From Georgenia yuyongxinii (GTDB lineage Bacteria; Actinomycetota; Actinomycetes; Actinomycetales; Actinomycetaceae), in assembly GCF_006352065.1 (NCBI RefSeq), contig NZ_CP040915.1:2914001-2978000 (forward strand): DNA of 64,000 bases. Reading direction: 5' to 3'. The notes under the pieces are model-generated. The model had not been told where the DNA came from, searched no databases, and saw only the letters and a program-made list of their open reading frames with translations. Numbering within the stretch: the stretch's first letter is position 1; every line of letters starts with the position of its first letter. Below are positions 1-64,000 of this stretch, piece after piece. A program made the position numbers and the translations under genes.

Positions 1-105
1 GCGCTCGAGCTCGACAAGGCGCTGTACGAGGCGGTCTACGAGGCGCGTAACCGCCCCGACTGGCTGCCGATCCCGCTGGCCGGCGTCACCCGCCTGCTGG
101 GCTGA
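1..105 (+). CDS. Maltokinase, C-terminal end only (partial)
   Basis: The window opens inside a gene that ends with a TGA at 103-105. The 34 visible residues include [18 protein letters not shown], which resembles the C-terminus of actinobacterial maltokinases (Pep2/Mak), often encoded next to trehalose synthase and glgB. Maltokinase phosphorylates maltose to maltose-1-phosphate, the substrate of GlgE. The glgB gene follows 154 bases downstream on the same strand, which supports this reading. The call rests on a short tail and context; the catalytic part lies outside the window. Confidence 0.7.
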
Positions 106-259
106 CTCGTCCCGGGACACGCGGGACCGCCTCGACCGGAACACGCGGGGCGACTTCGCGGTATCCGGCCGGAACCCGGCCTGACGCACCGGCGCCGAGC
201 CCGCACCACCTACCCGACCCGCGGTTTTCGAGCCGCACTCACCCTCAGGGGATGGAAGA

Positions 260-2578
260 GTGACCCCCATGGACCGTGACCTCAGCCACGACGTTCCCAC
301 CGGAGCCGATCCCACGCCCCCGACCACCGGCGCTAAGCCGAAGCGGGAGCAGGTGCGCACGCCACTGCCGGTGGACCCCGCCGAGCTGCACCGGGTGGCC
401 TACGGCTACTCGCACAACCCGCACTCGGTGCTCGGGGCCCACGTCGGCCCGGGCGGGGTGACGGTGCGCACCGTGCGCCATCTCGCCGACGCCGTCGAGG
501 TGATCACCGCCGTCGGCACCTATCCAGCCACCCACGAGCAGGACGGCCTGTGGGTGGCGCTGCTGCCCGACACGCAGGTGCCCGACTACCGGCTGCGTGT
601 GACGTACGGCGAGCTCAGCAGCGTGGTGGACGACCCCTACCGGTTCCTGCCCACCCTGGGCGAGCTCGACCAGCACCTCATCGCCGAGGGCCGCCACGAA
701 GAGCTGTGGAAGGTGCTCGGCGCGCACCTGCACACCTTCGCCAGCGAGCTCGGCGAGGTCCACGGCGCGAGCTTCGCGGTGTGGGCGCCCAACGCCCGGG
801 CGGTGCGCGTCGTCGGCGACTTCAACGCCTGGGACGGAACGACCACCGCCATGCGCTCCCTCGGCGCATCCGGCATCTGGGAGATCTTCGTGCCCGGCGC
901 CGAGGAGGGCACCCGCTACAAGTACGAGATCCAGTACCAGGACGGGTCCTGGCACCAGAAAGCGGACCCCATGGCCCGGGCCACCGAGGTGCCGCCGGCG
1001 ACGGCGTCCGTCGTCGAGCGCTCCACCCACACCTGGTCCGACGACGCCTGGCTCGAGCGGCGCTCCCGGGTCAACCCGCACACCGGGCCGATGAGCGTCT
1101 ACGAGGTCCACCTCGGCTCGTGGCGCCCCGGCCTCGGCTACCGCGCGCTCGCCGAGGAGCTCGTGGCGCACGTGACGAACCTGGGCTTCACCCACGTCGA
1201 GCTCCTGCCCGTGGCCGAGCACCCCTTCGGGGGCTCCTGGGGCTACCAGGTCACCTCCTATTACGCGCCGACGTCGCGGTTCGGCTCCCCCGACGACTTC
1301 CGCTACCTCGTGGACCGGCTGCACGCCGCCGGCGTCGGCGTCCTCCTGGACTGGGTCCCTGCCCACTTCCCGAAGGACGCCTGGGCGCTGGCGCGGTTCG
1401 ACGGCACCTCCCTGTACGAGGACCCGGACCCGCTGCGCGGCGAGCACCAGGACTGGGGCACGTACGTCTTCAACTTCGGCCGGCGGGAGGTGCGCAACTT
1501 CCTGGTAGCCAACGCGCTGTACTGGCTCCAGGAGTTCCACATCGACGGCCTGCGGGTCGACGCCGTCGCCTCCATGCTCTACCTGGACTACTCCCGCCAG
1601 CCCGGCCAGTGGCGGCCCAACGCCCGCGGCGGCCGGGAGAACCTCGAGGCCATCGGGTTCCTGCAGGAGACCACCGCCACGGCGTACCGCAAGGTGCCCG
1701 GCATCGTCCTGGTCGCCGAGGAGTCCACCGCGTGGCCCGGCGTGACGGCGCAGACCGCCCACGGCGGCCTCGGCTTCGGGCTGAAGTGGAACATGGGCTG
1801 GATGAACGACACCCTGCGCTACGTCGCGGAGGAGCCGATCAACCGCCGCTACCACCACGGTGAGCTGACGTTCTCGCTGGTCTACGCGTTCTCGGAGCAG
1901 TTCGTCCTGCCCCTCAGCCACGACGAGGTGGTCCACGGCAAGGGGTCCCTGCTCACCAAGATGCCCGGCGACCGGTGGCAGCAGCTCGCCGGCGTGCGGG
2001 CCCTGCTCGCCTACCAGTGGTCGCACCCAGGCAAGCAGCTGCTCTTCATGGGCCAGGAGTTCGCCCAGGAGGCCGAGTGGAGCGAGGGCCGCGGCCTCGA
2101 CTGGTGGCACATGGACGACCCCGCCCACGCGGGCGTCGCCCGCCTCGTGGGTGACCTCAACGCGCTATACAAGAAGCACCCGGCCCTGTGGGCCGAGGAC
2201 TTCAGCAGCCGCGGCTTCGAGTGGATCGAGATCGGCGACGGCGACCACAACGTGCTCACCTACCTGCGCCGCACGAAGGACGGCTCGGACCTCATGGTCT
2301 GCGTCCTGAACTTCGCCGGCACCCCGCACGAGGGCTACCGGGTGGGGCTGCCCGCGGGCGGCGACTGGCTGGAGGTGCTCAACACCGACGCGCCCGAGTA
2401 CGGCGGCTCGGGCGTGGGGAACCTGGGTCGCGTCCGCGCAGACGACACCAGCTGGAACGGCCGTCCCGCGTCGGTGTCGCTGCGCGTGCCGCCGCTGGGC
2501 GCGGTGTTCCTCGTGCCGGAGACCTCCGCGGCACCCCGAACAGGGGCGGCCGGCACCACCCGCACCACCGGCAGCTAG
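260..2578 (+). CDS. glgB: 1,4-alpha-glucan branching enzyme GlgB
   Basis: Cytoplasmic enzyme that makes the alpha-1,6 branches of glycogen. The 772-residue product has the full family layout: an N-terminal beta-sandwich, a CBM48 domain (about residues 130-240, [19 protein letters not shown]), a GH13 barrel and a C-terminal all-beta domain. The nucleophile aspartate is in [11 protein letters not shown] (about D434), the acid/base glutamate in VAEES (about E487), and the third acidic residue in [14 protein letters not shown] at 260 is used here; ATG at 269 is equally possible because both sit behind a purine-rich stretch at 248-259. With the maltokinase end upstream it suggests the GlgE glycogen route. 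The C-terminal tail after about residue 755 is Thr/Gly-rich and probably not conserved. Confidence 0.97.
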
Positions 2579-2702
2579 CTCCGGGGAAAGCCGGGGCGGG
2601 GCACGTCCTCGCCTAGGGCTGGTCGATTTGTCAGCCGTGGTGGGACGGTGCAGCGCTGCGCTGGCTCTTCGCAGTCGCTGTGCTGTCCCGCGCCATCGAC
2701 CG

Positions 2703-3665
2703 TCAGTACAGCGCGCTTGCCAGCTGACGGCGGGCGGTCTGGACCTCCGGGACCGGGCCGGCGACCTCGAAGAGCTCGACGAGCCGGACCCGCACCTGCT
2801 CCCGATCGTCCCCGCGCGTGGCACGCACGACGGCCAGCAGCCGGTCGAACGCCTCAGCGAACCGGCCGGTGGCGGCCTCGACGTCGGCGGCGGCCAGCTG
2901 GGCGGCGACGTCGGCCGGGCCGGCGGCGGCCGCGCGGGCCAGCACCTCGTCCGGGTCGTCCTGGGAGATGCGGCGGATGAGCTGCACCTGGAGCAACGCC
3001 GCCTTCGCCTCGTCGTCGCGCGGGTTCTCGTTCAGCGCCTGGGTGTAAGCGGCCTCCGCGGCGTCGAGGTCGCCGCGCTCGATGGCGTCCATCGCCTCGG
3101 CGTGCAGCGGGGGGACGGGCGGTTCGACCGGCACCTCGGTCTCGGTGTCGTCCTCCCCGGTGTCCTCGAGCACCCCGGCCACGCCGTTCTGCGCGGCGAC
3201 GCGCAGGACCTCGTCGAGGACCTGCCGCACCTGCGGCTCGGGGTAGGCGCCCTGGAACAGGGGCAGGGGCTGGCCGGCGACCAGCGCGACCACCGTGGGC
3301 AGCGCCTGGACCTGCAGGGCGGCGGCGATCTGCGCGTTGGTGTCCGCGTCGACGCGGGCGAGCTGGAAGCGGCCGCCGTACTCGCGCGCCAGGTTCTCCA
3401 GGACGTCCTGGATCTGGCCAGAGGCCTCGGACCGGGCACTGCCCAGCACGAGCACCACGGGAACCACGGTGGAGAGCTCGACGGTCTGCCCGAACGTCGC
3501 CTCGGTGACGTCTGTGACGAGCGGGCCCGGAACCGGTTGCCCGTCCGCGACGGCCCCGCCGGGCGCTCCCGGCGCGGCCGGCCCGGCGGGCCCGGCGGGC
3601 GGGCCGGCGAGCGCGGAGAGGTCGACCGCTCCCTGGAGGTTCACGCGGGGCATGGGCTGGCTCAT
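2703..3665 (-). CDS. Thioredoxin-like TPR protein (YbbN/CnoX family)
   Basis: A 320-residue protein with a proline/glycine-rich N-terminus, a thioredoxin fold (about residues 55-165; VDADTNAQIAAALQVQALPT) and a C-terminal tetratricopeptide region (about 185-320). This is the architecture of YbbN/CnoX co-chaperones. The position of the CxxC motif reads SARSEAS, so there is no redox-active cysteine pair; the protein is more likely a holdase or protein-interaction module than a disulfide reductase. The ATG at 3665 has an AAGGACG ribosome site. It faces glgB convergently across 124 bases with no clear terminator. Confidence 0.85.
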   Translation of the reverse strand: MSQPMPRVNLQGAVDLSALAGPPAGPAGPAAPGAPGGAVADGQPVPGPLVTDVTEATFGQTVELSTVVPVVLVLGSARSEASGQIQDVLENLAREYGGRFQLARVDADTNAQIAAALQVQALPTVVALVAGQPLPLFQGAYPEPQVRQVLDEVLRVAAQNGVAGVLEDTGEDDTETEVPVEPPVPPLHAEAMDAIERGDLDAAEAAYTQALNENPRDDEAKAALLQVQLIRRISQDDPDEVLARAAAAGPADVAAQLAAADVEAATGRFAEAFDRLLAVVRATRGDDREQVRVRLVELFEVAGPVPEVQTARRQLASALY

Positions 3666-3732
3666 CGTCGTCCTTCGTCCTTTTCCTTCGTCGTCTCAGG
3701 CCGTCGGGCCGTGCGCGCCGGCCCGACGTGCA

Positions 3733-4764
3733 TCATCCCTCAGCCGGCGCCTCGTCGTCGTTGCGGGCCACCTCGACCATCACCGTCTTCGCGCCCAGGG
3801 GTCGCACGACCGTGTCCTCCCCGCCCTCCGGCGGCACGTAGAACGCGACGAGCACGTCGGAGGTGCCGGAGACGGTGCCACGCACCTCGGTGTCGTCCCC
3901 GAGGAGCGCACCGATCTCACCGCCGATGGTCAACGACGCACCGGGCACGGTCTTGCGGATCGTCTGCACCGAGCGGAGCTCGCCCAGCACGATCGCGCCG
4001 CCGTCCGCCGTCGCGAGCGCCAGCAGGCCGTCGTCGCCCACCTCGAAGGCGATCGACGCCTCGCCGGCGGCCTCGATACGGCTGTCCAGGTCGGTGGTCG
4101 CCTTCTTCGAGCTCTCCTTGTAGGGGTCCTCGGCGAACTGGTCGGCGAACTCGCTGTCGTCGTTGTTGAGCGTGTCGACGTACCGCTCGACCACCTGGGC
4201 GGGGGTGGCCACCAGCCCCTCCGAGTCGGCGCCCAGCTGCGCGGAGCCGGTGTCCGGGTGGATCAGCGGCGGCGTCGTCGACCCGGGGAAGAGCTCCACC
4301 CAGCCCCACAGCTTGAACTGCTCGCGCGCCTCGGACTGGGTGAACCCCAGGAGCAGGGGCAGGTTGGCGCCCTCGGGCACCTGCGTGATGACCATGCCGG
4401 TGCGCGGGAACTCGTACGTGGCCGCGACGGCCTCCACCTGCGTGGCGGTGGTGACCGGCGACGGCGCCGCGTCGTCGCCCACGGCCTCCGCCAGGCGGTA
4501 CTCGGCTGCGCGCATGTCCAGCGCCGGGGCGGTCACCCGGGGCCGCAGCGCCTCGGGGTCGCGGGCCTCGTCCGCCGCCGCGAACGCCGCGGCGGTCTCC
4601 TCGAGGACCCGGTCGAAGCGGTCGGCGTCCAGGACTGGCGGTGCGGTCTCGGCGGTCGGTTCGGGCTCGGGCTGGGGCAGCTCCGTGCTGCACCCGGCGA
4701 GCAGGGCGAGGGCGACGGCGCCGCCCGCGGCGAGCCGGGCGGACCTGCGGGTGCTGCGGCTCAT
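3733..4764 (-). CDS. Putative lipoprotein of unknown function
   Basis: A 343-residue protein starting MSRSTRRSARLAAGG with a hydrophobic stretch and a lipobox LLAG-C (Cys25), so it should be exported and lipid-anchored outside the membrane. A Pro/Glu-rich linker follows, then about 290 residues I do not recognise. The ATG at 4764 overlaps the stop of the upstream membrane-protein gene by four bases (ATGA), so the two are translationally coupled and probably work together at the envelope. A longer in-frame start 45 bases upstream would bury the signal peptide and is rejected. Confidence 0.8.
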   Translation of the reverse strand: MSRSTRRSARLAAGGAVALALLAGCSTELPQPEPEPTAETAPPVLDADRFDRVLEETAAAFAAADEARDPEALRPRVTAPALDMRAAEYRLAEAVGDDAAPSPVTTATQVEAVAATYEFPRTGMVITQVPEGANLPLLLGFTQSEAREQFKLWGWVELFPGSTTPPLIHPDTGSAQLGADSEGLVATPAQVVERYVDTLNNDDSEFADQFAEDPYKESSKKATTDLDSRIEAAGEASIAFEVGDDGLLALATADGGAIVLGELRSVQTIRKTVPGASLTIGGEIGALLGDDTEVRGTVSGTSDVLVAFYVPPEGGEDTVVRPLGAKTVMVEVARNDDEAPAEG

Positions 4765-6140
4765 CGCTTCTCCTCCCCCTCGTCGTCCTTGCGTTCCCCG
4801 AACCCCCACAGGCTTCGCCAGCTCGGTGGGGCCGACGCCCCGTCCTCGGTCTCGTCCGCGCCGGTGGTCTCGCCGGGGACGGCGGCGGCCCCGCCCGGGA
4901 CAGCGGCCGCGCCCAGGTCGCCGGTCTCACCGGCGGTCCAGTCCTCCGCCGGCATGTCGGCGGAGGATCGGAGCCCGGCCGCGGCCGGCCCGTGCTCGTC
5001 CTCCCCGCGGGCCCGGCGGAACTCGGCGGCACGGTCGGACGCCGGCACGATCCCGGCCCCGCGGGCGACGCCCGCGGCCTCCGGTGTGCCGCCGTCGTTC
5101 ACCGCCGCCATCGCCACGGTGGCCTCGGTGGCCTCGGTGGCCTCGGGATGCTGCGCGGCCATGGTCTCGGTCCGCTCGGCCGGCGTCTCGCGGCCCCGCC
5201 GCAGCTCCTCGGCCCGGGTGGACCCGGGCACGATGCCGGCGCCCCGCGCGGCCCCGGCCGCGGCACGCTCGGGGCTCACCGGCTCCTGGGCGAGGGTGGG
5301 GATCTCGCCGGTGGCGGCGCCGCCCCGACGTCGTCCGGAGGCCGTCTCCGCGCGCTGCCGCTCGCGCAGCTCACGCCGGGTCAGCCCCCCGGCCCCGGCG
5401 GCCGGCAGCACGGTGGTGGCCGCCCCGCCGTCGTCCCGGTCGGCCGCGCTTTCCTCCCGACGGCGGAGCTCACGTGCGGTGAGCATGTCCAGGACCAGCA
5501 GGGCGGCGCCGGCGAGCAGCAGGACGGCGCCCACGATGAGGCCGGGGACCAGCCAGGGGGTGCGGACCTCCACGGGCCAGGTGAGGGAGAGCTGCGGGGC
5601 CGGCGCGGTGCCGTCGGTGGCGGCGAGCACGCTCCACCGCCCGTCGCGGTCCGTCCAGCTCATCTCGGCGGTGCCGGTGCCGGTCTGCTCGGCGACCCAC
5701 AGGTCCGAGCCGGCCGGGTTCGGGACGCCGGCGTCCTCGGCGGGCGCGTCGGTCGCGGTGTCGGTGGGCTCCTCCGTCGCGTCCGTGGGCTCTTCGGACC
5801 CGGCCGCCTGCTCGACGTCCTCGACAGCGAGCGCGTCCCAGCTTTCGAGGCCGGTGATCCGGGTGTGTGCGGCCGTGCCCACCCAGGCGACGACGTCCTC
5901 GGTGCGCCCGACGGAGAGGGTCACCGGCTGGTCTCCGTCCGCGGTGGCGACGATTGTCACATCCGGGTCGACGGCGTCGAGCACCCCTGCGTCGGAGATG
6001 ACGACGGGTGTCTCGGGCCGGGCCGGCAGGCTCAGGGTGGCGGTGTCGGTCGGCCGCCACACGGTGGCCGAGGCGATCGCCAGGGCGATGGCGATGACAC
6101 CGAGCACGATGAGGGCGGTGGCGATGATCCGGCGAGTCAC
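4761..6140 (-). CDS. Membrane protein with repeated low-complexity cytoplasmic tail
   Basis: Not recognised as a named family. The 459-residue product has an N-terminal membrane helix (about residues 5-27), an extracytoplasmic domain of about 165 residues with an acidic Thr/Glu-rich stretch, and a second helix (about 187-213, PGLIVGAVLLLAGAALLVLD). A long polar tail follows. The tail carries RGAGIVP twice, each followed by a similar segment (STRAEELRRGRE and SDRAAEFRRARGE), plus an EATEATEAT run and the motif LTRRELRERQ. Start is GTG at 6140. It is coupled by a 4-base overlap to the lipoprotein gene downstream and diverges from the DivIVA-like gene across 200 bases. Confidence 0.75.
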   Translation of the reverse strand: MTRRIIATALIVLGVIAIALAIASATVWRPTDTATLSLPARPETPVVISDAGVLDAVDPDVTIVATADGDQPVTLSVGRTEDVVAWVGTAAHTRITGLESWDALAVEDVEQAAGSEEPTDATEEPTDTATDAPAEDAGVPNPAGSDLWVAEQTGTGTAEMSWTDRDGRWSVLAATDGTAPAPQLSLTWPVEVRTPWLVPGLIVGAVLLLAGAALLVLDMLTARELRRREESAADRDDGGAATTVLPAAGAGGLTRRELRERQRAETASGRRRGGAATGEIPTLAQEPVSPERAAAGAARGAGIVPGSTRAEELRRGRETPAERTETMAAQHPEATEATEATVAMAAVNDGGTPEAAGVARGAGIVPASDRAAEFRRARGEDEHGPAAAGLRSSADMPAEDWTAGETGDLGAAAVPGGAAAVPGETTGADETEDGASAPPSWRSLWGFGERKDDEGEEKR

Positions 6141-6329
6141 GAGCTGGAGGGTCCTCCCGTTCGGGGATGCCCGAGGGCACCGTCAACTGGCCAGGATACG
6201 GCGCAGCTGATTGGCGCGCCTCCCCCGGAGCTGGCGGCACCCCCCGCCAGGTGCCCCGGGGCGGTGCGCCCGCACGCGGCTACTCTGGTCGGCGGAACAC
6301 TCTTCCGGCCTAGGGGGTCGGTCATCGAC

Positions 6330-6335
6330 AGGAGG
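6330..6335 (+). promoter_or_regulatory. Shine-Dalgarno site fixing the GTG start at 6341
   Basis: AGGAGG lies five bases before GTG 6341, a near-perfect match. It settles the start of the coiled-coil gene, because no nearby ATG is in frame. Confidence 0.75.
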
Positions 6336-6340
6336 ACTGA

Positions 6341-8011
6341 GTGAGCAACGATCGTCCGGTTTTTCCGGTGGTCATGCGCGGCTACGACCGCGCCCAGGTG
6401 GACCAGGGTATGGAAGCGCTGACCGAAGCCCTTGCCGAGGCGCGCCGCGAGGTCGAGACGCTCGACGCCCGGGTCATGAAGATCGCCGGCGAGCTCACGG
6501 AGGCCCAGCGGCTGCTGCGGGAGAGCGAGCGCCCCACCTATGCCGGGCTCGGCTCGCGGGTGGAGCGCCTTCTGCGCTCCGCGGAGCAGCAGGCGTTCGA
6601 CGTGGTCAGCCGCGCGAACGAGGACGCCCAGAAGACGATCGAGCACTCGCGGGCCAGCGCGCGGGTGCTCACCCAGCGCGCCGAGCAGGAGGCCGCCGAG
6701 CTGCTCGCCCACGCCGGCCGGGAGGCGCAGCTGCTCGCCAGCCACGCGCTGGCCGAGTCCGAGACCACCGTGGTCAATGCCCGGCGGCGGGCCGAGGAGC
6801 TCGTCGCGTCCGCCGAGCGGGAGTCCTCCCGGCTGACCAACGCCATCCACGCCGAGATCAGCGAGCGCCGTGCGAGCCTCGAGCGGGAGCTCGGCGTGCT
6901 GCGGGCGACGACGGAGAAGGTCACCACCGAGCTGAGGACGCAGGCCCAGCAGGAGGCGGCGGACGTCCGGGCGCGCGCGGAGCAGGAGGCCGCCGACCTC
7001 TTCGCCGCCGCCAAGGCGCGCACGGAGGCCATGACCGGAGACGCCGAGGCCCGCGCGGCGGACGCCGAACGGCGCCTCGCCGACGCCCTGGAGCGGTGCG
7101 AGCGGCTGCTCGTCGAGACCGACGCCACGGTGCGCGAGCGTGAGGACCGGGCCCACGCCGAGGCGAAGCGGCTCGTCGCAGATGCCCAGAACGAGGCCCG
7201 CCGTCTGCGTGTCGACGCCCAGTCTGAGGCCGAGGCCACCGTCGGGACGGCCAAGCGTCAGGTCGACGAGCTGAACAGCCAGCGCGAGGAGGTCGCCGAG
7301 TACCTCGAGGAGATGCGGGGTCTGCTCGGCGGGCCGGTCGACGCCGACGCAGCGACCGCTCCTTCGGTGGGGCTCGCCTCGGGCGGGATCGTCGCTGCCG
7401 TCGCCGAGGCCGCCCGGGAGCCGGAGGCACCGGTGCAGCCGGCGGAGGCCGTGGAGATCGTCGAGCCGGCCGACACGGCGCCGGCGCCGGCCCCGGCAGC
7501 CCCTGCCGATGTGGCGACCCTGGTCACCACGGTCGAGCTGCCGCCGGCGCCCCCGGCCGGCGCGACCGACGTCCCCGCCGAGGGGGCGGACTCGGCGCAG
7601 GCCGAGGGCGTCGAGAGCCAGGCCGAGCGCGAGGCGCCGAAGGCTTCGAAGAAGGCTCCCGCCGTCGCGCGTGGCGCTACTGCGTCGAAGCCGCCCGCGA
7701 CCGCGCTCACCACGGCCGAGGCTGCGCAAGCAGTGGAGGAGGCCACCCCTGAGCACCCGGAGGTGGACGAGACCCAGGTGATGGAGCAGGTCGGCCAGGA
7801 CGACACCGCCGTCCCCGCGCAGCCGGACGACCGCACGGAGCTGATGGAGGCGGTCGACGACCAGACCCAGGTCTTCGCCAAGGTCGGGGACGCCCGACCC
7901 ACCGGGACGCCTACCGCCCAGGGGCCCGCCGCGCAGGCGGCACCGGTCCGCCGGGCCGCGAACCAGCGCGGTGGCGGCAAGCCGCGGACGCGCAGCCCTC
8001 GTCGCTCCTGA
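6341..8011 (+). CDS. DivIVA-like coiled-coil protein
   Basis: A 556-residue protein whose first 25 residues (FPVVMRGYDRAQVDQGMEAL) match the DivIVA N-terminal motif for membrane binding. About 250 residues of Ala/Glu/Arg-rich coiled coil follow (about 30-320; repeated EQEAADVRARA-like heptads), then a disordered Pro/Ala/Glu tail ending in basic residues. Actinomycete relatives of this type (DivIVA/Wag31, Scy, FilP) organise poles, polar growth and septa. No catalytic motif is visible. The gene stands alone, with its own upstream region and a strong terminator at 8049-8087. It could be annotated as a generic cellulose-binding or filament-like protein; the cell-shape role is inference. Confidence 0.8.
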   Translation: MSNDRPVFPVVMRGYDRAQVDQGMEALTEALAEARREVETLDARVMKIAGELTEAQRLLRESERPTYAGLGSRVERLLRSAEQQAFDVVSRANEDAQKTIEHSRASARVLTQRAEQEAAELLAHAGREAQLLASHALAESETTVVNARRRAEELVASAERESSRLTNAIHAEISERRASLERELGVLRATTEKVTTELRTQAQQEAADVRARAEQEAADLFAAAKARTEAMTGDAEARAADAERRLADALERCERLLVETDATVREREDRAHAEAKRLVADAQNEARRLRVDAQSEAEATVGTAKRQVDELNSQREEVAEYLEEMRGLLGGPVDADAATAPSVGLASGGIVAAVAEAAREPEAPVQPAEAVEIVEPADTAPAPAPAAPADVATLVTTVELPPAPPAGATDVPAEGADSAQAEGVESQAEREAPKASKKAPAVARGATASKPPATALTTAEAAQAVEEATPEHPEVDETQVMEQVGQDDTAVPAQPDDRTELMEAVDDQTQVFAKVGDARPTGTPTAQGPAAQAAPVRRAANQRGGGKPRTRSPRRS

Positions 8012-8048
8012 CGCTCGCACCCCGCCCTGCCGGCGCCTGCCGGTGACC

Positions 8049-8087
8049 ACGAGCGGCGCCGAGGCTCACCGCCTCGGCGCCGCTCGT
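8049..8087. terminator. Strong bidirectional hairpin terminator
   Basis: A perfect 17-bp inverted repeat (8049-8065 with 8071-8087, loop TCACC) lies between two convergent genes, 38 bases after the coiled-coil gene and 30 bases before the GntR stop. There is only a weak T-rich trail on either side, as usual in GC-rich actinomycetes. Confidence 0.8.
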
Positions 8088-8116
8088 CGTCTTGGGGCAC
8101 TCCCCAAAAGGTGACG

Positions 8117-8476
8117 TCAGGACCGCAGCGCGGCGCGCACCAGGTCGAGCGCTCGTTTCTGCCCCAGCCCGAGCTCCTTCGCGCGCGCGGCATAGGCGGC
8201 CGCCGCCGCCTTGGCCGCGTGCTCGGCGTCGTCGTCAGCCACGAAGGTGCCCGACCGGCCCTTGGTCAGTACCGCCCCCGCCTGCTCCAGCTCGCGATAG
8301 ACCCGGGCGACCGTGTTGACGGCGAGCCCGAGGTCGCTGGCGAGCTGGCGCACCGTGGGCAGCCGCGTCCCGGCCTTGAGGCGGCCGGCCGTGATCTGCG
8401 CCGCGAGCTGTGCGCGCACCTGCTCGTAGGGCGGCACGGGCGAGGTCGAGTCGACGACGATCCCGAGGTCGGTCAT
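8117..8476 (-). CDS. GntR-family regulator, short YtrA-type
   Basis: A 119-residue DNA-binding protein. Residues about 12-80 form a GntR winged helix-turn-helix (PPYEQVRAQLAAQITAGRL, TVRQLASDLGLAVNTVARVY, RSGTFVA). Only a 40-residue helical tail follows, so there is no ligand-binding domain; this is the layout of the YtrA subgroup, which often controls neighbouring transport or resistance genes. Its ATG overlaps the stop of the upstream acetyltransferase by one base (TGATG), so the two are cotranscribed. The target is not evident from this locus. Confidence 0.88.
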   Translation of the reverse strand: MTDLGIVVDSTSPVPPYEQVRAQLAAQITAGRLKAGTRLPTVRQLASDLGLAVNTVARVYRELEQAGAVLTKGRSGTFVADDDAEHAAKAAAAAYAARAKELGLGQKRALDLVRAALRS

Positions 8477-8964
8477 CAGCGCACCATCCGGATCTCGGGG
8501 ATGTCACCCATGCCCGGCTCGGTCTGGCGGGCGCCGTCCGCCACGAAGCCGTGGAGCCGGTAGAACTCTTGCGCCCGGGTGTTCGTCTCGGCGACCCAGA
8601 GAAAGCACGGTGCGTCCCCGACGGCGAGCTCCACCAGGTGCGTGCCCGTCCTGCGGCCCTGCTCGGCCGCCAGGACGTAGAGCAGCCTCAGCTGCAGGGG
8701 CCGCACCTCCCGCGGGCCGGTGGCCTCCACCGACGCGAAGCCGACCACCTCCTGGTCCCGCACGGCCACCCAGGTCATGGTCGCGCCCGGGTCGGCGAGC
8801 ACCTGCTCCCACTCCCCTGCCGCGCGGCACTCGCGATCGACGTACACGTCCTCGGGGATGCGGTCGCCGTACGTCTCGCGCCGGGCCTGCCCATGGGCGC
8901 GGGCGATCGCGGCGGCGTCGAGCGCCGTCGCCGGCCGGATCCGGGCAGAAGGGACATCGGTCAT
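8476..8964 (-). CDS. GNAT-family N-acetyltransferase
   Basis: A 162-residue GCN5-related acetyltransferase that should transfer acetyl from acetyl-CoA to an unknown amine. The fold is clear from VRDQEVVGFASV (beta4), the LRLLYVLAAEQGRRTGTHLVELA region (CoA-binding segment with Q/R-x-x-G) and the C-terminal NTRAQEFYRLHGF signature. First gene of a two-gene unit with the GntR regulator. Confidence 0.88.
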   Translation of the reverse strand: MTDVPSARIRPATALDAAAIARAHGQARRETYGDRIPEDVYVDRECRAAGEWEQVLADPGATMTWVAVRDQEVVGFASVEATGPREVRPLQLRLLYVLAAEQGRRTGTHLVELAVGDAPCFLWVAETNTRAQEFYRLHGFVADGARQTEPGMGDIPEIRMVR

Positions 8965-9021
8965 GGTCGCCAGCCTACGAGCGGGGCCGTGAAGGTCGCA
9001 CGTGGGCCCTGGTGACCGTGG

Positions 9022-9831
9022 CTACCCCACCGAACCCTGCGCGCAGCGTTCGTACAGGCCGCGCAGCGCCGCCGCCACGGGCCCCGGCGCCTCCACCGCG
9101 CTCATGTGCCCGGCGTGCGGCACGACGACGACCTCCACGTCCGCCAGCGCCGCACTCATGGTGTTCGCCGCGTCCTGCGGGGCGGACGGGTCCTCGGCGC
9201 CGCGCAGCACGAGCGCGGGCACACCGAGGTCCTCCAGGGTGAAGAGCCGGTCGGGCCGGGCTGCCATGGCCCGTTGCGCCCAGGCGATCCCCGCCGGCGG
9301 GGCGGCGGCCAGCCAGGCACGCATCCGCTCGACCACCTCCGGCCGCTCGGCCTGGGTGGTGGCGCCGAGCACCTGGGTGAGCATCGGTCCCACGGCCTCG
9401 GCGCCAACGGACTCCGCGGTCGCCGCCACCGAGAGCCGGTTCGCGCGGGCCGCCTCGTCGTCCGCGGAGGCCTTGGTGTCGAGGAGGCCGACGCCGGCGA
9501 GGAGGCCGCGGTGCCGCTCGGCCAGCGCGAGCACGGCATAGCCGCCCATCGACAGGCCCGCCACCACGGCGCGGTCGACGCCCACCTCGTGCAGGGCGGC
9601 GGCGACGGCGTCGGCGTAGGTCTCCAGCGCCGGCTCGGCAGACCGGCCGACGGCCCGGGCGACGTCGTCGGGCTGCGGCGAGGCGCCGAAACCCGGGGCG
9701 TCGACGGTGATCACCGGCAGGTCCGCCAGCTCCGCGACGACGTCGTCCCACATCGCCGCGTCGAGCGGGAAGCCGTGCAGGAGCACGAGCGGTACGCCGT
9801 CAGGTCCGTGCCGGTGCAGGGCGAGGGTCAT
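9022..9831 (-). CDS. Alpha/beta-fold hydrolase
   Basis: A 269-residue soluble hydrolase with a full catalytic triad: nucleophile Ser94 in the elbow GLSMGG, Asp214 in GAEDPS and His242 in HAGHMS. The oxyanion-hole motif LLHGFPLD is at residues 18-25. There is no signal peptide. The size and motifs fit the large esterase/haloperoxidase/lactonase-like group; the substrate cannot be told from sequence. It is a single-gene unit between the acetyltransferase pair and a small CxxC protein. Confidence 0.85.
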   Translation of the reverse strand: MTLALHRHGPDGVPLVLLHGFPLDAAMWDDVVAELADLPVITVDAPGFGASPQPDDVARAVGRSAEPALETYADAVAAALHEVGVDRAVVAGLSMGGYAVLALAERHRGLLAGVGLLDTKASADDEAARANRLSVAATAESVGAEAVGPMLTQVLGATTQAERPEVVERMRAWLAAAPPAGIAWAQRAMAARPDRLFTLEDLGVPALVLRGAEDPSAPQDAANTMSAALADVEVVVVPHAGHMSAVEAPGPVAAALRGLYERCAQGSVG

Positions 9832-9870
9832 GGGCCGAGCATGGCACGGCCCATGGGGTCAGTGCCCGCG

Positions 9871-10182
9871 TCAGCGGGTTGGCCGACGGCGGCCGCGGGC
9901 CTGCCAGCACGAGGTGTGCCAGTGCCGCCGGTCCTCGATCCCGGCCTGCGCCCCGAGGAGGTGGTCGTTGCGCCAGGCCACCACGTGCGCCGTCCCGGGC
10001 GCGATGAGCTGGTCGCAGCCCGGGCACCGGTAGGACTTGTCCGAGCCGCGCACCTGCCGCACCGAGTACGACCCGCCGTCCGGCCCGCCCTCCGAGCGGG
10101 TCATCCCACGCAGGCGGTCAGGGTCCAGCGGCACGTGGCCCGCCGAGTACGGACGACGGCGCGAGCGGCGGGAGGACGGCAC
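9871..10182 (-). CDS. Small conserved protein with CxxC and HWH motifs
   Basis: A 103-residue protein of the type often labelled ATP/GTP-binding protein in actinomycetes, but no P-loop is visible. The N-terminus is arginine-rich; then come YRCPGCDQLIAPGT (CxxC) and RRHWHTSCW. The cysteine pair plus the His/His/Cys cluster look like one zinc site. I chose GTG 10182 because relatives begin with the basic stretch; GTG 10200 adds six residues. Function unknown; DNA or RNA binding would fit its basic charge but is a guess. Confidence 0.7.
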   Translation of the reverse strand: MPSSRRSRRRPYSAGHVPLDPDRLRGMTRSEGGPDGGSYSVRQVRGSDKSYRCPGCDQLIAPGTAHVVAWRNDHLLGAQAGIEDRRHWHTSCWQARGRRRPTR

Positions 10183-10204
10183 CGCCCCATTCTCGCCCAC
10201 CCGC

Positions 10205-10240
10205 CGGGTGCGGCGGGCGGGCCGGGTACGGCGGGCGGGC
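10205..10240. repeat. Two 18-bp tandem repeat units, G/C-rich
   Basis: Two near-identical 18-base units (one difference) fill most of the gap between the small CxxC gene and the beta-glucosidase stop codon. Likely a slippage product; no function is evident. Confidence 0.6.
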
Positions 10241-10251
10241 CGGCCCTCGCC

Positions 10252-11685
10252 TCAGCCCACGGGCTTCTCGGACGCGACCGTCTCCGGGAGCCGGCCGGTG
10301 CGCGCGAGCTCGGCGTACCAGCGGGCGGAGTCCTTCGGCGTGCGGCGCAGGGTGTCGTAGTCCACCCGGACCAGGCCGAACCGCTTGGCGTACCCGTAGG
10401 CCCACTCGAAGTTGTCCAGGAAGGACCAGGCGAAGTAGCCGCGCACGTCGGCGCCGTCCGCGATCGCCCGCCCGACCTCGGCGATGTGCCGGCGCAGGTA
10501 GTCGGTGCGCTCGGTGTCGTGGACCACGCCGTCGGGACCGGGCACGTCCTCGAACGCCGCACCGTTCTCGGTGACCATCAGCGGCAGGCCCTCGTAGGCG
10601 TTGTCCAGCGCGGTGAGCAGCTCGTAGAGGCCGGCGGGCTCGATGTTCCAGCCCATCGCCGTCGTCGGCCCGGTGGGCGGGAGGAACTCGACGTCGTCGA
10701 GCCCCACCCAGGGGCTGGCCGCGCCGTCGCCGTGCCCGCCGGAGCCGGCGGCGCCGGGGGCGTCCGCGGTGCGGCGCCGCACGTAGCTGGTCGAGTAGAA
10801 GTTCACGCCGAGCACGTCGATGCGCTGGCGGATGAGGTGCAGGTCGCCGGGCTGGATGAACGCTGCGTCGGTGAGGTCACGGGTGAGCTCGCGCAGCTCG
10901 ATCGGGTAGGACCCGTCCAGCAGGGGCCCGAGGAAGACGTGGTTGCCCACCAGGTCCACCTCGTGCGCGGCCGCCAGGTCGGCCAGGTTCTCCGGGTCGG
11001 CCGGCCGGGTGACGTGCAGGTTCAGCGCGATGGAGACCTGGGTCTCCTCCCCCAGCTCCTCCCGGATCGCCGCCGTGGCCAGGCCGTGCGCGAGGGTGAG
11101 GTGATGGGCCGCGGCCAGCGCCGCGGCAGGGTCGGTGCGGCCCGGGGCGTGGACGCCCGAGGCGTAGCCGAGGAACGCGGTGCACCACGGCTCGTTGAGC
11201 GTGGTCCACACCGCCACCCGGTCCCCGAGGGCACGGGCCATCGCGCGGGCGTAGTCGGCGAACGCGTACGCGGTCTCGCGGTTCGCCCACCCGCCGGCGG
11301 CCTCCAGCTCGCTGGGCAGGTCCCAGTGGTACAGGGTGACGACGGGCGCGATCCCGGCCGCCCGCAGCTCGTCGAGCAGGTCGGTGTAGAACGTCACCCC
11401 CGCGGGGTTGAGCGCGCCGCGGCCACCGGGCTGGACCCGCGGCCAGGAGATGGAGAGCCGGTAGGCGCCCACGCCCAGCTCGCGCAGCAGCGCGACGTCC
11501 TCGCGCCAGCGGTGGTAGTGGTCGGTGGCGACGTCGCCGGTGTCCCCGTCGCGGGTACGGCCGGGGGTGTGGGCGAAGTCGTCCCAGATGGACCGCCCGC
11601 GCCCGTCCTCGTGGGCCGCGCCCTCGATCTGGTACGCCGCGGTCGCGGCCCCCCAGAGGAAGCCGTCGGGGAACGTCGTGCTCAT
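10252..11685 (-). CDS. GH1 beta-glucosidase
   Basis: A 477-residue cytoplasmic glycoside hydrolase of family 1, which releases glucose (or a related sugar) from short beta-glucosides. The start [19 protein letters not shown] is the GH1 N-terminal signature. The acid/base glutamate is in TTLNEPW (about E166) and the nucleophile in MVTENGAAF (about E372). There is no signal peptide, so the substrate must be imported. Its ATG overlaps the nagA stop (ATGA). Coupling to nagA suggests joint use of beta-glycosides and amino sugars, for instance chitin- or wall-derived saccharides. Confidence 0.95.
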
Positions 11686-12890
11686 GCCATCACCTTGCCG
11701 AGTCGGAGAACACTGGTCACACGCAGGTCGTCGTCGGTGACGACGACGTCGGCGCGCCGGCCGGCCTCCAGGGCGCCGACGTCGCCGCGGCCGAGGACGG
11801 TGGCGGGGGTCGCCGAGGCCATGTGGACGGCGTCGACGAGCGGGACGCCGCCCGCGACGGTGGTGCGCACAACGTCGAGCAGGTGCGCGGTGCCGCCGGC
11901 GATGGCGCCGCCGTCGGTCAGGCGGGCGACGCCGTCGGCCACCGTGACGTCCATCGAGCCGAGCCGATAGGTGCCGTCCGGCATGCCGGCGGCGGCCATG
12001 GCGTCGGTGACCAGGACGGCGTTGTCGCGGCCGACCAGCTCGTAGACCGACCGCACGACCTGGGGGGCGAGGTGGGTGCCGTCACCGATCAGCTCCACGA
12101 CGGCGTCCCCGCGGCTGGCGGCGGCGAGGAACTCCGCGATCGGGCCGGGGTCGCGGTGGTGCAGCGGGTGCATGCCGTTGAACAGGTGCGTGACGGTGGG
12201 CTTGCCGGAGCGGGTGCCGGGGGCGCGCAGCTGCTCGGCGGACTCGGTGAGCGCGGTGCGGGCCTCGTCGGGGCCGGCGTCGGTGTGTCCCCACGACGGC
12301 AGCGCACCGCCGGCGGCGAGGCGCGCCGCCACGCCGTCGGGCCCGGGGTTGCCCGGCTTCTCCGGGGCGAGGGTCATGGTGGCCACGTGCCCGCGGCCGA
12401 GCTCGAGGATCTCGGTGGTCAGCGCCGGGTCGGGGTCCTGGATGAGGGTGGGGTCCTGCGCGCCGCAGCGGGTGTGGGAGAGGAACGGGCCCTCGAGGTG
12501 GATGGCGTCGACCTCGCCGGCGTCGGCGAGGTCGGCGAGCAGGCCGACAAGGGTGCGCAGGGTGGCCGGGGCGGCGGTGACGAGGGAGGCGACCAGCGTG
12601 GTGGTGCCGTGCCGGCGGTGCTCGGCGACGGCGCGCAGCACGTCCTCGGCGCTCGTCGCGTCGGGGAAGGACGCCCCGCCGCCGCCGTGGCAGTGCAGGT
12701 CGACCAGGCCGGGGAGCACGTAGCCGGTGTGTTGGGGCGCGGCGTCGACGGCGGGCCCGTGGCCCGCGGCGGCGGCGTCGGCCGCCTCCCCCACCCAGGC
12801 GATCGTCGCGCCCGCGACCACGACCGCCCCGTCCTCGATGACCCGCTCGCGTGTGACCACCCGGCCGCGCAGTGCTCGTTCTTCTGCCAT
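11682..12890 (-). CDS. nagA: N-acetylglucosamine-6-phosphate deacetylase
   Basis: Removes acetate from GlcNAc-6-phosphate, the first committed step in amino-sugar breakdown and wall recycling. The 402-residue amidohydrolase shows the metal-binding [10 protein letters not shown], the HLEGPFLS segment, [15 protein letters not shown] and the catalytic aspartate in [15 protein letters not shown] start at ATG 12890 ([10 protein letters not shown]) rather than the in-frame codon 15 bases upstream, as there is a G-rich ribosome site just before it. It is first in a unit with the beta-glucosidase. No nagB or GlcNAc transporter is nearby. Confidence 0.92.
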
Positions 12891-12945
12891 GCCCCCAGTC
12901 AACACCTGCGGGCGCCGCCGTTCCGAATCGCTCCCTGCGCGGTCG

Positions 12946-12981
12946 GCTCAGAAGAGCCGGGAGCCTCAGAAGAGCCGGGAG
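12946..12981 (-). repeat. 18-bp tandem duplication across the nucS stop codon
   Basis: On the minus strand two 18-base copies beginning CTCCCGGCTCTTCTGAG lie head to tail at 12981-12964 and 12963-12946, differing only in the last base. The first encodes the end of NucS (S-R-L-F-stop). The second, being 18 bases, repeats the same residues and stop in the same frame. Confidence 0.9.
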
Positions 12982-13661
12982 TCGACGTCGTCGAGACCGC
13001 GCATGGCGTCGTAGTCCAGGACGAGGCAGCGGATGCCGCGGTCGGTGGCCAGCACGCGCGCCTGCGGCTTGATCTCCTGGGCCGCGAAGACGCCCTGCAC
13101 GGGGGCGAGCAGCGGGTCCCGGTTGAGCAGCTCGAGGTAACGCGTGAGCTGCTCGACCCCGTCGATGTCGCCGCGCCGCTTGATCTCCACCGCGACCGAC
13201 GCGCCGCCGGAGTCCTTCGCCATGATGTCCACCGGCCCGATGGCCGTGGGGAACTCGCGGCGCACGAGCTGGTGGCCGGGGCCGAGCAGGTCGATCTGCT
13301 CGGCGAGCAGCTTCTGCAGGTGTGCCTCGACGCCGTCCTTGACCAGCCCGGGGTCCACGCCGAGGTCGACGCTGTGGTCGGCGACGACGTCGTGGATGCG
13401 CACGACGAGCTTGTCGTCGGACTTGGTGTTCTGGACCGTCCACACCTCGCGGACACCCTGGCCGGCGTCGGCGGCGTCCGGCTCGGCCACCGTGAGCTTG
13501 CACGGCGGGCTCATCCAGTTCAGCGGCTTGTAGGAGCCGCCGTCGGAGTGCACCAGCACGGAGCCGTCGGCCTTGACCATGAGCAGCCGGGTGGCCCGGG
13601 GCAGGTGGGCGTCCAGGCGCCCGGAGTAGTCGACAGAGCAGCTGGCGATCACGACACGCAC
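12966..13661 (-). CDS. nucS: Mismatch-specific endonuclease NucS (EndoMS)
   Basis: NucS cuts both strands at mismatches and replaces MutS/MutL in most actinomycetes. The 231-residue protein has the typical start [20 protein letters not shown], an N-terminal DNA-binding domain (to about 115) and the nuclease domain with GPVDIMAKD (metal aspartate) and VAVEIKRRG (E-x-K). It ends in SRLF, the short motif that in family members contacts the sliding clamp. Start GTG at 13661. The stop lies inside an 18-bp tandem duplication (12946-12981). Confidence 0.95.
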
Positions 13662-13893
13662 GCGAGTTCGACTCCAGGGAGGGGGGCGGACAACGCCCGC
13701 AAGCCTAACCCGCCCCTCGGCGCAGCCGAGCCGGCACGACGCCCACCACCGGCGTCGCCGGGCCTTCCCGCGAGCCCCCGCCCGGGTGCAACATCAGACG
13801 CACGCGCTACGCAGGGCTTCGGGGCCCGCCGCCGCAGGCCGAGGCGGACTCGACAGGAGCCCGGCGAAGCCGTCGGCGAGACGAGGGGGAGCT

Positions 13894-14673
13894 GTGACCG
13901 ACACGGACACGTCAGGCACGGTGGTCGTCGGCGTGGACGGCTCGGGAGGGGACGCCGGCATCGTCGACTGGGCCGCGGACGAGGCCGCCCGCCGACGCGC
14001 CCCACTGGTGGTGCTCTACGCCTACGCGTGGGGCGTCCCGCTGCCGATGGCGTTCGCCGCCGGGAAGGAGGTCACCGACCCCGCGGTGGCCCGGGCCCGG
14101 GCACGTCACCCCGGCCTTGCCGTGCAGGGGCTGGAGGTCCTCGGGCACGCGGTCACCGCCCTCGCGGATGCGTCGAAGCGGGCGTCGCTCCTCGTGCTCG
14201 GTGCCAAGGGAGCGTCGGCCGGCAGGTTCGGCTCCGTCGTCGAGCGGGTCATGGCACACGCGGGCTGTCCCGTCGTGGTGCTGTCCGGGGGGCGCGAACC
14301 GCGCCGCGGGCCTGTCGTCGTCTGGGTCGACACCGCCGACGGCGCCCGCCCGGTCCTGGACTTCGCGCTGGCGGTGGCGGGCGGACACGGCGTCCCGGTG
14401 CAGGTGGTCCAGGCTCGGCCTGGGGACGGCGCGGGGCTGGCCCGCCTGATGACCGAGTGCGCCGAGGCCTACCCGCAGGTACCCGTCACGCTCGAAGAGG
14501 TGAGCGGGACCGTCGCCGCGGCCCTCCTCGACCGGGCCGGGGCGGCCACCCTGGTGGTCGTGGGCACGCCGGCAGGCCACCATCTCGGACGTGTGGCCCG
14601 CGAGGTGGTCGACGGCGCCCCGGCCGTTGCCGTCGTGCCGGTGCCGGCCAGCACGCGGTCCTCCACGCGCTGA
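13894..14673 (+). CDS. Universal stress protein, two Usp domains
   Basis: A 259-residue UspA-type protein. Domain 1 (about 7-135) opens with VVVGVDGSGGDAGIVDWA and carries the nucleotide-binding pattern G-x2-G-x8-G-S (GAKGASAGRFGS). Domain 2 (about 140-255) lacks a clear version of that pattern. GTG 13894 has a GAGGGGGA ribosome site three bases upstream; a longer in-frame ATG at 13786 would add arginine-rich non-coding-like sequence. It leads a same-strand run with the flippase fusion (31-base gap) and the redox genes, which suggests a stress-linked envelope role. Confidence 0.88.
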   Translation: MTDTDTSGTVVVGVDGSGGDAGIVDWAADEAARRRAPLVVLYAYAWGVPLPMAFAAGKEVTDPAVARARARHPGLAVQGLEVLGHAVTALADASKRASLLVLGAKGASAGRFGSVVERVMAHAGCPVVVLSGGREPRRGPVVVWVDTADGARPVLDFALAVAGGHGVPVQVVQARPGDGAGLARLMTECAEAYPQVPVTLEEVSGTVAAALLDRAGAATLVVVGTPAGHHLGRVAREVVDGAPAVAVVPVPASTRSSTR

Positions 14674-14704
14674 CCGAACCGCGTCGGCAGACGGGCGGAC
14701 GGGC

Positions 14705-17287
14705 ATGCCGGAACAGGACGCAGGCGCGGCGGACGCGCTGCGTGCACCCCCGCTCGCGGGCTCGGGATCGCCGACCCACGACGTGGTCCTCGTGGACCTC
14801 CCGGATGGGCTCGTCCGCCGTCCGGGTGACCTCGTCGCCCTCGGATCAAGCCTGCTCGGGATGGTCGCGGTGCTGGTGCTCACGGCCTACGCCCCCCGCA
14901 CCACCGAGGCGGTCAGCGGGGACGTCGGGTCCGCGGCGAGCGTGGTGCGCGCCGTCGTCCAGGTGCCGCTGACCGCGCTCGAGGGCGCCCTGATCCTCCT
15001 GGTCCCCACTGTGGTCCTGGTCGCAGCGCTGATCCAGCGGGCGGTGCGCACCGCCGCCGGGATGGTGCTCGCCGCGGTCGTCGCGGTCCTGGTGGCGGGG
15101 GCGCTGCTGCGGCTGGCCGCTCCGCTGGCCTTCGTCCAGGGTGCACTCGGGACGCCGGCCGCCCCGGGTGCCGAGGACGCCGGGGCGAGCCCCTACGTCG
15201 CCGGGCTGACCGCGCTTCTCACAGTCGCCGGCGGCGGCACACGCACCCGCCGCGTGCCGTGGGCGATGCTCTGGGTGGCCACCGGCCTCTCCGTGATCGA
15301 GGGCCGGCAGACGCCCGCCGGGGCTGTCGTCATCATCCTGCTGGGCCACGCCGTCGGTCTGCTGGTCCGCTACCTCCTGGGGGCGCGATCCGACCGGGCC
15401 GCCGGTGCGGCGTTGGTGCGCGGCGTTATGCGGGCCGGGCTGGTCCCCGTGCGGATCGTGCGGCTGACGACCGGACCCGACCAGGTGCGAGCCGTCGCGT
15501 GGCGTGTCCGCACCGACGCCCCGGTCGGGTACGCCGGCCGCAGCCCGCCGTACGCCGGCCCCGGCCGGCCTGGCGACGTCGTCGTCGTGGACCGAGGCGT
15601 CGACCCCGTGGCCGCCCAGGCGGCTGCCGGGGTGCTGAGCGACCTGTCCGACCGCGCCCGGCACTACGCCGTGTGGGACGGCGCGGGCAGGCGGTTCGAC
15701 ATGGCCGTCCTCGACGGTGACCGACAGGTCCTGGACTACCTGGGAGGCCTGTGGGACGTGGTACGGGTCCGCGGCCTGCGCCAGAGCCACGGCGCCACCT
15801 TGGGCGAGAGGGCCCGGCACGCCGGGCTGATGCGGCTCTGGGCCCGGGTGGCCGGCGTGCGTACCCCGGCGCTGGTGGGCCTGTCCGGGGCGCGTGACTC
15901 GGTCATCATGGTGAGCGCGCACGTGCCGGGCCTGCGTCCCGTCTCCGAGGTCGTGGCCCGCCAGAGCGACGACGCGGTGCTGGACGACGTCTGGCGGCAG
16001 GTGCTGCGCGCGCACGGCCACGGCCTCAGTCATGGGACCCTCGACCGGGCGTCGGTCCAGGTCGACCGGGACGGCCAGGTCTGGCTCCTGAACTGGGACG
16101 ACGGTGAGGCGCTCGCGAGCGAGCTCGCCCGGCGCGTGGACCTGGCCCAGATCCTCGTGCTCCTCGCCCTGCACGCCGGTCCCGACCGTGCGCTGCGGTC
16201 GGCCGCGCGGGCGCTTCCGCGTGAGGCGCTCGCCGCGCTCACCCCCTTCGTCCAGCCGGCCGTGCTGCCCCCGACCACCAGGCGGGGCTCACGTCGCCTG
16301 CTCGACCACCTGCGCCGGCAGCTGGCGGACCTCGTTCCCGCCGCCCCGGCCGTCCCGGCCCGGTTGAGCCGGTTCAGCCTTCGTACGATCCTCCTGGTCG
16401 TCGTCGGCGGTGTCGCGGTCTGGCTCCTCATGGGCAGCCTCGGCTCCGACGACCTCGTCGCCACGGTGTCCGGCGCCCGGCCGGGCTGGATGGTGGTGTC
16501 CTTCCTGCTCGGGATCGTGACGTACCTCGGCTCCGCCCTGGGGCTCGTCGCCTTCTCGCCCGAACGTCTGGGGTTCTGGCGCACGACGGCGGTCCAGCTC
16601 GCCGCCTCGGTCGTTGCCCTGGTGGTCCCGGCCGGCGTGGGCCCGGCTGCCCTCAACCTGCGGTTCCTCCAGCGCCGGCGCGTCCCGTTGCCGGTCGCCG
16701 TCGCCACGGTGGGCCTGACCCAGCTCATGCAGTTCCTCACGACGGTCGTGCTCCTGGCCACCGTCGCGCTCGGCACCGGCTCCATCGGCACGCTGCGCAC
16801 GCCGTCGCCCATCTTCGCCGTCGTCGCGGTGGGGACGGTCGGCGCCGTCGCCGCGGCGCTGGCCGTGCCCCCGGTGCGTCGGTGGGTGGCCCGCAAGGTG
16901 GCTCCCACGCTGGCCCAGATCCGGCCGCGGTTGTTGTGGCTCGCGGGTCACCCCGGCCGCATCGGGCTCGGGGCACTCGGTGGGGTTGTCCTCAGCGCCG
17001 GGTACATCGCCGCTTTCGGGGCGGCGCTCGCCGCCTTCGGGCACTCACTGCCGCCGGCGACCCTCGCCATCACCTATCTGGGCGCCAGCGCCGCCGGCTC
17101 GCTGATCCCCTCCCCCGGCGGGATAGGCCCGGTCGAGCTGGCCCTCACCGGCGGCCTGACCCTCGCCGGGGTCCCCTACGGTGCCGCCCTGTCCACCGCC
17201 CTGCTCTTCCGGCTGCTGACCTTCTGGGCCCCCGTGCCGCTCGGGTGGCTGGCGATGCGGCTCCTGGGGCGCCGCGGCGAGATCTGA
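14705..17287 (+). CDS. Multi-TM protein: kinase-like domain fused to LPG-synthase-type flippase domain
   Basis: An 860-residue membrane protein in three parts. Residues about 40-235 hold five to six membrane helices. Residues about 260-560 are soluble and contain a degenerate kinase-like core (SHGTLDRASVQVD, then LLNWDDGEA, about 440-470) in which the catalytic loop and metal loop are changed. Residues about 560-855 are the eight-helix lysylphosphatidylglycerol synthase/UPF0104 membrane domain (PSPGGIGPVELALTGGL near the end). That domain flips lipids in MprF, but the aminoacyl-transferase part of MprF is absent. Function unknown; sensing or transport of a lipid-linked compound is inference. 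ATG 14705 starts 31 bases after the Usp gene. Confidence 0.82.
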   Translation: MPEQDAGAADALRAPPLAGSGSPTHDVVLVDLPDGLVRRPGDLVALGSSLLGMVAVLVLTAYAPRTTEAVSGDVGSAASVVRAVVQVPLTALEGALILLVPTVVLVAALIQRAVRTAAGMVLAAVVAVLVAGALLRLAAPLAFVQGALGTPAAPGAEDAGASPYVAGLTALLTVAGGGTRTRRVPWAMLWVATGLSVIEGRQTPAGAVVIILLGHAVGLLVRYLLGARSDRAAGAALVRGVMRAGLVPVRIVRLTTGPDQVRAVAWRVRTDAPVGYAGRSPPYAGPGRPGDVVVVDRGVDPVAAQAAAGVLSDLSDRARHYAVWDGAGRRFDMAVLDGDRQVLDYLGGLWDVVRVRGLRQSHGATLGERARHAGLMRLWARVAGVRTPALVGLSGARDSVIMVSAHVPGLRPVSEVVARQSDDAVLDDVWRQVLRAHGHGLSHGTLDRASVQVDRDGQVWLLNWDDGEALASELARRVDLAQILVLLALHAGPDRALRSAARALPREALAALTPFVQPAVLPPTTRRGSRRLLDHLRRQLADLVPAAPAVPARLSRFSLRTILLVVVGGVAVWLLMGSLGSDDLVATVSGARPGWMVVSFLLGIVTYLGSALGLVAFSPERLGFWRTTAVQLAASVVALVVPAGVGPAALNLRFLQRRRVPLPVAVATVGLTQLMQFLTTVVLLATVALGTGSIGTLRTPSPIFAVVAVGTVGAVAAALAVPPVRRWVARKVAPTLAQIRPRLLWLAGHPGRIGLGALGGVVLSAGYIAAFGAALAAFGHSLPPATLAITYLGASAAGSLIPSPGGIGPVELALTGGLTLAGVPYGAALSTALLFRLLTFWAPVPLGWLAMRLLGRRGEI

Positions 17288-17351
17288 GGCACGCGGCAGA
17301 CCTTCAGCACCGTCCAAGGGGGCTCCCAGGCAACGGGGGCACCGTGAGCCC

Positions 17352-18755
17352 ATGGCCGTCGCCGTCTCCACCCGCCGAGCCCGTGCACTGCGCCCGGACG
17401 CCGCCCACGTCCCCGTGTGGTGGCGCGACGCCGCAGGCCTGCTGGCCTGGGCCTCGATGCTCGTCGTCGTGGCGCTGTGGGTCCACGGCGGCGGTATCCA
17501 GGACCTCACCGCCGGCGTCGCCGGGGCGATGACCACGCTGGGCCGTGTCACGGGGCTGGTGGCGGCGGATCTCATGCTCGTCCAGGTCGTCCTCATGGCG
17601 CGCGTGCCGTTCGTCGAACGGTCCTTCGGCCAGGACGAGCTCGCACACCGTCACCGGTTCGTCGGGCTCGTGTCCTTCTGGCTCCTGCTCGGCCACATCG
17701 TGCTGATCGTCCTGGGCTACGCGATGGCGGCTCGGTCGGGTGTGCTCGCCACGGCCTGGGGCATGGTGCGCACGTTCCCCGGCATGCTGCTCGCCACGGT
17801 CGGCACCGCGCTGCTGATCCTGGTGGTGTCGACGTCGGCACGCGCGGCGCGCCGCCGGCTCCGGTACGAGTCGTGGCACCTGCTGCACCTCTACGGATAC
17901 GTCGGGGGCCTCCTCGTGGTCCCGCACATGGTGTGGACGGGCGCGGAGTTCACCACGAACGCTCCCGCACGTGCGTACTGGTGGACCGCCTGGGGCGCCG
18001 CCGTCGCCGCTGTGCTCGCCTTCCGCCTGGCGCTGCCTGCGTGGCGCTCGCGCCGCCACCGCGTCGTGGTCGACCGCGTCCACCACGAGGCACCCGACGT
18101 CGTCTCGGTGCACCTACGGGGCCGCGACCTCGGTCGCCTCCCTGTCCAGGCCGGCAACTTCTTCGTGTGGAGGTTCGCCGGTCCGGGGCGCACCCGCGGC
18201 CACCCCCTCTCCCTGTCCGCCCCGCCCACGGCCACGGCCCTGCGGGTGACGGCGAAGGTGACCGGAGACGGCACCGCACGGCTGGCCGGGCTCCGGCCCG
18301 GCACCCCCGTCACCTTCGAGGGGCCCTACGGTCGCCTCACCCAGGCCGCCCGCACCCGCCCCGGCGTGGTCCTGCTCGCCTGCGGGATCGGGGTCACCCC
18401 GATGCGCGCCCTGCTCGAGGACCTCACCTACCCTTCCGGTGCCGCGACGCTCATCTACCGTGCCCGCTCCGAGGCCGAGCTCGTCCTGCGCGAGGAGCTC
18501 CACGAGGTCGCGGCACGGCGCGGGGCACGGGTGATCGAGCTCGTCGGCGCGCGGGTGCCCGACCGGTCCTCCTGGCTGCCCGCGTGGGCGGGCGCATGGG
18601 ACGACGCCGCCGCGCTGCTCGACATGGTCCCCGACGTGGCTGACCGCGACGTCTACCTCTGCGGGCCCGACGGGTGGATGGATGCCGCGGGGGCCGCCGT
18701 CCGCCGCGCCGGAGTACCGCTGCCCCAGACCCACCTCGAGCGATTCACGATGTGA
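17352..18755 (+). CDS. Ferric-reductase-like membrane oxidoreductase with FAD/NAD(P) domains
   Basis: A 467-residue electron-transfer protein. Residues about 25-235 form six membrane helices with histidines placed for heme (WLLLGHIVL; SWHLLHLYGY; VVPHMVW), as in ferric reductase/NADPH oxidase transmembrane domains. The C-terminal half is a ferredoxin-NADP reductase module: FAD motif HPLSLSAPP (about 284), NAD(P) motif CGIGVTPMRALLE (about 344) and YLCGPDGWMD (about 436). It should pass electrons from cytoplasmic NAD(P)H through heme to the outer face. The FMN-binding protein starts ten bases downstream and is the likely acceptor. Confidence 0.9.
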   Translation: MAVAVSTRRARALRPDAAHVPVWWRDAAGLLAWASMLVVVALWVHGGGIQDLTAGVAGAMTTLGRVTGLVAADLMLVQVVLMARVPFVERSFGQDELAHRHRFVGLVSFWLLLGHIVLIVLGYAMAARSGVLATAWGMVRTFPGMLLATVGTALLILVVSTSARAARRRLRYESWHLLHLYGYVGGLLVVPHMVWTGAEFTTNAPARAYWWTAWGAAVAAVLAFRLALPAWRSRRHRVVVDRVHHEAPDVVSVHLRGRDLGRLPVQAGNFFVWRFAGPGRTRGHPLSLSAPPTATALRVTAKVTGDGTARLAGLRPGTPVTFEGPYGRLTQAARTRPGVVLLACGIGVTPMRALLEDLTYPSGAATLIYRARSEAELVLREELHEVAARRGARVIELVGARVPDRSSWLPAWAGAWDDAAALLDMVPDVADRDVYLCGPDGWMDAAGAAVRRAGVPLPQTHLERFTM

Positions 18756-18765
18756 CGGAGAACCG

Positions 18766-19245
18766 ATGCGCAAGATCATCCTCGCCGGCGCCACCACCGC
18801 GACGGGCCTCGTCCTTCTGATGTCCTACCCGACGTCGACCGGCCGAACGCTCGCACAACCGCCGGCCGACACCGGACCGAGCGCCACGGTCCCCGGTGCC
18901 ACGGGCACCGGTCCGAGCAGCGACCCCACCCCCGACCAGCAGACGACCGCCCCGAACAGCGCGCCGAGCGGCACCTACACCGGGCCCGCGGTCATGACCA
19001 CGTGGGGCACGGTGCAGGTGCAGGTCACCGTCACCAACGGCCAGGTCGCCGACGCACACGCGATTCAGGTGCCCGACGGCAACGCCCGCGACGCGCAGAT
19101 CAACTCCTACGCCGTACCCATCCTCGAGGCCGAGACAGTCAGCGCCAACAACAGCCGCATCGACGCGGTATCCGGAGCCACCGTCACGAGCGAGGGCTAC
19201 ATCGACTCCCTCCAGGCCGCGCTGGACCAGGCGGGCCTGCGATGA
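18766..19245 (+). CDS. Exported FMN-binding domain protein
   Basis: A 160-residue protein with an N-terminal membrane/signal segment (MRKIILAGATTATGLVLLMSY), a Thr/Pro-rich linker (about 25-68) and an FMN-binding domain (about 69-160). The motif DAVSGATVTS (D133-T139) is the sequence to which ApbE attaches FMN covalently through the threonine. No lipobox cysteine is visible, so it is either secreted or held by its N-terminal helix. ATG 18766 follows the reductase by ten bases, and its stop overlaps the apbE start (ATGA). Likely the extracytoplasmic electron acceptor of this module. Confidence 0.9.
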   Translation: MRKIILAGATTATGLVLLMSYPTSTGRTLAQPPADTGPSATVPGATGTGPSSDPTPDQQTTAPNSAPSGTYTGPAVMTTWGTVQVQVTVTNGQVADAHAIQVPDGNARDAQINSYAVPILEAETVSANNSRIDAVSGATVTSEGYIDSLQAALDQAGLR

Positions 19246-20096
19246 CCGCCCCCGCCGTCGGCCACCCGGCGCGCCGGGCGTGGCACCACGACGTCATGGG
19301 CATGCCGGTGAGCATCCACGTGCTCGGCGGTCCCGACGGCGATACCGAACGCGCCGTCACCGCGGTGTACGAGGAGCTGCGACGCCTGGACCTCCTCCTC
19401 AGCACCTACCGCCCCGACTCGGAGGTCTCCCGGCTGGCCGACGGCGCAATCAGCCCGGCCGAGTGCACCCGGGAAGTGCGGGAGGTGATGGACCTGTGCG
19501 ACCTGGCATCACAGCTCACCCGCGGCGCCTTCGATGCCCGCCGTCCCCTGCCCGGTGGCGGCCACCGTCTCGATCCGACCGGCCTGGCAAAGGGCTGGAT
19601 GGTCGAGCGCGCCGCGGAGCCCCTACGGGCCCTGCCCGGCGCCGACTGGTACGTCAACGCCGGCGGCGACCTCCTGGCGGCCGCCGCTCCGGGAAACCCG
19701 CCGGTGCGGATCGGGATCGAGGACCCGCTCGACCGCGCAAGGCTGGTCACCGTCGTGGAGATCCGCGACGGCGGTGTGGCAACCTCCGGGACGGCCGCCC
19801 GCGGACCGCACATCTGGGATCCGCACACCGGTGCACCTGCGAGAGCGCTCGCCTCGGTCACGGTCGCGGGACCGACGCTCACCTTCGCCGACGCCCTCGC
19901 CACCGCGGTGTTCGTCGAGGGCGCCGAGGCAGCAGCGTGGGCGGCGGAGCTGGGGTACGAGGTCGTCGTCGTCCACCGGGACGGCCGGGCAGAGCGGACC
20001 CTCCCGGCCGCCGTGGAGGGGGAGTCGACGACGCCCCGGGGGAAGCGGACATCTCAACGAGGAGAAAGAGGTGATGACGTCTCGCGGCGGAGATGA
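19242..20096 (+). CDS. apbE: FAD:protein FMN transferase ApbE
   Basis: Transfers FMN from FAD to a Thr/Ser of target proteins. The 284-residue product shows LDPTGLAKGWMVERA (about 110-125), YVNAGGDLLA, VATSGTAARGPHIWDPHTG and the metal site TFADALATAVFVEG. No signal peptide or lipobox is visible, unlike many ApbE proteins. It overlaps the FMN-binding gene by four bases, and its substrate is almost certainly that protein. The last 18 or so residues (GKRTSQRGERGDD...) come from the palindromic repeat array downstream, and the stop lies inside the first 36-bp unit. Confidence 0.93.
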   Translation: MTAPAVGHPARRAWHHDVMGMPVSIHVLGGPDGDTERAVTAVYEELRRLDLLLSTYRPDSEVSRLADGAISPAECTREVREVMDLCDLASQLTRGAFDARRPLPGGGHRLDPTGLAKGWMVERAAEPLRALPGADWYVNAGGDLLAAAAPGNPPVRIGIEDPLDRARLVTVVEIRDGGVATSGTAARGPHIWDPHTGAPARALASVTVAGPTLTFADALATAVFVEGAEAAAWAAELGYEVVVVHRDGRAERTLPAAVEGESTTPRGKRTSQRGERGDDVSRRR

Positions 20097-20187
20097 CATC
20101 TCACCGAGACGATGTTCTCGCGGAGGAGATGACATCTCACCGACACGATGTTCTCGCGGAGGAGATGACATCTCACGCCTCATGCTT
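20049..20187. repeat. Palindromic repeat locus A: three 36-bp tandem units
   Basis: Three units with a 36-base period (20081-20116, 20117-20152, 20153-20187) each hold the palindrome GAGATGACATCTC (at 20090, 20126 and 20162), with TCGCGG before it. A decayed copy precedes them (from 20049). The array overlaps the end of apbE and reaches to within ten bases of the DUF2550 stop, so it sits between two convergent genes. The same core occurs at four other loci in the window. Confidence 0.9.
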
Positions 20188-20195
20188 GTGGGCGG

Positions 20196-20612
20196 CTAGA
20201 GGCGTGGCTCGCCTCGGGGCGGCGCCGCCTCCAGCCAGCTCACCAGGCCCGCGAACGCCTCACGCACCATGGCGATCTCGAGTACCTCGCCGCGGTGCGA
20301 CACGCGCGCCTCGATCACGTGCCCGGCGCCCGGCCGCCGCTCACGGGCGAGCACCACGAGCTCGTCCCGGGCCAACGTCCGGGACGGCGTCAGCCGCACC
20401 GACACCAGCCGGTACCAGTACACACGTCCCGCCCCGTAGCAGGCGATGCCGCTGGTCCAGTCCTTCGCGCCGGTCCGGCGCAGCGCGCACTCGAAAGAGC
20501 CGACCCGGTTGGCGATGCGCCGCACGCGCACGGCGTAGAGGGCGATCGCCACCACGACGAGGACGAGGGCGAGGACGGCCAGAGTTCCCCAGCCGGCACC
20601 CGCCCCCGTCAA
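20196..20612 (-). CDS. DUF2550 membrane-anchored protein
   Basis: A 138-residue protein with one N-terminal membrane helix (about 9-28) and a small cytoplasmic domain (ECALRRTGAKDWTSGIACYG, then a beta-rich stretch). This matches the DUF2550 proteins encoded right after atpC in many actinomycetes; their role is unknown. The start is unsure: TTG 20612, eight bases after the atpC stop, is the first usable codon and I see no good ribosome site. The position suggests cotranscription with the ATP synthase genes. Confidence 0.8.
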   Translation of the reverse strand: MTGAGAGWGTLAVLALVLVVVAIALYAVRVRRIANRVGSFECALRRTGAKDWTSGIACYGAGRVYWYRLVSVRLTPSRTLARDELVVLARERRPGAGHVIEARVSHRGEVLEIAMVREAFAGLVSWLEAAPPRGEPRL

Positions 20613-20619
20613 CGCGGCC

Positions 20620-20901
20620 CTACTTCTCGTCGCGGCCCAGCGCCGCCGGCTCGTTCCCGCTCTCCAGCACCACCGTGACCACGTCCTGGTCCACCGACAC
20701 GAAGCCGTCGACGACGTCGATCGTCACCGGGGCCCCGGACGTGGGCGTGATCCGCACGGTGCCCGGGCGCAGCACGGCCAGGACCGGCTCACGCCCGGTG
20801 AGGATGCCGAGGTCGCCGCCCGCGGCGGGGACCACCACGCTGGACGCCTCGCCGTTCCACAGGGCGCGCTCGGTGGACACCACGTCAACCTTCATGGTCA
20901 T
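20620..20901 (-). CDS. atpC: ATP synthase F1 epsilon subunit
   Basis: The 93-residue central-stalk epsilon subunit, with the N-terminal beta-sandwich typical of the family (VVVPAAGGDLGILTGREPVLAVL). It lacks the C-terminal helical hairpin that acts as a brake in many bacteria; short epsilon subunits are usual in actinomycetes. ATG 20901 has AAGGAGG eight bases upstream. Last ATP synthase gene of the operon. Confidence 0.93.
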   Translation of the reverse strand: MTMKVDVVSTERALWNGEASSVVVPAAGGDLGILTGREPVLAVLRPGTVRITPTSGAPVTIDVVDGFVSVDQDVVTVVLESGNEPAALGRDEK

Positions 20902-20932
20902 CGTTCAGACCTCCTTGGCTCGCGCGAGCCGC

Positions 20933-23333
<2,401 letters not shown>

Positions 23334-23335
23334 GC

Positions 23336-24976
23336 TCAGCCCCGCTTCGCAGCGACGATCTGCTCCTGCGCGTGCTCGGCCTCGACCTCGTCATCGCCCA
23401 GCGACGGCTCCGCCGTCAGCGGGTTGCCCGAGGCGTCCAGGAAGCCGCGACGGAACCCCTCGACGCCCGCACGCAGCGACTCCTCGGTGGCGTCCTCGAG
23501 CTTGCCGCTCTCGCGGATCGTGCCGAGCACGTCGGAGTTGCGGCGCAGGTGGTCGAGCAGCTCGCGCTCGAACCGGGAGACGTCCGCGACGTCGACGTCG
23601 TCGAGGTAGCCGTTCGTGCCCGTCCACACGGCCGCGACCTGGTCCTCCACCGCGTACGGGGAGTACTGGGGCTGCTTGAGCAGCTCCATGAGGCGCTCGC
23701 CGCGGGTGAGCTGCTGGCGCGTCGTCGGGTCGAGGTCGGAGGCGAACATCGCGAAGGCCGCCATCGAGCGGTACTGCGCGAGCGTGATCTTCAGCGTGCC
23801 GGCGACCTTCTTCATCGCCTTGATCTGGGCGTCACCACCCACACGTGACACGGAGATGCCGACGTCGACGGCGGGACGCTGGTTGGCGTTGAACAGGTCC
23901 GACTGGAGGAAGATCTGACCGTCCGTGATGGAGATGACGTTCGTCGGGATGTACGCCGAGACGTCGTTCGCCTTCGTCTCGATGATCGGCAGGCCGGTCA
24001 TCGAGCCCGCGCCCAGCTCGTCGGAGAGCTTCGCGCAACGCTCGAGCAGACGGGAGTGCAGGTAGAAGACGTCGCCGGGGTAGGCCTCACGGCCCGGCGG
24101 GCGGCGCAGCAGCAGCGAGACCGCACGGTAGGCCTCGGCCTGCTTGGACAGGTCGTCGAAGACGATGAGGACGTGCTTGCCCTGGTACATCCAGTGCTGG
24201 CCGATGGCGGAGCCGGTGTAGGGCGCCAGGTACTTGAAGCCGGCGGGGTCCGAGGCGGGGGCGGCGACGATGGTGGTGTACTCCAGTGCGCCGGCCTCCT
24301 CCAGGGCGCCGCGCACGGCGGCGATGGTGGAACCCTTCTGCCCGACGGCGACGTAGATGCAGCGCACCTGCTTGCTGGGGTCGCCGGACTCCCAGTTGGC
24401 CTTCTGGTTCAGGATCGTGTCGACGGCGATCGCGGTCTTGCCTGTCTGGCGGTCACCGATGATCAGCTGGCGCTGGCCGCGGCCGATCGGGATCATCGAG
24501 TCGATCGCCTTGAGGCCGGTCTGCAGCGGCTCGTGGACGCTCTTGCGCATCATGACGCCGGGGGCCTGGAGCTCCAGGGCGCGGCGGCCCTCGATGCCGG
24601 TGATCTCGCCGAGGCCGTCGATCGGCTGGCCCAGCGGGTCGACGACGCGGCCGAGGTAGCCCTCGCCGACGGGGACGGAAAGGACCTCGCCGGTGCGGCG
24701 CACCTCCTGGCCCTCCTCGATCCCGGTGAAGTTACCGAGGACGACGACGCCGATCTCGCGCACGTCGAGGTTCATCGCCAGGCCGAGGGTGCCGTCCTCG
24801 AAGCGCAGCAGCTCGTTCGCCATCGCGCCGGGCAGGCCTTCGACCTGCGCGATGCCGTCGGCGGTCAGAGTGACGTGACCGACCTCTTCGCTCGCTGCCT
24901 GGGTGGGTTCGTAGGAACTCACGAAGCTGTCCAGCGCAGCCCGGATCTCCTCGGGCCTGATCGTCAGCTCAGCCAT
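23336..24976 (-). CDS. atpA: ATP synthase F1 alpha subunit
   Basis: Non-catalytic nucleotide-binding subunit of F1, 546 residues. The P-loop is [13 protein letters not shown] and the alpha-subunit signature [14 protein letters not shown] is present. The C-terminus is about 30 residues longer than in E. coli ([16 protein letters not shown]...), as in other actinomycetes. ATG 24976 ([11 protein letters not shown]) is chosen over an in-frame codon 198 bases upstream, which would overlap the end of atpH. Confidence 0.98.
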
Positions 24977-25043
24977 CTGCTCTTCCTTCGCTGTGATGAC
25001 CGCTGTCGCGGTCGGTCCTTCATGTCGGTCAGGGGGTGCCGGG

Positions 25044-25859
25044 TCAGCCGGCGAGCCGGCGCCGGGCGTCCGCCAGGCGGGTGGCCAGAGTGCCGTCGAT
25101 GACGTCGTCGCCGACCTGCACGCGTATGCCGCCGACCAGCTCGGGGTCGACACCGACGTGCACCTGCACGTCACGGCCGTAGGAGCGTCGCAGGATGCCG
25201 CCGAGGCGATCGATCTGCTCGCGGGTCAGCGGGGCGGCGGAGGAGACGGAGGCCACCAGGTGCGCCCGCCGTTCCGCGGCGAGCTCGGTGACGACGCGCA
25301 GCGCCGACGTGACCGACCGGTGGCGCAGCGTCCGCGCCGCCTGCATGGCGAGCACCAGCATCTCGGGCGCGACCTTGCCGGAGAGCACGCTCTCCATCAG
25401 GCCCGCCCGGCGTGCCGGGCTGAGGTTGCGGTCCTCGACCGCTCCGCGCAGCTCCCGCTCGTCTGCGAACATCCGCACCAGGCGGAAGGACTCGTCCTCG
25501 ACGTCGGCCAGCCGGCCGGCCTGCTCGGCCGAGGCGAGCACGGACGTCACTGCGAGGGAATCCACCGCGTCGGCGAGGTCGCCGTCGTGGGACCAGCGCT
25601 CACGCACCAGGCCGGAGACGAGATCGACGACCTCGGCGTCCACCTTGCCCTGGAGCACGGTGGCCGCGAGGCGGGCCTTGTCGCCGCCGTCGCGTGAGGG
25701 CTCGGTGAGCGCCCGCCGCAGGGCGGCGGAGGAGTCCAGCGTGTCGACGAGCGCGAACAGCTGCTCGCCCAGGGCAAGCGCGCGCTCGCCCGACTCGCGC
25801 AGGACCGGCTCCCACCGTTCCTGCGCCAGCTGGAGCGCCGCCTGGCTGCTCGCCCGCAT
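25044..25859 (-). CDS. atpH: ATP synthase delta subunit
   Basis: Peripheral-stalk subunit joining F1 to the b subunit, 271 residues. Actinomycete delta proteins are longer than the 177-residue E. coli form, and this one fits. The C-terminal signature [26 protein letters not shown] is clear. ATG 25859 overlaps the atpF stop by one base (TGATG); a GTG three bases upstream is an alternative. Confidence 0.93.
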
Positions 25860-26433
25860 CACGCCTCCCGCGTGGTCGCCGCAGCGCCCTGCTCTGCCTC
25901 GGCCGCCTCGAGCTGGTCGAGGAAACGGTCGATGACACGGGACTGCAACGCCTGCTCGGTGACGGACTCACCCACGATGCGCGAGGCCAGCTCGGTCGCG
26001 AGCATGCCGACGTCGGTGCGCAGCGAGATCTGGGCGGCCTGGCGGTCGGCCTCGATCTGGCGCTGGGCGGCCTCGGTGACGCGGTCGGCCTCGGTCTGCG
26101 CCTTGCCGCGCGCCTCGGCGACGATCCGCTTGCCCTCTTCCTGAGCCTGCTCGCGCACCCCGGCGGCCTCGCGGCGCGCGTCGGCGAGCTCGCTCGCGAT
26201 GCGCTCCTCGGCGTCCGCGGCGGCCCGCTGGGCCTTCTCGGCCTGGGCCAGGCCGGCCTCGATCTTCGCGGCGCGCTCGTCGAGCATGGCGGTCAGCCGC
26301 GGGACCGCGTACTTCACGAGGAAGAACGCGATGATCGCGATGCACACCGCCGACCAGAGGATGTCGTAGCCGGCCGGCAGGAGGGGGTTCTGGGTGGTCA
26401 CCTCCTGCGCCACCACAGGGGCGTTGGCGTTCA

Positions 26434-26434
<1 letters not shown>
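25859..26434 (-). CDS. atpF: ATP synthase F0 b subunit
   Basis: A 191-residue membrane-anchored stator subunit: one membrane helix near the N-terminus (about 22-45, YDILWSAVCIAIIAFFLVKYA) followed by a long Ala/Glu/Arg coiled coil that forms the outer stalk. Overlaps atpE and atpH by one base each, so all three are translationally coupled. Confidence 0.96.
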
Positions 26435-27562
<1,128 letters not shown>

Positions 27563-27610
27563 GACGTCCCCCTGGTGGTTCTTAAGCCGGGCAGGTTGAT
27601 GGGCTCCGTG

Positions 27611-27636
27611 GGCACACCCGACGATGGGCGTGTGCC
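27611..27636 (-). promoter_or_regulatory. Hairpin in the atp operon leader
   Basis: An inverted repeat (GGCACAC at 27611-27617, GTGTGCC at 27630-27636) lies 49 bases upstream of the likely atpB start in the 358-base untranslated stretch 27563-27920. Apart from this hairpin I see no clear promoter box or riboswitch in that stretch. It may be a leader hairpin of the atp transcript. Confidence 0.35.
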
Positions 27637-27920
27637 TGGAACGTGGAGAGCCTAACCCATGAACGAACATGCGCCGGACCACGTCTCGGGCCCGGGGCCG
27701 CGCCGTTCCGGTCTTCGGACGGGTTTGCTCCGGTTACCGCCGGGCGACGGCGGAGCGGGCGTGCTGCCGTGCGCGGCAGTCGGCCGGGCCGTGAGCTCCC
27801 ATAAGCCCTGAAGCCCGCCGGCCTGCGTCCCTGGTCGCCCGAGCCGGCCTCGCCGGCCGCCCACTGTCGGTCTCTCGTCGTCCGATGCGGGCATCGCCGC
27901 CGGCTGCTCGTTGAGCAGCG

Positions 27921-28367
27921 TCAGTCCAGGTCACCGGGCTGCTCGGCGTCGCCGGCGGGCTCGACGTTCGGCACGCGAGCCTTGAGCACCGCCGTCGCCT
28001 CGATCGCGAAGGAGCCGATCAGGGCCAGGACGAGCACTACGAAGAACGTGCCCGGCGAGTAGAAGTCGCGCCCGCGCACGAGCACCAGTACCCCGAACAT
28101 GATGACCATCTTCACCAGCCACCCGCCGACACCGGCGGCGGAGGCGATCTGGATCGGCTTGTCCGCCGTGACGAGCATGGCGATGACCGTGCCGATCATG
28201 AACAGCGCGGCGATGCCCGCTGCCATGAGCGCCCCCCACACGCCCGGCATGCCGGCGACGAGGTAGCCGACGCCGGAGCCGACGATGGCGAGCCCGAGGA
28301 CCAGCACGGTGAGGTTACGGAGGATGACCTCGTACATGTTGCGGACGGCGCGGTTGGTCTCGTTCAT
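27921..28367 (-). CDS. AtpI-like small membrane protein
   Basis: A 148-residue membrane protein with four hydrophobic helices (about 12-30, 35-58, 75-92, 98-122), placed just upstream of atpB as atpI usually is. AtpI proteins help c-ring assembly or ion supply. The sequence itself is too divergent for a firm family match, so position carries much of the call. ATG 28367 overlaps the wecA stop by four bases (ATGA). Confidence 0.75.
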   Translation of the reverse strand: MNETNRAVRNMYEVILRNLTVLVLGLAIVGSGVGYLVAGMPGVWGALMAAGIAALFMIGTVIAMLVTADKPIQIASAAGVGGWLVKMVIMFGVLVLVRGRDFYSPGTFFVVLVLALIGSFAIEATAVLKARVPNVEPAGDAEQPGDLD

Positions 28368-29593
28368 CGGCTCGGTTCCTCGTGCGGGGTGGTGGGACGG
28401 GACGTGCGGGGCGGTGACGGGGTGGCGGCGACGCCGTCGGGCGCTGCGTCCGCCGGAGCGAAGGCGACGCCGTCGGGCGCTGCGTCCGCCGTCTCCTCGC
28501 CGCGGTGACGCAGACCCGGCAGCTGGTTGTAGGTGATGACCGCAGCCACCACGATGGCGACGGCGGCGCCGACGGCCACCTGCGCGGGCGAGAACACGGC
28601 GAGGGCGACGGCACTGAAGGCGAACACCGTGGTCCACAGGTACATGATCAGCACCGCGCGGCGGTGGCTGTGCCCGAGGCCCAGCAGCCGGTGGTGCAGG
28701 TGCATGCGGTCCGGCTTGAACGGCGACTGCCCGGCCCGCACGCGGCGTAGCACTGCCAAGGTCATGTCGAGCAGTGGCATGAGCAGGACGGCGACCGGCA
28801 GCAGGATGGGCACGTAGGCGGGCAGCACCTGACCGGTGGACACCGTGGCCGGGTCGATCTGCCCGGTGACCACGATCGCGGCGGCGGCGACAACCAGGCC
28901 GAGGAGCATCGACCCGGAGTCACCCATGAAGATCTTTGCCGGGTTGAAGTTGTGCGGGAGGAAGCCCAGGCACACCCCCACCAGCGCCGCGATGACGGCC
29001 GTGGCCACGTTCGCGTAGTTGCCCGGCTGCGCCTCGCGCGTGAGCAGGTAGGTGTAGACGAAGAACGCGCCGCCGCCGATGGCGATCATCCCTGCCGCGA
29101 GGCCGTCGAGCCCGTCGACGAAGTTGACCGCGTTGATGGCCACCACCACCACGAGGATCGTGGCGAACAGCGAGAGCCGGCTCGAGCCGATGGTCAGCCC
29201 GAAGACCGGGAACGTGATGAGCTGGACGCCCTGCCACGCCATGAGGCCTGCCGCGAGGACCTGCCCGACAAGCTTGGTCATCCAGTCCAGGTCCCAGATG
29301 TCGTCGGCCACGCCGAGGAGGCAGACCATCGTGGCTCCGCCGAGGATCGCCCAGGCGGTGGAGGTGTCGTAGAAGACGGAGCCGAGGAACGGCACCCGGG
29401 AGGCCACGAGCATCGCGACGGCAAGCCCGGCCAGCATCGCCACGCCGCCCAGGCGTGGGATGGGCACGGTGTGCACGTCGCGGGCGCGGACGGGCGTGAG
29501 CGCGCGGGTGACCTGGGCGAGGCGCCGCACCACGGGCGTCATCAGGAACGTCACCGCGGCCGCGGTGAGCATGACGAGCAGGTAGACCCTCAC
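28364..29593 (-). CDS. wecA: Polyprenyl-phosphate GlcNAc-1-phosphate transferase (WecA/TagO type)
   Basis: Starts cell-wall glycopolymer linkage units by moving GlcNAc-1-phosphate from UDP-GlcNAc to polyprenyl phosphate. The 409-residue membrane protein has about ten helices and the family motifs: NFVDGLDGLAAGM, KIFMGDSGSMLLG and the HLHHRLLGLGHSHR loop that separates WecA types from MraY. The C-terminal tail has a tandem ADAAPDGVA duplication and is probably dispensable. GTG 29593 overlaps the stop of the threonylcarbamoyl-AMP synthase gene (GTGA). Confidence 0.92.
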   Translation of the reverse strand: MRVYLLVMLTAAAVTFLMTPVVRRLAQVTRALTPVRARDVHTVPIPRLGGVAMLAGLAVAMLVASRVPFLGSVFYDTSTAWAILGGATMVCLLGVADDIWDLDWMTKLVGQVLAAGLMAWQGVQLITFPVFGLTIGSSRLSLFATILVVVVAINAVNFVDGLDGLAAGMIAIGGGAFFVYTYLLTREAQPGNYANVATAVIAALVGVCLGFLPHNFNPAKIFMGDSGSMLLGLVVAAAAIVVTGQIDPATVSTGQVLPAYVPILLPVAVLLMPLLDMTLAVLRRVRAGQSPFKPDRMHLHHRLLGLGHSHRRAVLIMYLWTTVFAFSAVALAVFSPAQVAVGAAVAIVVAAVITYNQLPGLRHRGEETADAAPDGVAFAPADAAPDGVAATPSPPRTSRPTTPHEEPSR

Positions 29594-30384
29594 CTCGCCC
29601 GGTCACCCTCCCCGGCCGCGGCGGTCCCGCCGTCGGGGGTGACGCCGTCGGAGGTGGCGCCGTCGGGCGTGGTGGCGTTGGGCGAGGTGTCGTCGGACGA
29701 GGTGTAACCGTCGGCCGCTGCGTCGCCGTCGGGAGTGGGCTCCGCCTCCTCGGCGAGCTCCGGCGCGACCGCGGCCAGCTCGGCGCGGGTGAGCGCACCC
29801 TCGCGCAGGATGGTCAGTCGCTCCCCCGTCGCGTCCACGATGGTCGAGGCGGTGCCGCCCCCAGCCCGGCCGGCGTCGAGGTAGACGGCGACCTTGTCGC
29901 CGAAGTACGCCACCGCCTGGGCCGCGGTGTGCGGGGACGGCTGCCCCGAGAGGTTGGCGCTGGAGACGGCCAGCGGTCCGGTGCGGCGCAGCAGCGCGAT
30001 GGCCGTCTCGTCCGCGGGCATGCGCAGCGCGACGGTGCCGTCGGTGTCGCCGAGGTCCCAGGCGAGGGACGGCTGGGCAAGGCAGACGATGGTGAGCGGG
30101 CCGGGCCAGAACGTCTTGACGAGGTCGCGCACGACGGCAGGCACCTCCGTGGCGAGACCGTCGAGGGTCTCCACCGTGCCGACCAGCACTGGCGGGGGCA
30201 TCTGGCGGCCGCGGCCCTTCGCGGCGAGCAGGCCGGCGACGGCGCGGCCGTCGAAGGCGTCGGCGGCGATACCGTACACGGTGTCGGTGGGCAGCACCAC
30301 GAGGGCCCCGCGTCCCAGGGCGTTCACGGCCTCGTCGAGGCCGGTCGTGCGCTCGGCGGGATCCTGGCAGTCGTACACGTTCAC
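29590..30384 (-). CDS. L-threonylcarbamoyladenylate synthase (Sua5/YrdC/YwlC)
   Basis: Makes threonylcarbamoyl-AMP from threonine, bicarbonate and ATP for the t6A modification of ANN-decoding tRNAs. The YrdC domain spans about residues 15-205 (VLPTDTVYGIAADAF, VSSANLSGQPSPHTA, TSTIVDATGERLTILREG). About 60 residues of low-complexity PDG/TSDG tail follow; this is not the Sua5 C-terminal domain. GTG 30384 (VNVYDCQDP) is the start; the upstream in-frame extension overlaps the divergent VanZ gene. Position after prmC/prfA is conserved in actinomycetes. Confidence 0.9.
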   Translation of the reverse strand: MNVYDCQDPAERTTGLDEAVNALGRGALVVLPTDTVYGIAADAFDGRAVAGLLAAKGRGRQMPPPVLVGTVETLDGLATEVPAVVRDLVKTFWPGPLTIVCLAQPSLAWDLGDTDGTVALRMPADETAIALLRRTGPLAVSSANLSGQPSPHTAAQAVAYFGDKVAVYLDAGRAGGGTASTIVDATGERLTILREGALTRAELAAVAPELAEEAEPTPDGDAAADGYTSSDDTSPNATTPDGATSDGVTPDGGTAAAGEGDRAR

Positions 30385-30433
30385 GCGGGTGAGTCTTTCA
30401 CGCGCCCCGGACGGTCGTGACATCCTGCCCGGC

Positions 30434-30814
30434 ATGCCCGCCGCTCCCCCGGTGCCCCCGCGGCACCCCCGCCGCGGCCATGCTCGGACGGCGGCGCTGC
30501 TGGTCGCGCTGGCGGTCCAGGCGCTCGTGCTGTACCTGCCCGTGGTGCCCGACGCGCCCGGAACTGGGGTGCCGGGCGCGGACAAGATCACGCACGCCGC
30601 CGTCTTCGCGCTCGTCACGATGGCGGGCCTTGGGGCCGGGCTGCCTCCCGCCATCGTCGTCGGCTTCGGGGTGGTTCACGCCGCGGCGAGCGAGCTGGTG
30701 CAGCACACCATGCTCCCGGGCCGCTCGGGCGACGTGCTCGACGTCGTCGCTGACCTGGCGGGCGTGACGCTGGGGGTCGTCGTGGCGCGTTGGTTGGCCA
30801 GGCGTCGCTCATGA
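30434..30814 (+). CDS. VanZ-like membrane protein
   Basis: A 126-residue protein with about four membrane helices and the VanZ-family pattern DKITHAAVFAL ... ASELVQHTMLPGRSGDVLDVVAD. VanZ confers low-level teicoplanin resistance; most small homologues have no known role and are probably envelope-related. It is the only plus-strand gene inside the long minus-strand block and diverges from the threonylcarbamoyl-AMP synthase gene across 49 bases. Confidence 0.82.
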   Translation: MPAAPPVPPRHPRRGHARTAALLVALAVQALVLYLPVVPDAPGTGVPGADKITHAAVFALVTMAGLGAGLPPAIVVGFGVVHAAASELVQHTMLPGRSGDVLDVVADLAGVTLGVVVARWLARRRS

Positions 30815-30839
30815 TCGGAGCGCTTCTCGAACGAGCGCC

Positions 30840-30890
30840 AAACGAAATGGCCAGATTGGTCACCCACACGACCATTCCGACCATCTTGTT
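30840..30890. repeat. AT-rich imperfect hairpin after the VanZ gene
   Basis: Beginning AAACGAAATGGCC, the segment folds imperfectly: AAC, ATGG and TGGTC on the left pair with GACCA, CCAT and GTT on the right. It is strikingly AT-rich for this genome and starts 26 bases after the VanZ stop. The 12-base start AAACGAAATGGC recurs at 54394-54405. Confidence 0.45.
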
Positions 30891-30933
30891 ACGCCACCAC
30901 GCCGACGATGACCACTCCGTCGAAATGGATGAA

Positions 30934-30975
30934 ACGTGACACGTGACGCGTGATGCGTGACGGGTGACGCGTGGC
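30934..30975. repeat. Heptanucleotide tandem repeat, six units
   Basis: Six head-to-tail 7-base units of the form (A/G)CGTGAC with small changes (ACGTGAC, ACGTGAC, GCGTGAT, GCGTGAC, GGGTGAC, GCGTGGC). They lie between two convergent genes, ending 20 bases before the prmC stop. Confidence 0.85.
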
Positions 30976-30995
30976 GCATCAGCCGCGGACGAACG

Positions 30996-31919
30996 CTACC
31001 GACGGGCGACGACGTAGCGGTCGCGGCCGGTCAGGTCCCGGCCGGTGCGCACCTCGCGCAGGCCGGCCGTCGCCGCGATCTGGCGGACCGTCGCGGCCTG
31101 CACCTCGGCGTGCTCCATGACGAACACCCCGCCGTCGGCGAGCAGCCGCGCGGCAGTCCGGACGACCGCGCGCGGGACGTCGAGCCCGTCGATGCCGCCG
31201 CCGTACAGCGCAAGGTCCGGGTCATGCTCGCGGACCTCGGTCTCCCGCGGCACTGCGTCCGGCGGGATGTAGGGCGGGTTGGAGACGACCACGTCCACCG
31301 TGCCGTCCAGCTCACGCAGCGCCGTCGCGGCGTCCCCGGCGACCAGGTGCACCGCCGGGGCGAGCGCGTCGACGTTGCGCCGGGCCACCCGCAGGGCCGC
31401 CGGCGAGAGCTCGACGGCGTGCACGACGGCGCCAGGCACCTCGGTGGCCACCGCCAGGGCGATCGCGCCGGACCCGCTGCAGAGGTCGACCACCACGGGA
31501 GCGCGCCCCTTGGACGCGACCGCGGCTGCGGCCTCGACCGCCTCACCGGCGACGACCTCGGTCTCGGGCCGGACCACGAACGCGCCGGGTGCGGCGGAGA
31601 GGGTGAGGTGCCGGAAGGCCATGAGCCCGGTGATGTGCTGGAGGGGCTCGCGGCGGCGGCGCCGCTCGACGAGCTCGGCGAAGAGCGTCTGCGCGCGGTC
31701 GCCGGACGCCTCGGCGAACGTGGCGGCGGAGGGCACCAGGTAGAGCGAGCGGCCGAGCACGTGCTCGGCGAGCAGGCGGGCGTCGACGTCCGGAGTGGGC
31801 ACACCTGCCTCGGCGAGGACCAGAGCAGCGCCGGCGACCGCCTGGCGCACCGTCACCGGCCCGCGCGAGTCGGTCGCACCGCGGGCGCTGCCCCCGGCGC
31901 GCGACGGCGTGTCAGCCAT
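30996..31919 (-). CDS. prmC: Release factor glutamine methyltransferase PrmC
   Basis: Methylates the glutamine of the GGQ motif in release factors. The 307-residue protein has an N-terminal helical domain (about 20-110), a Rossmann AdoMet site ([16 protein letters not shown]) and the catalytic [15 protein letters not shown]. It overlaps the end of its substrate's gene prfA by eight bases. The first 18 or so residues are Gly/Ser/Arg-rich and the true start could be GTG further in. Confidence 0.95.
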
Positions 31920-33003
31920 GCTGCGCGGCGGCAGCGAGGCGCTCGGCCTCGTCCATCTCGATCGCCGAGGTGATGACGGGCCCGAGGTCGCCGTCGAGCA
32001 CGTGGTCGAGGTTGTAGGCCTTGTACCCGGTGCGGTGGTCGGCGATGCGGTTCTCGGGGAAGTTGTAGGTGCGGATGCGCTCGGACCGGTCGACGGTGCG
32101 CACCTGCGAACGGCGCTGCTCGGACGCCGCGGCCGCGGCCTCCTCCTGCCGGGCGGCGAGCAGGCGCGCCCGCAGCACGCGCATGGCCTGCTCGCGGTTC
32201 TGCAGCTGCGACTTCTCGTTCTGCATCGACACGACGATGCCGGTGGGCACGTGGGTGATGCGCACGGCCGAGTCGGTGGTGTTGACGGACTGGCCGCCGG
32301 GGCCCGAGGAGCGGTAGACGTCGATGCGCAGGTCGTTGGCGTCGATCTCGACCTCGCCGGGGTCGTCGACCTCGGGCAGGACGAGGACGCCGGCCGCGGA
32401 GGTGTGGATGCGGCCCTGGGACTCGGTGACGGGCACCCGCTGCACGCGGTGGACGCCGCCCTCGTACTTCAGGTGGGCCCACACGCCGTCGGCCGGGTCC
32501 TGCGGCACGCCCTTGGTCTTGATCGCGACGGAGACGTCCTTGTACCCGCCGAGGTCGGACTCGGTGGCGGTGATGAGCTGGGTGGTCCACCCCTGCCGCT
32601 CGGCGTAGCGCAGGTACATGCGCACCAGGTCGCCGGCGAACAGCGCGGACTCCTCCCCGCCCTCCCCCGCCTTGACCTCGAGGATGACGTCGCGGGCGTC
32701 GTCGGGGTCGGTGGGCACGAGGACGCGATGCAGATGGTCCGCGGCCTGCGCGACAGCTGCCTCGAGAGCCGGGAGCTCCTCGGCGAAGGCGGCGTCACCC
32801 TCGGCGAGCTCACGACCCGCGGCGAGGTCGCCGTCGGCCTCCTGCCAGGCCCGGTAGGCCGAGACGACCCGGCCGAGCTCGGCGTAGCGCCGGCCGAGGG
32901 TGCGGGCGCGGCCCTGATCGGCGTGGACGGCGGGGTCCGCCATCGCGCGCTCGATCTCGGCGTGCTCGGCCAGCAGCGGCTCGATGCGCAGGTCCTCGCT
33001 CAA
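31912..33003 (-). CDS. prfA: Peptide chain release factor 1
   Basis: Ends translation at UAA and UAG. The 363-residue protein carries GGQ ([17 protein letters not shown], about residue 235) for peptidyl-tRNA hydrolysis; the stop-codon recognition domain precedes it. TTG 33003 is the likely start, behind a long purine-rich ribosome site (AGAAGGAGAGGGAGCG). The terminator hairpin of rpmE lies just upstream. Confidence 0.96.
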
Positions 33004-33037
33004 CGCTCCCTCTCCTTCTGGCCGGTGCGGATACGAC

Positions 33038-33089
33038 AGCGCCGGCGGGAGCCGCGGACCGGGAGGTCCTTGCGGCTACCGCCGGCGCT
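33038..33089 (-). terminator. Long hairpin between rpmE and prfA
   Basis: Left arm 33038-33055 and right arm 33072-33089 pair over about 17 bases with one mismatch, enclosing a 16-base loop. It begins ten bases past the rpmE stop and 35 bases before the prfA start, so it probably ends or attenuates transcription from rpmE into prfA. Confidence 0.65.
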
Positions 33090-33098
33090 GGGAAGCAG

Positions 33099-33308
33099 CT
33101 ACTTCTTCTTGCCGTAGCGAGCCTCGAAGCGGGCGACGCGGCCACCGGTGTCGAGGATCTTCTGCTTGCCCGTGTAGAACGGGTGGCAGGCACTGCACAC
33201 GTCGGCGTGGATCTCGCCGGACGTGGAGGTGCTGTGGGTGCTGAAGGTGTTGCCGCACGTGCACGTCACCATGGTGGTGACGTACTCGGGGTGGATGCCC
33301 TGCTTCAT
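33099..33308 (-). CDS. rpmE: 50S ribosomal protein L31, zinc-binding type
   Basis: A 69-residue ribosomal protein, [22 protein letters not shown]. Cysteines in CTCG and [11 protein letters not shown] form the zinc site of the C+ type (RpmE1), the form that cells keep when zinc is adequate. Located between rho and prfA, as in most Gram-positive bacteria. ATG 33308 is unambiguous. Confidence 0.97.
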
Positions 33309-33460
33309 GACTCTCCTAGGTTCGTGGATGCCCCGGGTCGCACGCGAGGCCGCGCACGTGAACCGGAAGCCGACGAGACATTGTGCCAGACGGCGCCGCA
33401 CCCGGTCACACCGAGCAGCGGCGCTGTGAGCGACGTCATGCCGCCCGCCCAATTCCCCCT

Positions 33461-33516
33461 GAGATGTCGTCTTCTGGGCGACATGTCATGACATCTCGCC
33501 GACGAGATGACATCTC
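33461..33516. repeat. Palindromic repeat locus B, after rho
   Basis: Contains GAGATGTCGTC (degenerate), GACATGTCATGACATCTCG and the perfect core GAGATGACATCTC (33504-33516). It ends 18 bases past the rho stop codon (rho reads leftward). The ATGTCATGACAT segment is shared with the large palindrome at 43397-43452. Confidence 0.85.
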
Positions 33517-33534
33517 ACGGGGGTGGCGGCCGTG

Positions 33535-35652
33535 TCAGTGGATCGCGAGCTCCGGCTCGGCGCCCGCGGGGGTCGGGGTGGTCTTCTGCACCCTCATGAG
33601 GAACTCGGCGTTCGAGCCCGTCTCGCGCAGCTTGCCGAGCAGGAGGTCGAGCGCCTGCTGCTGGTCGAGAGCACCCATGACACGGCGCAGCTTCCAGACG
33701 ATCTTGAGCTCCTCGGCGGCCATGAGCAGCTCCTCACGGCGAGTGCCGGAGGCGTTGATGTCTACGGCCGGGAAGATCCGCTTGTCGGCCAGCTGGCGCG
33801 ACAGACGCAGCTCCATGTTCCCGGTGCCCTTGAACTCCTCGAAGATGACCTCGTCCATCTTCGACCCGGTCTCCACCAGCGCGGAGGCCAGGATCGTCAG
33901 CGAACCGCCGTGCTCGATGTTGCGGGCGGCGCCGAAGAACTTCTTGGGCGGGTAGAGCGCCGAGGCGTCCACACCACCGGAGAGGATGCGCCCGGAGGCC
34001 GGGGCCGCCAAGTTGTACGCCCGCGAGAGGCGAGTCAGGGAGTCGAGCAGCACGACGACGTCCTGACCCAGCTCGACCAGGCGCTTGGCGCGCTCGATCG
34101 CGAGCTCGGCGACGATCGTGTGGTCGGTGGCCGGCCGGTCGAAGGTGGAGGCGATGACCTCACCCTTGACCATGCGCTCCATGTCCGTGACCTCCTCGGG
34201 GCGCTCGTCGACGAGCACCACCATGAGGTGAACGTGCGGGTTGTTGATGGAGATCGCGTTGGCGATCTGCTGCATGATGATCGTCTTGCCAGCCTTGGGC
34301 GGGGAGACGATCAGGCCACGCTGGCCCTTGCCGATCGGGGCGACGAGGTCGATGACTCGCGGCGTGATCGCCTTGGGAGTGGTCTCCAGACGCAGCTGCT
34401 CCTGCGGGTACAGCGGGGTGAGCTTGCTGAACTCCGGACGCTGACGCGCGTTCTCCACGCTCATGCCGTTGACGCTGTCGAGGCGCACGAGGGCGTTGAA
34501 CTTCTGCCGCTTGTTCTCGGCCTCGCCCTCGTGGGGCTGACGGACGGCGCCGGTGATGGCATCACCGCGGCGCAGGCCGTTCTTCTTGACCTGGCCGAGG
34601 GTGACATAGACGTCGTTGGGGCCGGGCAGGTATCCGGAGGTCCGCACGAACGCGTAGTTCTCGAGGATGTCGAGAATGCCGGCGACGGGCAGCAGGACGT
34701 CGTCCTCGCTGACCTCCGGCGTCATCTCCTCGTACGGGGCGTAGTCCGTGCGGCCGCCGGTGCGGCGCTTGTTGCGGTCGCGGCCGCGGTCGCGGTTGCG
34801 GCGCCGGTTGCGTCCGCCGTGCTCGTCGTCGGCGTCGTCCTGATGGGTGCGCTGCTGCTGACCCTGCGGACCACCGTGCTGGTTCTGCGTCCGCTGGCCG
34901 TCCTGGTCACCACCACGACGGCGCGCGGCTGCCGCGTCGCCGAGGGCGTCGAGGGCCCGGCGCGCACGCTCCTCGTCGGTCTCGACGTTCACGCCGTTGC
35001 GGGCGGCGTGAACGGCGAGCTCACGCTTGAGCGCCTCCTTGGCGTCGTCGTGCGCCTCGGGCGCATCCTGCGTGTCCTGCGTCTCGGGGTTCGCGACGGG
35101 CGCGGTCGCTCGGCGTGATCCGCGGCGGCGCGGCGCGTCCGTCCGCTCGGCGGCGGCCGGCTGCTGATCGGCGGCGGCCGGCTGCAAATCGGCGGCGGTC
35201 GGCTGCTGCGTGGGCGCCGACTGCTCGGCGGTCACCGGCTGGGTTGGCTCGGTGGCACGCGGTGCGGCGGCCTCCGGCTCGGTCCGCTCGGAGCGCTCGG
35301 TGGCACGCGGCGCGGCAGCGCGGCTGCGCGTGCGGGGTGCCCGCTCGGTGGGCTGGGTGCCCTCGGCGGGCAGGGAGTCGACGGACCGGGCACCTTCGAC
35401 AGGTGCGGAGTCGACGGACCGGGCACCCTCGGCTGGCGCGGTCCGGGCTGCCTGCTGGCCCGACGCGGGAGCGGAGCCGCCGTTGCGACCTTCACGGATG
35501 GCCGTGATCAGGTCGCTCTTCCGCATCTTGGTGGTGCCCTTCAGGCCCATCTCGCTGGCCAGCGCCTGCAGCTCGGGCAGGCGCATGGTGCTCAGCGAGC
35601 CCCCACGGGCGGCGCGGCCTTCGCTCTGGGGGGCTTCGACGGTCTCGGTCAC
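33535..35652 (-). CDS. rho: Transcription termination factor Rho, with long N-terminal insertion
   Basis: Hexameric RNA-dependent ATPase ending transcription. The 705-residue protein is much longer than the 419-residue E. coli Rho. After the Rho N-domain (MRLPELQALASEMGLKGTTK, residues 23-42) come about 240 residues of disordered sequence: Ala/Pro/Gln/Glu first (VEGARSVDS repeats, QPAAADQQPAAAE), then a basic Arg/Asn/Asp stretch. The RNA-binding domain and ATPase follow: P-loop SPPKAGKTIIMQQ (about 454), Walker B VVVLLDSLTRLSRAYN. Such insertions are known in actinomycete Rho and bind RNA. GTG 35652 is the start. A repeat locus lies just past its stop. Confidence 0.97.
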   Translation of the reverse strand: MTETVEAPQSEGRAARGGSLSTMRLPELQALASEMGLKGTTKMRKSDLITAIREGRNGGSAPASGQQAARTAPAEGARSVDSAPVEGARSVDSLPAEGTQPTERAPRTRSRAAAPRATERSERTEPEAAAPRATEPTQPVTAEQSAPTQQPTAADLQPAAADQQPAAAERTDAPRRRGSRRATAPVANPETQDTQDAPEAHDDAKEALKRELAVHAARNGVNVETDEERARRALDALGDAAAARRRGGDQDGQRTQNQHGGPQGQQQRTHQDDADDEHGGRNRRRNRDRGRDRNKRRTGGRTDYAPYEEMTPEVSEDDVLLPVAGILDILENYAFVRTSGYLPGPNDVYVTLGQVKKNGLRRGDAITGAVRQPHEGEAENKRQKFNALVRLDSVNGMSVENARQRPEFSKLTPLYPQEQLRLETTPKAITPRVIDLVAPIGKGQRGLIVSPPKAGKTIIMQQIANAISINNPHVHLMVVLVDERPEEVTDMERMVKGEVIASTFDRPATDHTIVAELAIERAKRLVELGQDVVVLLDSLTRLSRAYNLAAPASGRILSGGVDASALYPPKKFFGAARNIEHGGSLTILASALVETGSKMDEVIFEEFKGTGNMELRLSRQLADKRIFPAVDINASGTRREELLMAAEELKIVWKLRRVMGALDQQQALDLLLGKLRETGSNAEFLMRVQKTTPTPAGAEPELAIH

Positions 35653-35753
35653 GAGGTTCCTTCCCTCGGTGGATGTCCGCGCGCGGGTGCGGGGACGTCA
35701 TGTGGGTCCAGCCAGGTGGCTGGAAGGTTGTTGGGGGCCGGCTCGTGCGCATC

Positions 35754-35772
35754 GTGCACTGACTCAGTGCAC
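35754..35772 (-). promoter_or_regulatory. Perfect 19-bp palindrome in the rho leader
   Basis: GTGCACTGA-C-TCAGTGCAC is a perfect inverted repeat 102 bases upstream of the rho start. A second small hairpin (CCAGCC-AGGT-GGCTGG) sits at 35708-35723. The untranslated stretch 35653-36053 is about 400 bases long and otherwise holds only a few AT-rich patches (35860-35900) that could carry a promoter. The palindrome could be an operator or a leader hairpin for Rho autoregulation. Confidence 0.5.
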
Positions 35773-36013
35773 AAAGGCTGTGGCGGGCATGCTCCGTCTG
35801 TACGAAGACGTGGTAGACGCACCCAGGTGCGCGGAAGACGTCCGCAGGGAGTCGGTGCGCTTTGATCTTAACAGCCACAACGCCACGGTTGTTCCATTTG
35901 TGGCGGCACGTCGACGGCGGCGGTATTGGCATTTCCGCGGCGGTGGTCGGCGGCGATCGTGGTCTGCCCCTCGAGGGCGGAATGGTCACGATCTGCCGGC
36001 CACGCCAACAACC

Positions 36014-36058
36014 GACGGCGCGGAAGCCCTCAGCGCCGACGGCGCGGAAGCCCTCAGT
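36014..36058. repeat. 24-bp tandem duplication over the thrB stop
   Basis: Two copies of a 24-base unit (first 36014-36037, second from 36038) share GACGGCGCGGAAGCCCTCAG. The second copy overlaps the thrB stop codon (36054-36056). Confidence 0.75.
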
Positions 36059-36944
36059 ACAGGTGCGCACCCGACCGTGGCACGCCGGGGCGGACCACCC
36101 GCCAGCCGTGCCCGGTGAGCGCGGCGGTGGTCGGTGCGTCGAGGTCATCGAGGACGAGCACGCTGGGACCGGCGCCGGAGATGACAGCCGGCCAGCCGGC
36201 CTCGCGCAGCGCCCGCACCACCTCGGCGGTCTCCCGCATGGCGTCCGCGCGGTAGTGCTGGTGCAGCTGGTCCTCCGTGGCGGCCATGAGGAGGTCGGTC
36301 TGCCCCCCTAGAGCCAGGATGAGCAGCGCGGTCCGGGCGACGTTGAACGCCGCATCGCTGTGCGGCACCTCGCGCGGCAGCACCGCGCGCGCGGTGTGGG
36401 TGAGCAGCTGGTGCTCCGGGACGAGCACGGTGGGCGCGAAGCCGTCGTGCAGCGGGACGGCCGCGGCGTGCGGGCCGAGCGCGTCCACCCACGCAGCGGT
36501 CGCTCCACCGAGCAGCGCGGGTGCGGCGTTGTCGGGGTGCCCCTCGAGCTGGGTGGCCAGGGTGAGGACGGCGTCGTCGTCGAGCGCCTCCGGCTCCGAG
36601 ACGAGACCACGGGCGGCGATGAGCCCCGCGACCACCGCGGCCGCCGACGACCCCATGCCCCGGCCGTGCGGGATGACGTTGTGGCAGATCAGGTCCAGGC
36701 CCGCCTGCGGGGCCCCCGCGTGCTCGAGCCCGGCCCGCACGGCCCGCACCACCAGGTGCCCCTCGCCGTCGGGCAGCTCACCGGCGCCCTCACCGGTCAC
36801 CGTCACGGTCGTCTCCCCGGCGACGGCTCGCACGGAGATCTCGTCCCACACACCGAGCGCGAGACCGAGCGTGTCAAAGCCCGGGCCGAGGTTCGCCGAG
36901 GTGGCCGGCACCCGCACCCGGACCTGGTCGCGCACGAGCCGCAT
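36054..36944 (-). CDS. thrB: Homoserine kinase
   Basis: Phosphorylates homoserine for threonine synthesis. The 296-residue GHMP kinase shows VRVPATSANLGPGFDTLGLAL, the ATP loop IPHGRGMGSSAAAVVAGL and the C-terminal VISGAGPSVLVL. ATG 36944 follows the thrC stop by 17 bases; a longer in-frame start lies inside thrC and is rejected. Last gene of the hom-thrC-thrB unit. Confidence 0.96.
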   Translation of the reverse strand: MRLVRDQVRVRVPATSANLGPGFDTLGLALGVWDEISVRAVAGETTVTVTGEGAGELPDGEGHLVVRAVRAGLEHAGAPQAGLDLICHNVIPHGRGMGSSAAAVVAGLIAARGLVSEPEALDDDAVLTLATQLEGHPDNAAPALLGGATAAWVDALGPHAAAVPLHDGFAPTVLVPEHQLLTHTARAVLPREVPHSDAAFNVARTALLILALGGQTDLLMAATEDQLHQHYRADAMRETAEVVRALREAGWPAVISGAGPSVLVLDDLDAPTTAALTGHGWRVVRPGVPRSGAHLY

Positions 36945-36961
36945 CGCGCCGCCCCGCGCCG

Positions 36962-38062
36962 TTACAGACCCAGGGCCGCGACGGCGGCCTCGAGCGTGGG
37001 CGCGATGACCTGCGGCTCGACGCGCGTCTCCCCCAGCGCGGTCGCCGTGTCCTTCAGGCCGTTGCCGGTCACGGTGCACACGATGCGCGCCCCGGCCGGG
37101 ACCTTGCCCAGCTCGGCGGCCTGCAGCAGCCCGGCGACGGACGCCGCGGACGCCGGCTCGACGAATACGCCCACCTCGGCGGCGAGCAGGCGCTGCGCGT
37201 CGAGGATCTGCGCGTCGGTGACGGCGTCGATCCACCCGCCGGAGTCGTCGCGCGCGGCCTCGGCGTACGCCCAGGAGGCGGGGTTGCCGATGCGGATGGC
37301 GGTGGCGATGGTCTCGGGGTGCTCCACGGGGGCGCCCTTGACGAACGGGGCCGCACCCTCGGCCTGCACGCCCCACATCTGCGGGACCTTGGTGGCCACC
37401 GGCGCCAGCCGCGTGGCGGCGTCGTCGATCGAGGCCGCGGTGGTGCGCCCGGCGTACTCGTTGTAGCCCATCCAGTACGCGGAGATGTTGCCGGCGTTGC
37501 CGACCGGCAGCACGTGGATGTCCGGGGCGTCACCGAGAGCGTCGACGATCTCGAACGCCGCGGACTTCTGCCCCTGCAGGCGGTAGGGGTTGACCGAGTT
37601 GACCAGCGCGACGGGGTACTTCTCGGCCAGGTCGCGCACGATGGTGAGGCAGTCGTCGAAGTTGCCGTCGACCGCCACCAGGGTGGCGCCGTGGACGATC
37701 GCCTGCGCGAGCTTCCCGGCCGCGATCTTCCCGGCGGGCAGGACGACGGCGCAGCCCAGGCCAGCGGCGACGGCGTACGCCGCGGCGGAGGCGGAGGTGT
37801 TACCGGTCGAGGCGCACACCACCATCTGTGTGTCGGTGGCCGCGACCTTGGACATCGCCATGGTCATGCCACGGTCCTTGAAGGAGCCGGTGGGGTTGGC
37901 GCCCTCGACCTTGACGTGGACCTCGGCGCCGGTGCGCGCGTTGAGCGCCGGGGCGGGCACCAGTGGGGTGCCGCCCTCCCCGAGCGTGATGACCGGGTCG
38001 CCGTCGCCGATCGGCAGCCGCGCCCGGTACTCCTCGATCACGCCGCGCCACAGGTGGGCCAT
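36962..38062 (-). CDS. thrC: Threonine synthase
   Basis: PLP enzyme turning O-phosphohomoserine into threonine. The 366-residue protein has the PLP lysine in [15 protein letters not shown], the phosphate-binding [15 protein letters not shown] and a C-terminal TGNGLKD. The length fits the short class found in most Gram-positives. ATG 38062 overlaps the hom stop by one base (TGATG). Confidence 0.96.
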
Positions 38063-39375
38063 CAGTTCCCCTCGACTCTCATCACGGAGACGACCTCGTG
38101 CACGCGCGGGTCGTCGGACAGCTTCGCCACGGTCTGCGCCAGCGCCGCCTCGGTGGCGAGGTGGCTGACGATGGTGATCCGGGCGTCGCCGTCGCCGGCG
38201 CCGGTCTGCCGGACGCTCTCGATGGACACGCCGTGCTCGCCGTACACCCCCGCGACGGCGGCGAGAGTGCCGGGCTCGTCGGCCAGGCGCAGCTGCACCT
38301 GGGTGCGGGCCGGGGTCTGCTCGTCGGTGACCAGCGGCAGCTCGGCGTAGGTGGACTCACGCGGGGCGTTGCCGCCGTGGACCTTGTGGCTGGCGGCGGC
38401 CACCAGGTCGCCCAGGACGGCGGAGGCCGTGGGGGCCCCGCCGGCGCCCTGACCGTAGAACATCAGCCGGCCGGCGGCCTCGGCCTCGACCACGACGGCG
38501 TTGAACGCCCCGCGGACGGCTGCGAGCGGGTGGGTGGCGGGCAGCAGCGCCGGGTGGACCCGCACGCTGATGCCGCGGGTGTCGTTGTCCGTGATGCGGC
38601 GTGCGACCGCGAGCAGCTTGATGACGTATCCCGCCTCGCGCGCCTCCGCCATGTCCGCGGCGGTGACCTGGCGGATGCCGGTGACCGGCACGTCGTCGAT
38701 GCTCACCCGGGTGTGGAAGGCGAGAGAGGCGAGGATCGCGGCCTTGGCGGCGGCGTCGTGCCCGTCGACGTCGGCGGTGGGGTCGGCCTCGGCGTAGCCG
38801 AGCTCCTGGGCCAGCGCGAGGGCGTCGTCGAAGCTCAGGCCACGCGTGGCCATCTCGTCGAGGATGAAGTTCGTGGTGCCGTTGACGATGCCCAGGACGG
38901 CGTCGACGTTGTCCCCCGCGAGGGACTCACGCAGGCCGTAGACGACCGGGACCGCGCCGGCCACCGCGGCCTCGTAGTACAGGTCGGCGCCGGACCGCTC
39001 GGCCGCACCGTGGAGCTCGGGGCCGTGCGCGGCGAGCAGCGCCTTGTTGCCGGTGACGACGGTGGCGCCGGACTCCAGCGCGGCGAGGACCAGCGGGCGC
39101 ACCGGGTCGATGCCGCCGATGAGCTCGACGACGATGTCCGCCTGCGCCACCAGGGCTGCGGCGTCGTCGGTGAGGAGCTCGCGGGGCACCCACGGGTCAC
39201 GCTCGGCGTCGGTGTCGCGCACCGCGATACCGACGAGCTCGAGCCGGGCACCCGCACGCGCCGCGAGGTCGTCGGCGTGCTCCCGCAGCAGGCGGACCAC
39301 CTGGGAGCCGACCGTGCCGCAGCCCAGCAGGGCGATGCGCACGGCGTCGGGGTGCTGGGCGGTGGAACTGCTCAC
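38062..39375 (-). CDS. hom: Homoserine dehydrogenase
   Basis: Reduces aspartate semialdehyde to homoserine. The 437-residue protein has the dinucleotide fold ([17 protein letters not shown]), the NKALLAAHG and [11 protein letters not shown] catalytic segments, the [19 protein letters not shown] signature and a C-terminal ACT domain (from about 355) for threonine feedback. GTG 39375 (VSSSTAQH) has GGAGAGGA upstream; the longer frame to 39471 is rejected. Confidence 0.96.
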
Positions 39376-39534
39376 CGGGGCGTCCTCTCCTTCTCCGCGG
39401 GGCGCCCGCCGCCGGGTCGGCGCGGGACCCGGCGCGGGGTCGTGGCCCAGGATAGGGGCGCGCGCCGACATGCCCGGCCGGTGTCCAGCCGCTGGCGTGA
39501 AGCCGGGCTCCCTCGGCCGGGCGGCGAGACGCCG

Positions 39535-39971
39535 TCAGCTCTGGGGCGACGGCGGACGCGGCCGGTCGAGCCGGTCTGCGTGAGCGGCGCGAACCGGTTC
39601 GGCACTCTCCTGTGCTCGACGATCCTGCCGTCGACCACGCGGACGACGGCGAGGACCGTGATGTCGACCGGACGTCCGGAGGGCGGCCCCATGAACGGAC
39701 CCGTGTTCGTGCCCTGCGCGCGCAGGCGGACCCGCAGGGTGTCGTCGCGCTCGGCCCGGCCCGCGACCGTGTAGCGGATGCCCGGGGTGGCGCGGCGGAC
39801 CTGCCGCATCGCCGTTCTCAGGGTCTCGAGCCCTCTCGATGCCGAGCTGGTGCTCGACGAAGTCCGGGGACACACCTCCTCGACGACATCGGTACTCTCG
39901 CGGCGAACCCCTCGTCCAGCTGCCGGGGGAAGAGATCGAGCCCGGGTGGCGGCGGCGCCCTTCCCGTGCAT
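39535..39971 (-). pseudogene. Decayed SnoaL-like (ester cyclase/NTF2-fold) gene
   Basis: Family-like sequence is scattered over all three minus-strand frames: LDEGFAAR in one, STDVVEEV in a second, SPDFVEHQLGIE in a third, then LETLRTAMRQVRRATPGIRY through DGRIVEHRRVPNRFAPLTQTG back in the second. Read together these give a SnoaL-like small polyketide-cyclase/ester-cyclase fold of about 130 residues. At least three frameshifts and no proper stop make it a pseudogene. It lies in the 799-base gap between hom and lysA, where the rest is repeat locus C and unremarkable sequence (39376-39534). It may have begun near ATG 39971. Confidence 0.75.
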
Positions 39972-40060
39972 GACGGTGTCCTCCCGCGCGATCGACGCCG
40001 CACGGCAGCCCGTATGCGGCGGAGAGACCGGGGAGCGAGGCGGTGACGTGTCGCCCATCT

Positions 40061-40160
40061 GATGACTCGCGGAAGCATGACTCGCGGAAGAATGACAACG
40101 CCCGGAGCGAAAGACTCGCGGAAGAGATGACATCTCGCGGAGAAGATGACATCTCGCGGG
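40061..40160. repeat. Palindromic repeat locus C, after lysA
   Basis: Starts with short degenerate units (ATGACTCGCGGAAG repeated with small changes) and ends with GAGATGACATCTCGCGG (core 40124-40136) and AAGATGACATCTCGCGG. It ends 15 bases past the lysA stop codon, with lysA reading leftward. Same core and TCGCGG flank as locus A. Confidence 0.88.
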
Positions 40161-40174
40161 ATGGGGTGGTGCCG

Positions 40175-41605
40175 TCAGCCCTCGTCGAGCGCGAGCAGGT
40201 CCTCGACCGTCTCCCGGCGCACCAGCACCCGCGCCTGGCCGTCCCGCACTGCCAGGACCGGCGGGCGCGGCACCATGTTGTAGTTGCTGGCCATCGACCG
40301 GCCGTACGCGCCGGTCGCGGGCACCGCGAGCAGGTCCCCGGCCCGGACGTCGGCGGGCAGCGCGACGCCGTGGACCACGATGTCCCCGCTCTCGCAGTGC
40401 TTGCCCACCACCCGCGCGGTGACGGCCTCGGCGTCGGACGCGCGCGAGGCCAGCGCCGCGGTGTACTCGGCCTGGTACAGCGCCGGGCGGATGTTGTCGC
40501 TCATCCCCCCGTCGACGCTGACGTAGGTGCGCCGGCCGCCGTCGTCGAGGGCGACGACCTTGACGGTGCCCACCGTGTACAGCGTGAGCGCGGACGGGCC
40601 AACGATCGACCGGCCGGGTTCGACCGAGATGCGGGGGACGTCGGTGCCCAGGTCCGTGCAGGCCCGCCGGACGGCGTCCGCGAGGGTCGTGGCGATCTGC
40701 TCGGGCGTGGGGGGCACGCCGTCGTGCCCGGTGTAGCTGATGCCGTAGCCGCCGCCGAGGTCCACCTCGGGCATGAGGTGACCGCTGCGGGCGGCGACGT
40801 CGGCGCGCAGGCCCAGGACGGCGCGGGCGGCCACCTCGAACCCGGCCAGGTCCAGGATCTGGGAGCCGATGTGCGAGTGCAGGCCGATGAGGTCGAGCTC
40901 GGGGCGGGCGAGGATGGTCTCGACGGCCTTGGCGGCGGCGCCCGAGGTGAGGGAGAGGCCGAACTTCTGGTCCTCGTGGGCGGTGGCGATGAACTCGTGC
41001 CCCCCGGCGTGGACGCCGGTGGTGACCCGCACCATCACCGGGGCGACCACGCCGAGGCGGGCGGCGACGGCGGCGACCTGGTCGATCTCGGGCAGCGAGT
41101 CGACCACGATCCGGCCCACCCCGTGCTCCAGGGCTGCGGTGATCTCGGCGTCGGACTTGTTGTTGCCGTGCAGGCCGATGGCCTCCCCCGGCACCTCGGC
41201 GCGGATGGCCACGGCGAGCTCCCCGCCGGTGGCGGTGTCCACCCGCAGGCCTTCCTCGTGCACCCAGCGGGCCACGGCGACGGACAGGAACGCCTTGCCG
41301 GCGTAGTACACGTCTGCCCCGGCCATCCCGGCCTCGGGGGCGAAGGCGGCGGCGAACGCCTCGGCGAACCGGCGGGCCCGGCCGCGCAGGTCCGCCTCGT
41401 CCACGACGTAGGCGGGGGTCCCGTGCTGGCGGGCGATGTCGCGCACATCCAGGCCGGCGACGGCCAGCGCACCGTCGGGCCCGCGGCGGATGGTCGTCGA
41501 CCACGGCTCGCCGCCCGGCTCGGGGGCGGGCAGCGGCGGCGCGTCCACGGCGGGGGCCTGCGCCGGGTGGGCCTGGTGCGGCGCCTCGGCCCGGTGCCGG
41601 TTCAC
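40175..41605 (-). CDS. lysA: Diaminopimelate decarboxylase
   Basis: Last step of lysine synthesis, from meso-DAP. The 476-residue PLP enzyme has the lysine in DVYYAGKAFLS, HSHIGSQI, the glycine loop VDLGGGYGISYTG and the substrate motif VGKHCESGD. GTG 41605 overlaps the argS stop by four bases (GTGA). The first 30 residues are His/Ala/Pro-rich and may not be conserved. The argS-lysA pair is standard in actinomycetes. Confidence 0.96.
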   Translation of the reverse strand: MNRHRAEAPHQAHPAQAPAVDAPPLPAPEPGGEPWSTTIRRGPDGALAVAGLDVRDIARQHGTPAYVVDEADLRGRARRFAEAFAAAFAPEAGMAGADVYYAGKAFLSVAVARWVHEEGLRVDTATGGELAVAIRAEVPGEAIGLHGNNKSDAEITAALEHGVGRIVVDSLPEIDQVAAVAARLGVVAPVMVRVTTGVHAGGHEFIATAHEDQKFGLSLTSGAAAKAVETILARPELDLIGLHSHIGSQILDLAGFEVAARAVLGLRADVAARSGHLMPEVDLGGGYGISYTGHDGVPPTPEQIATTLADAVRRACTDLGTDVPRISVEPGRSIVGPSALTLYTVGTVKVVALDDGGRRTYVSVDGGMSDNIRPALYQAEYTAALASRASDAEAVTARVVGKHCESGDIVVHGVALPADVRAGDLLAVPATGAYGRSMASNYNMVPRPPVLAVRDGQARVLVRRETVEDLLALDEG

Positions 41606-43248
41606 ATCCGCTCCGGGGCGCTGACACCCAGCAGGCCGAGCCCGTTGGCGATGACCTGCGTGACGGCGTCGTTCAGCACGAGGCGGGCGTGGTGCGAGGG
41701 CTCCACGGGGTCCTCCCCGCGCGGGGTGACCCGGCACTGCCCGTACCAGGTGTGGTAGCTGGCGGCGAGCTCCTCGAGGTAGCGGGCCACGCGGTGCGGC
41801 TCACGCAGCCGGGCGGCGCGGGCGACCACCTCCGGGAAGCTGCCCAGCACACCCAGGAGGGCGGCGTCGGCGGGGTGGTCCAGGGCCGTGGGGTCGAACC
41901 CGTCGCGGGAGACGCCGTGCGTCTCGGCGTTGCGGGCCACCTGCCGGGTGCGGGCGTGGGCGTACTGGACGTAGTAGACGGGGTTGTCCAGGTTCTGCTC
42001 GCGCAGCTTCTCCCCGTCCAGGGTGAGCGGGGAGTCGGCGGGGAACCGGGCCAGGGTGTAGCGCACCGGGTCGGTGCCGATCCACTCGATGAGGTCGCGC
42101 AGCTCGATGATGTTGCCGGCGCGCTTGCTCATCCGGGCCCCGGCCACCGAGACCAGCTGGCCGATGAGGATCTCGATGTTGCGCTCGGGGTCGTCACCGG
42201 CGCAGGAGGCGATGGCCTTGAGCCGGTTGACGTACCCGTGGTGGTCGGCGCCGAGGAGGTAGATCTTCTCCGGGAAGCCGCGGTCCTTCTTGGACAGGTA
42301 GTAGGCGGCGTCGGCGGCGAAGTAGGTGGGGGCGCCGTCGGCGCGGACCATCACCCGGTCCTTGTCGTCGCCGAAGTCGGTGGTCCGCAGCCACACCGCG
42401 CCGCCGTCGTCGAAGACGTGGCCCTGCTCGCGCAGGCGGTCGACGGCGGAGCGCACCGCACCGCCGTCGTGCAGCTCGCGCTCGGAGAAGTAGACGTCGA
42501 AGTGGACGTTGAACGCGGCGAGGGTCTCCTCGATCTCCGCCATCTGCAGCCGGTAGCCGGCCTCGCGGGCGACGGCGACGGCCTCCTCGACCGGCAGGTC
42601 CGGCAGCTCGGGGTGCACGGCGAGCACCCGGGCCGCCAGGTCGTTCACGTACCCGCCGATGTACCCGCCCTCGGGCACCTCGCCGCCGGTGGCCCGGGCC
42701 AGGATGGAGGCGCCGAACTTGTCCATCTGGGCGCCGGCGTCGTTGATGTAGTACTCCGGTGTGACGTCGGCCCCGGAGGCGCGCAGCAGGCGCACGAGTG
42801 CGTCACCGAGCGCGGCCCAGCGGGTGTGGCCGATGTGCAGCGGGCCGGTGGGGTTGGCGGAGACGTACTCCATGTTGATGACGTGCCCGGTCAGGGCGTC
42901 GTTGCGGCCGAACTCGGGGCCGGTCTCGACGATCGTGCGGGCCAGCTCCCCGGCCGCGCCTGCCTCGAGGCGGATGTTGAGGAAGCCGGGCCCGGCGACC
43001 TCGGCGGCGGCGATGCCGTCGGCCTGCGCGAGCCTGCCGGCGAGCAGCTCGGCGAGGGCGCGCGGGTTGGTGCCCACCTTCTTGGCCAGCTGCATCGCGA
43101 CGTTGGTGGCCCAGTCGCCGTGCTCACGCTGACGGGGGCGCTCGACCTTGGGCTCGGGGACGTCCTCGGCGGCGAGGGCGACGTCACCGGCGGCGACGGC
43201 GTCGAGCAGGACGGCGCGGATGAGGGCGGCAAGCTCAGCTGGGGTCAC
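41602..43248 (-). CDS. argS: Arginyl-tRNA synthetase
   Basis: Class I synthetase charging tRNA-Arg, 548 residues. It has the N-terminal Arg-tRNA-synthetase domain, the HIGH motif (NPTGPLHIGHTRWA), a KMSKS equivalent (GARMSKRAGN) and the C-terminal anticodon-binding DALR domain ending LLGVSAPERM. GTG 43248 (VTPAELAALIRA) is the start; 90 further in-frame bases upstream look non-coding. First gene of the argS-lysA-hom-thr series. No T-box leader is visible in the gap upstream. Confidence 0.97.
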   Translation of the reverse strand: MTPAELAALIRAVLLDAVAAGDVALAAEDVPEPKVERPRQREHGDWATNVAMQLAKKVGTNPRALAELLAGRLAQADGIAAAEVAGPGFLNIRLEAGAAGELARTIVETGPEFGRNDALTGHVINMEYVSANPTGPLHIGHTRWAALGDALVRLLRASGADVTPEYYINDAGAQMDKFGASILARATGGEVPEGGYIGGYVNDLAARVLAVHPELPDLPVEEAVAVAREAGYRLQMAEIEETLAAFNVHFDVYFSERELHDGGAVRSAVDRLREQGHVFDDGGAVWLRTTDFGDDKDRVMVRADGAPTYFAADAAYYLSKKDRGFPEKIYLLGADHHGYVNRLKAIASCAGDDPERNIEILIGQLVSVAGARMSKRAGNIIELRDLIEWIGTDPVRYTLARFPADSPLTLDGEKLREQNLDNPVYYVQYAHARTRQVARNAETHGVSRDGFDPTALDHPADAALLGVLGSFPEVVARAARLREPHRVARYLEELAASYHTWYGQCRVTPRGEDPVEPSHHARLVLNDAVTQVIANGLGLLGVSAPERM

Positions 43249-43362
43249 CTGGCACAGGTTAGTCGCAGGCCATGACGCTGCTGGGCCCGCGTCCGACCGC
43301 CGGGTGCGGTCCGCGTCACAGCGGCCGCGCCTCCCCACCCGCGACGGCGCCTCCCCCGCCCC

Positions 43363-43452
43363 GACATGTCATGACCTCGGCCGCTCCCCCGCCCCCGACA
43401 TGTCAAGTCCTCCGCGAGATGTCATGACATGTCGCGGAGGACTTGACATGTC
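43363..43452. repeat. Palindromic repeat locus D with a 56-bp palindrome
   Basis: 43397-43452 is a palindrome of 28 + 28 bases with a single mismatched pair and no loop, centred at 43424/43425. Its arms include GACATGTC, AAGTCCTCCGCG and GATGTCA. A shorter related piece, GACATGTCATGAC, lies at 43363-43375. The locus is in the 261-base gap between argS and the proline-rich membrane gene, 57 bases past the stop of the latter. Confidence 0.92.
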
Positions 43453-43509
43453 ACCGCGCGGGGGGCGCCGCGACCTGAGGGCCGGGTGGGCGGGTGGGTG
43501 CGCGCTCCG

Positions 43510-44499
43510 TCAGATCAGCATGTTGCGGTAGATCGTCTGGACGGCGTCCGCCGGCCCGGTCAGGGTCAGGACGACGCCGTCGTCGGTGCGCCACACCAAC
43601 GCGGTGGTCGCCCCGTCCTCGAGGACGTAGTACCAGTAGTGGCCGGTGTCGTCGACGTAGACCGAGCCCTCGCCCTGGGAGGTGGCGCCGCCGGCCTCCA
43701 GATCGGCGGCCAGCTGCTCGCTGTACGCGTCCTGCGCCTCGATGGACTCGAAAGCGGCCGCAGTGACCGGCACGTCGGTGCTGCCGTCGGAGTAGGTGCC
43801 GGACAGTGCCTCGCGGGCGCCTGCGGCAATCGCCTCCTCGTCGGAGGTCCAGCCGGCGTCCGTCAGGGCGAAGGTGGTGTTGACCACCGTGGTGTCGAGC
43901 CGCGGCTCGAGGGGGTCGGCGCTCAGCGAGCGGGATTCGCTGGCGGCGGTGGTCTCCTCGGTGGCGGACGTGGCCGCGGCCGAGGTGGTCTCCTGGACCG
44001 CGGGAGTGTCGTCGCCCCGGCCGAAGAAGAGGTAGGCGGCGACGCCGGCGAGCACCAGCACCACCACGGTGAGGATGACGGGGACCACCCAGCCACGGCG
44101 CTTCTCGGGCCCGCCAGGGCCGGCCGGCCCGCCCGGGCCGGATGCGCCGTCGTCGAACGCGGAGCCCGGGTAGGGCGCGCCCGGCGCTGAGCCCTGCGGC
44201 GTCTCTCCACCGGCGCCCGGGGACCTGCCGTACTGGTCGCCCGTCATCCACGGCGGCGTGGCCTCCGGGCCCGGGTACCCCGACGGGGACGCCGGGAAGG
44301 CCTGGGTGGTGTCGCCCCGGACTGGGCCGAGCGGCTGGGTGGCGTCCGGACCGAGCGGCTGGGTGGCGTCCGGACCGAGCGGCTGGGTGGCGTCCGGGCC
44401 GAGCGGCTGGGTGGCGTCCGGCGGAAGCGGCTGCTCGTCGGGCACGCCGCCCGGCTCGGACCGCGGCGGGCCGTTCGGCTCCGGCGGTTTCTGGCTCAT
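43510..44499 (-). CDS. Membrane protein with proline-rich repeat N-terminus
   Basis: Unrecognised 329-residue protein. Residues about 1-135 are disordered and Pro/Gly-rich and include four exact copies of PDATQPLG. A single membrane helix follows (about 137-158, GWVVPVILTVVVLVLAGVAAYLFF), then a Thr/Ser/Glu linker and an outer domain of about 125 residues. The topology is type II. Such proline-rich cytoplasmic tails are common in actinomycete envelope proteins. Lone gene between argS and tRNA-Arg. Confidence 0.78.
   Translation of the reverse strand: MSQKPPEPNGPPRSEPGGVPDEQPLPPDATQPLGPDATQPLGPDATQPLGPDATQPLGPVRGDTTQAFPASPSGYPGPEATPPWMTGDQYGRSPGAGGETPQGSAPGAPYPGSAFDDGASGPGGPAGPGGPEKRRGWVVPVILTVVVLVLAGVAAYLFFGRGDDTPAVQETTSAAATSATEETTAASESRSLSADPLEPRLDTTVVNTTFALTDAGWTSDEEAIAAGAREALSGTYSDGSTDVPVTAAAFESIEAQDAYSEQLAADLEAGGATSQGEGSVYVDDTGHYWYYVLEDGATTALVWRTDDGVVLTLTGPADAVQTIYRNMLI
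44327..44422 (-). repeat. Four 24-bp tandem repeats inside the proline-rich gene
   Basis: Four contiguous 24-base units (44327, 44351, 44375, 44399) encode PDATQPLG each time; they are almost identical, the outer ones differing by single bases. Being a multiple of three, copy-number change would keep the frame. Confidence 0.92.
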
Positions 44500-44670
44500 C
44501 GCATCCTCCTCCTCGCGCGGGCGCCCGGGGACCTGCCCGCGGGGCTCGCGTGCCTGGTGGCCAGGCTAGGGCGGCCGGGCGGCCCTGTCGCGCGCTTCCG
44601 CCACCGCGCGAGGGCGATGTGAACGTGGCGCCTCACGGCTGATAACATCGCAGGGCGTCGCGCACGCAGC

Positions 44671-44743
44671 GCCCCTTTAGCTCAGTGGATAGAGCGTCTG
44701 CCTCCGGAGCAGAAGGTCGCTGGTTCGAATCCAGTAGGGGGCA
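44671..44743 (+). tRNA. tRNA-Arg, anticodon CCG
   Basis: 73 bases fold into a full cloverleaf: acceptor GCCCCTT with AGGGGGC (one G-U pair), D arm with AGCTCAGTGGATAGAGC, anticodon stem TCTGC/GCAGA around loop CTCCGGA (anticodon CCG), and T arm GCTGG-TTCGAAT-CCAGT. Discriminator base is A; CCA is not encoded. A possible -10 box GATAAC lies at 44641-44646. Confidence 0.97.
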
Positions 44744-44748
44744 CAAGC

Positions 44749-44780
44749 AGAGCCCTCGTCCCGATCGGGACGAGGGCTCT
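44749..44780 (+). terminator. Terminator of the tRNA-Arg gene
   Basis: A perfect 14-bp stem (44749-44762 with 44767-44780, loop GATC) starts five bases after the tRNA and is followed by TGTC. It would stop the tRNA transcript before the convergent TetR gene. Confidence 0.88.
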
Positions 44781-44826
44781 TGTCATGCCAGCCGGCTCAT
44801 GGCCGGCCGGCTTCCGCCGGCGGCGC

Positions 44827-45417
44827 TCAGACCGTTGACGGCTCAGGCACCAGCCGATCGGCCACGTCCGCCGGTATCCCGGCGAGAAACTCCTCGATCA
44901 TGCCCTCGACGTCGACCGGCCCCTCGGTCTCCATGATCCGTTCGACCAGCGCGTACGACCCGTAACCCAGCACCCGGGACATGAGCGGCAGGCTGGCGGC
45001 CGGGACGGCGTCGGCGTCGCGGAGGAAGCGCTCGGTGCGCCGGGCCACCTGCCAGGTGACCGCCCGTACCAGCGCCGGGTCCCCGCCTTCGACGCTGAGC
45101 AGCCGGTGGTACAGCGCGCGCCGCTCCGCGACGTGCATCAGCACCGCCGTCAACCACGTGCGGTAGGTGAGCTCGGCCGCGCCGCGCACGGGCGCGACGA
45201 TCCGCCGCCCGAGGTCCTCGACGACCGACGTGGCGAGCTCGCCGACGCTGTCGAAGTGCTTGTAGAAGGTGGTGCGGTGGATGCCTGCCGTCCGGCAGAG
45301 CTCCGAGACGCTGACCTGGTTCAGCGGGGTGGTCTCGAGAAGGACCCCCAGCGCCTGTCTCAACGCGACCAGGGTTCTGCGCGTGCGGGGGTCCACGCGC
45401 CCTTGATCTGATGTCAT
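44827..45417 (-). CDS. TetR/AcrR-family regulator
   Basis: A 196-residue repressor-type protein. The helix-turn-helix is VSVSELCRTAGIHRTTFYKHFDSVGELA (about residues 38-65), followed by an all-helical ligand domain with no recognisable ligand. ATG 45417 is chosen; an in-frame stretch to 45666 overlaps the next gene. It lies 35 bases downstream of the glycerophosphodiesterase gene on the same strand, so the two may be cotranscribed. Confidence 0.88.
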   Translation of the reverse strand: MTSDQGRVDPRTRRTLVALRQALGVLLETTPLNQVSVSELCRTAGIHRTTFYKHFDSVGELATSVVEDLGRRIVAPVRGAAELTYRTWLTAVLMHVAERRALYHRLLSVEGGDPALVRAVTWQVARRTERFLRDADAVPAASLPLMSRVLGYGSYALVERIMETEGPVDVEGMIEEFLAGIPADVADRLVPEPSTV

Positions 45418-45452
45418 AGCACCATCATGCCCCCAGTCGTAGGGGGTTGGGG

Positions 45453-46235
45453 TCAATGCCACGCGCCACGCTCCGTAAGTACGTCGCGCAGGACGCGCGG
45501 TCTGTCCGAAATGATCCCGTCCACCCCGAGATCCAGCAGACGGCGCATCTCCCCGGGGTCGTCGATCGTCCACACGTGCACCGCCAGCCCGTGGCGGTGC
45601 GCCGCCGCGAGGAACCGCGAAGTCACGATCTGCAGGCCGCGGACGCGCGTGGGCACCTGCACGCACACGGCGCCGCCGCCCGGGCCCGGGACGCGAGGGC
45701 GGCGGCCCAGCCGCGCGGCCGCCACCAGCCGGGCGACGTCGCCGCGCCCCAGGCTCGTGGCCACCCCGGGCAGCCGGACGCGCAGCCGGGCCAGGCGCGC
45801 GTCGGAGAACGACGCCAGCCCCACCCGGTCCTGGGCGCCGGTCCGCTCGATCGCACGCACGAGCGGCTCGAGCCCGTGGTCGTCCTTGGCATCGATGTTC
45901 ACGCGCAGCGCCGGGTAGTCACCGAGCAGCTCCTCCAGCCGCACCGGGCGCGCGCCCGAGGCGTCGCGCAGGGCGGCCACCTGGTCCCAGGTCAGCTGGT
46001 CGACCCGTCCCGTGCCGTCGGTGGTGCGGTCCACCGTGGCGTCGTGGTTGAGCACGGCGACGCCGTCGGACGTCGCACGCACGTCCGTCTCGAGGTACCC
46101 CAGCCCCAGCGCCACGGTGTGCTCGACGGCGGCCCGTGAGTTCTCGGGCACCTCCCGACCACCGCCGCGGTGGGCGAACGCGATCGGTCCGGGCCCCTCC
46201 AGATACGTGCTACTCACGGTCTCATCATCCCCCAT
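45453..46235 (-). CDS. Glycerophosphodiester phosphodiesterase
   Basis: Hydrolyses glycerophosphodiesters to glycerol-3-phosphate and an alcohol. The 260-residue GDPD barrel shows AFAHRGGGREVPENS, the metal pair in LETDVRATSDG, the catalytic histidine in LNHDATVDRTTDG and a C-terminal VHVWTIDDPGEMRRLLDLG. No signal peptide, so it is cytoplasmic. Two starts are possible: ATG 46235 (used) or GTG 46217, which has a GGGGATGATGAG stretch upstream. Confidence 0.92.
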   Translation of the reverse strand: MGDDETVSSTYLEGPGPIAFAHRGGGREVPENSRAAVEHTVALGLGYLETDVRATSDGVAVLNHDATVDRTTDGTGRVDQLTWDQVAALRDASGARPVRLEELLGDYPALRVNIDAKDDHGLEPLVRAIERTGAQDRVGLASFSDARLARLRVRLPGVATSLGRGDVARLVAAARLGRRPRVPGPGGGAVCVQVPTRVRGLQIVTSRFLAAAHRHGLAVHVWTIDDPGEMRRLLDLGVDGIISDRPRVLRDVLTERGAWH

Positions 46236-46386
46236 GGCCGACCTGGGCGACTTCCCGGCGATTGACGTCGGCGCCCCGTTCCCGGCGATCGGCGTCCGGC
46301 ACGGTCGGGCGGCCACACCCCGGAGGGCGCAACTATGTGGGTGCGCACCATCGAGCAACGCCCGGCCGTTACATAAGTTGCTCGCC

Positions 46387-47148
46387 ATGATCAGGGACAA
46401 CGGCGTCGATCTGACGGGCCGCCGGGCGGTCGTCACGGGTGCGGCGAGCGGCATCGGTGCCGCCGTGGCGAGGCGGCTCGCGGCCGCGGGTGCGCGGGTG
46501 GTGGTCTGCGACCGCGACGAGGACGGCGCCCGCTCGCTCGCCGCGGAGCTCGCCGGTGAGGCATGGGTGGTGGACCTGTCCGACACCGGGAGCCTCGCTG
46601 ACCTGGTCCTGGAGGCAGACATCCTCGTCAACAACGCCGGCATCCAGCACGTCGCCCCCGTGCAGGACTTCCCGCCCGATCGCTTCTCCTTCATCCTGCG
46701 CCTCATGCTCGAGGCCCCGTTCCTGCTCGCCCGCGCCACCCTGCCGCACATGTACGCCCGGGGATGGGGCCGCCTGATCCACATCTCCAGCGCGCACGGC
46801 CTGCGGGCGAGCGCGTTCAAGTCCGCCTACGTCTCGGCCAAGCACGGGCTCGAGGGGCTGTCGAAGGTGCTCTCCCTCGAAGGTGCACCGCACGGGGTCA
46901 CGAGCAACTGCGTCAACCCCGGCTACGTGCGCACCCCGCTCGTGGAGCGCCAGATCAGCGACCAGGCCCGGGCGCACGGACTCTCCGAGGACGAGGTGAT
47001 CAGCTCAGTGATGCTCCAGAACTCCGCGATCAAGCGGCTGCTCGAGCCACCCGAGGTGGCCACCGCCGTCGCCTACCTGTGCTCGGAGGACGCCGGGTTC
47101 GTCACGGGCAGCAACATCGTCCTCGACGGCGGCTGGTCGGCCCGCTGA
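46387..47148 (+). CDS. SDR oxidoreductase, 3-hydroxybutyrate dehydrogenase-like
   Basis: A 253-residue short-chain dehydrogenase: TGAASGIG cofactor loop (17-24), NNAG, and catalytic Y148-x-x-x-K152 in SAYVSAKHG. The segments NNAGIQHVAPVQDFP, ISSAHGLRAS and YVRTPLVERQISDQARAHGL closely follow D-3-hydroxybutyrate dehydrogenases, which interconvert 3-hydroxybutyrate and acetoacetate with NAD. It diverges from the phosphodiesterase gene and precedes the PucR-type regulator by about 100 bases, so that regulator may control it. Confidence 0.88.
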   Translation: MIRDNGVDLTGRRAVVTGAASGIGAAVARRLAAAGARVVVCDRDEDGARSLAAELAGEAWVVDLSDTGSLADLVLEADILVNNAGIQHVAPVQDFPPDRFSFILRLMLEAPFLLARATLPHMYARGWGRLIHISSAHGLRASAFKSAYVSAKHGLEGLSKVLSLEGAPHGVTSNCVNPGYVRTPLVERQISDQARAHGLSEDEVISSVMLQNSAIKRLLEPPEVATAVAYLCSEDAGFVTGSNIVLDGGWSAR

Positions 47149-47252
47149 GCCCCATGGCGGACCCGACCAGGCCCGCGCCGCCCGCCACCGGGCGGGTCCG
47201 TGACGCGCCGCTCCCCCCGACGCGGCCCCGGATACGGTCCGCCTCGGTCACA

Positions 47253-49127
47253 ATGTGGCCCGTGGCCACACTGGAGTACCTCGAGCTGTTGGCGCGCGAC
47301 GCCGCCCCCGTGGAGTTCGAGGGCCCGGTCCTGGCGGCCCGCGCGGCCGGCGCGGACGCGGACACCCTGGCCGAGATCGAGCGTGCGAAGGCCCTCGCGC
47401 TGCAGGTGCGTGGCGTCCTGGAGAACCGGCGCCGCCGCGAGACCGAGCTCGCGGCGCTGTTCGAGACGGCCGGCGACCTCGCGGCCCTGACCGACGTCGA
47501 CGCGGTCCTGGAGGCGATCGTGCACCGCTCGCGCCAGCTGCTCCACAGCGACGTCGCCTACCTCTCCCTCAACGACGAGCAGGCCGGCGACACGTACATG
47601 CGGGTGACCGACGGCGCCACGTCGGCGCTGTTCCGGGCGGTCCGCCTGCCGCTGGGGGCGGGCCTGGGCGGGCTCGTGGCCCAGACGGCCACCCCGTACG
47701 CGACGGCGGACTACTTCGCCGACGCCCGCTTCGAGCACACCTTCGGCATCGACGACGCCGTCGGCGACGAGGGCCTGACCTCGATCGTGGGCGTGCCGCT
47801 GCTCCTGGGCCGGCGGGTGATCGGGGTGCTCTACGCCGCCAACCGCACCGTGCGGCCCTTCGGCCGCGACGCCATCGCCCTGCTGGTCTCCTTCGCCGCG
47901 CACGCCGCCATCGCCATCGACAACGCCCGGCTGCTCACCGAGACCCAGCACGCCCTGCACGACCTGCGCGTGGCCGGCGAGCTGCTCCAGGCCCGCACCA
48001 CGAGCGTAGAGCGAGCGGCCGACGCCCACGACCGGCTCGCGGACCTGGTGCTGCGCGGCGGCGACGTGGACGACGTCGCGCACCAGATCCGCGCGGTCCT
48101 CGGTGGCGAGGTGCTCATCGTGGACCCGGACGGGCGGGTGCTCGCCTCCACCGCCGGGGACTCCCCGGCGCCCGAGCAGGAGCCGGCCCTCCTTGAGCGG
48201 GTGCGGGCCACCAGCCGGACCGGCGCCGCCCCGGGGCTGTGCGCGGCGCCGGTGGTGGCCGGCGCCGACTCCCTCGGCGTGCTCGTGCTGCGCCGGGCTG
48301 AGCCCCTGGACCAGGCGGACCGGCGCATCCTCGAACGCGGCGCGCTGGTCACCGCGCTCCTGCTGCTGTTCCGCCGCAACGTCGCCGAGACGGAGGGGCG
48401 GCTGCGCGGGGAACTGCTCGCGGACGTCCTGGCCGACGCCGAGCGCGATCCCGACCTCCTGCGCGAGCGCGCCCGCCTGGTGGGGGCCGACCTGGACGCG
48501 GCCCACGCCGTCGTCGTCGCCGAGGTCGTGGGTGACCGCACCCGCGCCGCTCAGGCGGCCACCTTCCTCGCCTCCCGGCACCGCGGGCTCTCCGCCGTCC
48601 ACCGCGGCCGGCTCGTGCTGGTGCTGCCCGGGCTCGCGCCGCGGGAGGCCGCCACGCTGGTGGCCGAGGAGGTCTCTCGCGCGGTGGGCCACCGGCTGAC
48701 GGCCGGCGCGGCCGGGTCTGACCCGGGCACCACGGCCATCGCCGACGCCCACGCCGAGGCGACCCGCTGCCTGGACACCCTGCTCGCGCTGGGCCGGGCC
48801 GGTGAGGTGGCCGAGGCCGCGGACCTGGGCTTCGTGGGCCTGCTCCTGGGCGAGCGGCGCGACGTCGGCGCGTACGTGCGTACCGTGCTCGGGCCCGTCC
48901 TCGACTACGACGCCGAGCGGGGCACGGCCCTGGTACGGACCCTGCAGACGTACTACGCCCAGGGGGCGAACCTCTCGCGGACCGGGGCGGCGCTGCACGT
49001 GCACACCAACACCGTCACCCAGCGCCTCGAGCGGGTCACCCAGCTGCTCGGCGAGGGCTGGAACGCGCCGGAGCGCCAGCTCGAGGTGCAGCTGGCGCTC
49101 CGGCTCGCGGACCTGCTCCGGCCCTGA
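47253..49127 (+). CDS. GAF-domain PucR-type transcriptional regulator
   Basis: A 624-residue regulator. Residues about 60-225 hold a GAF sensor (LFETAGDLAALTDVDAVLEAIV ... GLGGLVAQTATPYATADYF), a middle region of GGDEF-like fold (about 390-500) precedes the C-terminal PucR HTH (LQTYYAQGANLSRTGAALHVHTNTVTQRLERV). The start is unsure: ATG 47253, GTG 47262 or ATG 47154; none has a good ribosome site. A 17-bp palindrome overlaps the start region (47254-47270). Neighbours are the 3-hydroxybutyrate-dehydrogenase-like gene and the convergent liv operon, both plausible targets. Confidence 0.88.
   Translation: MWPVATLEYLELLARDAAPVEFEGPVLAARAAGADADTLAEIERAKALALQVRGVLENRRRRETELAALFETAGDLAALTDVDAVLEAIVHRSRQLLHSDVAYLSLNDEQAGDTYMRVTDGATSALFRAVRLPLGAGLGGLVAQTATPYATADYFADARFEHTFGIDDAVGDEGLTSIVGVPLLLGRRVIGVLYAANRTVRPFGRDAIALLVSFAAHAAIAIDNARLLTETQHALHDLRVAGELLQARTTSVERAADAHDRLADLVLRGGDVDDVAHQIRAVLGGEVLIVDPDGRVLASTAGDSPAPEQEPALLERVRATSRTGAAPGLCAAPVVAGADSLGVLVLRRAEPLDQADRRILERGALVTALLLLFRRNVAETEGRLRGELLADVLADAERDPDLLRERARLVGADLDAAHAVVVAEVVGDRTRAAQAATFLASRHRGLSAVHRGRLVLVLPGLAPREAATLVAEEVSRAVGHRLTAGAAGSDPGTTAIADAHAEATRCLDTLLALGRAGEVAEAADLGFVGLLLGERRDVGAYVRTVLGPVLDYDAERGTALVRTLQTYYAQGANLSRTGAALHVHTNTVTQRLERVTQLLGEGWNAPERQLEVQLALRLADLLRP
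47254..47270. promoter_or_regulatory. Palindrome TGTGG-N7-CCACA at the PucR-type gene start
   Basis: TGTGGCC-CGT-GGCCACA is a perfect 7-bp inverted repeat spanning the possible start codons of the regulator. The outer TGTGG-N7-CCACA pattern recurs with the same spacing at 53912-53928, upstream of livG. Possible operator for this regulator. Confidence 0.45.
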
Positions 49128-49145
49128 CGGCGGCCCGGCCCGGCA

Positions 49146-50138
49146 TCATTCGCGGCGGCGGGCCAGGAGGTGGAGCACCGAACCCCACACGCCGCGCCGG
49201 AAGAGCAGCACCACCACGACGAAGACGGTGCCGGTGATGATGCCGATGCCCTCGAACCCGGAGGAGGCCATCTGGTCCTCGAGGACGATGATGATCGCCG
49301 CGCCGACGATCCCGCCCCACAGCGTGCCGATCCCACCCAGGACGGTGATGAGCACGACCTTCCCCGAGGTGGTCCAGTTGACCTCCTGCAGGGAGACGAA
49401 ACCGTGGCTGATCGCGAACAGCCCGCCCGCCAGGCCCGCCAGCCCGGCCGAGAGGACGAACGCGGCGACCTTGTACTTCTCCACGTCGTAGCCCAGCGCA
49501 CGGGCGCGGGGGGCGTTGTCCCGGATCGAGACCAGCACCCGGCCGAAGGGTGAGTGGACGATGCGCCAGGCGAACCACACACCCGCCACGATGATCGGCA
49601 GGGCGGCGTAGTAGAAGAAGAACGAGTCGGTCTCGACCGCCTCGATGCCGAAGAAGCTGGTGGGCACCGACTGCAGGCCGTTCTCCCCGCCGGTCACCTC
49701 GTCCCACTGGTTGGCGAGGAAGAAGATCATCTGCGCGAACGCCAGGGTGACCATGGCGAAGTAGATGCCCGACCGTCGCACGGACAGGTACCCGACCGGC
49801 AGCGCCAGCAGCATGGCGGCGAGCGCCCCGGCCAGCACGGCCAGCGGGAACGGCACCCCGACATTGAGGGCGACCAGGCCCGTCACGTACGCCGAACCGC
49901 CCCAGTAGGCCGCGTGGCCGAAGGAGAGCAGGCCCGTGTAGCCGAGCAGGATGTCCAGGGCGACGGCGAACAGCGCCCAGCAGGCGATGTCCATCGCCAC
50001 CGGCGGGTAGATCACCCACGGCAGGGTCAGCGCGGCGAGGAGCCCGACGGCGAGCAGCGCCCACCGCTGCCAGGACCGGCGAGCGGGCCGGGGCGGCGTC
50101 TCGACGGACACCTCCGGAAGCACGGCGGACTGGGTCAT
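49146..50138 (-). CDS. livM: Branched-chain amino acid-type ABC permease LivM
   Basis: One of the two inner-membrane permeases of a HAAT-family importer. The 330-residue protein has eight to nine helices and the LivM/LivH signature GYTGLLSFGHAAYWGGSAY plus the EAA-like loop VSIRDNAPRARALGYDVEKYKVAAF. ATG 50138 overlaps the livH stop by four bases (ATGA). Last gene of the operon, convergent with the PucR-type regulator. Confidence 0.94.
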   Translation of the reverse strand: MTQSAVLPEVSVETPPRPARRSWQRWALLAVGLLAALTLPWVIYPPVAMDIACWALFAVALDILLGYTGLLSFGHAAYWGGSAYVTGLVALNVGVPFPLAVLAGALAAMLLALPVGYLSVRRSGIYFAMVTLAFAQMIFFLANQWDEVTGGENGLQSVPTSFFGIEAVETDSFFFYYAALPIIVAGVWFAWRIVHSPFGRVLVSIRDNAPRARALGYDVEKYKVAAFVLSAGLAGLAGGLFAISHGFVSLQEVNWTTSGKVVLITVLGGIGTLWGGIVGAAIIIVLEDQMASSGFEGIGIITGTVFVVVVLLFRRGVWGSVLHLLARRRE

Positions 50139-51004
50139 GCCATCTCCTCCCGTCCGAACAGACCGGCCGGGCGCACCAGCACCACGACCGCCATGAGCAC
50201 GAAGATCACGATCTGCGCGTAGGCCTCGGCGTAGGCCTGCCCGAAGGTCTCCACCAGCCCCACGAGGAACCCGGCGACGACGGCGCCCACGATCGAGCCG
50301 AGCCCGCCGATCACCACCACGGCGAAGAGGATGATGATGAAGTTCGAGCCCATGTCCGCGGTGATCGCCCGGAACGGGGCGGCCAGCACCCCGGCGAGGC
50401 CCGCCAGCGCGATGCCGAAGCCGAACACGGGGGTCACCCAGCGGCTGACGTTCACGCCGAGGGCCCGGGCCAGGTCGGGCCGCTCCGTGGCGGCGCGGAC
50501 GACCATGCCGAGCCGGCTCCGGGTCATCACCTGCCACACGACCACGCACACGAGCACCGAGAAGAGGAAGACGAAGACCTGGTAGGTGGGCAGCCGTAGG
50601 CCGCCGAGCACCAGCTGGCCGGTGAGGAGGTCGGGCCGGGTGTAGGGCAGACCGGACACGCCGTACTGGCGCTTGACCAGGTCCACCAGCACCAGGGACA
50701 GCCCGAAGGTGAGCAGGAAGTTGTAGAGCGGGTCGAGCTGGAGGAGCCAGCGCACCAGGAGTCGCTCCATGAGGACGCCGAACGCGAAGAGCACCAGCGG
50801 CACCACGAGCAGCGCCCACCAGAAGCTCAGGCCCATGAGGTCCTGGAGCACGGCCGCGGTGATCGCACCGAGCATGTAGCAGGCGCCGTGGGCGAAGTTG
50901 ACCACGCCCAGCACGCCGAAGATGACGGCCAGGCCGAGCGCGGCCAGGGCGTAGAAGCTGCCCGCCGCGAGGCCCTGGACCGTGTACTGCAGGATCTCGT
51001 TCAT
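50135..51004 (-). CDS. livH: Branched-chain amino acid-type ABC permease LivH
   Basis: The second permease, 289 residues with eight membrane helices. It carries the family motifs GLAVIFGVLGVVNFAHGACY and the coupling loop VVRAATERPDLARALGVNVSRW, where the ATPases dock. Sits between livK and livM and is coupled to livM by overlap. Confidence 0.94.
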   Translation of the reverse strand: MNEILQYTVQGLAAGSFYALAALGLAVIFGVLGVVNFAHGACYMLGAITAAVLQDLMGLSFWWALLVVPLVLFAFGVLMERLLVRWLLQLDPLYNFLLTFGLSLVLVDLVKRQYGVSGLPYTRPDLLTGQLVLGGLRLPTYQVFVFLFSVLVCVVVWQVMTRSRLGMVVRAATERPDLARALGVNVSRWVTPVFGFGIALAGLAGVLAAPFRAITADMGSNFIIILFAVVVIGGLGSIVGAVVAGFLVGLVETFGQAYAEAYAQIVIFVLMAVVVLVRPAGLFGREEMA

Positions 51005-51068
51005 CGTCCCCTTACCTCTCCCGGTGGCGCGCCAGGTACCTGGGCACCCGGCGCGCCGATGGCCGTGG

Positions 51069-52325
51069 TCAGCCCAGGTCGCAGCCGGCCGCGGCGGACT
51101 CCTCCACCGGCCGGAAGGCCTTCTCGGCGGGGATGGTGTTGAGGATGGTCTGGTAGTCCCAGTCCTCGGTGACCTCGCTGGGGGACTTGACCTCGGCGAG
51201 GTAGACGTCGTGGATCACGCGGTGGTCCTCGGCGCGGATCTTGCCGTTGCGCAGGAAGACGTCCTCGACCTCCTTGCCGTCGAGGTCCTCGGTGACGGCG
51301 TCGGCGTCGTCGGTGCCGACCGCCTGGACCGCCTCGAGGTACTGCAGGGCTGCGGAGTAGTTCCCGGCGTGCGCGAAGGAGGGCCGTGAGCCGGTCTCCT
51401 CGAGGAAGCGGTCCGCCCAGGCGCGGGACTCGTCGTCCATGTTCCAGTACCAGGCGTCGGTGAAGGTGGTGCCCTCGAACTGGTCGACGCCCAGGGAGTG
51501 GATGTCGGTGATGAACATGAGCCCGACGGCAAGGTTGATGCCCTGGTCCCGCAGGCCCGCCTCGTTGTACTGCTTGACGAGGTTGATCAGGTCGCCGCCG
51601 GCCTGCATCGTGCCGATGACGTCCGGCTGGGAGGAGGCGGCTCGGGTGAGGAACGTGGAGAAGTTGTCGTTGGGGAACGGGGTGGCGATCTTGCCGCTGA
51701 CCGTTCCGCCGGCGCCCTCGACCGCGGCGGTGAAGGACTTCTCCATGTCCTGGCCGAACGCGTAGTCGGGGTAGATGATCTGCCAGTCCTTGCCGCCGTT
51801 CTCGGTCACGGTGGTGCCGGTGCCGTTGGCGAGCTGGTAGGTGTCGTAGGCCCAGTGGTAGACGTACGGGCTGCACTGCGCGCCGGTGAGCTCGGTGGTG
51901 GCCGCGCCGATGTTGAAATGCAGCTTCTTGGCGGCGGTGGCCTGGCTGGCGACGGCGAGGGCGGCGGAGTAGGCGGGGACGTCGAGGATGATGTCGGCCC
52001 CCTTACGCTCGTACATCTCCTGCGCCTTGGTGTTGGCGACGTCGGGCTCGTTCTGGTGGTCTGCGGTGATCACCTCGATCTCATCGACGACGGCGTCCTC
52101 GCCGTGCTTCTCCTTGAAGTCCGCGATGGCCATCTCCACGGCCTTGACGCTGTTGGGCCCGGAGAGGTCTTTGTAGACGCCGGACTGGTCGTTGAGCACA
52201 CCGATGACGATCTTGTCGTCGGTGAACTCGCCGCCCGCCGCGGCGGGTCCGCCCTGAGAGCAGGCGGCGAGGAGCAGTGCTCCGGACATCAGGGTGGCGG
52301 CGCCACCCGCAAGCTTCTTGCTCAT
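51069..52325 (-). CDS. livK: ABC substrate-binding lipoprotein (LivK type)
   Basis: A 418-residue extracytoplasmic solute receptor with a lipoprotein signal (lipobox LLAAC, Cys22) and a type I periplasmic-binding fold (IVIGVLNDQSGVYKDLSGPNS ... AVEMAIADFKEKHG). It should capture ligand for the LivHMGF importer. The family takes up branched-chain amino acids but also urea, short amides and carboxylates; the ligand cannot be fixed from sequence. It lies between the ATPase and permease genes. Confidence 0.93.
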   Translation of the reverse strand: MSKKLAGGAATLMSGALLLAACSQGGPAAAGGEFTDDKIVIGVLNDQSGVYKDLSGPNSVKAVEMAIADFKEKHGEDAVVDEIEVITADHQNEPDVANTKAQEMYERKGADIILDVPAYSAALAVASQATAAKKLHFNIGAATTELTGAQCSPYVYHWAYDTYQLANGTGTTVTENGGKDWQIIYPDYAFGQDMEKSFTAAVEGAGGTVSGKIATPFPNDNFSTFLTRAASSQPDVIGTMQAGGDLINLVKQYNEAGLRDQGINLAVGLMFITDIHSLGVDQFEGTTFTDAWYWNMDDESRAWADRFLEETGSRPSFAHAGNYSAALQYLEAVQAVGTDDADAVTEDLDGKEVEDVFLRNGKIRAEDHRVIHDVYLAEVKSPSEVTEDWDYQTILNTIPAEKAFRPVEESAAAGCDLG

Positions 52326-52372
52326 GCGTCCTTCTCTCGTATGACGGTGGTCTTTGCCGGGGTCCCGGCAGG

Positions 52373-53065
52373 TCAGACGCCCAGGTGCTCGAGGAGCTCG
52401 TCCTGGCGCTCGGTGAACTCGTCGTTGCCCAGGTGGGTCACGACCCGGCCCTGCGCGAGCAGGTAGTGGCTGTCGGCGACGGTGGCGGCGAACTTCACGT
52501 TCTGCTCGATGAGCAGCACCGTCACGCCGTGCGCCTTGACCTCGCGGATGATGTCCCCGATGCGCTGGACGATGACGGGGGCCAGGCCCTCGGTCGGCTC
52601 GTCCAGCAGCAGCAGGCGGGCGCCGGTGCGCAGCACCCGGGCGATGGCGAGCATCTGCTGCTCGCCGCCGGAGAGCGTGGTTCCGGCGGCCTTGCGGCGT
52701 TCGGCCAGCACCGGGAAGGCCTCGTAGACCTTCTCCAGCGGCCACGCGAGGTCGGAGACGATCGGGGGCAGGAGCAGGTTCTCCTCGACGTTCAGGCTCG
52801 CGTAGACGCCGCGGTCGTCCTGCACCCAGCCCAGGCCGAGCCGGGCACGGCGGTGCGCGGGCATGCCGAGCAGCTCCGTGCCGTCGAGGCGGACGGAGCC
52901 CTGGACCTGGCGGTGCAGGCCGATGAGGCTGCGCAGCAGGGTGGTCTTTCCTGCCCCGTTGCGCCCGACGAGCGTGACCACCTGGCCCTGGCCGACGTCG
53001 ATGTCGACGTCGTCGAGCGCCTGTGCCTCGCCGTACCAGGCCTTCAGGCCGCGGACCTCAAGCAT
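52373..53065 (-). CDS. livF: ABC transporter ATP-binding protein LivF
   Basis: One of two ATPases driving the importer, 230 residues. Walker A GRNGAGKTTLLRSL, signature LSGGEQQMLAIARVL, Walker B LLLLDEPTEGLAPV and the H-loop region are complete. ATG 53065 lies inside the end of livG (eight-base overlap). Confidence 0.95.
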   Translation of the reverse strand: MLEVRGLKAWYGEAQALDDVDIDVGQGQVVTLVGRNGAGKTTLLRSLIGLHRQVQGSVRLDGTELLGMPAHRRARLGLGWVQDDRGVYASLNVEENLLLPPIVSDLAWPLEKVYEAFPVLAERRKAAGTTLSGGEQQMLAIARVLRTGARLLLLDEPTEGLAPVIVQRIGDIIREVKAHGVTVLLIEQNVKFAATVADSHYLLAQGRVVTHLGNDEFTERQDELLEHLGV

Positions 53066-53822
53066 TGCTCGCCTCCCCCAGGTAGGCCGTGATCACCCGG
53101 GGGTCGCTGCGGACCTCCTGGTAGGTGCCCTCGGCCAGGATCCGGCCCTGCTGCAGCACGGTGACGCGGTCGGCGAGGCTGCCTACGACGTGCATGTTGT
53201 GGTCGACGAACACCACGGTGCGGCCGACGGCGATCTTCTTGACGAGCTCGATGGTGCGGTGGACGTCCTCGATGCCCATGCCGGCCGTCGGCTCGTCCAG
53301 CAGCATGATCTTGGGGTCCAGGGCCATGACCAGCGCCATCTCCAGGGCGCGCTTCTGGCCGTAGGCCAGGAGGCCCGCGGGCTTCTCCGCCAGCTCGGCG
53401 AGCCCGACGAGGTCGAGCAGCTCGCCGGCGCGGTCCGTGAAGCGGCCGAGCAGCTTCTCCGAGCGCCAGAACTTCCGGCCCTGGGTGGTGCGGCTCTGCA
53501 GGGCGAGCTCCACGTGCTCGCGAGGGTTGAGGTTCTCGAACAGGCTGGTGATCTGGAAGGACCTCGCGACACCCTTGTGCGCGATCTGCTCCGGCTGCAG
53601 GCCGGTCACGTCCTCGCCGAAGACGGTGATCGTCCCCGTGCTGGGCTGGAGGAAGCCGCTGAGCAGGTTGAACAAAGTGGTCTTGCCGGCGCCGTTGGGC
53701 CCGACGAGGGCGTGGACACCGCCTGCGGCGACCTCCAGATCGACGGCGTTGACCGCCAGGAAGCCATGGAAGTTCTTGGACAGGCCGGTCGCCCGGAGGG
53801 CCACGTTCGTGCTGGACGTCAT
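53058..53822 (-). CDS. livG: ABC transporter ATP-binding protein LivG
   Basis: The other ATPase of the importer, 254 residues. Walker A GPNGAGKTTLFNLL, the LivG-type signature LLAYGQKRALEMAL in place of LSGGQ, Walker B IMLLDEPTAGMG and a C-terminal family extension (EVRSDPRVITAYLGE) are visible. First gene of the operon livG-livF-livK-livH-livM; the 790-base gap upstream (53823-54612) must hold its promoter. Confidence 0.95.
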   Translation of the reverse strand: MTSSTNVALRATGLSKNFHGFLAVNAVDLEVAAGGVHALVGPNGAGKTTLFNLLSGFLQPSTGTITVFGEDVTGLQPEQIAHKGVARSFQITSLFENLNPREHVELALQSRTTQGRKFWRSEKLLGRFTDRAGELLDLVGLAELAEKPAGLLAYGQKRALEMALVMALDPKIMLLDEPTAGMGIEDVHRTIELVKKIAVGRTVVFVDHNMHVVGSLADRVTVLQQGRILAEGTYQEVRSDPRVITAYLGEASNA

Positions 53823-53911
53823 GCGGTTCCCTCCCTGGCTCCGTTGCCCGCCCCGGTCAGGGCGCGGTGAGGCATGCGCTGAACATTAGGAATGCCTCAA
53901 GTCGCAAACCA

Positions 53912-53928
53912 TGTGGACAAAAGCCACA
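53912..53928. promoter_or_regulatory. Palindrome TGTGG-N7-CCACA upstream of livG
   Basis: TGTGG-ACAAAAG-CCACA lies 90 bases upstream of the livG start, in an AT-richer patch (53880-53940) that is the likeliest promoter region. The pattern and spacing equal those at the PucR-type gene start (47254-47270). Confidence 0.45.
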
Positions 53929-54113
53929 AAGCACACGGTTGGCATGGGCGCCGCCACCACTGCGCCGCGCGGGCACGCCGAAAGTGCGGCACGTCAGGTG
54001 GGCGTGGGCCTTGGGAAGGCACATCGACGACGGCGCGGGCCGGCAGCGCGGTCCGGCGGCGGGGTCCGGCGGCACGCGCCAGCACCGCGGGCCGCGGCAC
54101 CGGCGAGCTCGCA

Positions 54114-54152
54114 GCCCACCAGCGCGGCCCACCAGCGCGGCCCACCAGCGCG
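54114..54152. repeat. Three 13-bp tandem repeats
   Basis: GCCCACCAGCGCG occurs three times without gap (54114, 54127, 54140). It lies in the gene-free stretch 53823-54612 between livG and the M23 peptidase. Besides this, the stretch holds a palindrome (53912), two hairpins (54184 and 54395) and no convincing gene. Confidence 0.85.
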
Positions 54153-54183
54153 GGCGGCGCACTCCCAGACCTGCCGGTTGCGC

Positions 54184-54233
54184 CGAGACCTGCCTGTGGA
54201 ACGACAGGTGTCGGTCGGAAAGTGCAGGTCTCG
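54184..54233. repeat. Two-stem inverted repeat in the livG-peptidase gap
   Basis: CGAGACCTGC (54184-54193) pairs perfectly with GCAGGTCTCG (54224-54233). Inside it CCTGT pairs with ACAGG (54193-54208), so the segment can form a stem with an inner hairpin. It could be a small structured RNA or a terminator remnant; nothing shows expression. Confidence 0.5.
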
Positions 54234-54394
54234 CCGCATTTGGACGCTGACGAGATCGTGGTCCCGCGCCGGAGCGCTCGGGAGCAGCACGTGGACGCCA
54301 CCCTCGGAGCAGTCGCGCCATCTCTGCCTCGCTCGCCACAGTGGGCGGGTCAACGAGAGCGCGCGCGCGTACATCGCCTCGGCCACAGGCTTGA

Positions 54395-54444
54395 AACGAA
54401 ATGGCGAAAATGGTTGAAAAAACGACCACCTCGGCCATTTCGTT
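54395..54444. repeat. AT-rich hairpin AACGAAATGGC / GCCATTTCGTT
   Basis: A perfect 11-bp inverted repeat (54395-54405 with 54434-54444) encloses 28 bases that include AAAATGGTTGAAAAAACG, the most AT-rich short stretch in the window. AAACGAAATGGC is shared with 30840-30851, also in a gene-free gap. Confidence 0.6.
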
Positions 54445-54612
54445 GGTGGACGCTGGGCCCACCGAGGCGGATCTGTCCGGTGGGGCTGCTCTGTCCGGTG
54501 GCGCTGTGGGCAAGTTGGGGCGAGGTCGCCCCACGCCCCTGGCCTACTACCTCTGTCCGCTTGCGCTGAGCGGTCGCCGGCCCCCGGGTTGTTCGAGCCG
54601 TCGCGTTCGGCC

Positions 54613-56226
54613 TCAGCAGCGGGCGGAGACGTCCACCGCGCCGTGCTCCTCGAGCCAGGTCAGCGGGTCGATCGTCGTGCCCTCGGTGTCGGTGTGGACC
54701 TCGAAGTGCAGGTGCGGCCCGGTGGAGTTGCCGTTGCTGCCGACCTCGGCGATCACGTCGCCCCCGCGGACCGTCTGGCCCTCGGTCACACGGATGCCGT
54801 CCGGATACATGTGGACGTGCCAGGTGTAGAAGGTTTCGCCGTCGATCTCGTGCTTGAGGATCACGAGCATGCTCGACCGGCCGTCCTTGCCCACGCCGAC
54901 GTACTCCACGGTGCCGTCCGCGACCGCGTAGATGGGCGTGCCCTTGGGAGCGGCGAAGTCCTCCCCCAGGTGCTTGCTGTAGCCGGTGAAGGGACTGTTG
55001 CGGAAGCCGTACGAGGAGGAGAGCCGGTACGCCCCCGCTGCGACCGGCATGATCACCGCGGACTCACGGTCTGTCACCGCGGCACGCACGCCGTTGGCGC
55101 CGTCGAGAGGCGCACAGGTGAGGGTGTGACGCTCGTTCGCGCGGGAGGTCTGCATCAGCGCGGCTCGGCTGGCCGCCGTCCGGTCGGCGAGGAGGCCGTC
55201 GGGGGCGACCAGAGCGGCGGCAGCGGCGGCAGCGTCGAGATGCTCGAGCAGGCTCGCCTGGGTGGCGACGGTCTGGCTGGCCGAGGCCACCTCGTCGGCA
55301 CCCGCGAGGCCGGTGAGCGGGCCGACGATGGTCAGCGCGCCGAGCGTGCCGAGCACGGCGGCGCGAGGAGCCCAGCCACGGCTGCGGCGCTGCGGGGCGG
55401 CCGGCCGGGTCGACTGCTCGCGCAAGGCGCGGCGACTGGCCGGCGGACCACTCGGTGCACGGCGAACGAGCACTTCGGTAGGTGTCTGATCGGCGGCCGT
55501 CGGGATGTCTGCGGGGGTCTCGGCAGTCGGTGCCGTGTCCGGGGCGGTGGCAAGAGCTCCGGCGGTCACGTCGGCGACCTTCGCCGCCCGTGCCCGACGA
55601 GTCTGCGGGGCAGCCGCACGTTCGGCGACGGCTCGCTCGGCGGCGGCGCGCTCGGCAGCGGCGCGCTCGGCAGCAACCTGCTCCGCAGCAGCGCGCTCGG
55701 CAGCGGCGCGCTCGGCAGCAACCTGCTCCGCAGCAGCGCGCTCGGCAGCGGCGCGCTCGGCAGCCGCCTTCTCCGCAGCAGCGCGCTCGGCAGCCGCCTT
55801 CTCCGCGGCGGCCCGCTCGGCAGCAACCTTCTCGGCAGCCACCTTCTCCGCAGCAGCCTGTTCGGCAGCAGCACGCTCAGCAGCAGCCTTCTCGGCCGCC
55901 CGACGCCGGGTCTTCCGCTCCTGGACCGCCTGCTCCTGAGCCGCACGCTCCGCCGCAGCCTGGGCGGCGGCACGCTCGGCGGCCGCACGCGTCTGAGCCG
56001 CAGACTCCTCCGCCGCACGCAGCCGGGCAGCCTCCTCGGCGGCACGCAGCCGCGCGCGGGAGTGGGCGACAGCTTCCTCGGCGGCACGCATCCTGGCGGC
56101 CTCGTCGGCGCGCTGCACCTCGAGGGCGGTGTGCAGCCGGGCGGCCTCGGCCGCGCGTTCTGCCTCACGGAGCTGGCGTCGGGTCAGCGGCGGTGCCGGG
56201 GTACCGGGCACGGCGCTTCCTGACAT
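54613..56226 (-). CDS. M23 endopeptidase with long Ala/Glu coiled coil and internal membrane helix
   Basis: A 537-residue protein. It starts with LTRRQLREAERAAEA, then about 180 residues of near-perfect AAAER/AAAEK/AAAEQ coiled coil (about 40-220), a Pro/Thr linker, SRRALREQ, and one membrane helix (about 280-305). The C-terminal M23 (LytM) domain lies outside. The zinc ligands are in HLGEDFAAPKGTPIYAVADG (H and D, about 418-422) and TGPHLHFEVH (about 505). It should cut peptidoglycan peptides. ATG 56226 has a GGAGG ribosome site inside the small palindrome CCTCCGGAGG. A CRP-like site and three inverted repeats lie upstream. Confidence 0.9.
   Translation of the reverse strand: MSGSAVPGTPAPPLTRRQLREAERAAEAARLHTALEVQRADEAARMRAAEEAVAHSRARLRAAEEAARLRAAEESAAQTRAAAERAAAQAAAERAAQEQAVQERKTRRRAAEKAAAERAAAEQAAAEKVAAEKVAAERAAAEKAAAERAAAEKAAAERAAAERAAAEQVAAERAAAERAAAEQVAAERAAAERAAAERAVAERAAAPQTRRARAAKVADVTAGALATAPDTAPTAETPADIPTAADQTPTEVLVRRAPSGPPASRRALREQSTRPAAPQRRSRGWAPRAAVLGTLGALTIVGPLTGLAGADEVASASQTVATQASLLEHLDAAAAAAALVAPDGLLADRTAASRAALMQTSRANERHTLTCAPLDGANGVRAAVTDRESAVIMPVAAGAYRLSSSYGFRNSPFTGYSKHLGEDFAAPKGTPIYAVADGTVEYVGVGKDGRSSMLVILKHEIDGETFYTWHVHMYPDGIRVTEGQTVRGGDVIAEVGSNGNSTGPHLHFEVHTDTEGTTIDPLTWLEEHGAVDVSARC
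55625..55990 (-). repeat. 15-bp/45-bp periodic coding repeats (AAAER) in the peptidase
   Basis: The coiled-coil part is built from 15-base units coding AAAER, AAAEK or AAAEQ, with longer 45-base repeats (AAAEQVAAERAAAER). Only alanine-glutamate heptad-like text is encoded, so copy number could change without harming the frame. Confidence 0.85.
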
Positions 56227-56314
56227 TGGGAACTACCTCCGGAGGGGGAACAAGGCCGAGCGAGTCCACCGGTCCGGGCCGTCCCGGGCGGGTGGGATAT
56301 CACGAGACAGTAAC

Positions 56315-56335
56315 GGACGCCATCAGAGGGCGTCC
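56315..56335. promoter_or_regulatory. Inverted repeat GGACGCC-N7-GGCGTCC
   Basis: A perfect 7-bp inverted repeat about 90 bases upstream of the M23 peptidase start, one of three inverted repeats in this 270-base gap. Confidence 0.4.
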
Positions 56336-56340
56336 AATAT

Positions 56341-56359
56341 CGGTTCAGCCCCTGAACCG
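56341..56359. promoter_or_regulatory. Inverted repeat CGGTTCAG-CCC-CTGAACCG
   Basis: A perfect 8-bp inverted repeat with a 3-base centre, 115 bases upstream of the peptidase start. The short spacing suits a dimeric repressor or a leader hairpin. Confidence 0.45.
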
Positions 56360-56428
56360 TTGCACCGCATCCGGCGATCCGCGCAATTCTGCGGCAGACG
56401 TCGATAACCGACGGGTGTCCCTCCCTTT

Positions 56429-56444
56429 TGTGACTCACATCACT
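56429..56444. promoter_or_regulatory. CRP/GlxR-like site TGTGA-N6-TCACT
   Basis: TGTGACTCACATCACT matches the CRP-family consensus TGTGA-N6-TCACA except for the last base. It lies 203 bases upstream of the M23 peptidase start. CRP/GlxR proteins are known to control wall-hydrolase genes in other actinomycetes; control here is inference. Confidence 0.5.
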
Positions 56445-56446
56445 TT

Positions 56447-56468
56447 CGGACGACAGGCGTGTCGTCCG
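56447..56468. terminator. Hairpin CGGACGACA-GGCG-TGTCGTCCG
   Basis: A perfect 9-bp stem, 29 bases past the stop of the CNNM gene that reads leftward. It may terminate that transcript before the peptidase promoter. There is no T-run. Confidence 0.5.
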
Positions 56469-56496
56469 TGCGCCCGCGAAGGGACATGCCCCGCTG

Positions 56497-57549
56497 TCAG
56501 CGGCGGCTCTGCTCCCGCTGCATGGAGTCGCGCACCTCGCCCACCAGCTCCTCGAGGATGTCCTCGAGGAAGACGATGCCGGCCACCTCCTTCGTGCCCG
56601 GCCGCACGACCCGGGCGAGGTGGGCACCCGAGCGCTGCATGGCGGCCAGCGCGTCCTCCACCTCGTCCTCGGGCGCCACCGAAGCCAGCGCGCGCACCCG
56701 CCAGCCGGGCACGGGCCGCCGTCGTGCCTCGCCGTCGGCGTAGAGCACGTCCTTGACGTGGAGGTACCCCGCCAGGTCACCGTCGTCGTCCACCAGCGGG
56801 AACCGTGAGTATCCGGTCCGGGCGACCTCGTGCTCGACGTCCTCCGGGGAGCAGTCCAGCGGCAGGGTCACGAGCGACGCGGGCGGCACCATGACACGGG
56901 CGGCGGTCTCCTGGGAGAACTCCAGGGCGCCGGTGAGCAGCCCGAGGTCGTCCTGAAGGACCCCCTCGGCCCGCGAGCGCTCCACGATCGCGCCCACCTC
57001 CTCCGCGGTGAACGCCGACGCGACCTCGTCCTTGGGCTCGACCCCCACCAGGCGCAGGATGCCGTTGGCCACCCAGTTCAGCCCGGCCACGATCGGGTGG
57101 AGCACCTTCGACAGCAGCACCAGCGGCGGGGCGAGCAGCAGCGCCGCCCGCTCCGGCGAGGTGACCGCGAGGTTCTTGGGCACCATCTCCCCCACCACCA
57201 CGTGGAGGTAGACGACCAGGACGAGCGCGAGGGTGAAGCCCACCACGTGCGAGGCGCCGACCGGCAGGCCCACGGCGACCAGCGGCCCCTCCACCAGCTT
57301 GGCGAGGGCCGGCTCGGCGACCACACCCAGCCCGGTGGAGCACAGCGTCACGCCGAGCTGTGCGCACGCCAGCATCAGCGTGACGTTCTCCATGGCGCCC
57401 AGGACCGTCCGGGCGGCGCGGGAACCCTGCTCCGCCAGCGGCTCGACGCGGCTCCGCCGGGCGGACATGATCGCGAACTCGGCGCCCACGAAGAAGGCGT
57501 TGCCCACGAGGAGGAGGACGGCGATGAGGAGCGCGGTGCCGGTGCTCAC
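56497..57549 (-). CDS. CNNM/DUF21-CBS membrane protein, short form
   Basis: A 350-residue member of the hemolysin C/CorC family: an N-terminal CNNM domain (DUF21, about 1-180; four helices, GEMVPKNLAVTSPERAALL), then a CBS pair (about 200-335; VEHEVARTGYSRFPLVDDDGDL, GIVFLEDILEELVGEV). It lacks the C-terminal CorC_HlyC domain that its neighbour has. Such proteins are linked to Mg2+/Co2+ export; the hemolysin label is historical. GTG 57549 overlaps the upstream stop (GTGA). Confidence 0.92.
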   Translation of the reverse strand: MSTGTALLIAVLLLVGNAFFVGAEFAIMSARRSRVEPLAEQGSRAARTVLGAMENVTLMLACAQLGVTLCSTGLGVVAEPALAKLVEGPLVAVGLPVGASHVVGFTLALVLVVYLHVVVGEMVPKNLAVTSPERAALLLAPPLVLLSKVLHPIVAGLNWVANGILRLVGVEPKDEVASAFTAEEVGAIVERSRAEGVLQDDLGLLTGALEFSQETAARVMVPPASLVTLPLDCSPEDVEHEVARTGYSRFPLVDDDGDLAGYLHVKDVLYADGEARRRPVPGWRVRALASVAPEDEVEDALAAMQRSGAHLARVVRPGTKEVAGIVFLEDILEELVGEVRDSMQREQSRR

Positions 57550-58859
57550 GACGCGCCCTCCTCGGCCCACACCCGCAGCCGGTCGACGCGGCGGCCGTCC
57601 ATCTGCTCCACGTGCAGGACCACGCCCCCGACGGCGATCCGGTCGCCGGTCTGCGGGACGCGGCCCAGCCGGTCCATGACCAGGCCACCGAGGGTCTCGT
57701 ACGGGCCGTCGTCGGGCACGTACAGCCCGGCCTTGCGGGCCAGCTCGTCCGGGCGCAGGACGCCGGGCACCACCCAGGTGCCGCCCGGGCCGGCGTGGGC
57801 CCCGGAACGACGGCGGTCGTGCTCGTCCGCGACGTCCCCGACGATCTCCTCGACCACGTCCTCGAGGGTGACGACGCCGGAGGTGCCGCCGTACTCGTCG
57901 ACCACCACCGCCATCTGCAGGCCCTCGTCGCGCAGCTGGACCAGCAGCGGTGCCAGCGCCAGCGTCTCGGGCACGCGCGGCGCGTCGGACATGAGGGAGG
58001 AGGAGGCGACCGGCACGTCGCCGCGCCGCTCGTAGGGCACCGCGATGGCGCGACGCAAATGCACCAGCCCGACCACGTCGTCGTTGTCGTCGCCGATGAC
58101 CGGGAAGCGCGAGTGCCCGGTCGCCCGGGCGAGCGCGACCACGTCCGCCGCGGTCTGCTCACGGGTCAGGGTGTGCAGGCGCCCCCGGTCGGTCATGACG
58201 TCGACGGCGGTCAGCGCGCCGAGCCCGATCGAACGGGTCAGCAGCGTGGCGGTGGAGACGTCGAGGGTGCCCTGCTCGGCGGACCGGCGCACGAGGGCGG
58301 CGAGCTCGGAGGCCGACCGGCCCCCGGAGAGCTCCTCGGCCGCCTCGACGCCGAACAGCCGCAGGATCGCGTTGGCGGAGTTGTTCAAGGCCACGATGAC
58401 CGGGCGCAGCGCCGCCGTGAACACACCCTGCACGGGAGCGACCAGTCCCGCGGTGGCCAGCGGGTCGGCCAGCGCCAGGTTCTTCGGGACCAGCTCCCCG
58501 AGCACCATCGAGAAGGTGTTGACCAGCACGAGCGAGATCACGACGGCGGTGGCCGTGGCGGCGGCCTCGGCCAGCCCGGCGTTGCCGAGCGGCCCGGTCA
58601 GCAACGTGGCCAGCGCGGACTGGGCCGTGTAGCCCAGCAGGATCGTGGTCAGGGTGATGCCCACCTGGGCGCTGGACAGCTCCAGGGAGAGGCGCTTGAG
58701 CGCCTGCGCGACGCGGGCCGCGCGCCGGTCACCGGCGGCGGCGCGCCCTTCCACGGTGCCCGGGTCGAGCGCCACCAGGGAGAACTCCGCCGCGACGAAG
58801 ATCGCTGTGCCCGCCGTGAGGACCACGCCGAGCAGGACGAGCAGCCACTCCGTCAGCAC
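57546..58859 (-). CDS. CNNM/DUF21-CBS-CorC membrane protein, full form
   Basis: A 437-residue paralogue of the downstream gene: CNNM domain (about 1-190; GELVPKNLALADPLATAGL), CBS pair (about 205-340; HSRFPVIGDDNDDVVGLVHL, GVVTLEDVVEEIVGDV) and a C-terminal CorC_HlyC domain (about 350-430). Probably a divalent-metal transporter; the two may form a heterodimer, as they are translationally coupled. GTG 58859 (VLTEWLLVLLG) is the start. A -10-like TACAAT lies at 58975-58970. Confidence 0.93.
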   Translation of the reverse strand: MLTEWLLVLLGVVLTAGTAIFVAAEFSLVALDPGTVEGRAAAGDRRAARVAQALKRLSLELSSAQVGITLTTILLGYTAQSALATLLTGPLGNAGLAEAAATATAVVISLVLVNTFSMVLGELVPKNLALADPLATAGLVAPVQGVFTAALRPVIVALNNSANAILRLFGVEAAEELSGGRSASELAALVRRSAEQGTLDVSTATLLTRSIGLGALTAVDVMTDRGRLHTLTREQTAADVVALARATGHSRFPVIGDDNDDVVGLVHLRRAIAVPYERRGDVPVASSSLMSDAPRVPETLALAPLLVQLRDEGLQMAVVVDEYGGTSGVVTLEDVVEEIVGDVADEHDRRRSGAHAGPGGTWVVPGVLRPDELARKAGLYVPDDGPYETLGGLVMDRLGRVPQTGDRIAVGGVVLHVEQMDGRRVDRLRVWAEEGAS

Positions 58860-58969
58860 CGCGCACCGCCTCTCGGGAGCGGTGCGAGGGCACCGCCCGG
58901 GCGTTTTCGGGGCCGGGCAGGGTCGGGGTCGCGATGTCGACCGCGGCGTGAGCGTCGCATGGTGGAGCG

Positions 58970-58975
58970 ATTGTA
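58970..58975 (-). promoter_or_regulatory. Possible -10 box of the CNNM operon
   Basis: TACAAT on the minus strand, about 110 bases upstream of GTG 58859. No matching -35 box is evident. The divergent gap 58860-59234 (375 bases) must also hold the kgd promoter, for which I see no clear boxes; nothing else is visible in it. Confidence 0.3.
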
Positions 58976-59234
58976 CGAACGCCGCCGCCGCCGTCGCCCG
59001 ATATGCCCAGCCGTCGGCGGACCTGCCGCAGTCGGGCGCCTGGCACACGAGCCCCGGACCAACGTCCTAGGTGGCCGTGACGCCATCTTGACCCCGACTT
59101 TGTACCACCCCCCGGCACGCGTCCCGGGGACTCAGATCGTGGGACGGGAGGGGGCTTCGATGCGGGCCGCGAGCGGCCGATCACCTAGGGTTGTAGGGAT
59201 CTTCGTCACACCCCCTGGAAGGGGCGATCTCCGA

Positions 59235-62200
59235 GTGTCCACGCAGGAACACGACCCAATGGCTGCTTTCGGTGCCAACGAATGGCTCATCGAGGAGCTC
59301 TACGAGAAGTACCGGAAGGACAAGAAGTCCGTCGATCCCGCTTGGTGGGACTTCTTCGAGGACTACGACGGCGGCGCGGGCGCGAACGGCAACGGCGCAG
59401 CCCTGCCCGCGGCCGAGTCGGCCAAGCACGCAGCGAAGGCGCCGACGGCGCCCCCTCCGCCGGCAGCCACGCGCCCCGCGGACGGCGGGCGCCCGGGCAG
59501 CCGGCCGAGCGCGTCGGTGACCCGTGAGGCGGCCTTGCACATCGACTCCCGGGCCGAGCAGCCGGCCACCGAGCAGATTCGCTCGGACCTGCCGCCGGCC
59601 CCGCCCGTGGCCGCCCAGCCGCCCACGTCGTCCTACGTCGCCAACCTCGGCGCCGCCCGGGAGGAGGCCGAGCCCGCCCAGGCCCAGGACGAGACGGTCA
59701 AGCTGCGCGGCGTCGCCGCGCGCACCGTGAAGAACATGGAGACCAGCCTCGAGCTGCCGGTCGCCACCTCGGTGCGCGCCGTGCCGGCCAAGGTCATGGT
59801 CGACAACCGCATCGTCGTCAACAACCACCTGTCGCGCTCGCGCGGCGGGAAGATCTCCTTCACGCACCTCATCGGCTACGCCATGGTCGAGGCGCTGGCC
59901 GAGATGCCGGACATGAACTACTCCTACGCCGAGACCGAGGACGGCAAGCCCGCCGTGTTCCAGCCGGCGCACGTGAACTTCGGCCTCGCCATCGACCTGC
60001 CCAAGCCGGACGGCACCCGCACCCTCGTCGTGCCGTCGGTGAAGGCGGCCGACGAGATGGACTTCGCCCAGTTCTGGGCGGGCTACGAGGACCTCGTCCG
60101 CAAGGCCCGTAACAACAAGCTCACCGTCGAGGACTACGCCGGGACCACGATCTCGCTGACCAACCCCGGCGGCATCGGCACCGTGCACTCCATCCCCCGC
60201 CTGATGAAGGGGCAGGGCACGATCGTCGGCGTCGGCGCGATGGACTACCCCGCCGAGTTCGCCGGCTCCTCCTCCGCCACGCTGGCCCGGCTCGGGGTGT
60301 CCAAGGTCCTGACGCTGACCTCGACCTACGACCACCGGATCATCCAGGGCGCCGCCTCCGGCGAGTTCCTCAAGATCATCGAGAAGAAGCTGCTCGGCAC
60401 CGACGGCTTCTACGACCGCGTCTACACGTCTCTTCGGGTTCCCTACGAGCCCGTGCGCTGGATGCGCGACGTTGAGTACAGCCCGGAGAGCGAGCTGGGC
60501 AAGCCGGCCCGCATCGCCGAGCTCATCCACGCCTACCGCTCGCGCGGCCACCTCATCGCGGACACCGACCCGCTGGCCTACCGGCAGCGGCGCCACCCCG
60601 ACCTCGACATCGCGAACTACGGCCTGACCCTGTGGGACCTGGAGCGTCAGTTCCCCACGGGCGGGTTCGGCGCCAGCACCCGGGCGCCGCTGCGCGACAT
60701 CCTCGGCCAGCTGCGTGACGCGTACTGCCGCACGATCGGCATCGAGTACATGCACATCTCCGAGCGGGCCCAGCGCAGCTGGTTCCAGGAGAAGCTCGAG
60801 GCGCCCTACGCCAAGCCGTCGAGCGAGCAGCAGCTGCGGATCCTCAAGAAGCTCGGTGCGGCCGAGGCGTTCGAGACGTTCTTGCAGACCAAGTACGTGG
60901 GCCAGAAGCGCTTCTCCCTCGAGGGCGGGGAGTCCCTCATCCCGCTGCTCGACGTCATGCTCACCGGTGCGGCTCAGGAGGGCATGGACGAGGTCGGCAT
61001 CGCCATGGCCCACCGCGGCCGCCTCAACGTGCTGGCGAACATCGCGGGGAAGTCCTACCGGCAGATCTTCTCTGAGTTCGAGGGCAACCAGGACCCGCGC
61101 ACCGTCCAGGGCTCCGGGGACGTGAAGTACCACCTGGGCACCGTGGGCACCTTCACCGCCCCCGACGGCGAGGAGACGAAGGTCTACCTGGCCGCCAACC
61201 CCTCCCACCTCGAGGCCGCCGACGGCGTGCTCGAGGGGGTCGTGCGCGCCAAGCAGGACCGGATCGACCTGGGCGAGCAGGGCTTCTCCGTGCTGCCCGT
61301 GCTCATCCACGGCGATGCCGCGTTCGCGGGGCAGGGCGTGGTCACCGAGACCCTGCAGCTGTCGCAGCTGCGCGGGTACCGCACCGGCGGCACGATCCAC
61401 ATCATCGTGAACAACCAGATCGGGTTCACGACCGGGCCGTCGAGCTCACGCTCGTCCTACTACCCCACGGACATCGTCAAGGGACTGCAGATCCCCGTGC
61501 TCCACGTCAACGGGGACGACCCCGAGGCCGTGGCGCGGGTGGCCGAGCTCGCCTTCGAGTTCCGCCAGAAGTTCCACAAGGACATCGTCATCGACCTGGT
61601 GTGCTACCGCCGTCGTGGTCACAACGAGGGTGACGACCCCTCGATGACCCAGCCGGTGATGTACGCCCTCATCGAGAACAAGCGCTCGTCGCGCAAGCTG
61701 TACACCGAGGCGCTGATCGGGCGCGGGGACCTCACCGAGGAGCAGGCCGAGGAGGCGCTGAAGGACTACCAGCGCGAGCTGGAGCGGGCCTTCACCGAGA
61801 CCCGCGAGAGCGGCTGGACGCCGCCGGAGTCCGCCGACCAGGTGGCGGGGCTGGAGCGGCCGGAGTCCCAGCGCGAGGACGCCGGCACGATGGTGGGTTG
61901 GCAGACCGCCGTGCCCACCGAGGTGCTCGAGCGGGTCGGGCAGGCGCACGTGCGCCCGCCGGAGGGCTTCACCGTCCACCCCAAGCTGCTCAAGCTGCTC
62001 CAGCGGCGCGAGCAGATGACCCGCGAGGGCGGGATCGACTGGGGCTTCGGCGAGATCCTCTCCTTCGGGTCGCTGCTCATGGAGGGCACGCCGGTGCGTC
62101 TGGCCGGCCAGGACTCCCGGCGAGGCACGTTCACCCAGCGTCACGCGGTGCTGCACGACTACCACACCGGCGCCGAGTGGACGCCGCTGGTGTACCTCAC

Positions 62201-63065
62201 ACCGGACCAGGCGAAGTTCTGGATCTACGACTCCTCGCTGAGCGAGTACGCGGCCCTGGCCTTCGAGTACGGCTACTCGGTGGAGCGCCCGGACGCCCTG
62301 GTGCTGTGGGAGGCGCAGTTCGGCGACTTCGTCAACGGCGCGCAGACCGTCATCGACGAGTTCATCTCCTCCTCCGAGCAGAAGTGGGGCCAGAACTCCT
62401 CCCTCGTGCTGCTGCTGCCGCACGGCTACGAGGGTCAGGGCCCGGACCACTCCTCGGCGCGCATCGAGCGGTTCCTCCAGATGTGCGCGGAGCAGAACAT
62501 GGTGGTGGCGCAGCCGTCCACGCCGGCGAACCACTTCCACCTGCTGCGCCGGCAGGCCTACGCCCGCCCGCGGAAGCCGCTCGTGCTGTTCTCCCCCAAG
62601 CAGCTGCTGCGCCTGAAGGCGGCGGCGTCCTCGGTGGAGGACTTCACCACGGGCACCTTCCGCCCGGTCGTGGGCGAGGTGGAGTCGCGCGTGCGGGACG
62701 CGGCCGACAAGGTCCAGCGGGTCCTGCTGTGCTCGGGCAGGGTCTACTACGACCTCGCCGCGCACCGCCTGAAGACCGAGGACCCGACGACAGCGATCGT
62801 CCGGCTCGAGCAGCTCTACCCGCTCGAGCTCGACCAGATCGCCGCCGAGCTGGCCGCGTTCCCGAACGCCGAGGTCGTGTGGGTGCAGGACGAGCCGGAG
62901 AACCAGGGCCCCTGGACCTTCGTGTCCGACCACCTGGGTGAGGCCCTCGGGGGCCGCTCGCTTCGTGTGGTGTCCCGGCCCGCCGCGGCATCGCCGTCGA
63001 CCGGCTCGCACAAGCGGCACGTGGAGGAGAACGCCGACCTGATGACGCGGGCGTTCGCCCGCTGA
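59235..63065 (+). CDS. kgd: Multifunctional 2-oxoglutarate decarboxylase/dehydrogenase Kgd
   Basis: Actinomycete fusion of an E2-like succinyltransferase core and the E1 component of 2-oxoglutarate dehydrogenase, at the TCA-cycle branch towards succinyl-CoA. The 1276-residue protein has an N-terminal helix (NEWLIEELYEKYRKDKKSVDP), a Pro/Ala linker, an E2 core (catalytic histidine in TYDHRIIQGA, about 365) and the E1 part with AHRGRLNVLANI and the thiamine site GDAAFAGQG ... IVNNQIGFTT (about 690-728). There is no lipoyl domain, as expected. GTG 59235 has GGAAGGGG upstream; ATG 59259 is possible. Repeat locus E follows its stop. Confidence 0.97.
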   Translation: MSTQEHDPMAAFGANEWLIEELYEKYRKDKKSVDPAWWDFFEDYDGGAGANGNGAALPAAESAKHAAKAPTAPPPPAATRPADGGRPGSRPSASVTREAALHIDSRAEQPATEQIRSDLPPAPPVAAQPPTSSYVANLGAAREEAEPAQAQDETVKLRGVAARTVKNMETSLELPVATSVRAVPAKVMVDNRIVVNNHLSRSRGGKISFTHLIGYAMVEALAEMPDMNYSYAETEDGKPAVFQPAHVNFGLAIDLPKPDGTRTLVVPSVKAADEMDFAQFWAGYEDLVRKARNNKLTVEDYAGTTISLTNPGGIGTVHSIPRLMKGQGTIVGVGAMDYPAEFAGSSSATLARLGVSKVLTLTSTYDHRIIQGAASGEFLKIIEKKLLGTDGFYDRVYTSLRVPYEPVRWMRDVEYSPESELGKPARIAELIHAYRSRGHLIADTDPLAYRQRRHPDLDIANYGLTLWDLERQFPTGGFGASTRAPLRDILGQLRDAYCRTIGIEYMHISERAQRSWFQEKLEAPYAKPSSEQQLRILKKLGAAEAFETFLQTKYVGQKRFSLEGGESLIPLLDVMLTGAAQEGMDEVGIAMAHRGRLNVLANIAGKSYRQIFSEFEGNQDPRTVQGSGDVKYHLGTVGTFTAPDGEETKVYLAANPSHLEAADGVLEGVVRAKQDRIDLGEQGFSVLPVLIHGDAAFAGQGVVTETLQLSQLRGYRTGGTIHIIVNNQIGFTTGPSSSRSSYYPTDIVKGLQIPVLHVNGDDPEAVARVAELAFEFRQKFHKDIVIDLVCYRRRGHNEGDDPSMTQPVMYALIENKRSSRKLYTEALIGRGDLTEEQAEEALKDYQRELERAFTETRESGWTPPESADQVAGLERPESQREDAGTMVGWQTAVPTEVLERVGQAHVRPPEGFTVHPKLLKLLQRREQMTREGGIDWGFGEILSFGSLLMEGTPVRLAGQDSRRGTFTQRHAVLHDYHTGAEWTPLVYLTPDQAKFWIYDSSLSEYAALAFEYGYSVERPDALVLWEAQFGDFVNGAQTVIDEFISSSEQKWGQNSSLVLLLPHGYEGQGPDHSSARIERFLQMCAEQNMVVAQPSTPANHFHLLRRQAYARPRKPLVLFSPKQLLRLKAAASSVEDFTTGTFRPVVGEVESRVRDAADKVQRVLLCSGRVYYDLAAHRLKTEDPTTAIVRLEQLYPLELDQIAAELAAFPNAEVVWVQDEPENQGPWTFVSDHLGEALGGRSLRVVSRPAAASPSTGSHKRHVEENADLMTRAFAR

Positions 63066-63081
63066 CCCCTTCAGTGGAGTG

Positions 63082-63151
63082 GTGAGATGTCATCTCCTCC
63101 GTGAGATGTCATCTTCTCCGTGAGATGTCATCTCCTCCGTGAGATGTCATC
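63082..63151. repeat. Palindromic repeat locus E: four 19-bp tandem units after kgd
   Basis: Units of GTGAGATGTCATCTCCTCC start at 63082, 63101, 63120 and 63139; the second has one change and the fourth is cut short. Each contains the core GAGATGTCATCTC, the reverse complement of the core in loci A-C. The array starts 16 bases past the kgd stop. The rest of the 284-base gap to the next gene shows nothing else. Confidence 0.92.
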
Positions 63152-63349
63152 ACGAGGGCCGGACCCGGACCATCCCGGGGCCGGCCCTCGGCCGTTGCAC
63201 GCCACCGACGCCGCCCCTCTCGGCCAAGCACCCGCCCTTCCGCGACACCGCCCCCGGCACGGACGCAGCGTCAGACTTCCCGCGCGGCGCCCCGGCGACG
63301 GCCGGTCGAGCGGGCAGGATGGGAACCACACCACCATGAAGGAGGACGT

Positions 63350-63946
63350 GTGGGCGACTCCCCGCTGCGGATCTGCGTGATCGGTGACGAGCTCACCGCC
63401 GGCATGGGGGACGCCCGCGGCCTGGGCTGGGTCGGCCGCGTCATCGCCCGCACCCCGACGGAGGAGCCCGCCTTCGTCGCGCAGCTCGCCGTGCCGCACG
63501 AGAACACCACCGAGCTGTCCGCCCGCTGGGAGACCGAGACCCAGCGCCGGTTCACCCCGATGGCCGACAACCGGCTCGTGCTGGGGCTCGGCGCGACCGA
63601 CCTCGAGGAGGGGCTCTCGCTCGCCCGCTCACGCCTGAACCTGGCGAACATCCTCGACGGCGCCTCCTCCAACCGCATCGCCTGCTTCGTGGTGGGACCG
63701 CCCCCGCGCACCGACCTCGACGCCGACACCCTCGCGGCCCTGTCCGACGCGTTCGCCGACGTGTGCCACCGCCGCCACATCCCCTACGTCGAGACGTTCG
63801 CGCCGCTGCGTGCCCACGAGCAGTGGCACGCGGACGTCGCCGCGTCCGACGGCGTGCACCCCGGCCAGGCCGGCTACGGGCTGCTCGCGTGGCTCGTGCT
63901 GCACAACGGGTGGCACTCCTGGCTGGGCCTTCCCGAGGCCGGGTGA
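63350..63946 (+). CDS. SGNH-fold (GDSL-like) protein with altered nucleophile
   Basis: A 198-residue flavodoxin-like SGNH protein. Block I reads VIGDELTAGMGD, so the usual catalytic serine of GDSxTxG is Glu14. Block V, with D167 and H170 in SDGVHPGQAGY, is intact, and the position of the Gly-x-Asn-Asp block reads GATD. It may be inactive as an esterase or use another chemistry. No signal peptide. GTG 63350 sits close behind AAGGAGG. Function unknown; it lies alone after kgd. Confidence 0.82.
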   Translation: MGDSPLRICVIGDELTAGMGDARGLGWVGRVIARTPTEEPAFVAQLAVPHENTTELSARWETETQRRFTPMADNRLVLGLGATDLEEGLSLARSRLNLANILDGASSNRIACFVVGPPPRTDLDADTLAALSDAFADVCHRRHIPYVETFAPLRAHEQWHADVAASDGVHPGQAGYGLLAWLVLHNGWHSWLGLPEAG

Positions 63947-64000
63947 CCCTGCGGGGGCACTCGCACCCCAACCGCACGATGCGCCCACGTCGCACCGCAC

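Follow-up and report, generated by a model that had tools for sequence, protein, structure and literature searches.

What is the short palindrome GAGATG-N-CATCTC that recurs behind genes in a 64,000-nucleotide stretch of the Georgenia yuyongxinii genome (hereafter the window)? The original prediction described a dispersed repeat family sharing this core at five loci near gene 3' ends, and the family proved to be real, with all five loci where they had been placed. The core also occurs above chance. There are 40 exact copies in the 4.17 Mb genome versus none of the reversed pattern used as a control, and the window holds 16 matches at two or fewer mismatches, a number not attained in any of 100 shuffles (mean, 1.94). 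A shared core with an accompanying flank had been proposed as the common element. The core does recur, but the true repeating entity is a 19-bp unit, GYGAGATGTCATCTYCTCC, of which the 13-bp palindromic core forms only part, and the supposed flank, CTCGCGGAG, is the tail of this unit on the opposite strand. The five loci, and one neighbouring feature, are composed as follows.

20067-20085, 20086-20104, 20122-20140 and 20158-20176, minus strand: direct array of four units, with a fifth weak unit at 20039
33459..33518, no single strand: near-palindrome of 60 bp made of facing half-arrays, 3' of rho (33535-35652, minus strand)
40120..40157, minus strand: direct array of two good units, with decayed ones to ~40036, 3' of the gene at 40175-41605 (minus strand)
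43361..43454, no single strand: a 60-bp near-palindrome of two facing half-arrays (43395-43454) next to a single unit (43361-43379), 3' of the gene at 43510-44499 (minus strand)
63082..63157, plus strand: direct array of four units, with the stop codon of the gene at 59259-63065 (plus strand; kgd in the original prediction) 16 nt upstream
63154..63189, plus strand: GC-rich hairpin immediately after the kgd array, read by eye as a probable terminator

Each locus had been said to lie at or just past the stop codon of at least one gene. This holds for four of the loci and, at the remaining one, for the DUF2550 gene (20196-20612, minus strand; assigned by Pfam), which has the 20067..20176 array at its 3' side. 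It does not hold for the facing plus-strand ORF (19242-20096, previously labelled as a putative apbE), because the stop codon of this ORF lies inside the array. The rho-end palindrome precedes rpmE with its L31 leader, as identified by Rfam, and the gene at 40175-41605, previously called lysA, matches Pfam Orn_Arg_deC. An Rfam scan of the window and six loci (seven sources) returned just one tRNA and the L31 leader, with no family on the elements.

The same gene ends were compared between the genome studied (G000) and its congeners (G001 to G008, of which G002 is G. thermotolerans). Behind rho, inverted or direct-plus-inverted arrays with another spelling are present in G002 and G004, and none was seen in the other six. 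Arrays of other spelling likewise follow kgd in G002 and G004 and in none of the six others; in G. yuyongxinii this array sits between the stop codon and the GC hairpin, which is also found in array-free relatives. The DUF2550 gene of G. thermotolerans ends in a six-unit array of its own spelling, and none was seen in G003 to G007 (the gene end was not found in G008). No array was seen at the lysA end in G002, G003, G004, G005, G007 or G008 (G006 not resolved), or at the end of the 43510-44499 gene in G002, G004, G005, G006 or G007 (G003 not found, G008 not resolved).

Across the G. yuyongxinii genome, at least 175 model matches of the unit were obtained, mostly in short head-to-tail arrays and sometimes as a palindrome of 56-61 bp. 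Single-direction clusters account for 99 of 130, making head-to-tail 19-bp arrays the commonest layout, and simple direct pairs for 57 of 134. Same-strand units are spaced by exactly 19 nt in 142 cases in G000 (next commonest spacing, 3 cases), 127 in G002 (3 cases) and 149 in G003 (4 cases), where units were called with a matrix specific to each species, a procedure that is biased towards the consensus and could miss deviant units. Clear inverted pairs, palindromes of 56-61 bp, number 19 among the 130 clusters. Those among the matches listed can be aligned to one another over ~60 bp, which suggests that a discrete piece was copied.

The proposed link to gene 3' ends holds firmly across the 130 clusters. 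Of the 94 clusters that run in one direction and lie between called genes, only 2 fall in divergent gaps, which make up 14-27% of spacer (p=1e-4 versus the spacer of the window). Clusters behind a co-directional stop codon lie at a median of 22.5 nt from it. In co-directional gaps of G. yuyongxinii, the T strand of the unit is the transcript strand in 45 of 57 clusters (p=1.3e-5). In G. thermotolerans the preference is less marked (16 with and 6 against, p=0.05; 7:7 in convergent gaps; 5 divergent), and the co-directional gaps of G003 give 1 with and 2 against. Such a bias hints at a role for the strand that is transcribed, either through selection or through the mode of copy arrival.

Nearly all matches found lie within Georgenia. 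Among nine genomes of the genus, copy number is high in G000, G002 and G003 and low in G001 and G004, and G005 to G008 have 0 or 1 match; the sister species G002 and G004 differ at 179 versus 10 copies. A strict pattern search of 396 genomes of the order, a sample with no other Georgenia, matched the studied genome itself and nothing else. Searched against contigs, the strict pattern matched 48 stretches, of which 47 are from Georgenia (45 G. thermotolerans, 2 Georgenia sp. EYE_87) and 1 from a Schlesneria MAG. A loose pattern gave one match each in 13 of 142 genomes of the family outside the genus, one of them (G467) without mismatch, and its reversed control matched in 8 of 142. The strict tandem pattern had 0 matches in viral contigs, and a viral origin is thus not supported.

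The three high-copy species each have their own unit tail on an identical 19-nt period. The G. thermotolerans consensus is GCGAGACGTCAAGTTGGGC, in which the palindrome is reduced to a GACGTC core, and the long palindrome is therefore a feature of the G. yuyongxinii spelling. Arrays nevertheless stand behind orthologous genes in different species in 18 of 57 cases versus 3 of 96 in the control. These values supersede an earlier comparison (14/36 versus 11/260) in which the control was not matched for spacer length. Orthologous arrays from different species are no more alike than random arrays (11.81 versus 11.80 of 19 bases), whereas unlinked arrays within a species have 14.63 (G000) or 14.67 (G002) bases in common, close to the 14.79 and 15.59 of units within one array. 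Between species the unit head and the 19-nt period are kept and the tail drifts species-wide. Likeness within species without likeness by locus between species is concerted 'dialect' evolution. Species dialects at shared sites are the most telling feature of the family, and one that is not visible from a single window.

The original prediction had likened the repeat to REP/BIME sequences and named a REP-associated tyrosine transposase (RAYT) as the enzyme to look for; this interpretation is partly supported. Neither of the two outcomes that it gave as refuting the idea occurred, since copies far outnumber the control and are clearly concentrated at gene 3' ends. The family is indeed dispersed, lineage-specific and located at 3' ends, and it is a short, many-copy palindromic repeat that lies mostly outside genes (5 of 130 clusters are inside a called ORF). 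Its layout, however, is mostly that of direct arrays rather than inverted REP pairs, and Pfam Y1_Tnp had no match in G. yuyongxinii or in any of the nine Georgenia genomes, although the same search was positive in 5 of 14 control genomes. REPINs with RAYTs are likewise short repeats, including inverted doublets that can form hairpins, in persistent populations (PMC3116915 and PMC8049555); Georgenia differs in having no Y1_Tnp match in the nine genomes and in the dominance of direct arrays. On GTAG and CGTC REPs, PMC3733652 describes short palindromic intergenic repeats placed behind genes, between convergent or co-directional ORFs, some of them species-specific, and a CGTC class that has no dedicated transposase. 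Dimers there are mostly head-to-head, with head-to-tail dimers described as negligible in the CGTC class, unlike the single-direction clusters in a fixed 19-nt register described here; the word 'actinobacteria' does not occur in that paper. Moreover, those REPs carry their tag at the unit end, whereas GYGAGATGTCATCTYCTCC and its complement contain neither tag, CGTC in the G002 and G003 units is inside the core rather than an unpaired end tag, and the palindrome is not kept between Georgenia species. The stem-loop families of 40 bacterial genomes are also intergenic, foldable repeats, and the abstract describing these 92 families does not mention Georgenia (PMC2267715).

Thus, one 19-bp unit, repeated in tandem at a constant register or paired face to face (~60-bp palindrome), occupies more than 100 sites in gaps bordered by at least one gene 3' end. 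Each species has a single spelling, and the sites are partly common between species. It is as if the repeat were read or copied, and its spelling set, by some agent within each cell. We favour, at roughly even odds (a probability of about 0.5), a population of short non-coding elements, REP/REPIN-like but with a new architecture, residing behind Georgenia genes and kept by a putative trans-acting factor. A mobilising or binding protein would recognise the unit and spread or replace copies, which would keep one spelling per species, and the stretch behind a stop codon would be a place where copies are tolerated or favoured. As part of an mRNA, the units could fold into 3' hairpins, with a possible role in shielding the transcript end or limiting read-through. 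On this reading the repeat would be mobile. The kgd array appears to have been gained between the stop codon and a hairpin common to array-free relatives, which we count in favour of an element population, as we do the difference in copy number between the sister species G002 and G004. Against it, no RAYT-type family was found in nine genomes, no target-site duplication was seen by eye, the orientation bias is less marked in the other species, and the sites common to species exceed what a purely wandering element would leave.

Retention of sites behind orthologous, mostly housekeeping genes speaks for a functional recognition array, a tentative and clearly less probable reading than the element population. 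Here a putative Georgenia DNA- or RNA-binding protein would recognise GYGAGAnGTCA every 19 nt and end transcription or protect mRNA; as in a regulon, protein and spelling would evolve together. The strand bias of the units and the constant head and period beside a drifting tail fit this reading, but four congeners lack arrays and two have few, so the role cannot be general, and close species differ in array presence at the same gene (lysA, 43510, DUF2550). A dedicated 3'-end system, in which a trans-acting protein would read a 19-nt-spaced array behind more than 100 genes while spelling and specificity co-evolve and many sites stay, is doubtful and slightly less probable again; we know of no counterpart of such a 3'-end address code. 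It is unlikely that the arrays are plain intrinsic terminators that this species has multiplied through duplication. Their position behind genes would fit, as would folding that is more stable than in shuffles (z -11.1 for the palindrome at 43395-43454, -7.0 for that at 33459-33518, and between -2.4 and -2.8 for each of three direct arrays), but the unit ends in YCTCC with no T tract after the stem-loop, the kgd array is followed by a separate GC hairpin, and the palindrome is not conserved in G. thermotolerans. Compensatory change keeping an RNA hairpin was rejected, as base pairs show no clear covariation: 90.3% of cells are paired in the pair hairpin versus 90.4% in shuffles, with no pair changed on both sides, and 89.3% versus 88.7% in single-unit hairpins (36 of 500 shuffles as high), with one such pair. 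Another strong stem follows only 11 of 95 arrays, as expected if arrays themselves terminate, but this exceeds the 2.1% of shuffles; with 4 of 19 array-free 3' ends also positive, two of them both sides of one spacer, the scan is not decisive on terminators. Still less probable, and disfavoured, are plain minisatellites arising by strand slippage in any spacer that permits it and needing no trans-acting factor. In all eight species compared, between 2 and 8 spacers per region do hold locus-specific tandem arrays, versus none in the two shuffles made for each, but slippage cannot account for one spelling shared by unlinked arrays. Least probable, and very improbable, are DNA uptake sequences (DUS), which promote DNA uptake during transformation and whose copy number is far above that of the Georgenia repeat. 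Species-wide spelling with dialects and inverted gene-end pairs are described for Neisseriaceae DUS in PMC3630211, but the Georgenia repeat has low hundreds of copies in direct 19-nt arrays, with just 5 of 130 clusters inside a called ORF.

Concerted evolution at more than 100 unlinked sites, partly common to species and without the REPIN transposase, points to a putative machine that copies or reads repeats. A genus with high-copy, low-copy and practically copy-free species allows this machine to be sought directly by comparative genomics and simple bench tests. Tandem repeats in the spacers of an actinobacterium are also known as MIRU (mycobacterial interspersed repetitive units), although these units are longer and have another sequence. 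As for MITEs, the palindromes have facing arms, though no target-site duplication was seen by eye in their listed flanks. Two of the facing pairs have an inner stretch in common, which recalls the shared cargo of a MITE and was seen in those two.

The genome containing the window comprises 4,171,640 bases on one contig. A position matrix seeded with exact copies of the core GAGATG-N-CATCTC revealed a 19-bp unit, GYGAGATGTCATCTYCTCC (on the strand named T), at all five window loci, which are arrays located 3' of the DUF2550 gene, rho, lysA, gene 43510-44499 and kgd. The palindrome occupies positions 3-15 of this unit. At a score of 9, the unit matrix yields 144 matches in 194 kb of fetched, partly overlapping pieces of this genome versus 0 in the same sequence reversed. 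The original prediction of a repeat family more abundant genome-wide than a control was borne out, with 40 exact cores versus 0 for the reversed pattern. The exact core is present in 10 of 59 genomes (this one and 58 relatives), with counts of 1, 2 or 5 in the relatives (5 in G003, another Georgenia genome). By eye, exact cores in at least two inspected stretches (L016 and L017) are apparent coding coincidences. A 38-nt sequence-only model built from 43 dimers gives at least 175 matches at E values no higher than 1, with 150 of 3482 candidates scored. Clusters were studied in the window and in stretches fetched around listed matches; every twelfth of the chromosome holds 6 to 16 of them. Nine of the 40 exact cores lie inside the 64-kb window, or 1.5% of the genome, yet cluster sites are evenly spread.

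Genes were called with a script based on codon usage, for which the window served as training set. Ninety-four one-direction clusters are flanked by genes on either side: 57 in co-directional, 35 in convergent and 2 in divergent gaps. This last number is low, as divergent gaps account for 14% of spacer within the window and, in the fetched pieces, for 27% of spacer free of arrays (p=1e-4 and 6e-11, respectively). A co-directional stop codon lies no more than 60 nt upstream of 69 of the 94 clusters, versus a background of 0.20 for all spacer positions in both orientations of the same pieces. These findings uphold the proposed tie to gene 3' ends. In co-directional gaps, the transcript carries the T strand in 45 of 57 cases (p=1.3e-5), and in convergent gaps the T-side stop is the nearer in 27 of 35 (p=0.002). 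Some of the 12 counter-oriented clusters are, by eye, right-hand arms of facing pairs (stretches L133, L140 and L175). The orientation bias is weaker in G. thermotolerans (16 with versus 6 against, p=0.05; convergent 7:7; 5 divergent). In G003, the own stop is nearer in 12 of 13 convergent gaps, one co-directional gap agrees with the bias and two oppose it, and a further 2 gaps are divergent.

At a score of 16, 99 of 130 clusters run in one direction and 31 are mixed; lowering the score to 14 gives 134 clusters, of which 57 are simple direct pairs. With a self-complementarity of at least 80% as threshold, there are 19 palindromes of 56-61 bp (14 of 60 bp, 3 of 56 bp and 2 of 61 bp). Because these align to one another across about 60 bp among the matches listed, a discrete piece appears to have been copied, and no target-site duplication was seen by eye at the palindromes. 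Predicted folding is stable for palindromes (z -11.1 and -7.0) and direct arrays (-2.4 to -2.8); clear covariation of base pairs was not found. Facing arrays surround similar inner stretches, each containing an inverted repeat of its own, at contig positions 502997-503181 and 1878025-1878192 (L129 and L150), and perhaps near 934392 (L133), a layout resembling a MITE with terminal arrays. Behind position 3774595 (L064), an array is followed by a 31-bp perfect inverted repeat with a 6-nt loop.

At kgd, by eye, the stop codon is followed by an array and then by a GC hairpin in G. yuyongxinii, G. thermotolerans and G004, and the hairpin occurs without an array in the congeners G001, G003 and G005-G008. 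The rho arrays occur in the same three species and in none of the other six. A strong stem follows 11 of 95 one-direction arrays within 95 nt (shuffles, 2.1%); among 3' ends in the window that lack an array, the figure is 4 of 19. These comparisons suggest that some arrays lie ahead of a terminator without having to act as one themselves. An L31-Actinobacteria ribosomal protein leader (Rfam RF03158; window 33329-33373, minus strand) adjoins the rho-side palindrome. The lysA and 43510 arrays were found in G. yuyongxinii only, and the DUF2550 array there and in G. thermotolerans, among the relatives in which the gene end could be located and read; on this distribution, these three arrays are apparently younger than those at kgd and rho. 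The plus-strand ORF 19242-20096, originally called apbE, has its stop codon within a unit, such that the array may have replaced the original C-terminus; the ORF has no match in syntenic pieces of seven relatives.

The tail-agnostic pattern GASANGTCA-N10-GASANGTCA with 1 mismatch, counting neighbouring pairs within one array separately, gives 216 matches in G. yuyongxinii, 179 in G. thermotolerans, 117 in G003, 13 in G001, 10 in G004, 1 each in G005 and G008, and 0 in G006 and G007; its reverse gives 0 in all nine genomes. A tree from kgd and rho pieces places G. yuyongxinii with the sister pair of G. thermotolerans and G004, and G003 with G001, then G005. Together, these data indicate that copy number changes fast between sister species. 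The unit is GCGAGACGTCAAGTTGGGC in G. thermotolerans and GCGAGACGTCAACTCCTCC in G003. The 19-nt period and the first 11 positions are kept (83% alike between G. yuyongxinii and G. thermotolerans), and the long palindrome and the tail are not (tail 34% alike, versus 60% and 57% within species). A model-free count of 12-mers occurring in at least three spacers of the syntenic region is above that of shuffles only in G. yuyongxinii (14 versus 0-2) and G. thermotolerans (8 versus 0); most of these 12-mers are the units.

Fifty-seven G. thermotolerans genes are followed by a gap of 60 nt or more that contains a unit, and 18 of these have an ortholog-like gene among the 122 proteins of array-bearing G. 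yuyongxinii genes, versus 3 of 96 genes with such a gap and no unit (p=1.3e-6). Thirteen of 14 genes at the sites shared with G. thermotolerans were scanned with Pfam, yielding rho, triosephosphate isomerase, IspD, polyprenyl synthase, fumarase-type lyase, pyruvate dehydrogenase E1, aldehyde dehydrogenase, pseudouridine synthase, HD hydrolase, DUF2550 and RecC C-terminal domain; two had no match above the cut-off, and kgd is named as in the original prediction. At 13 shared sites, the own-species matrix fits best for 43 of 43 G. thermotolerans and 32 of 34 G. yuyongxinii units, a split less clean at 7 sites shared with G003 (22 of 30 and 17 of 22). Between G. yuyongxinii and G. thermotolerans, units of orthologous arrays agree in 11.81 of 19 bases (11 sites) and those of randomly paired arrays in 11.80; for unlinked arrays of one species, the values are 14.63 and 14.67. 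Calling units with each species' own matrix leans towards the consensus. Shared sites lacking locus-specific likeness form a pattern of concerted evolution, in which the sites would predate their spelling unless insertions in every species have a strong preference for the same gene ends.

One spelling in more than 100 short elements would require either that copies are made repeatedly at the same sites or that a sequence reader selects them. We favour, at a probability of about one half, a REP/REPIN-like population maintained by a putative trans-acting factor. A functional 3'-end recognition array ranks next, as a tentative alternative. Published REPs also sit behind genes, and those of the CGTC class come without a transposase (PMC3733652); REPINs are described as inverted doublets tied to RAYTs (PMC3116915). 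The Georgenia family likewise lies behind genes but lacks the REP tag, and a search for RAYTs in nine Georgenia genomes found none. The family thus seems to work like REPs and is not classed as one. No description of such a family in Georgenia was found in titles and abstract openings of the open-licence literature.

One strict tandem match, with two spaced units, occurs in a Schlesneria MAG (stretch L234, 6719-6748), by chance, contamination or from a distant relative. Locus-specific tandem repeats of period 14-39 occur in spacers of all 8 Georgenia regions compared (2-8 spacers each; shuffles 0), mostly unrelated to the 19-bp unit, for example in G005 (stretches L190-L209 and the window). 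Two tandem repeats lie in the window:

44327-44433, 24-nt tandem repeat, 4.5 copies, inside called gene 43510-44499
55534-55929, 15-nt tandem repeat, 18 copies
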